Shown: piece by piece, positions 1 through 25,872 of the stretch
How the letters are laid out: the number at the start of each line of letters is the position of its first letter
Numbering within the stretch: the first letter of the stretch is position 1
IMG/VR virus record: IMGVR_UViG_3300030107_000421
Span: 1-25,872 of that record
DNA: 25,872 nt
From: a virus
Strand: one strand, 5' to 3'
Notes under the pieces: generated by a model
The model's input: the letters and a program-made list of their open reading frames with translations, nothing else
What the model was told of the DNA's origin: nothing
The model's database searches: none
Made by a program: the position numbers and the translations under genes

Positions 1-1
1 C

Positions 2-3000
2 CAATATTTAAAAACAAATGGCTCGGGTGTTTTAAGTTGGGGCAATGATTCAGTAACCCCTGGTGCTGGATCTATTACAGCTGCAATGATCTCATCTGGT
101 CTTCAGTTAGGAACGATTGATGCACAAAATAATACTTTATTAGGATCAACAGCTGGAGATAGTTTTAGTGGAACAGATGCTACAGCTAATACTCTTATTG
201 GTTACGCAGCAGGAACAGCAATAACAACTGGTGATTTAAATACTGCTGTTGGTAAGAATGCTCTATATCTAAACACAACAGGAAATTACAACGTAGGCAT
301 TGGTGCTAATTCTTTATCTAATAATACTGCGTCAGAAAATACTGCTATTGGATATAACTCAGCAAAAGAAATTACAACTGGTACTCGTAATACAGTAGTT
401 GGATATGCTGCCTTAGATGCTTGTACTACTGGAGTTGATAACGTTGCCGTTGGACAGGCTGCACTAAGTAATGCCACTACTGCATCTTATAATACTGCTC
501 TAGGTAGATCAGCTTTAATTGCAAACACAACAGGTATTTCTAACGTAGCAATTGGTTATGTTGCATTAACAGCAAACTCAACTGCAAGTTATAATACTGC
601 TATTGGTTCTGCTGCTTTAGATGCTAACACAACAGCTGAAGGCAACACTGGTATTGGATATGCTGCATTATCTGCAAATACAACAGGAGCCGATAATACA
701 GCTATAGGTAAAAATTCTTTACTTTCCAATACAACTGCATCTAACAATGTAGCGGTTGGTTCTGAAGCATTAGATGCTAATACAACGGGAGTACAGAACG
801 TAGCATTAGGTAAGGGTTCTTTAAGTTTAAATACAACTGGTGGATATAACGTATCTGTTGGTGAAAATTCCATGCGTGATAATACGACAGGAACGTATAA
901 CACAGTAGTTGGTCAAGATGCTTTAAGAGCAAATACGACATCTGGAAGTCATACAGCAATTGGGCATTCAGCTTTAGGTTTAAATACAACTGGTGTAAAT
1001 AGTGTTGCTGTAGGTTCAACAGCTTTAAGTGTTAATACAAGTGGTGATAGGCATGTTGCAGTTGGAATAGGTGCTTTAAGTTCTAATACTACAGGAATAA
1101 GAAATACAGCTTTAGGGGGTAGTTCAGGAGCACTAAATACTACTGGTAATTATTTAGTTGCTGTTGGTTTTGAATCTTTAAAAGCAAATACAACAGGAGT
1201 AAGAAATGTAGCTATTGGTTCTTATGCATTATTAGGAAATACAACCGCTAGCAGTAACTGTGCTGTTGGTTTTGAAGCATTAAAGACAACTACAACTGGA
1301 ACTGAAAATGTCTCTGTAGGTTCTTACTCAATGTTGGATAACACCACAGGAGGACAAAACACAGCCTTAGGTGAAAGTGCATTAGCAAATAACACTACGG
1401 CAAGCAATAATACTGCTATAGGAAAAAATGCTTTATTACAGAACACAACTGGTGATGTTAATACTGCTGTTGGTTCATATGCATTAGATGCAAATACAAC
1501 TGGATATAATAATACTGCTGTTGGTAATCATGCTTTAGGAGATGGTACTAATGTAGATTATGTTGTTGCTATTGGTTTTAATGCATTAAAAGCAAATCAA
1601 GCTGATTACAATACTGCTGTAGGTAGTGAAGCATTAGAAGCTAATACAACAGGTACTGCTAATATTGCTATAGGATTTAGAACGTTAGAAGCAAATACAA
1701 CAGGTGCTAACAACACTGCTGTTGGTTATGCTGCAGCACAAAGTATTACTACAGGAAATAATAATGTTGCTATTGGAAGAGCTGCTTTAACTGCAAATAC
1801 AACTGGAATAGATAATACTGCTGTAGGTTCTGAAACTTTAGATGCTACTACAACAGGAGGTAATAATACTGCTGTTGGTCGTATTGCATTAACTACTAAT
1901 ACAACTGGAGCTGGTAATACAGCTATTGGATCTCAATCAATGAGATATTGTACTACTGGTATGTACAATACTGCTGTTGGTTATGTTGCAGGACAAGATA
2001 TAACTACTGGAGAGTACAATACAACTCTTGGATTTTATGCAGGAAAAGATATAACAACAGGTCATCGTAATGTTGCTTTAGGTAGTGATGCTTTAAGAAC
2101 ACTTTCAACAGCAGATGATAATACTGCTGTAGGTACCAATGCTGGATATTATATGACTACAGGAAGTGATAATGTTGCTATTGGAAAAGATGCTTTAATG
2201 GATAATACGACAGCTAATTATAATGTAGCTATAGGTTCAACTGCAGGAAATAATATAACAACAGGAACTGAAAATACTGTTATTGGTGCATTAGCTCTAC
2301 AGGCTGCAACAACTGATCAAGGTATTGTAGCAATTGGTAAAGGTTCAATGCAAAACTCTACTGCAAGTTATAACACTGCAATAGGAGTAAGTAGTTTAGC
2401 TAACACAACAGGTAGCCATAACGTAGCTATTGGTAGAAATACAATGGGAGGAGCAGGTGGCACAAATTTCTGTACTGCTGTTGGTGATTATGTTTTAGAT
2501 GCTACTAGTACAGGAGATTACAATACTGGTCTTGGTTATGCAGCTTTAACAACAAATACTTCTGGTTCAAATAATACTGCTATTGGTTACAAAGCATTAG
2601 AAGCAAACACAACTGCAAATGCTAATGTAGCTTGTGGTAGACAAGCTTTACTGGCTTGTACAACAGGTGTAACTAATACAGCAATTGGCTATGATAGTGG
2701 ACTAACAGTTACAACAGGTGAGAACAATGCATTCTATGGATATGCAGCTGGTAAAACTACATCTCCTGGTGGCGGTATAACTACTGAAGATAATAGAATT
2801 GTTATGGGAAATAATAGTGTTACTGATGCTTATATTAAAGTGGCATGGAATGTCACCTCTGATGAAAGAGATAAAACTGATATAACTGATTTCATACCTG
2901 GTTTATCTTGGATTAATAAATTACGTCCAATTACTTACAGATGGGATGAAAGAAGTAATTACAGTGATGATTTGAGTGTCAAACCTGATGGAACACACAA

Positions 3001-3211
3001 AAAAAATAGGTTAAATCTTGGATTCTTAGCACAGGAAGAATTAGAAATTGAAAAAGAACATGGCTATGGAAATAGTGAAGATGATATGTTAATTACTTCC
3101 ATAAGTGGAGATGGTAAGCAGTATTCCATGAAGTATGAAAGATTAGTTCCTATACTTGTTAATGCAATAAAAGAACTATCAGCAGAAGTTCAAGCTCTTA
3201 AGGCCGCTTAG
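2..3211 (+). CDS. Fibre 1: repeat-shaft tail-fibre-like protein with C-terminal S74 chaperone domain (5'-partial)
   Basis: Probable trimeric phage fibre or adhesin. The frame is open to the left edge (codons from base 2), so the true start lies outside the window and the ATG at 86 is only internal. The visible N-terminal stretch reads QYLKTNGSGVLSWG and continues into QLGTIDAQNNTLLG. About fifty 17-residue repeats follow (pattern N-T/V-A-I/V-G-x3-L-x2-N-T-T-G/A-x2), resembling the YadA-type beta-roll family. A neck at about 2800-2857 leads to an S74 domain starting SDERDKTDI, with Ser at 2858-2860. In this family the domain helps trimerisation and then cleaves itself off just before that Ser. 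Motifs GLSWINKL and GFLAQEELE are present, and the end (AIKELSAEVQALKAA) is probably a coiled coil. The neck and S74 domain resemble fibre 3, whereas the start resembles fibre 2. Receptor unknown. Confidence 0.9.
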   Translation, partial: QYLKTNGSGVLSWGNDSVTPGAGSITAAMISSGLQLGTIDAQNNTLLGSTAGDSFSGTDATANTLIGYAAGTAITTGDLNTAVGKNALYLNTTGNYNVGIGANSLSNNTASENTAIGYNSAKEITTGTRNTVVGYAALDACTTGVDNVAVGQAALSNATTASYNTALGRSALIANTTGISNVAIGYVALTANSTASYNTAIGSAALDANTTAEGNTGIGYAALSANTTGADNTAIGKNSLLSNTTASNNVAVGSEALDANTTGVQNVALGKGSLSLNTTGGYNVSVGENSMRDNTTGTYNTVVGQDALRANTTSGSHTAIGHSALGLNTTGVNSVAVGSTALSVNTSGDRHVAVGIGALSSNTTGIRNTALGGSSGALNTTGNYLVAVGFESLKANTTGVRNVAIGSYALLGNTTASSNCAVGFEALKTTTTGTENVSVGSYSMLDNTTGGQNTALGESALANNTTASNNTAIGKNALLQNTTGDVNTAVGSYALDANTTGYNNTAVGNHALGDGTNVDYVVAIGFNALKANQADYNTAVGSEALEANTTGTANIAIGFRTLEANTTGANNTAVGYAAAQSITTGNNNVAIGRAALTANTTGIDNTAVGSETLDATTTGGNNTAVGRIALTTNTTGAGNTAIGSQSMRYCTTGMYNTAVGYVAGQDITTGEYNTTLGFYAGKDITTGHRNVALGSDALRTLSTADDNTAVGTNAGYYMTTGSDNVAIGKDALMDNTTANYNVAIGSTAGNNITTGTENTVIGALALQAATTDQGIVAIGKGSMQNSTASYNTAIGVSSLANTTGSHNVAIGRNTMGGAGGTNFCTAVGDYVLDATSTGDYNTGLGYAALTTNTSGSNNTAIGYKALEANTTANANVACGRQALLACTTGVTNTAIGYDSGLTVTTGENNAFYGYAAGKTTSPGGGITTEDNRIVMGNNSVTDAYIKVAWNVTSDERDKTDITDFIPGLSWINKLRPITYRWDERSNYSDDLSVKPDGTHKKNRLNLGFLAQEELEIEKEHGYGNSEDDMLITSISGDGKQYSMKYERLVPILVNAIKELSAEVQALKAA
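128..2755 (+). repeat. 51-base coding repeat array in fibre 1
   Basis: About fifty degenerate tandem units of 51 bases encode the 17-residue shaft repeats. Units diverge freely at the DNA level while keeping Gly at position 5, a hydrophobic residue near position 9, and the NTTG/NTTA turn. The array boundaries are approximate. Confidence 0.85.
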
Positions 3212-3335
3212 AACGTTTTCTTTCGAAGTGCAAATCAATTCTTAACTTTCCATAGTAAAGAATTCCAAGCCAAACAGAAAACATAACTCCGTCAAACCAA
3301 CTTAGACTATGCCAAGCTTCTACTGCACCATCCAT
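3198..3335 (-). CDS. Small single-span membrane protein (45 aa), tentative
   Basis: A 45-codon minus-strand frame begins MDGAVEAWHSLSW. It holds one hydrophobic segment (about residues 16-28, VMFSVWLGILYYG) and ends in a basic tail (FERKRSKRP). It fills the otherwise empty gap after fibre 1, overlaps the last 14 bases of that gene, and starts next to the PsbN-like gene. The codons look like the AT-rich usage of the neighbours. No Shine-Dalgarno is visible, which is normal for this window. No family is recognised. Its orientation against both neighbours and its small size keep confidence low. Confidence 0.4.
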   Translation of the reverse strand: MDGAVEAWHSLSWFDGVMFSVWLGILYYGKLRIDLHFERKRSKRP

Positions 3336-3378
3336 GATTCATTTGTTTTTAGCTAAGTCCATCATCTCACATGGACAT

Positions 3379-3651
3379 ATGCAACCTTTACCACCACAAG
3401 GTCAGCTCGTTGTTCTTATATGTGCAATTCTTTTTTCTTTAGTTGGATATGGAATCTATTTAACCTTTGGTCCTGGAAAGGATGAATTAAAAGATGCTAT
3501 TGATGAACATGCAAAGATGCATGAACTAGGTATTGCACATGGACATACACCATCAAATAAAGAAGATATGGAAATATATTTTGATGCCTTTCGTAATGCT
3601 TCTGATCATCATAAAGAAGTAATGGAAGAACTAAACTCAAATGATAAATAA
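3379..3651 (+). CDS. psbN: PsbN-like small membrane protein
   Basis: A 90-residue protein if started at the ATG at 3379. An upstream in-frame ATG at 3334 would add 15 residues but overlaps the divergent minus-strand frame. Residues 9-30 form one membrane segment, followed by GYGIYLTFGPGKDELKDAIDEH. This recalls cyanobacterial PsbN (membrane segment, then GYxxYxxFG...L+DPFEEHED). PsbN is a thylakoid protein of about 43 residues needed for assembly and repair of the photosystem II reaction centre. Here an extra acidic, His-containing tail of about 45 residues follows. If correct, this is a photosynthesis auxiliary gene that may support the photosystem during infection. The similarity was judged by eye from memory, so the symbol is provisional. 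Confidence 0.5.
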   Translation: MQPLPPQGQLVVLICAILFSLVGYGIYLTFGPGKDELKDAIDEHAKMHELGIAHGHTPSNKEDMEIYFDAFRNASDHHKEVMEELNSNDK

Positions 3652-3682
3652 TGCTATCGTAAAGTTATTCTTAATCTGTTAA

Positions 3683-3895
3683 ATGGAACCAGTTCCTATC
3701 CCACGTTTGACGTTGAAATTTTCAATTGAATTAGATGTAGATTACGATCCTTTCAAAGGTAAAACTAAAGAACAGTTTCGTAAGTATATTCAAAATGAAT
3801 TACATGATGTTATTTATGATATAAATCCTGTAAAAAACGCTTATACTATCTTCGTATCTATGGAAGAAAATGGCGAATCACACCCAGAGCCTTGA
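3683..3895 (+). CDS. Hypothetical small protein (70 aa)
   Basis: Not recognised. A soluble, charged 70-residue protein beginning MEPVPIPRLTLKFSIELDVDYD, with alternating hydrophobic residues suggesting beta strands (LTLKFSIELDVDY and AYTIFVSM) around a probable helix (KEQFRKYIQNELHDVI). No membrane segment or signal peptide. Its last 26 bases overlap the start of the next gene in another frame, which suggests coupled translation. The start is preceded by an A/T-rich leader without Shine-Dalgarno. Confidence 0.7.
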   Translation: MEPVPIPRLTLKFSIELDVDYDPFKGKTKEQFRKYIQNELHDVIYDINPVKNAYTIFVSMEENGESHPEP

Positions 3896-4133
3896 TTGGA
3901 AATTTTGGTTAGAAGAGAATAATCGTAGAGTTATTTTCCAGAATCATATGTATTGCTGTGCAGGTCGAGATAATCCTGAACATCCTATGCATGGATTTTT
4001 TACTGGTTTATGGCAAGACTTTTGTTTAAACGAAGCTGGTTTTGCACAACGTAACATGTGGTTTGATCGCATGCAATTTGTTCAAGATGTAGCAGATGGA
4101 AAAGTTAAACTAGAAGAACAAGAACCAAACTAA
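3870..4133 (+). CDS. Hypothetical protein (87 aa), aromatic-rich
   Basis: Not recognised. The 87-residue product is rich in Trp, Phe and His (SLDWKFWLEENN, MHGFFTGLWQDF, NMWFDRMQF) and has adjacent cysteines (MYCCAGRDNPEHPMHG). The Cys/His cluster could bind metal, but no standard zinc motif is complete. It overlaps the preceding gene by 26 bases and is one base from the following ATG, so it lies in a tight operon. The acidic C-terminus (KLEEQEPN) looks disordered. Confidence 0.7.
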   Translation: MANHTQSLDWKFWLEENNRRVIFQNHMYCCAGRDNPEHPMHGFFTGLWQDFCLNEAGFAQRNMWFDRMQFVQDVADGKVKLEEQEPN

Positions 4134-4134
4134 A

Positions 4135-4743
4135 ATGACATTTGCTAATTTCGAAAACATGCCTGTTGCTCCTACTCCAGAGCCAGCACCTCAAATACTA
4201 GATACTTCTATGATGAATGTTGGAGTTCCTCCTGAACTAAACCAAACTTTTCCTCAACCAGAAGAAGATAAACAATTGAAAAAGGAAGAAGATGATAAGA
4301 AAAGAATGGATACTTTTATTAAAACATTAATAGGAATGACTTGTTCTTTGCATGAACTTCAAACTCAATCTCATTTAATCCATTTTAATTATGAAGCTGA
4401 GAACTTTTTAGCTGTTCATGAATTTTTAAAAACACAATATGAAGCTCATCAGGAACAATTTGATAAGTTAGGAGAATTTATTAGATCGATGGACTTCTTA
4501 TTACCTATGTGTCGTAAGGGATTATTACAGTCATCAAATAAATTCGAACATGTAACAACATACGAACCAAAAAGTATGTTAATGACTTACTACAAAAACC
4601 TAGAAAACTTAGCTTCTCAATGTAAAAAAGCCCAAGTTGCAGCGCGTAAAAATAAAGTTATTGATGTTGAAAATTATCTTGGAGAATTATGTGGTGACTT
4701 ATTTAAAGCAGCTTGGATGATTAAAGCTACATTAAGAAACTAA
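4135..4743 (+). CDS. Hypothetical protein (202 aa), helical
   Basis: Not recognised. The first 60 or so residues are proline-rich and then highly charged (a PTPEPAP stretch, then KQLKKEEDDKKRMD), probably disordered or a linker. The rest looks all-helical and soluble, with Cys and aromatic residues (LIGMTCSLHELQTQSH, FLLPMCRKGLLQSS). No membrane segment or enzyme motif was seen. The ATG follows the previous stop by one base, and its own stop overlaps the ATG of the next small gene (TAATG), so it is translated within a chain of coupled genes. A virion or assembly role is possible but not shown. Confidence 0.7.
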   Translation: MTFANFENMPVAPTPEPAPQILDTSMMNVGVPPELNQTFPQPEEDKQLKKEEDDKKRMDTFIKTLIGMTCSLHELQTQSHLIHFNYEAENFLAVHEFLKTQYEAHQEQFDKLGEFIRSMDFLLPMCRKGLLQSSNKFEHVTTYEPKSMLMTYYKNLENLASQCKKAQVAARKNKVIDVENYLGELCGDLFKAAWMIKATLRN

Positions 4744-4922
4744 TGACAATAAGACATCAAATTAAATCTCGTTGGTACTACATCTTTTGGGGATTAATGG
4801 CAGCTAGTGTCGTTGGTGGTCAAGTTTATATAGCTACTGGATATCATGCTATGAGTAAAACTATACTCTTTTGCGATAGGTTTCAACCGTTGATCCACAA
4901 TTTTGACAATCTAAAAGAGTAA
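4743..4922 (+). CDS. Small membrane protein (59 aa)
   Basis: Starts MTIRHQIKSRWYYIFWG. One membrane segment spans about residues 11-34, with a basic N-terminus that should stay inside the cell. The ATG overlaps the preceding stop as TAATG, a typical coupling arrangement. The last 62 bases overlap, antisense, the 3' end of the minus-strand zinc-ribbon gene, so the C-terminal third may be less constrained. It resembles, from memory, short conserved membrane proteins of T4-like cyanophages. Function unknown. Confidence 0.55.
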   Translation: MTIRHQIKSRWYYIFWGLMAASVVGGQVYIATGYHAMSKTILFCDRFQPLIHNFDNLKE

Positions 4923-5016
4923 CTTTGTCGTAACTAGGATTAGAATTAGCTTCACTAATATCTAATTCAGATTCACTTTCAAAAGTTAATTCTGTTGAAC
5001 AGTAATAGCAGTTCAT
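4861..5016 (-). CDS. Small zinc-ribbon protein (51 aa)
   Basis: A 51-residue minus-strand protein beginning MNCYYCSTELTF. It has a CxxC knuckle at Cys3/Cys6 and a second at Cys37/Cys40 (DCQNCGS), the spacing of a zinc ribbon, with an acidic stretch between. The C-terminus is basic (TYRKRV). Zinc ribbons of this size bind nucleic acid or partner proteins; which one cannot be told. It lies directly downstream of the minus-strand HNH gene (4 bases), so the three minus-strand genes 5933-4861 probably form one unit. The 3' end overlaps the convergent plus-strand membrane-protein gene. Confidence 0.65.
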   Translation of the reverse strand: MNCYYCSTELTFESESELDISEANSNPSYDKVTLLDCQNCGSTVETYRKRV

Positions 5017-5020
5017 GGGA

Positions 5021-5275
5021 TTAAGAAGAATGGTGTTCTATTCTATGGCAATTGCTACATAATGGAATACATTTATCAATTTCTTGTTGAATACGTTTCC
5101 AAGAGTAACCTCTATATACCATATTAGAGATAGCAAATTCTTTATCTCTAATATGATGAAAATCTATTACTCTATGATCTTGTATTCCACATTCTTTGCA
5201 CCTAATTGTTTTCTTATATTCAACTAGTTTCTTTTGATTTTTCCTTATCCGCTTCTTATCATCAGCCCACGACAT
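5021..5275 (-). CDS. HNH endonuclease-like protein with zinc knuckles (84 aa)
   Basis: Probable DNA endonuclease of the small free-standing HNH type. A Lys/Arg-rich N-terminus is followed by CKECG (Cys26, Cys29), the DFHH core (His40, His41), a helical segment, and CSNCHRIEH (Cys73, Asn75, Cys76, His77, His81). In this family the Cys pairs bind structural zinc and the His/Asn residues form the metal-dependent nicking site, all of which are present. It starts one base downstream of the methyltransferase stop. It could be a homing nuclease or a packaging or recombination nuclease; pairing with the adjacent methyltransferase as a restriction system is not supported, because that enzyme shows no DNA-methylase motifs. 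Confidence 0.8.
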   Translation of the reverse strand: MSWADDKKRIRKNQKKLVEYKKTIRCKECGIQDHRVIDFHHIRDKEFAISNMVYRGYSWKRIQQEIDKCIPLCSNCHRIEHHSS

Positions 5276-5276
5276 C

Positions 5277-5933
5277 TTAATCTAGTTCCCTCCAGATCCA
5301 ACCCATTTGGTAATCATTTATATAAGGTTCTATATCTAAAGCAGTCATTAACTCATTAATAAGTCTGCCTTTTCCTATCCTTAATGGGATTACATTTGTT
5401 TGTGGGCTAGGCATATTGTCATCTACAACTATTAGAGTACCTGGTTTAATAGCATTCTTTGCAGCAAATAACTCTTTCAAATGATGACTAGCAGCTTCCC
5501 AATCATTTGACCAATCCTCAATGTTATATGAATCTAAATACAATAGATCAATTTTCCCATCTAAAGTAGATAGAAACTCAATCGAATCTTGATTATTTAC
5601 TTCTGCATGAAAAGTATTTTTACTTGCAAGCTCGCATGCCTTAGGGTCAATATCAACTGATAAAAGGGTTCCTCCATAAATTTCTATAAACTCATCAAAC
5701 AAAAGTGTTGAGCATCCATCACCTTCGTAGTTATCAACTTCTCTATAACATCCTGTCTCTACAATGATGGGATCTTTTTTAGTCCTTAAGTAATCAAAAA
5801 TCTTAGTAAAACCTTCTTCTCTACTTGTCTTAGTTATAGGTTCATTTAAACGTTTTTTAATCTTAGAGAAATATGCGTCCCATAATTTATCGTTTGTCTT
5901 CTTAGTTCTTCTTTTTTTAGTAGTTTCTGGCAT
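5277..5933 (-). CDS. SAM-dependent methyltransferase, class I
   Basis: A 218-residue protein. After a Lys/Arg-rich N-terminus (KKRRTKKT) comes a Rossmann-type fold: motif I VETGCY (58-63) with GDGCST, the acidic end of strand 2 in SVDID (92-96), strand 4 in DLLYLDS (129-135) and a later strand in GTLIVVDD (165-172). It resembles the class-24-type methyltransferases that act on small molecules or sugars. No NPPY/DPPY or PC motif of DNA methylases is seen. The substrate is unknown; a role in glycan modification with the glycosyltransferase and cupin nearby is inference. It leads the minus-strand unit and is divergent from the nuclease gene at 6024. Confidence 0.8.
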   Translation of the reverse strand: MPETTKKRRTKKTNDKLWDAYFSKIKKRLNEPITKTSREEGFTKIFDYLRTKKDPIIVETGCYREVDNYEGDGCSTLLFDEFIEIYGGTLLSVDIDPKACELASKNTFHAEVNNQDSIEFLSTLDGKIDLLYLDSYNIEDWSNDWEAASHHLKELFAAKNAIKPGTLIVVDDNMPSPQTNVIPLRIGKGRLINELMTALDIEPYINDYQMGWIWRELD

Positions 5934-5977
5934 TCCAAATTTTATAACATAAACCTAATGTACTAAATAATATGAGC

Positions 5978-6006
5978 ATTTTCAAAAAAATCTGATAAAT
6001 TATAAT
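5978..6006 (+). promoter_or_regulatory. Candidate promoter for the nuclease gene
   Basis: A perfect TATAAT lies at 6001-6006, 17 bases after a weak -35-like ATTTTC. Initiation about 7 bases downstream would give a leader of only about ten bases before the ATG at 6024. The whole 90-base divergent gap is very AT-rich, so chance matches are likely. Confidence 0.3.
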
Positions 6007-6023
6007 TAATAAATTAAGTTTTA

Positions 6024-6845
6024 ATGCTAAATAATACATTGGAAACTAAATCTATAAAAGAAATTAATAAAAATCCTTGTCGAATAACTCTTAACGGTAG
6101 GCGACATTACACTACACCACTAGCGTCTGGTCCAGCTCCTTCAGTAACAACCATAATTTCTGAAACTGCTTCTGAACAAAATAAAAAAAAGCTAGAGATG
6201 TGGTCTAAAGCAAATCCAGGTGTAAAAGAAAAAGCTGCTGAACGTGGTACAGCTGTTCATTATGGAATGGAACAGTATTTAAAAGGAGATAAGAAACCAA
6301 AAATACCAGAAGAATATGATAATTATTGGTCAGGAATGCCTCCAATACTTGACCAGTTTTCTGAAGTACTTTGGGCTGAATCTCCTATCTTAGATGAGTA
6401 CAAATTTACTGTAGGTTCTGATGATATAGCTCGTGTCTGGGGCTGCGATGAAGAAGGTAGAGCTTGGGCTGGTGCTCCAGATATTATTGGAGTTGCTAAT
6501 AATAAACTTACACTTGCTGATTTAAAAACAAGTGTCAAACCTTACAGTAGAAAGTGGCCTTCTCATTTAGAAAAAGGATCAAAAGAATGGAGAGATCTGT
6601 TAGGTGGTTACATGAAATTTAAAAAATGCTGTAAACAATTAGCAGCTTATGAGATAGCTATAGAACAGACTTTAGGTTTAAAAGTACAACAAGCAGCTAT
6701 CCTAGTATCTACTCCAGAACGTACACAAATATTTAAAATATCAAAAAATTATTTAAATTGTTTTAAGAAAGATTGGTACAAAATAGTTAAAGAATACTAT
6801 AAACAAATAGAAGAACTAGATGAGCACAACTCTAATCTTATATAG
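6024..6845 (+). CDS. PD-(D/E)XK nuclease (RecB/Cas4-like exonuclease)
   Basis: A 273-residue protein with the motifs of the RecB-like nuclease fold. RGTAVHYGMEQYL (about 74-86) carries the early His79, GAPDIIG (150-156) supplies Asp153, LADLKTS (164-170) supplies the Asp166-x-Lys168 pair, and QLAAYEIA (205-212) is the Gln/Tyr motif of this group. Such enzymes cut DNA with a divalent metal; in phages they serve as recombination or DNA-degrading exonucleases. It precedes the primase-helicase by about 300 bases, with a 61-residue protein between, in keeping with a replication/recombination role. The length is normal for a stand-alone phage member. No iron-sulphur Cys cluster typical of true Cas4 is seen. 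Confidence 0.8.
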   Translation: MLNNTLETKSIKEINKNPCRITLNGRRHYTTPLASGPAPSVTTIISETASEQNKKKLEMWSKANPGVKEKAAERGTAVHYGMEQYLKGDKKPKIPEEYDNYWSGMPPILDQFSEVLWAESPILDEYKFTVGSDDIARVWGCDEEGRAWAGAPDIIGVANNKLTLADLKTSVKPYSRKWPSHLEKGSKEWRDLLGGYMKFKKCCKQLAAYEIAIEQTLGLKVQQAAILVSTPERTQIFKISKNYLNCFKKDWYKIVKEYYKQIEELDEHNSNLI

Positions 6846-6948
6846 TCTCTTATCTAAAGTGATTAAGAATTTATGTTATCTAATTTAGGGTATTGTATTG
6901 ATGAATTGTGGGGTATAGGATAATAAAACACGTTAAATACACCTCTCC

Positions 6949-7134
6949 ATGGAAATTAAAGTTTCCGTTGGTGAGTGGATGAATAGCCTTCAAGACCGCA
7001 TGAAAAGTGCGGTTGAAGGGGATTGTTTTCATTTACCAACTCGAATGCACCTTCATGCTTTTAAAGTATTGCAGCAAGAAAATTTCCCTGATAAACATTT
7101 TAAAATAGTAATAGGAAGCGAACTTATAGAATGA
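6949..7134 (+). CDS. Hypothetical small protein (61 aa) coupled to the primase-helicase
   Basis: Not recognised. A 61-residue soluble protein beginning MEIKVSVGEWMNSL. Its stop overlaps the start of the primase-helicase as ATGA, so the two are probably translated together. The sequence suggests a strand, a helix, a short Cys/His part (DCFHLPTRMHLHAF) and a final strand. It might act with the primase or be a small DNA-binding accessory protein, but nothing in the sequence proves it. Confidence 0.6.
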   Translation: MEIKVSVGEWMNSLQDRMKSAVEGDCFHLPTRMHLHAFKVLQQENFPDKHFKIVIGSELIE

Positions 7135-9707
7135 AAGATTCAAAACTAAGTCTTAGACCTGGGGAAATTCGTATTGACTATATCCCTATGGATTGGCCTC
7201 TTACACCGCTTGGAGGTAGTAAAGACCCATACGTATCAGGGTGGCAAAACAAACCCTTTGGACGACATGAAATAGATCGAGAGCTAGCTTCTGGAGATTG
7301 CAAAGCAGTGGGTTTATTATCTGGACCCGTATATAATCATCCATTCGGATTGGTCTGGATAGATGTTGATGGTGCATCTGTTTATAAAACAGTAGAACAA
7401 ATTTCTGGTCTTGCTTCCAATGAAGCTCTCCCAAGTACGCTAACTATACTAAGTGGAAAGCCAGGTCGTGAGAAAAAGTTATATAGATTAAACAGAGATA
7501 AACACAAACACTTTATCCGTAATAAATATACATGGCATGCAGAAGGACCAAATGAAAAACTAGAAATCTTATGGTCAAAACATCAAGGAGTTTTAATGGG
7601 TCTTCATCCTGAAACGGATGGTTACTTCACATCTCCTGACCAAGGATTTGAATACGTAGAGAAACTCCCTGAACTTCCAGATTGGATATTAAATGGAATT
7701 ATTAATAAAAATGTAAAACAAGGAGTTCCGGTTAGCCAAACAACTAGAGTTGTAGGTCCCGGCTTTGCTATCAATGCTCGTGTAGATCTCGCAAGAGATA
7801 TGCAACTTGCAACAGAAGCTATGTGGGCACTGCCTTTAGAAGCAGTTGACGATCATGACATCTGGATAGCTATTGGGCAGTCTTTACATTCTCTCGATGA
7901 TTCTTTATTGGATGATTGGGATGAATGGTCTAGACAATCAGGTAAATACAGAAAAGGAGAATGCAAAAAAAGATGGCGAAGCTTTGATAAAGGAGGTGCT
8001 CGTACTCTTGGATCTTTATTCCACCATGCAAAAGAGAACGGTTGGAAACCTTCTGAAGATTACAAAGCAATGGGAGTTGATGACTTAACTCTCGAAAATG
8101 CAATTAAGGAACTTGAACAAGCTGAAAAAGAAATGGCAATTACTAAACCCCCACTCAAACGCAACCCACCCATGTCTCGTCCTACACCTTCTGCCGCAAG
8201 GGAACAAAAGCCCAGGAATCCATCCTCTGATGTAGTAGCAAACGTTCTACTACAGACATATAAAGGTAATGCTAGGTATAGTCAAACTCAAAATTGTTTT
8301 TTCATCTACGAGTATAAAAATAAAGGTCTTTGGTCTAACCTTTCTGAGACTGAAATGAAAGGTGAAGTTAAACAAAAGTTAGAACTAGTTAAAGAACATT
8401 TGTTACCTAATGGGTACAGTATGAATCTAGTTAATGATGTACTAGAACAATTAAGAGTTAGTTTAATTTTCGATGATTGGTATGAAGATAATGAACATTT
8501 GCTTTTTACTAATGGGATTCTATGTATAGAAACTAAGGAGTTCATGGAATTTGATAGAGACATGCATATGACTCAACAACTTCCATATGATTATGATCCT
8601 TCAGCTACATGTGAACCTATTATTAAGTGGCTTAAATACGTCCAAGATGGTAATTGGGATCGAGTACAAGTCTTAAGAGCCTGGTTAAGAGCTGTTCTTT
8701 TAAGTAATTCAAATATACAAAAGTTTGTAGAGATTGTTGGCCCTGGTAAATCAGGTAAATCTACATATTCCAATCTCGCTCATGCATTAGTTGGAGATGA
8801 TAATGCAATGATTTCTTCTCTAGAACATCTAGAAAAAAATAGATTTGAAACCGCAAATTTATATAAAAAGAAATTACTTTTATTTAATGATGTTGAAAGA
8901 TATGGTGGTTCGGTATCAGTATTAAAAGCAATTACTGGTAGAGATTTAATTCGGAATGAACGTAAATTTCAATCTGGTGCATTAAAGCCATTTAAATTTA
9001 ATGGGTTAGTGATGATAACTGCAAATGAACCCATTCAGACGACAGATCCTACATCTGGGCTTGCACGTAGGCGTCTTACTATTCCTTTTGATAGACCTTT
9101 CACTGGTAGTTCATCTGAACAACGCACCTTAATAGATATGGATGACAGGGGTAATCCTCTTGGAGATTTTGCCCCTTTACTTCCAGGATTAGTTAATTGG
9201 GTATTAGATATGCCTGAATCAGAGATGCGTGAATATTTAATGGAAACAAATAAAAAAGTTAATTTCTTTGCTAATCATCATAGAGAACAAATTCTTAAAT
9301 CTAATCAGATTATGGATTGGATGGAACATTGTTTAGTCTTTGATCCAGGGGCGTCAGCTCCAGTGGGACTAGCAAAGAGTGCTCCTTCGGGTTCATCTCA
9401 TATTTATATGGCACATGATAAATGGTTATACGCTAGTTATTGTGAATTTTCTCGAGCATCTAATAGCAATATCTTAGGTAGAAGTAGATTTGAAACTTTA
9501 TTAATGGATGTTTGTGTTCATCAGTTAGCCTTAAATATTTATAAAATGAAAGACAGAAGAGGTATGAGAGTTATAAATATTGCTTGTAGAACTGGTGATC
9601 CTAAGTATGAAAAATACCCTTCTATTGTGCAAGTAGGTTTAGATAAAGATAGATGGAGAGAACAGTACGGAAATATGTTAGAGAAAGAACCTGAAAAAAC
9701 TAACTAA
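7131..9707 (+). CDS. Primase-helicase: prim-pol, PriCT-2 and SF3 (D5/P4-like) helicase domains
   Basis: An 858-residue replication protein. The N-terminal prim-pol-like domain (about 15-190) has IDVDG (Asp78, Asp80) and a late GLHPETDGYF motif. The segment where such enzymes usually carry a catalytic His reads SGKPGREKKLYRL (108-120) and has none, so priming activity is uncertain. A PriCT-2-like helical domain covers about 227-305 (DHDIWIAIGQSLHSL, then a WDEWS segment). A polar linker follows. The C-terminal part is a D5_N-type region plus SF3 helicase: Walker A GPGKSGKST (537-545), Walker B LLLFNDVE (582-589), sensor VMITANEP (627-634) and an Arg-rich ARRR finger (645-648). SF3 helicases form hexamers that unwind at a replication origin. 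This type is common in satellites, plasmids and some phages. Confidence 0.88.
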   Translation: MKDSKLSLRPGEIRIDYIPMDWPLTPLGGSKDPYVSGWQNKPFGRHEIDRELASGDCKAVGLLSGPVYNHPFGLVWIDVDGASVYKTVEQISGLASNEALPSTLTILSGKPGREKKLYRLNRDKHKHFIRNKYTWHAEGPNEKLEILWSKHQGVLMGLHPETDGYFTSPDQGFEYVEKLPELPDWILNGIINKNVKQGVPVSQTTRVVGPGFAINARVDLARDMQLATEAMWALPLEAVDDHDIWIAIGQSLHSLDDSLLDDWDEWSRQSGKYRKGECKKRWRSFDKGGARTLGSLFHHAKENGWKPSEDYKAMGVDDLTLENAIKELEQAEKEMAITKPPLKRNPPMSRPTPSAAREQKPRNPSSDVVANVLLQTYKGNARYSQTQNCFFIYEYKNKGLWSNLSETEMKGEVKQKLELVKEHLLPNGYSMNLVNDVLEQLRVSLIFDDWYEDNEHLLFTNGILCIETKEFMEFDRDMHMTQQLPYDYDPSATCEPIIKWLKYVQDGNWDRVQVLRAWLRAVLLSNSNIQKFVEIVGPGKSGKSTYSNLAHALVGDDNAMISSLEHLEKNRFETANLYKKKLLLFNDVERYGGSVSVLKAITGRDLIRNERKFQSGALKPFKFNGLVMITANEPIQTTDPTSGLARRRLTIPFDRPFTGSSSEQRTLIDMDDRGNPLGDFAPLLPGLVNWVLDMPESEMREYLMETNKKVNFFANHHREQILKSNQIMDWMEHCLVFDPGASAPVGLAKSAPSGSSHIYMAHDKWLYASYCEFSRASNSNILGRSRFETLLMDVCVHQLALNIYKMKDRRGMRVINIACRTGDPKYEKYPSIVQVGLDKDRWREQYGNMLEKEPEKTN

Positions 9708-9741
9708 TTTGTGTATAGTTAGAAAAGATTATTAAATATAA

Positions 9742-10995
9742 ATGGGTAAAAAACCTAAGTTACTATGGTCTGGTGACATAGTAGCAATGACTGGATTTGC
9801 TAGAGTTACTGAAAATGTTTTAAAACATATTAAAGATGATTTTGAAATTGTAGTCTTAGGTCATAATTGGTGGGGTGATCCTCATCCATTACAGAAGGAA
9901 TATAAAATGTATCCTTCATCTAATAGATTTCAAACTGCTCCTTTTGGTGAAGAACGTATTAGGGAAATAGTAACAGCAGAAGCACCTGATATTGTATTTA
10001 CTATTAATGATATGTGGATTGCTAATGAGCAATACAGACGTATCCAAGATTTACATAAAGAAAAGAAATTTAAGTTTGTAGGATATTCTCCTATGGACTC
10101 TTATAACTGGACAGGTTGTCTTAGTGATACTGCTAACGATTGGGATGCAATAGTTTCTTATACAGAATTTGGTGCAAGAGAATTTATAAAAGGTGGTATT
10201 AAAAAACCAGTTGCAGTTGTACCTCATGGTGTAACTCCAGGTCAGTTCTATCCCATAGACAAGAAGGAAGCTAGAAAAAAACTAGGTTTAAAAGAAGATA
10301 TCTTTATCGTCTTCAATGGTAATAGAAATCAATTCCGTAAGAGACAGGATATAAATATTGCTGCATTTGCTAAGTTTGCAAAGGATAGACCAGATACTCA
10401 GTTATATATGCATATGGGTAAGAAGGATCAAGGCTGGGATTTAATGCATGTCTTTGATCGAGAAATGAAGAAGAATGGACTAGATCCTAATGGAAGAATT
10501 ATTCTTACAGCAGATACTGATGGTCCTCCAAATGTTGAAGTTGATACGTTAAACACTATATATAATTGTGCAGATGTAGGGATAAACACATGCAAAGGAG
10601 AAGGCTGGGGTCTTGTAAACTTTGAGCATGCAGCTTGTCGAGTAGCTCAAGTAGTTCCTAGTCATACATCCTGTAAAGAAATCTTTGAAGGATATGGCCG
10701 CCTAATCCGTTGCGATCACATAGATGTTGACACCAATTATTCTAGGGAAATGCCTTGCCCTTCAACTAATCACCTTACGGAGATCCTTGTTGACTTGTAT
10801 GAAAATAGAGACAAGCTTGAAGCAACAGCAGAACTTTGCTATGAAAGAGTAACTGATCCACGTTTTGAATGGCAAAATATAGCTGCTCAGTTCTCAGGAA
10901 TCTTCCAGGATGCTTTGAATAACGTAGATCACTCAACTACACCTAAACCAAAACCGAAAAAGAAAAAAAGAATTAAGAGGAAGTTAGGAAAATGA
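9742..10995 (+). CDS. Glycosyltransferase, GT-B fold (GT4-like)
   Basis: A 417-residue protein with two Rossmann halves. The N-terminal half has LLWSGDIVAMTGFARVTE and VGYSPMD. PHGV (161-164) marks the usual linker before the donor-binding half, which contains FNGNRNQFRKRQD (191-203) and GEGWGLVNFEHA (286-297), the E-x7-E motif (Glu287, Glu295) of retaining GT4 enzymes that bind the nucleotide-sugar. A Lys/Arg-rich tail (PKPKPKKKKRIKRK) may bind membrane lipids or nucleic acid. The gene overlaps the cupin gene as ATGA. The substrate cannot be read from sequence. Phage enzymes of this type decorate virion proteins, DNA bases or host surface glycans. Confidence 0.85.
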   Translation: MGKKPKLLWSGDIVAMTGFARVTENVLKHIKDDFEIVVLGHNWWGDPHPLQKEYKMYPSSNRFQTAPFGEERIREIVTAEAPDIVFTINDMWIANEQYRRIQDLHKEKKFKFVGYSPMDSYNWTGCLSDTANDWDAIVSYTEFGAREFIKGGIKKPVAVVPHGVTPGQFYPIDKKEARKKLGLKEDIFIVFNGNRNQFRKRQDINIAAFAKFAKDRPDTQLYMHMGKKDQGWDLMHVFDREMKKNGLDPNGRIILTADTDGPPNVEVDTLNTIYNCADVGINTCKGEGWGLVNFEHAACRVAQVVPSHTSCKEIFEGYGRLIRCDHIDVDTNYSREMPCPSTNHLTEILVDLYENRDKLEATAELCYERVTDPRFEWQNIAAQFSGIFQDALNNVDHSTTPKPKPKKKKRIKRKLGK

Positions 10996-11342
10996 AAATA
11001 TATTTTAAACCATGGGGTTGGTATAAGGATCTTTATGAAGGTCCAGGATATAAACTAAAAATAATCAGTATTGACGAAGGCCATCAACTTAGTTTGCAGT
11101 CTCATCAATATAGAAGTGAAGTTTGGAATACAGTATCTGGACAAGGAGAATTTTTTGTATCAGGAATATGGTCATTAGCTAGAGTAGGTAACTGCATAAA
11201 AGTTCCTGTTAATACTATCCATAGAGCTAAAGGCGGTAAAGGAGGTTTAGTTTTCGTAGAAATTCAATTTGGAGAAAAACTTTCTGAAGATGATATAAAA
11301 AGACTTGAAGATGACTACGGAAGAGTGGTATTATCTGAATAA
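10992..11342 (+). CDS. Mannose-6-phosphate isomerase type-II-like cupin
   Basis: A 116-residue single cupin matching the C-terminal isomerase domain of bifunctional mannose-1-phosphate guanylyltransferase/isomerases. It starts with KPWGWY (6-11), then has LSLQSH (33-38) with metal-ligand candidates His38 and Glu43, VPVNTIH (71-77) with His77, and the hallmark end EDDIKRLEDDYGR (99-111). The full active-site pattern seems present. In the family it interconverts fructose-6-phosphate and mannose-6-phosphate, feeding GDP-mannose synthesis. The guanylyltransferase half is absent. Coupling to the glycosyltransferase (4-base overlap, GGAAG-type ribosome site just before) suggests a sugar-supply role. 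A related sugar-isomerase or binding role is possible. Confidence 0.82.
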   Translation: MKIYFKPWGWYKDLYEGPGYKLKIISIDEGHQLSLQSHQYRSEVWNTVSGQGEFFVSGIWSLARVGNCIKVPVNTIHRAKGGKGGLVFVEIQFGEKLSEDDIKRLEDDYGRVVLSE

Positions 11343-11382
11343 CGGGGTACGCATGAGCCTCGTTGAGGTGGGTAAACAATTT

Positions 11383-11417
11383 CCTGTTGATTTTAATAGG
11401 TCAACAGGATTTTTTTT
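11383..11417 (+). terminator. Rho-independent terminator after the glycosyltransferase-cupin unit
   Basis: A perfect 8-base stem (CCTGTTGA / TCAACAGG) with a 10-base loop is followed by ATTTTTTTT. It lies 41 bases after the cupin stop. It is the clearest terminator in the window and separates the sugar genes from the HNH-like genes. Confidence 0.85.
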
Positions 11418-11433
11418 GTCTAGAAAATGTATC

Positions 11434-11612
11434 AAAACTAAGAATGAAATTAATTTTCTTTTGTTATACATTAAATAACATTCTTAAATTAGTGTACGTT
11501 CTATTAGTAGTCTTATGAGTCTTAAAAGAAATACTAAGAATAGCAACATACACTGTTGACATACTGTTATTTAAGCTAATATCAAAAAGAATTTAGTTTC
11601 ATTCTCAGTTTT
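11434..11612. repeat. Imperfect inverted repeat framing the gap before the HNH-like gene
   Basis: The left arm (11434-11459, core AAAACTAAGAATGAAATTAA) and right arm (11588-11612, core TTTAGTTTCATTCTCAGTTTT) are reverse complements with few mismatches and one length difference. The right arm ends at the base before the ATG at 11613. A smaller perfect pair, TAAGAATG (11439-11446) and CATTCTTA (11479-11486), shares the left arm, so two alternative hairpins compete. It could be an RNA switch on translation or a remnant of a mobile insertion. Confidence 0.5.
11556..11585 (+). promoter_or_regulatory. Candidate sigma70-type promoter
   Basis: A perfect -35 TTGACA (11556-11561) and a weaker -10 TATCAA (11580-11585) with 18 bases between. 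Transcripts would begin near 11592, inside the right arm of the inverted repeat and about 20 bases before the ATG at 11613. It sits behind a strong terminator, where a new promoter is expected. Confidence 0.45.
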
Positions 11613-11954
11613 ATGTCACGTATATATAAACCAATGCCTCCTCTTTGGCACTTAAAACAGTTGTTTAAGCTGTCCGATGACTGCCCAAATGGTTTGGTAT
11701 GGAAAATTAAAAAGGCTTCCTATGAGCCTGGAGATCCCGCTGGACGACTGAATAAATCAACAGGTTTTTATATGGTTTGTATAGATAATGAAGTGTATAT
11801 GGTACATAGAATTGTTTACTATTTACGTACAGGACAATGCCCAGATGAGCATAGTGTAGAACATGCAGTTACTGTAGATAATATTAAAGATAATCGTTTG
11901 GATTTAATACCTACTTATAGAACTTCAGTATTAAAATCTAGATTGGTTCTTTGA
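11613..11954 (+). CDS. HNH-homing-endonuclease-like protein, degenerate (113 aa)
   Basis: Resembles the small phage HNH proteins whose pattern is aromatic core, AHR, VDHxNG, DNR. Here NGLVWKIK (26-33) and GFYMVCIDNEVYMVHR (51-66, His65-Arg66) fit the first half. EHAVTVDNIKDNRLD (83-97) stands in for the catalytic VDHxNGDRLDN segment, with His84 and DNR kept but the central motif rewritten. Nuclease activity is therefore doubtful. It ends one base before the next gene, also HNH-like. Its upstream inverted repeat and own promoter candidate fit a mobile or recently inserted gene. Function in the phage unknown. Confidence 0.6.
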   Translation: MSRIYKPMPPLWHLKQLFKLSDDCPNGLVWKIKKASYEPGDPAGRLNKSTGFYMVCIDNEVYMVHRIVYYLRTGQCPDEHSVEHAVTVDNIKDNRLDLIPTYRTSVLKSRLVL

Positions 11955-11955
11955 T

Positions 11956-12627
11956 ATGGCAAATATTATTACCGCTTTAGAAAGAGTTAACTTTCGCCAT
12001 ATAAATAATATAGAACGACTTACAGATGATGAATTAGAAGAGAAAGGATATTATCGAGGATTTCCTTGTGTTCACGGTCATACTATTCGTGACATAAAGG
12101 GTCATTGGTGTTATCACTGTGCAATGAAAATTAAATCTAATATATGTGGATTTGATCTAAATTATTTAGGCAATGATTTTAAAAACAAATATTATAGACT
12201 TTGGCAACGAATAAAAGTTAAAGATCCAGATGAATGTTGGCCTATAGATCTTCCAGGGAAGAAATCTCCTCGTAGAGTATGTTTTCCTTCTTATAGAACT
12301 TTTTATAGTAAACAAAAATCAGAGAACGTAACTGCACATAAAGCTATCTATCAATGTGCTTGGGGAGATGTAGGATCAATGGTGGTAACTAGAATGTGTA
12401 ATAATCCATGGTGTGGTAATCCTTTACATATGGTATCTAGTTGGAATTGTGGTTTCCCTCCTAAAAAACTTCATCCTTTTGATACTAATTTCAATGCAGA
12501 AAAACTTATGCGTATTTGTAAAGCAAGAACTGTAAATAGAGAACAAGAAATAATACAAGAATCCTATAAAGCAACTATTGCACATCCATTACATGTAAAA
12601 GATGCCCCGGATTATGATGAAGGATAA
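11956..12627 (+). CDS. HNH-like zinc protein (223 aa)
   Basis: The N-terminal part has a Cys/His cluster, CVHGHTIRDIKGHWCYHC (38-55), which can form one zinc site. Downstream the layout of HNH proteins with an NPxH end is visible: CWPID (94-98), a basic stretch, AHKAIYQ (127-133, His128), then MCNNPWCGNPLHM (147-159, Cys148, Cys153, Asn155, His158). In active relatives a His normally precedes the last motif (…HxCDNPxCxNPxHL); here VVTRMCNN has Thr-Arg instead, so catalysis may be lost. The C-terminal tail is helical and charged. It follows the other HNH-like gene by one base and is probably co-transcribed. Alternative: a zinc-dependent DNA-binding regulator. Confidence 0.6.
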   Translation: MANIITALERVNFRHINNIERLTDDELEEKGYYRGFPCVHGHTIRDIKGHWCYHCAMKIKSNICGFDLNYLGNDFKNKYYRLWQRIKVKDPDECWPIDLPGKKSPRRVCFPSYRTFYSKQKSENVTAHKAIYQCAWGDVGSMVVTRMCNNPWCGNPLHMVSSWNCGFPPKKLHPFDTNFNAEKLMRICKARTVNREQEIIQESYKATIAHPLHVKDAPDYDEG

Positions 12628-12644
12628 GACATCTTAAAAATATA

Positions 12645-13373
12645 ATGGCTAGAAACCAAGTTACTCAAAGACAAAGAACTGCTAGCAATCCATTACCAGT
12701 CGGAACATTTGACGAAACTTCTATTCGTTATTTAACAGGAACTCTAGGAGGAACAAATCAACCAATAAGTGGAGGATATGGTGGAGGTGCAATTAACCAT
12801 TGGTTTAAATTTAAAATTGAAACGACTGCATGGATAATTGTTGCTAAAGGAGGAGGTTATGAAAAATATTTTAATGTATCTGCTTACGATATAAATAAGA
12901 ATCCTATTGTAGGTAGAGGAATATTCCAAGATGACAGTATATCTGTTACAAGAGATGGTGAAATATTAAATCCTTATGTCGGAACTCTTATGGCAGCTGG
13001 TTCTCATTTGTATAACCAGTTTCAATATGACTCCAGGAGGTTAGATAAAGGTGATCCTAGATATTATCCTTTAGCTGTTGGTGAATATCTGATTTGTGTT
13101 TCTAGTACTCTTAATACACCTTTTGAATATGCTGTAGGTGTAGTCATAGAAATGGCTGATCCATTTCCTGTATTACTAACTGAAGATTATGATCGTTTAC
13201 TATTTGAGAATGTAACTACAGAAGATGACTTTATTTGTGACACAACTCCTAATTACACAGGTGCTGAAGATCATGAGCATTCTCTAAAAGAATGGCAAAC
13301 AGCATGGAGCAGAGAACGTCAGGATTACGAAAAATTCCCAGATATCCTTGTTCCTTTAACCACTAAACCTTAA
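12645..13373 (+). CDS. Probable virion structural protein (242 aa)
   Basis: Not assigned to a named family. The 242-residue protein begins MARNQVTQRQRTA. It is rich in Gly, Asn, Tyr and alternating hydrophobics (WFKFKIETTAWIIVAKGGGY, EYLICVSST, YAVGVVIEM), suggesting a beta-sandwich similar to phage structural or receptor-binding domains. A Gly-rich loop (GGTNQPISGGYGGG) lies near residues 35-49. There is no signal peptide or membrane segment. The C-terminal fifty residues are acidic with a helix (SLKEWQTAWSRERQDYEKF). Position among phage genes suggests a virion role, which is inference. Confidence 0.6.
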   Translation: MARNQVTQRQRTASNPLPVGTFDETSIRYLTGTLGGTNQPISGGYGGGAINHWFKFKIETTAWIIVAKGGGYEKYFNVSAYDINKNPIVGRGIFQDDSISVTRDGEILNPYVGTLMAAGSHLYNQFQYDSRRLDKGDPRYYPLAVGEYLICVSSTLNTPFEYAVGVVIEMADPFPVLLTEDYDRLLFENVTTEDDFICDTTPNYTGAEDHEHSLKEWQTAWSRERQDYEKFPDILVPLTTKP

Positions 13374-13378
13374 AAACA

Positions 13379-13546
13379 ATGACTATAAAACGTGTTCCTA
13401 ATTATCCTTATCTCGGATTTGATGACACTGTTTATGATGACATTCTTATAAAGGATCTTTTAAAAGAAAAAACTTGGACTGAAAAGTTTAAAGAACGCTG
13501 TGAAGAAGTACCATATGAGCAGCAATGTCGCATGTATGACGTATAG
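13379..13546 (+). CDS. Hypothetical small protein (55 aa)
   Basis: Not recognised. It begins MTIKRVPNYPYLGFDDTVYDD and ends YEQQCRMYDV: an acidic N-terminal part with aromatic residues and a charged helix (DLLKEKTWTEKFKERCEE). The ATG lies six bases after the previous stop. The stop lies inside the start of the next gene, so the gene sits in a tight chain. Predicted from tiling and codon look only. Confidence 0.5.
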   Translation: MTIKRVPNYPYLGFDDTVYDDILIKDLLKEKTWTEKFKERCEEVPYEQQCRMYDV

Positions 13547-13970
13547 GATAAAAAGAAAATCTAAAACAATTAAACTAGTTTTAGATGATGGGTACATTTT
13601 TAAAATGAATATCCATCCATATATGAAGATATCTACAGGAAAAATTTGGTTAGTAGGTTGGGCAATAGGTAAAAGTAATCGTCAAATAAATGATTGGATG
13701 TGTAGAAGATCAAAACGATCAAGAGTCTATAAATTAAGTAATAACAAACCCAAGAAAAGAAACCAACATGCTCATTGGATATCTATCAATATTATGCGTA
13801 AATGGCTAGAAGAATTACCTGAAGGAGATGGTATGGCTATACGTTGTGAAGCAGCTAGTTCTGATAAACAATTCCGTGTTTGGAAAAAATGGTTTAAGAA
13901 AAATGAAGATCCTGACTGGAAAATCTCAGATGAGCATAAATCTTTTTTCTTTTATAAAAAAACAACATAG
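13536..13970 (+). CDS. Hypothetical basic protein (144 aa)
   Basis: Not recognised. A strongly basic, Trp-rich protein (MTYRIKRKSKTIKLVLDDG, WLVGWAIGKS, MCRRSKRSR, FRVWKKWFKKN). The ATG at 13536 overlaps the preceding gene by only 11 bases; an ATG at 13515 or a GTG at 13500 would lengthen it at the cost of a larger overlap. The HWISINIMRKWLEELPEGDG part looks like a helix and turn. The high positive charge suggests nucleic-acid binding. A gap of 27 bases follows. Confidence 0.6.
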   Translation: MTYRIKRKSKTIKLVLDDGYIFKMNIHPYMKISTGKIWLVGWAIGKSNRQINDWMCRRSKRSRVYKLSNNKPKKRNQHAHWISINIMRKWLEELPEGDGMAIRCEAASSDKQFRVWKKWFKKNEDPDWKISDEHKSFFFYKKTT

Positions 13971-13997
13971 AATATAGATATTAATTCTTTATTTAAA

Positions 13998-14165
13998 ATG
14001 GTTGCTCTTATTCGTCCAATCTTGTTCAGGTTTTTAAACACACCTCAAGTCAAACAATTGATCATAGATTTACTAACAAAGTTAGCTGATTCTACAGATA
14101 ATACTATTGATGATAAAGCTGTTGAATTTATTAAAAAAGGTTTAGCTTCTCCTAGTAAAAAGTAA
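13998..14165 (+). CDS. Small amphipathic protein (55 aa)
   Basis: Begins MVALIRPILFRFLNTPQVKQ and ends in a basic tail (KKGLASPSKK). The N-terminal half is a hydrophobic/basic amphipathic helix, and the second half is charged (DSTDNTIDDKAVEFI). From memory it resembles a short conserved protein of T4-like cyanophages. It may bind membrane or a virion protein. It is convergent with the next minus-strand gene, three bases away, with no terminator between. Confidence 0.6.
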   Translation: MVALIRPILFRFLNTPQVKQLIIDLLTKLADSTDNTIDDKAVEFIKKGLASPSKK

Positions 14166-14168
14166 TTA

Positions 14169-14324
14169 CTAAACAGCAGTAAACCACCAGACAACTCCAG
14201 AGTTGCCTTCAATATGATCCTTTAATTCAATTGCCTTATTTTTTTCTAAAGTAAGGCAATTTCTTTTGCCATTCATTTCATAGCAAACATTTACTTGTAC
14301 CTGTAGTCGGTTCTTAAATGTCAT
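14169..14324 (-). CDS. Hypothetical small protein (51 aa)
   Basis: A 51-codon minus-strand frame reading MTFKNRLQVQVNVCYEMNGK at the start and GVVWWFTAV at the end. Alternating hydrophobics (RLQVQVNVCYEM, NCLTLEKN) and a Trp-Trp near the end suggest a small beta protein. It fills exactly the gap between two plus-strand genes, three bases from the first and 37 from the second, which supports it being real. No family is recognised. Confidence 0.5.
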   Translation of the reverse strand: MTFKNRLQVQVNVCYEMNGKRNCLTLEKNKAIELKDHIEGNSGVVWWFTAV

Positions 14325-14361
14325 ACTTATAGACTGAAATAAATATTCTCATAGTCTAACA

Positions 14362-14769
14362 ATGGAAGAAAAGACTCCTAATAATTCTGTTAAGAATGTA
14401 AAGCCAAACCTCCTACAAAAAATTACTGATGCTGTTCCAGATAGAGAGGAACAATTTGAATTAGTTAGTTTAGGTGTACGTTTATTTTTGTTAACTTGGG
14501 CAACCTTAATGTTGTCTCTTTCATACTTAGATTTAAGTAAACTTGGTATACCTCAACAGAAAATAGATCCAACTTTTATAGCAAGTGTTTTTGTAGGATT
14601 AGCAAGTAGTTTCGGTGCTTCTATAACACAAAAAGGAAAAGAAAATGGAGCAAAACCAGGTGCAAGTCAAGGGATAACTGCCGCAGAAATGAAAGAGATA
14701 TTGGGTAATTCCCAGATAATTAGAGTTGAACATGCCCCTATTAAAATAATTACAGACAAAAAGGAGTAA
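14362..14769 (+). CDS. Two-span membrane protein (135 aa), possible holin
   Basis: Two hydrophobic segments at about residues 36-57 (LGVRLFLLTWATLMLSLSYL) and 71-88 (TFIASVFVGLASSFGASI), with a charged N-terminus and a polar C-terminus containing GAKPGASQGITAAEMKEIL. Size and topology fit small phage holins, which form pores at lysis, but no endolysin is visible nearby and many phage membrane proteins share this shape. A 6-base inverted repeat (TAGACT 14330-14335, AGTCTA 14353-14358) lies just before the ATG in the divergent gap. The next gene has a strong ribosome site within the 3' end of this one. Confidence 0.6.
   Translation: MEEKTPNNSVKNVKPNLLQKITDAVPDREEQFELVSLGVRLFLLTWATLMLSLSYLDLSKLGIPQQKIDPTFIASVFVGLASSFGASITQKGKENGAKPGASQGITAAEMKEILGNSQIIRVEHAPIKIITDKKE
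14761..14766 (+). promoter_or_regulatory. Strong Shine-Dalgarno for the 46-aa protein
   Basis: AAGGAG lies eight bases before the ATG at 14775 and overlaps the end of the two-span membrane protein gene. It is the clearest Shine-Dalgarno in the window and supports a gene that would otherwise be missed. Confidence 0.7.
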
Positions 14770-14774
14770 GGCTT

Positions 14775-14915
14775 ATGAACAGTCCACTTTATATTCCTAA
14801 TTGGCAATACCATTCTAGGAAAAACATGAAGTTAGATTTTGTCCGAGAAGAAAACATGGTTCGTAGAGCATTTCATAGAGCAAAAACAGTATTTAAAAAA
14901 CTAAGGCGAGCATAA
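14775..14915 (+). CDS. Small basic protein (46 aa)
   Basis: Not recognised. It begins MNSPLYIPNWQYHSRKNMK and ends in a highly basic helix (FHRAKTVFKKLRRA). The start is set by the AAGGAG ribosome site. Probably a nucleic-acid- or membrane-binding peptide, which is inference from charge only. Co-transcribed with the preceding membrane protein. Confidence 0.6.
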   Translation: MNSPLYIPNWQYHSRKNMKLDFVREENMVRRAFHRAKTVFKKLRRA

Positions 14916-14945
14916 TCAGTTATATTTTAAAAAAAGACTAATCAA

Positions 14946-15401
14946 ATGTTTTTTGATTCAATTGCTCTTGTTACAGGAGGATTTGATCCTATTCATAGTG
15001 GTCATATAAAATATTTCGAAAACGCAAAGAAATTATCAGATTGTTTAGTTGTTGGACTAAATAGTGACAAATGGTTAATAAATAAAAAAGGCCAATACTT
15101 CCAAACTTGGAAAGAACGTGCAAATATAATTAGTCATTTAGATATGGTTAATATTGTTATAGATTGGGATGATTCAGATAACTCTGCATGTAGAGCAATT
15201 CAGAAATGTTTTCAACTAACTAATAAGATTTATTTTGCTAATGGTGGAGATCGTAGTTCAAATAACACACCTGAATTAGATCGATATGCTTTAGATCCCA
15301 GAGTAGAGTTCGTTTGGAGTGTTGGAGGTGACGATAAAATTAATAGCAGTTCTTGGATATTGGATAAATATTATCAAGAAAGGGAATCAATTTGTAGGTG
15401 A
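14946..15401 (+). CDS. Cytidylyltransferase-like nucleotidyltransferase
   Basis: A 151-residue protein of the HxGH nucleotidyltransferase superfamily. TGGFDPIHSGH (10-20) holds the catalytic His17 and His20, followed by LVVGLNSDKWLINKKG, NGGDRS and the KINSSSWI motif that replaces ISSTxI. These enzymes (for example glycerol-3-phosphate cytidylyltransferase or the ADP-heptose synthase nucleotidyl domain) transfer a nucleotide to a phosphorylated sugar or alcohol, giving an activated donor. It fits with the glycosyltransferase and cupin of this window in surface-glycan or lipid modification. The substrate cannot be told. Length is normal for a stand-alone domain. Confidence 0.82.
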   Translation: MFFDSIALVTGGFDPIHSGHIKYFENAKKLSDCLVVGLNSDKWLINKKGQYFQTWKERANIISHLDMVNIVIDWDDSDNSACRAIQKCFQLTNKIYFANGGDRSSNNTPELDRYALDPRVEFVWSVGGDDKINSSSWILDKYYQERESICR

Positions 15402-15424
15402 TAGACTTTAATTAAGTAATGTAA

Positions 15425-15949
15425 ATGTTTAAAATGTGGAAGTTACTTTCATTTTTGATATTAATATTTAGTCCACTTTCAGTTCGTGCAGATCTGATTC
15501 ACCGTCTATCAACAAGTACATCTTTGACTGTAGGAGGAGCCTCAACAACTGGAGAGCGTATCGGTTCAACATACGCAGTTAGTGGCAGCAATGTGGCAGT
15601 AAGTTCAGCTCAAAACTCAGCATTTGGTGGTTTAACTGCAGGTTCTGCTACAGCTGCACCGACAATGAAAGCTGGTACTTACGATATTGGAGTTGATAAT
15701 TCAGCCTTCAGTTTTTCTGAATCATTCACTCAGGGGGATGCGATAGCTGCAATGGGAGCTGGTGTTGATGTTAGTGCTGATGGTCTAGTTGTAGACATGC
15801 CAGCTTTTGGTAATACCACGACTCAATCGGGTGGTGTAAAAGGTTCACTCGCAGGTACAATTTTGAGTTCGGGCATTATGACTATAACAGCCGGTGGTGC
15901 GAACACATCTGCGGTGGGCCAATTTGTAAGTGAAATAACCGTCAAATAG
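15425..15949 (+). CDS. Secreted Gly/Ser/Thr-rich protein (174 aa)
   Basis: The N-terminus is a signal peptide (KLLSFLILIFSPLSVRA, cut near residue 22; ATG 15434 is an equal alternative start). The mature part is poor in charge and rich in Gly, Ser, Ala and Thr (LTVGGASTTGERIGSTY, TITAGGANTSAVGQFVSEI), suggesting a beta-rich extracellular fold. It is not a known enzyme. From memory a similar family occurs in T4-like cyanophages, next to relatives of the following two proteins. The product should reach the periplasm or cell surface, or ride on the virion. First gene of the secreted-protein cluster. Confidence 0.7.
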   Translation: MFKMWKLLSFLILIFSPLSVRADLIHRLSTSTSLTVGGASTTGERIGSTYAVSGSNVAVSSAQNSAFGGLTAGSATAAPTMKAGTYDIGVDNSAFSFSESFTQGDAIAAMGAGVDVSADGLVVDMPAFGNTTTQSGGVKGSLAGTILSSGIMTITAGGANTSAVGQFVSEITVK

Positions 15950-15954
15950 CAGTC

Positions 15955-16380
15955 ATGAAGCGGCTTTTACTGCTGTTTTTATTATATCCAGTACCTGTAT
16001 TTGCTGTACCCGTCACGCCAAATTTTCAAAGCGGTTCGATGACCTCCCACACGGAGACAACTTCTAAAGTTTCTGAGGTGATTTCGGTTATTGAATATCA
16101 ATCTGGTTGGCAAATGACACTGACAGGGAATAATATAACTACAGATGCTGATAGTCTTTTACCAGCAGCTACTTCAACATCTAATACAGTTAACGGAGTT
16201 GTATCTACATGGACTGGTTTAGATGCTACTAATATGCCGAATTTCACAATAATTGATCCAACAAAAGCATGGCAATTTACTTCATCACTAACACAACCAG
16301 GGATGAAATCTCACACGGTAATAACTCGTACAAGCGAAATAACATCAGTAACAGATACGGTTTCAACCTTCAGTCAATAA
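15955..16380 (+). CDS. Secreted protein (141 aa)
   Basis: A signal peptide (MKRLLLLFLLYPVPVFA, cut near residue 17) and a Thr/Ser-rich mature part (SMTSHTETTSKVSEVIS, then TRTSEITSVTDTVSTFSQ). The two ends share an S/T-E-(I/V)-xSV motif, hinting at an internal repeat or paired strands. No Cys in the mature protein. Five bases after the preceding gene, and its stop overlaps the probable ATA start of the next as ATAA. Function unknown; an extracytoplasmic partner of its neighbours is inferred from the shared signal peptides and spacing. Confidence 0.7.
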   Translation: MKRLLLLFLLYPVPVFAVPVTPNFQSGSMTSHTETTSKVSEVISVIEYQSGWQMTLTGNNITTDADSLLPAATSTSNTVNGVVSTWTGLDATNMPNFTIIDPTKAWQFTSSLTQPGMKSHTVITRTSEITSVTDTVSTFSQ

Positions 16381-17234
16381 AGTATGTATTACTAATACTT
16401 ATTAATACCTTTAGTCTATTCCCTCAAGTTAGTAAAGCAGAAAGTGTAGGTGGAGTTAGCGCAAGCGCAGCACCAGTTGCTAACAGTAGTGGATCAGTTA
16501 CAAACCAAGCCATACAGGTTTTGCAAGGTCCATATATAACTAATACTTATGGGAATGGAGTTTCATGTCAAGGACCAACTTTAAACATTACTCCATTCGT
16601 AACAGGAAGTAATTCTTGGAAAGATCCTTATGAAGGATACTGGGATTCGCCCGTATATGACATGACAACAGATGATGATGGTAATCTAAATAATCCAGGC
16701 TCTATCTTGTATTACGTTCCTACAAGGACTGGGCAGAAAGCAAATAACAATGTTTCATTAGGTATAAGTGCAACAGTATCTATTCCATTAGATAAACGTC
16801 ATCATGAAGGTTGTTTAAGAGCTGCTACTACACAAACAAAATTAACTCAACAAATATTAGCTAATAAACGGTTAGACTTTGAATTTGCGAGACTTAAACA
16901 TTGTGCTGAACAAAAAAGACTTGGAGTATCCTTCCATCCTTCCAGCCCCTCTTTCAAAATTTGCTCAGATATTGTTGTCACTAATCCCCATGGAGTTATA
17001 CCGCAACATCAACATTCTATTTCTTCACCTTCTTTTTCTTCAACGGAGGTAAATCTTTCTTCTCCCGATACTGATTTGCAACAATCTCAGAACGGGTCAA
17101 CTTCGGTGGAGTCTTCCCAAGCAACTTCTGAACCTTCTTCATTGCAGTCTTTATCAGAGGCTTTATTGCCTTCAGAACAAGATCAGCCAGGGGCTTTGCT
17201 AGGACTGCCGATGACGTTGCCACAAGAGCAATAG
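16377..17234 (+). CDS. Secreted protein with possible ATA start and antisense C-terminal extension
   Basis: The frame encodes a signal peptide KYVLLILINTFSLFPQVSKA, then ESVGGVSASAAPVANSSG and a polar body with a few Cys (SCQGPT, EGCLRAAT, KHCAEQ, FKICSD). The only in-frame ATG, at 16269, would place this signal peptide 36 residues inside and overlap the previous gene by 112 bases. ATA at 16377 instead overlaps the previous stop as ATAA and puts the signal peptide first. The helical part near 16840-16930 (TQQILANKRLDFEFARLKHC) precedes VVTNPHGVIPQHQ, after which about 70 Ser/Pro/Gln-rich residues are encoded antisense to the minus-strand gene. That tail looks like read-through, not a conserved domain. 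Confidence 0.6.
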   Translation: MKYVLLILINTFSLFPQVSKAESVGGVSASAAPVANSSGSVTNQAIQVLQGPYITNTYGNGVSCQGPTLNITPFVTGSNSWKDPYEGYWDSPVYDMTTDDDGNLNNPGSILYYVPTRTGQKANNNVSLGISATVSIPLDKRHHEGCLRAATTQTKLTQQILANKRLDFEFARLKHCAEQKRLGVSFHPSSPSFKICSDIVVTNPHGVIPQHQHSISSPSFSSTEVNLSSPDTDLQQSQNGSTSVESSQATSEPSSLQSLSEALLPSEQDQPGALLGLPMTLPQEQ

Positions 17235-17778
17235 ATGCAGTTGTTGTTACAGCCCCAGCTGTAGGTAATGCATCAACTACTTGTTGAATAATTGGAATTT
17301 CTTCGTATAGAGTAACGCATCTACCATTTTGTACTTCATAGCCACTAATTTTTTTATTACCTTCAACTTTAGAACCGGCTATAGGAGCCTCATTTGGGGG
17401 ACAAATTATTTCTGGGGTATTTGTATTAGGTAGTTCTGGTTCAGGTGGTTCAAATACTTCATCAGTATCCAAAGGAATTTGTGGGACTTCAGCAGGCTTA
17501 GTTAGTATTAATTGTTCTGGTTCATAATTCATTGGATTATAACTAGGTACAGTGCCATCACATAAAATTACATTTCCTTTTTGATCTTCTTCTGTAAGTT
17601 TATTTGATTTTTTATTAGCAGGATTGTACTCAATACATCCAGGTAATTGAATAATAGGTGACCCAATATTTAGAGTTACAGGAGTAGTCTTTGGTACATT
17701 TAATTGTGTATCAAAGTAATAATCTGGTATTTCTATTATTGCTACTTCAATATTGGGAATTTTTATTTCTGGTATCAT
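17017..17778 (-). CDS. Proline-rich protein with a membrane segment (253 aa)
   Basis: An N-terminal half rich in Pro, Ile and acidic residues (MIPEIKIPNIEVAIIEIPDYY, PEPELPNTNTPEIICPPNEAP) precedes a domain with GYEVQNGRCVTLYEEIP. A hydrophobic segment follows (TTTASIALVATSSAVLAKPLADLVL, part of it likely in the membrane), then a very basic tail (KTAMKKVQKLLGK, PPLKKKKVKK). It resembles, from memory, a T4-like cyanophage family located beside relatives of the secreted cluster. Its last 218 bases overlap, antisense, the plus-strand gene ending 17234. The natural-looking basic tail suggests that this strand is the constrained one. Function unknown; a virion or envelope-associated protein is plausible. 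Confidence 0.7.
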   Translation of the reverse strand: MIPEIKIPNIEVAIIEIPDYYFDTQLNVPKTTPVTLNIGSPIIQLPGCIEYNPANKKSNKLTEEDQKGNVILCDGTVPSYNPMNYEPEQLILTKPAEVPQIPLDTDEVFEPPEPELPNTNTPEIICPPNEAPIAGSKVEGNKKISGYEVQNGRCVTLYEEIPIIQQVVDALPTAGAVTTTASIALVATSSAVLAKPLADLVLKAIKPLIKTAMKKVQKLLGKTPPKLTRSEIVANQYREKKDLPPLKKKKVKK

Positions 17779-17845
17779 TTATCCATTTCCCATGTCTAGT
17801 CTGTTGTCGTTCTATTTCTCGACAATGGGGGCATTGGCAACTCAT
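17747..17845 (-). CDS. Tiny Cys-rich peptide (32 aa), tentative
   Basis: Reads MSCQCPHCREIERQQTRHGK and ends NSQY, with Cys3, Cys5 and Cys8 (CxCxxC) and His7. Its ATG overlaps the upstream stop (TAATG) and its end overlaps the start of the proline-rich gene by 32 bases, so it sits exactly in the gap of a minus-strand operon. It could bind zinc, perhaps as a dimer. Length this small leaves real doubt. Confidence 0.4.
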   Translation of the reverse strand: MSCQCPHCREIERQQTRHGKWINDTRNKNSQY

Positions 17846-18096
17846 TAAAACTGAGGTACTCCTAAACCACTTCTAGTACTTCTTGGTACAACAGGACCAG
17901 TTACATCAGGAAGTTCTGGAGTTGGAAGATTTTTTAAAGCTTCTCCTGCAGCTACAGATCCTACCTGTTTTATAATTTTCTCTTTAGCATTTTCTATGAG
18001 TGCATCCTTATTTGCATATACGAAAATACCAGCACCAACAACGGAAGCAGATATAACGAAAGACGCAACAGAAAGTACATTAATTATTTTCTGCAT
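17845..18096 (-). CDS. Membrane-anchored small protein (83 aa)
   Basis: Residues 1-28 (MQKIINVLSVASFVISASVV…) form an uncleaved anchor or signal segment. A charged helix (NKDALIENAKEKIIKQVG) and a Pro-rich tail (NLPTPELPDVTGPVVPRS) follow. It resembles, from memory, short T4-like cyanophage proteins found next to the proline-rich family. It follows fibre 2 by 44 bases on the minus strand, and its stop overlaps the ATG of the 32-residue peptide. Function unknown. Confidence 0.65.
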   Translation of the reverse strand: MQKIINVLSVASFVISASVVGAGIFVYANKDALIENAKEKIIKQVGSVAAGEALKNLPTPELPDVTGPVVPRSTRSGLGVPQF

Positions 18097-18140
18097 AATA
18101 AAAAACTTGAATACTTTCTTATATTAACCACAAATAATCT

Positions 18141-21100
18141 TTATGCAGATTCAAGAGCAGCAAGTCTAGCTTCTAAAGCAGTATTTTTTGCTGATAGTTC
18201 TTTTATTGCATTTATTATCATAGGAATAAAATCAGATTGACCTACAGTTAAATTATTAGGATCATCTTCATTAACAATCTTTGTATAAGTTGCATTTGTT
18301 TCAGTTAATACAGCTTGTAATTCTTGTGCAATAAAACCTGCTTTAGTTTTACCATTGCCCCAAGTAGCAGCTCTTTTTTCATCTCTAAAATTCCATTTAA
18401 ATTTTCTAGGTTGTATTTTTTTAATAAATTCTAAACCTAAATCAAGGTCAACTATATCTGTTTTATCTCTACCATCTGAACTAAATGTCCAACTTGAAGC
18501 ACTACCATCAAAGTTTGCATTAACTGTTCCATTATAAATAGCAACTTTATTTGAAGTGTTACCAAAATCACCATTTGAACCAATAAGAACTTGATGATTT
18601 GCTGTTGTTGCACCACGTATATATTCACCTATATGTACGTTATTAGTACCAGTAGTTAGACCATATGCACTATTATGACCTACAGAAACATTATGAGTTC
18701 CTGTAGTTACATTATAAAGAGCTTGATAACCAACTCCAGTATTTTTTTCTCCAGTAGTGCAATATCTTAAAGCATTAGCTCCAAGAGCTACTTCTTTATC
18801 TGCTGTTGTAACAAGAATTCCTGCTTGATAACCAAGAGCAGTACTATAGCCACCTTCTGTATTTTCTTGTAAAGCAGAACGACCACAAGCTGTATTAGTA
18901 CCTCCTGTAGTATTATTTGTTAATGCATAGAATCCAACAGCAGTGTTATTAGCTCCTGTTGTGTTTTCTGTTAATGCATAATAACCAACACCAGTATTAG
19001 CACCTGCAGTTGAATTTTTTCTTAAACAATTAAGTCCAACAGCAACGTTATAAGTACCTGTTGTGTTTTCATCTAAAGCGTAATAACCAAGAGCAGTATT
19101 CCTCTCTCCTGTCGTGTTTGCACTTAATGCTCGATAACCAAAAGCACAACTATAAGAACCTGTCGTATTAGCATCTAAACTATCAACTCCTATAGCAGTA
19201 TTCTGTTGTCCAGTAGTATTTAACCTTAAAGCATCTCTACCTACTGCAACGTTGTAACTTGCAGTTGTATTATATTGTAAAGATCTAGTACCTACAGCAG
19301 TATTCTCTATACCCGTTGTATTCGACCATAAAGTGTAATAACCAAAACCATCATTTTTATCTCCAGTTGTATTTGTAGATAAAGAATTAAAACCAACAGC
19401 AGTATTAAAACTTGCAGTTGTGTTGGCATCTAAAGCGTAAGTACCAACAGCAACATTTGTTTCTCCAGTTGTGTTCTGTAATAAAGCGTTATAACCTATA
19501 GCAGTATTATTATCTGCTGTAGTATTTGCTTGCATAACACCATATCCAAGGGCAGTATTACCAGTACCTGTTGTATTACTATCTAAATTGTAATTACCAA
19601 TAGCAACGTTATTTGCACCAGTAGTATTTAGTTTTAATGCGTCATATCCAATAGCAGTAGAATTACTTGCAGTCGTATTATCAGCTAAAGCATTTCTACC
19701 AATAGCCGTATTTTCATGTCCTGTTGTGTTATCACTTAAAGCCGCATATCCTATTGCTGTATTATTATCTGCAGTCGTATTTGCATCTAAAGTCCACGCT
19801 CCACAAGCAGTATTATATTCTCCTGTCGTATTAGCTTGTAATGAAGCAACACCTACTGCTGTATTATAATTTGCAGTCGTATTAGAATCTAAAGCTTCAG
19901 AACCTACAGCAGTATTTGCAGCACCTGTTGTATTAGCATACAAAGCACTTTTACCAATTGCAGTATTATTATCTGCTGTTGTATTTAGTGATAATGAACC
20001 ACTACCTAATGCGGTGTTGTTATCACCAGTAGTATTTGAATGAGCTGAAGCTCTACCAACAAATGTATTATAATTACCTGTTGTATTTACTCTACCTGCA
20101 TACCAGCCAACAGCAGTATTATTAGCAGAAGTGTTGCTCATTAATGCTTCTGCACCAACAGCTGTACATTCACCATTAGTTTCCTGATCTCTTAGTGCTT
20201 CATATCCAATAGCAGTATTATTTGGACCTGTTGTTATAGTTTTACCAGCATAGTAACCAACTGCAGTGTTTTTTGATCCAGTTGTATTTGCATTTAAGGC
20301 AAAATATCCTACACCAGTACCACCAGAAGCAGTAGTATTTGCAAATAACGCTCCTTGACCACCAGCAAAATTACTACTTCCAGTGGTATTGCTTCCTAGC
20401 GTTGATATTCCTACTGCTGTATTACCATTACCTGTTGTACTTGCGTCTAATGATTCGGTACCTACAGCTACGTTAGAAGTACCTGTTGTGTTTAATTTTA
20501 AAGAATCAAGACCAATAGCTACATTATTATTAGCTGTTGTATTGCTTTGTAACGCGTTAGTACCTATAGCAGTATTATATTGACCAGTTGTATTTGTATT
20601 TAAAGATGTATAACCAACAGCTACATTACTATTAGCAGTAGTAGCTAAATATAATGCTCTTCTACCTACAGACGTATTATAGCTACCTGTTGTATTGCTA
20701 GTTAATGCTTCATCTCCTAAGCCAACATTATAATTACCTGTAGTATTTGCATCTAAACTTAAAACACCAACAGCAGTATTTTCACTTCCTGTAGTATTTG
20801 CACTCATACTGTTATAACCAATAGCAGTATTACCACTTGCAGTTGTATTATCATCTAAAGCTAAATATCCAACTGCTACGTTTTGCGATCCAGTTGTATT
20901 TTCTTCTAATGCAAAAGAACCTAAAGCAGTATTACCATCAGCAGTTGTATTTTGTTCTAATGCTGAATAACCAATACCAACGTTATTAGCTCCTGTTGTA
21001 TTGGCAAATAAGGATGATCTACCTATTGCACTATTTTGAGAACCTGTTGTATTTGACCCTAATGAATTATGACCAATGGCAATATTAGCATCAGCAGTAG

Positions 21101-22256
21101 TATTAGCATCTAAAGCAAAAGAACCTACCGCAACATTTGTTGTTCCTGTTGTGTTTACAACTAATGCATTATAACCTATTCCTGTATTACTATTTGCTGT
21201 TGTGTTTTCTCTTAATACACCCCAACCTAGAGCAGTATTATAAGTTCCTGTTGTATTATCTTCTAGTGCTACATTACCAACTGCAGTATTATAAGAAGCT
21301 GTCGTATTAGCACTTAATGCATGAAAACCAATAGCATTATTTTGAATACCTGTTGTATTTGCATCTAAAGCATTTGCACCAATAGCAACGTTTGAAGCTC
21401 CTGTTGTGTTTGCAGTTAATGCTATATAACCAAAGGCTGTATTATTACTTGCTGTTGTATTTTGCCCTAAAGCTCCCGCACCAGTTGCTGTATTATAACT
21501 TCCAGTTGTATTGGCATCCATTGCTTGATGACCAACAGCTACGTTTGCATCACCAGATGTGTTTTGAACTAAAGCACTATTACCGACTGCTGTTGCATTA
21601 CTTGCTGTGCAATTTTGCAATGTATGAGAACCAACAGCAGTACAACTAGCTCCAGTTGCTAGTTGCATAGCATTATGTCCAACAGCAGTATTAGAGTTTA
21701 CTGTTGTAACAGTGCTTAAAGCACCTTCCCCTATACCTACGTTACCAGCACCAGTTGTAATTGCATCACCAGCACTATATCCAACAACAGTATTTACATC
21801 ACCACTTGTTATAGCAGTTCCAGCATCATAACCTATTAATGTGTTCTTAATTGCATCTGTACCAGTAAATGAATTTCCTGCATTAGTTCCTAATAAAGTA
21901 TTATTCTGTGCATCAACTGTTCCTAATTGGTATCCACTATATATAGATGCTGGTAAAACTGTATTATCACTTGGAGTTCCTACTGCGTAAGCATCTCCTA
22001 ATATTAATGCAAAGAAAGCGAGTCCAGATGCTGGTGCTGTAGTAAATGTAAGACTAGAACCACTAACCGTAAAATCAGTTTCAGGCTTTTGTATTACACC
22101 ACCAAGGGATAAAAGTAAGTTTCGAGCTGTTCCAGGTTTTATCGCTGCTGAACTTGCAGTCAGAGAGAATGCAGTTGTACTTCCATTAAATCCACTGGAG
22201 ATGTCATCACACAGGCTGTATCGTCCAACTACAGGGGATTGACCTAAATATGCCAT
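18141..22256 (-). CDS. Fibre 2: complete repeat-shaft tail-fibre-like protein with S74 domain (1371 aa)
   Basis: The only complete fibre here. Residues 1-95 form an N-terminal domain (MAYLGQSPVVGRYSLCDDIS, then LSLGGVIQKPETDF and LILGDAYAVGTPSD) of the kind that attaches cyanophage fibres to the virion, recognised from memory. A junction YQLGTVDAQNNTLLG leads to about sixty-three 17-residue repeats (about 119-1220), then a neck and the S74 domain. That domain begins SDGRDKTDI at Ser1260 (18477-18479) and contains GFIAQELQAVL and a C-terminal coiled coil (LSAKNTALEARLAALES). Trimerisation and self-cleavage before Ser1260 are expected from the family. Its S74 domain differs from those of fibres 1 and 3. 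Followed on the minus strand by the membrane-anchored small protein. Confidence 0.92.
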   Translation of the reverse strand: MAYLGQSPVVGRYSLCDDISSGFNGSTTAFSLTASSAAIKPGTARNLLLSLGGVIQKPETDFTVSGSSLTFTTAPASGLAFFALILGDAYAVGTPSDNTVLPASIYSGYQLGTVDAQNNTLLGTNAGNSFTGTDAIKNTLIGYDAGTAITSGDVNTVVGYSAGDAITTGAGNVGIGEGALSTVTTVNSNTAVGHNAMQLATGASCTAVGSHTLQNCTASNATAVGNSALVQNTSGDANVAVGHQAMDANTTGSYNTATGAGALGQNTTASNNTAFGYIALTANTTGASNVAIGANALDANTTGIQNNAIGFHALSANTTASYNTAVGNVALEDNTTGTYNTALGWGVLRENTTANSNTGIGYNALVVNTTGTTNVAVGSFALDANTTADANIAIGHNSLGSNTTGSQNSAIGRSSLFANTTGANNVGIGYSALEQNTTADGNTALGSFALEENTTGSQNVAVGYLALDDNTTASGNTAIGYNSMSANTTGSENTAVGVLSLDANTTGNYNVGLGDEALTSNTTGSYNTSVGRRALYLATTANSNVAVGYTSLNTNTTGQYNTAIGTNALQSNTTANNNVAIGLDSLKLNTTGTSNVAVGTESLDASTTGNGNTAVGISTLGSNTTGSSNFAGGQGALFANTTASGGTGVGYFALNANTTGSKNTAVGYYAGKTITTGPNNTAIGYEALRDQETNGECTAVGAEALMSNTSANNTAVGWYAGRVNTTGNYNTFVGRASAHSNTTGDNNTALGSGSLSLNTTADNNTAIGKSALYANTTGAANTAVGSEALDSNTTANYNTAVGVASLQANTTGEYNTACGAWTLDANTTADNNTAIGYAALSDNTTGHENTAIGRNALADNTTASNSTAIGYDALKLNTTGANNVAIGNYNLDSNTTGTGNTALGYGVMQANTTADNNTAIGYNALLQNTTGETNVAVGTYALDANTTASFNTAVGFNSLSTNTTGDKNDGFGYYTLWSNTTGIENTAVGTRSLQYNTTASYNVAVGRDALRLNTTGQQNTAIGVDSLDANTTGSYSCAFGYRALSANTTGERNTALGYYALDENTTGTYNVAVGLNCLRKNSTAGANTGVGYYALTENTTGANNTAVGFYALTNNTTGGTNTACGRSALQENTEGGYSTALGYQAGILVTTADKEVALGANALRYCTTGEKNTGVGYQALYNVTTGTHNVSVGHNSAYGLTTGTNNVHIGEYIRGATTANHQVLIGSNGDFGNTSNKVAIYNGTVNANFDGSASSWTFSSDGRDKTDIVDLDLGLEFIKKIQPRKFKWNFRDEKRAATWGNGKTKAGFIAQELQAVLTETNATYTKIVNEDDPNNLTVGQSDFIPMIINAIKELSAKNTALEARLAALESA
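18600..21902 (-). repeat. 51-base coding repeat array in fibre 2
   Basis: About sixty-three degenerate 51-base units, the longest of the three arrays. NTTG and NTTA turns alternate irregularly, and ALDANTT recurs every few units. The ends are approximate. Confidence 0.85.
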
Positions 22257-22322
22257 TTAGCCACTAAACTTATTACTCTTATATAATTTTATCGTTACCT
22301 GACTTGGGAGATCGAAAGATAA

Positions 22323-22571
22323 TTAAGCTGGTTCAGTAACAGTTTCTTCTGCAACTTCTCCTCTTAAGACATCTTCTAATGCAGCAATAGAACCATTAAT
22401 GCTAATAGCTTCTCTTTCTAATTGAAGAGCTTCGTTATTCAATTGTTGAATAGTTTGCTGTGCAGCAGAGATTCCTTGCTGCTTTTCAGCAAAATCATTT
22501 TGGATCTCTTGAAGTTTTGCTTTTAAAGCATCAACTCTTTCTTTCACTTTTTCTTCACCTAAGCAGGACAT
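22323..22571 (-). CDS. Small coiled-coil protein (82 aa)
   Basis: Almost entirely heptad-like: VDALKAKLQEIQNDFAEKQQ, then AAQQTIQQLNNEALQLEREA and a final IAALEDVL. The acidic tail is EVAEETVTEPA. A single Cys sits at residue 3. It lies between the two minus-strand fibre genes, so a fibre-associated or chaperone-like role is a reasonable guess. Spacing to its neighbours is 31 bases upstream and 66 bases to the start of fibre 2; no Shine-Dalgarno. Confidence 0.7.
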   Translation of the reverse strand: MSCLGEEKVKERVDALKAKLQEIQNDFAEKQQGISAAQQTIQQLNNEALQLEREAISINGSIAALEDVLRGEVAEETVTEPA

Positions 22572-22602
22572 GATTTTTTAGAAACTAAGCTAAGTATAGT
22601 TC

Positions 22603-22851
22603 TTAATACTTAGATTTACCAAGTGTGACAGCCGCATCAATTGCAGTAAAGCTTTCACTACCCCAAATAGATGTTGTACCATCTAGCTTTTTATATGCTT
22701 TGATGATTTCAAGATGATCAACATTTCTCTTAAGAGTATCTTTGTCTTCATCACTAATAGATGACTGACCAGCAACACTATTTATAAGAGTAACGCTATC
22801 TCCAGCAGCACTATAGATTGCGGCTACCTCATCAGCAGTTCTTTCTTCCAT
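22603..22851 (-). CDS. Hypothetical protein between fibre genes (82 aa)
   Basis: Begins MEERTADEVAAIYSAAGDSV with the ATG at 22851; a TTG at 22863 would add four residues and is less likely. The body is helical with a conserved-looking core (SDEDKDTLKRNVDHLEIIK, then LDGTTSIWGSESF and AAVTLGKSKY). It resembles, from memory, a short conserved cyanophage protein beside fibre genes. No membrane segment or metal motif. Probably part of the fibre operon; the exact role is unknown. Confidence 0.7.
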   Translation of the reverse strand: MEERTADEVAAIYSAAGDSVTLINSVAGQSSISDEDKDTLKRNVDHLEIIKAYKKLDGTTSIWGSESFTAIDAAVTLGKSKY

Positions 22852-22896
22852 GTCAAAAACCAATGTTATATATAAATTTTAGCAGTAATGTATCTT

Positions 22897-25872
22897 TTAT
22901 GTAGTTTCGAGGGCTGTGACTTTTGCAGATAGTTCTTTTACTGCGTTAATTAATATAGGAACTAATTTTGCATATTGCATCCCGTACGATCCATCACCAT
23001 TTATACTTGCGATCAACATATTGTCCTTAGAGTCTCCGTATCCATGTTCTTTTTCTACTTCTAGTTCATCTTGTGCTATCAACCCTACATTTAGTTTTGG
23101 TGCTTTTTTACTTCCATCTGGTACACCGTTTTCGTAATCACTTCTATTATCCCAACGATAAGTAACTGGATTTAATTTATTAATCCAAGATAATCCATAA
23201 ATAAATGGTTCTATATCAGTCTTATCTCTTCTGTCTGATGTAACAGTCCAGTCAACTTTTATAAAAGCATCACTAACATTATTATTTCCAATACAAACTT
23301 GATAACTACCGTTTGATACTGAACCTGAAGGAGAACTTGATGTACCTGCAGATCTACCTAATAATGTATTCTGAGCACCAGTCGTAATGTCATAACCTGC
23401 GTCCATACCAACAGCAACATTACTACTACCTGTAGTTAGAGCGTTACATGCACTTCTACCTATACCAACATTACTACCACCTGTTGTAGCATTTATTAAT
23501 GCGTTATAACCTACACCAGTATTATAAGTGCCTGTGGTAACACCCTTACCAGCTTGATAACCGACAGCAGTGTTACTTCCTCCAGTTGTAGTTGTGCTTA
23601 AGGCACTATAACCAACAGCAGTATTTAGTTGTGTTGTATTACTAGCTAGAGCACCTTTACCTAGAGCAGTATTATAATTTCCAGTGACATTATCGTGTAA
23701 AGCATGATAACCAACTGCTGTATTACCAATAGCAGTTGTAATTGCATTTCCTGCTTCATGGCCAATTCCAGTATTCCAATAGCCAGTTGTTAAAGCACTT
23801 AAAGCATTACTACCAACTGCTACAATATTATCTGCCGTTGTTAATGCGTCTAAAGCTTGATAACCAATAGCTACATTATGATCACCTGTTGTAAGAACCT
23901 CTAATGCATCCTTACCAATAGCTACGTTTTGTGCTCCAGTTGTACCTGTAGTTAAGGCACCATAACCAATAGCAGTATTATTACTTGCAGTTGTGTTAGC
24001 TGCTAAAGAAAGTCTTCCTACGGAAGTGTTATATCCTCCAGTTGTATTTACTGCTAAAGCACCCTTTCCAACTCCAATATTAAAACTACCTGTAGTATTA
24101 GCTCCTAATGCTGCTCTACCAACAGCAACATTTTCTTCTCCAGTAGTGTTTGCAGTTAAGGCACTCACACCAACAGCAGTTCCAGAACCTCCAGTTGTGT
24201 TTGTTAATAAAGCGAAAGCACCAACTGATGTATTATTTGCTCCTGTTGTATTTAAGACTAAACAATCTTTACCGACAGCAGTGTTATTACTAGCAGTAGA
24301 GTTTTCTCTTAATGCTTGACTACCAACAGCCGTGTTTGATTCACCTGTTGAATTATCTAACAACGATTGATGACCAATAGCTGTATTATTTCCTGCTGTT
24401 GTGTTCGCTTCTAATGCAGCATAACCAACAGCAGTATTATTACTAGCCGTTGTATTAGCTCCTAAAACTGAAGAACCGACAGCAGTGTTACCTGATCCTG
24501 TTGTGTTGGCATCTAAAGGTTTCCATCCAACTGCTGTATTACCAGCACCAGTTGTATTGGATTGCAAAGTACCTCTACCAAAAGCAGTACCTTTTGTTCC
24601 TGTAGTATTTAGGTATAAAGCTAATGATCCAACAGCAGTACAATCAGAAACAGTACTGTTATATAAAGCTGCTCTACCCATCGCTACATTATCTTCTGAA
24701 GTCGTTACGTTTGCTAAAGTTCCAGAACCAAAAGCAGTATTGTAATCAGCAGTCGTACTTGCTCCTAATGCACCATAACCTGCGGCTGTATTTTGCTGTC
24801 CAGTAGTATGAGCGTCTAAACTGAAAGCACCAATAGCCGTATTATTAGCTCCTGTTGTATTCAACATTAAAGCAGAATCACCAACAGCAACGTTATTATT
24901 AGCTGTAGTTGTCGAATATAAAGAGTTATTACCTACACCAGTATTACTTGCTCCAGTTGTACATGCCATTAAGGAATACTTACCAATACAAGTATTAGAA
25001 CTACCCGTGGTTACATTTGTGCCAGCTTCATATCCTAAAGCTGTGAAATTACCCGCAGTTGTAAGATCCGATCCTGCTGCATGACCAACAGCAGTGTTAG
25101 AACTAGCAGTTGTTTGAGCATCTAAGGCACCATAACCTACAGCAACATTGAATTGTCCTGTTTCTAATGCACCTAACGCAGTATGACCAACAGCTGCGTT
25201 ATAACCTCCAGTAGTGACTGTATCTAGACAACCCCTTCCTACAGCAGTATTACCGTATCCTGTCGTGTTTGATGTCAATGCATCATAACCAACTGCTGTG
25301 TTATCAGTTGCAGTTGTATTCGCATCCAATGCATAAGCACCTACTGCGGTATTATTACCACCTGTTGTAGTAACTCCTAGTGCGGCTCTTCCTATACCAG
25401 TATTATTTCCTCCAGTAGTGTTTCCTGTCAATGCATCCATACCGACAGCAGTACAGCTGGACGCAGTAGTAGTAGCATCTAAGGCAGCAGAACCAATGGC
25501 AGTATTATTACTACCTGTTGTCATTTTGTTTCCTGCTTCATGACCGAGAGCAGTATTATTAGTTCCACTTGTTAAATCACCTAAAGCGTCATAACCGACT
25601 GCTACTAGATCTCCTTGTGTTGTAACACTTCCTAAAGCATGCATACCTACAGCAACATTATTATTTGCTGTGGTAGCTGCATCTAAAGCGTAAGTACCTA
25701 TAGCAGTGTTATAAGTACCAGTTGTATTTAGTCTTAAAGCATCAATACCAATACCAACACTTCTATGTCCAGTTGTATTTGAAAATAATGCTTGATAACC
25801 TAAAGCTGCATTGCTATATCCAGTTGTGTTTGAATATAAAACTTGATGTCCAGCAGCAACATTGTTATTTCC
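22897..25872 (-). CDS. Fibre 3: repeat-shaft tail-fibre-like protein with S74 domain (5'-partial)
   Basis: The frame stays open to the right edge (76 codons past the ATG at 25644, reading GNNNVAAGHQVLYSNTTG), so the start is outside the window. About fifty 17-residue repeats run to near 23370, followed by the neck (CIGNNNVSDAFIKVDW) and the S74 domain starting SDRRDKTDI, with Ser at 23236-23238. GLSWINKL and GLIAQDELE match fibre 1 closely, as does EKEHGYG. The C-terminus (VKELSAKVTALETT) is a short coiled coil. Its paralogy with fibre 1 is clear from the shared neck, but the visible part contains no N-terminal virion-anchor domain. First gene of the minus-strand fibre operon. Confidence 0.9.
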   Translation of the reverse strand, partial: GNNNVAAGHQVLYSNTTGYSNAALGYQALFSNTTGHRSVGIGIDALRLNTTGTYNTAIGTYALDAATTANNNVAVGMHALGSVTTQGDLVAVGYDALGDLTSGTNNTALGHEAGNKMTTGSNNTAIGSAALDATTTASSCTAVGMDALTGNTTGGNNTGIGRAALGVTTTGGNNTAVGAYALDANTTATDNTAVGYDALTSNTTGYGNTAVGRGCLDTVTTGGYNAAVGHTALGALETGQFNVAVGYGALDAQTTASSNTAVGHAAGSDLTTAGNFTALGYEAGTNVTTGSSNTCIGKYSLMACTTGASNTGVGNNSLYSTTTANNNVAVGDSALMLNTTGANNTAIGAFSLDAHTTGQQNTAAGYGALGASTTADYNTAFGSGTLANVTTSEDNVAMGRAALYNSTVSDCTAVGSLALYLNTTGTKGTAFGRGTLQSNTTGAGNTAVGWKPLDANTTGSGNTAVGSSVLGANTTASNNTAVGYAALEANTTAGNNTAIGHQSLLDNSTGESNTAVGSQALRENSTASNNTAVGKDCLVLNTTGANNTSVGAFALLTNTTGGSGTAVGVSALTANTTGEENVAVGRAALGANTTGSFNIGVGKGALAVNTTGGYNTSVGRLSLAANTTASNNTAIGYGALTTGTTGAQNVAIGKDALEVLTTGDHNVAIGYQALDALTTADNIVAVGSNALSALTTGYWNTGIGHEAGNAITTAIGNTAVGYHALHDNVTGNYNTALGKGALASNTTQLNTAVGYSALSTTTTGGSNTAVGYQAGKGVTTGTYNTGVGYNALINATTGGSNVGIGRSACNALTTGSSNVAVGMDAGYDITTGAQNTLLGRSAGTSSSPSGSVSNGSYQVCIGNNNVSDAFIKVDWTVTSDRRDKTDIEPFIYGLSWINKLNPVTYRWDNRSDYENGVPDGSKKAPKLNVGLIAQDELEVEKEHGYGDSKDNMLIASINGDGSYGMQYAKLVPILINAVKELSAKVTALETT
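23370..25872 (-). repeat. 51-base coding repeat array in fibre 3 (continues past the edge)
   Basis: About forty-nine degenerate 51-base units visible, with the same 17-residue pattern. A few units depart from the consensus (for example NSTVSD near 24650 and a shortened unit near 23625). The array runs off the right edge. Confidence 0.85.

What the first reader, a model, noticed from the sequence alone, without database searches (positions are those of the whole stretch)
2..25872. Fibre 1 is a mosaic: N-terminal module like fibre 2, C-terminal chaperone like fibre 3
Seen: the fibre 1 entry QLGTIDAQNNTLLG and following AAGTAITTG mirror fibre 2 (QLGTVDAQNNTLLG, DAGTAITSG). The fibre 1 neck and S74 start (NNSVTDAYIKVAWNVT, SDERDKTDI, GLSWINKL, EKEHGYG) mirror fibre 3 (NNNVSDAFIKVDWTVT, SDRRDKTDI). 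Fibre 2 has a different S74 domain. Inference: recombination inside the 51-base repeat arrays swaps ends between fibre genes, a possible host-range mechanism.
Basis: partly seen in the sequence, partly recalled or inferred. Interest (0 to 1): 0.6.

Follow-up and report, generated by a model that had tools for sequence, protein, structure and literature searches.

The report
Three mix-and-match phage tail fibres
A marine phage fragment carries three long repeat-built tail fibres whose ends really do mix and match, but fibre 1 is not shown to be a hybrid of its two neighbours: its start is closest to the starts of fibre-3-type genes in related phages, so this is ordinary tail-fibre module shuffling.

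Summary
The quoted motifs are real. Fibre 1 (F1) and fibre 3 (F3) carry one class of S74 chaperone (59% aa); fibre 2 (F2) carries another, and an F1+F2 S74 clade is rejected (p-AU 7e-41). The "mosaic of 2 and 3" reading does not hold. F3's N-terminus lies off the contig, so the key comparison was never possible. The "fibre-2-like" entry is a common cap (67 distinct versions found). F1-F2 caps are 74% identical (rank 238 of 2211 pairs), while F1's are 80-83% identical to L150, L151 and L152; L150 and L151 sit at the F3 locus of related phages. So both ends of F1 look F3-like. F1's repeats favour neither F2 nor F3, and F1/F2/F3 share no exact stretch over 24 nt. General module shuffling is well supported in relatives: cap and S74 identity are uncorrelated (Mantel r = -0.004, n = 31), genes share only one end or one inner block, arrays are replaced between ~90%-identical ends, and F3 shares 153 identical nt with the L150 array. 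At the F2 locus, genomes 93-96% identical elsewhere carry unrelated fibres. This matches known receptor-binding-protein modularity. Host-range effect is untested.

The parts
2..3211 (+). Fibre 1 gene (1069 aa seen; 5' end beyond the contig)
   Evidence: Open frame; PHROG tail spike / virion structural families
2..103 (+). F1 pre-cap stem (YLKTNGSGVLSWGNDSVTPGAGSITAAMISSG)
   Evidence: Not similar to F2 here (9 of 33 aligned residues); stem plus cap 81% identical to L150/L151 over 63 aa
104..262 (+). F1 entry cap (QLGTIDAQNNTLLG...GTAITTG)
   Evidence: Cap profile match; groups with L150/L151/L152 at 93/92
110..168 (+). 59 nt identical to the entry of the L150 fibre (an F3-locus fibre)
   Evidence: Exact-match scan
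239..2794 (+). F1 array of about 50 17-aa repeats
2723..3208 (+). F1 neck and S74 chaperone (class I); Pfam core 2858-3064
   Evidence: PF13884; tree
3213..3213 (.). Junction 2 nt after the F1 stop: shared backbone of G001 and L005 begins here, other sequence before it
18141..22256 (-). Fibre 2 gene (1371 aa, complete)
21942..22256 (-). F2 N-terminal anchor (105 aa), conserved at the F2 locus of relatives
   Evidence: 60-72% aa in G006, G008, G014, L127, L128, L134 and others; also in cultured pelagiphages and cyanophages
21771..21929 (-). F2 entry cap (QLGTVDAQNNTLLG...)
18675..21794 (-). F2 repeat array (about 62 units)
18144..18644 (-). F2 neck and S74 chaperone (class II); Pfam core 18300-18479
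22897..25872 (-). Fibre 3 gene (991 aa seen; 5' end and N-terminal module beyond the contig)
24013..24165 (-). 153 nt identical to the array of the L150 fibre, set between unrelated repeats
22900..23373 (-). F3 neck and S74 chaperone (class I); Pfam core 23041-23238

Best explanation
The three genes are trimeric-fibre-type proteins made of separable modules: N-terminal anchor or stem, a common entry cap, a long body of 17-aa repeats, and a C-terminal S74 intramolecular chaperone. In this phage group these modules reassort by recombination. Arrays are replaced wholesale between conserved ends, short tracts move inside arrays, whole bodies are replaced at a locus, and cap and chaperone travel independently (shown by comparison). 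F1 is one product of that pool with both visible ends of the F3-locus type; it is not demonstrably an F2/F3 hybrid. Inferred: conserved ends give homology for exchange and keep assembly and folding intact, while the variable body does the receptor work.
For: F1 cap groups with L150/L151/L152 (93/92), 80-83% vs 74% to F2; L150 and L151 lie at the F3 locus, behind the same 126-130 aa gene and beta-rich gene as in G006, L127, L128, L131. F1 and F3 share S74 class I; F1+F2 rejected. Cap vs S74 identity: Mantel r = -0.004, p = 0.51, n = 31. Of 97 non-redundant gene pairs sharing at least 180 nt at 78% or more, 28 share only an inner block, 21 only the C-end and 16 only the N-end. L150 vs L151: flank 90%, gene start to cap about 90%, then abrupt fall to repeat baseline. 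L094 vs L093: both ends 86%, arrays at unrelated baseline; L113 has their N-end with class I instead of class II S74. F3 and L150 share 153 exact nt inside arrays. G006 F2 and F3 share 153 nt at 98.7% within one genome. F2 locus: backbone 95.6% and 93.5% identical to G001 and G003, yet a class III fibre and non-S74 fibres replace F2.
Against: F3's own N-terminus is unseen; L150 and L151 stand in for it. The F1+F2 cap clade is not rejected (p-AU 0.37) and the leading QLGT is shared by few other caps. All relatives are metagenome contigs that often break in these repeats, so chimeric assembly could fake some junctions or shared tracts. The count of 97 pairs excludes near-identical genes, which would share everything. 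That the body binds the receptor is not tested.
Confidence: 0.75

Rival explanations
1. One reading: recombination inside the 51-base arrays joined an F2-type N-end to an F3-type C-end, producing F1.
For: F1 and F2 caps are sisters in a 20-cap tree (96/90) and the grouping is not rejected with 67 caps; S74 classes differ; inner-array exchange exists in relatives.
Against: F1's nearest caps are elsewhere; upstream of the cap F1 and F2 do not match; F1 units prefer neither F2 nor F3, and the apparent gradient comes from the first and last unit only; longest exact match among the three genes is 24 nt.
Confidence: 0.1
2. F2 is the odd gene: an ancestor had the QLGT cap in all three fibres, and F2 later received a class II S74 (or F1 and F3 are paralogues from a duplication).
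For: F1 and F3-locus fibres share entry type and S74 class; L152 joins the same cap with class I S74; F2 alone is class II.
Against: F2's cap is unresolved in the larger tree; S74 classes turn over at every locus in relatives, so no polarity can be fixed.
Confidence: 0.35
3. No recombination: caps and chaperones are just conserved structural modules, and arrays diverge so fast by point change and unit turnover that they look replaced.
For: All units share one protein consensus and arrays are diverged to a common baseline.
Against: Array units find no 85-90% counterpart anywhere in the partner array although the ends are 86-90% identical, while L068/L069 arrays stay aligned at 96%; same N-end with different S74 class; identical 153-nt islands.
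Confidence: 0.1
4. Assembly artefact: repeat-induced chimeric contigs create the mosaics and shared islands.
For: The window and many relatives end inside arrays.
Against: F1-F2-F3 arrays share no match long enough to confuse an assembler (longest 24 nt); end-only sharing recurs in many independent contigs, and the F3-L150 island has unrelated sequence on both sides.
Confidence: 0.1

Closest known systems
Modular receptor-binding proteins of Klebsiella phages (Latka et al. 2019, PMC6872550)
   Same: Conserved N-terminal anchor, exchangeable central part, sometimes an autocleavable C-terminal chaperone; broken synteny at fibre genes between close relatives.
   Different: Central part here is a long 17-aa repeat array rather than a depolymerase; no enzyme domain found.
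Domain shuffling in phage tail fibres and spikes (PMC10684548)
   Same: Near-identical N-ends with unrelated C-ends and the converse; recent mosaicism strongest in receptor-binding proteins.
   Different: That study works at protein-domain level; here DNA tracts and conserved-end/replaced-array pairs are seen in one marine phage group.
Peptidase_S74 / endosialidase chaperone family (PF13884; Schwarzer 2007, cited in PMC11058221)
   Same: All three fibres end in this domain above the curated cut-off, with the Ser and Lys conserved.
   Different: At least three sequence classes occur at the same loci in relatives; cleavage untested.
Synechococcus phage S-EIV1 (KJ410740)
   Same: Nearest cultured genome by primase (61.6% aa), with a glycosyltransferase next to the primase.
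   Different: No S74 repeat fibre is annotated in the part read.

Membership tests
Peptidase_S74 intramolecular chaperone | Match to PF13884 above the curated cut-off at the C-terminus | tested here: met
   35, 47.8 and 41.9 bits against a cut-off of 22
Peptidase_S74 intramolecular chaperone | Conserved serine and lysine for self-cleavage (SDxRDK) | tested here: met
   S134 and K139 invariant in 10 class I rows; F2 has SSDGRDKTDI
Peptidase_S74 intramolecular chaperone | Self-cleavage after trimerisation | not testable with these tools
   Needs expressed protein
   F3 N-terminus absent from the window; F1 cap 80-83% to L150/L151/L152 vs 74% to F2
   No unit affinity beyond unrelated controls; only first and last units differ
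Modular receptor-binding protein | Conserved N-anchor at a locus with replaced body between close relatives | tested here: met
   F2 anchor 60-72% in relatives with other bodies; F2 replaced in G001 and G003
Modular receptor-binding protein | Body binds the host receptor | not testable with these tools
   No host or binding data
YadA-type head beta-roll | Match to a known YadA head family or fold | tested here: inconclusive
   No Pfam YadA head match; best fold match is YadA 1p9h but only E 0.31, probability 0.57

The most novel reading that the evidence does not exclude
The 17-aa arrays act as exchangeable cassettes: short conserved caps and chaperone ends serve as homology arms shared by three fibre loci, so that a whole receptor-binding body is replaced in one step, within and between genomes, while attachment and folding parts stay.
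Probability: 0.3. Interest if true: 0.5.

Novelty: new member of a known kind. Interest (0 to 1): 0.35.

Why it matters
Tail fibres largely decide which cells a phage can infect. A group of common marine phages that keeps both fibre ends and replaces the repeat body between them would give an easily recognised, testable unit of fibre change. It also warns that similarity between two fibre genes of one contig is weak evidence of a swap when the module is shared by dozens of phages and one gene is truncated.

Tried and rejected
A 20-cap tree gave F1+F2 as sisters at 96/90; adding 47 caps removed it. A positional gradient in F1's affinity for F2 versus F3 (rho -0.31, p 0.03) was driven by the first and last units only. 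L150 looked at first like an F1/F3 hybrid; its upstream genes show it is an F3-locus gene, so the 153-nt tract joins genes of the same locus at different array positions. Exact-match searches for contigs extending the two window ends found none. No relative in the genome collection. PDB sequence searches gave only spurious repeat hits. AlphaFold monomer models were poor outside the repeats (pLDDT 62 and 66). The S74 class labels use a loose 40% nearest-reference rule and misplace a few distant rows; the Mantel value does not depend on them.

Full report
What is there. The window is a complete IMG/VR record of 25,872 bases. It holds three long fibre genes: F1 at 2-3211 (+), F2 at 18141-22256 (-) and F3 at 22897-25872 (-). 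Only F2 is complete. F1 lacks its 5' end. F3 is cut inside its repeat array, so its N-terminal module is not in the window. Each protein has about 50-62 visible repeats, mostly 17 aa, and ends in a Peptidase_S74 chaperone above the Pfam cut-off. PHROGs calls them tail spike / virion structural proteins. The nearest cultured genome by primase is Synechococcus phage S-EIV1 (61.6%). The host is not known.

The C-end. The F1 and F3 neck plus S74 are 59% identical, F1 and F2 35%. In trees F1 and F3 fall in one supported class (16 rows) and F2 in another. Forcing F1 with F2 is rejected (p-AU 7e-41). F3's sister is L065 (99/91, 76% aa). F1 is not F3's special partner, though that pairing is not rejected either (p-AU 0.30).

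The N-end. The motif QLGT(I/V)DAQNNTLLG...GTAITTG is a cap that begins the repeat body in many fibres. I found 67 distinct versions, behind many different stems and before different S74 classes or none. F1-F2 identity is 74%, rank 238 of 2211 pairs. F1's nearest are L150, L151 and L152 (80-83%, clade 93/92). Upstream of the cap F1 and F2 do not match (9 of 33 residues), whereas F1 matches L150 and L151 at 81% over all 63 residues. L150 and L151 lie behind the same two upstream genes as the F3-locus fibres of G006, L127, L128 and L131. F1's entry is therefore nearest to F3-locus entries, and both visible ends of F1 are F3-like.

The arrays. Best-match identity of F1 units to F2 (median 0.72) and to F3 (0.70) equals unrelated controls (0.65-0.73), while the orthologous control L068/L069 gives 0.96. 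The longest exact match among the three genes is 24 nt. There is no sign of exchange among F1, F2 and F3 recent enough to see.

Module shuffling in relatives is nevertheless clear. (a) Among 97 non-redundant gene pairs sharing DNA, most share only an inner block, only the C-end or only the N-end. (b) L113 has the N-end of L093/L094 (83-87% nt) but S74 class I instead of II. (c) L093 and L094 share both ends at 86% while their array units match no better than unrelated ones; L150 and L151 have about 90% identical flanks and starts, then fall to baseline just past the cap. (d) F3 and L150 share 153 identical nt inside arrays at different distances from the start. (e) G006 F2 and F3, in one genome, share a 153-nt tract at 98.7%, and the two fibres of L134 share an S74 end at 82% nt. 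(f) Cap and S74 identities are uncorrelated (Mantel r = -0.004, n = 31). (g) At the F2 locus G001 and G003 (95.6% and 93.5% identical backbone over 11 kb) carry a class III S74 fibre and non-S74 fibres; the shared sequence ends at or near the fibre stop codon. The F1 locus also lacks this fibre in L005, whose similarity to the window starts 2 nt after the F1 stop.

How it most likely works. The anchor fixes the fibre to the virion, the cap starts the repeat body, and S74 is by homology an intramolecular chaperone that drives trimer formation and is then cut off (literature: PMC6872550, PMC11058221; not tested here). AlphaFold gives one short strand per 17 residues in the array (pLDDT 80-90). 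The best, weak, fold match is the YadA head. Swapping S74 ends alone would not be expected to change receptor binding; replacing the body might. That step is inference.

Comparison with what is known. This is the familiar plan of modular receptor-binding proteins (PMC6872550, PMC10684548) in a marine phage group, with repeat arrays as the exchanged part. It is a new member of a known kind.

Limits. Relatives are metagenome contigs, many ending in arrays, so single junctions may be assembly errors. F3's own start is unknown. The pair count omits near-identical genes by design.

Noticed in passing
16269-17234 (+) and 17017-17778 (-): Two genes overlap tail to tail by 218 nt; both are conserved (roughly 65-97% aa) in close relatives with the overlap kept, and 15955-16380 also overlaps the start of 16269 in another frame.
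   Followed up: partly
L127, L128, L131: region between the F3-locus start and the 83-aa gene after F2: Relatives carry five or six successive non-S74 fibre-like genes (starts MALTLNGTTG, MALRLRGATSG, MATLKVTNIKN) where the window has repeat fibres.
   Followed up: no
2-3211, compared with L005 and L008: F1 itself is missing in close relatives: L005 has a 104-aa phrog_6228 gene, and L008 unrelated genes, in its place.
   Followed up: partly
9742-11342 and 14946-15401: Glycosyltransferase, mannose-6-phosphate isomerase-like and cytidylyltransferase-like genes suggest sugar modification by the phage.
   Followed up: no
5021-5933 (-): A small possible HNH-type gene and a possible methyltransferase-like gene (both judged from sequence only) lie on the opposite strand inside the replication genes, conserved in close relatives.
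   Followed up: no
L077 12822-16247 and 8912-12415 (G006): The middle of these fibres holds an internal neck, stem and cap followed by a second array, i.e. end modules also occur inside genes; this piece is nearly identical in two fibres of one genome.
   Followed up: partly
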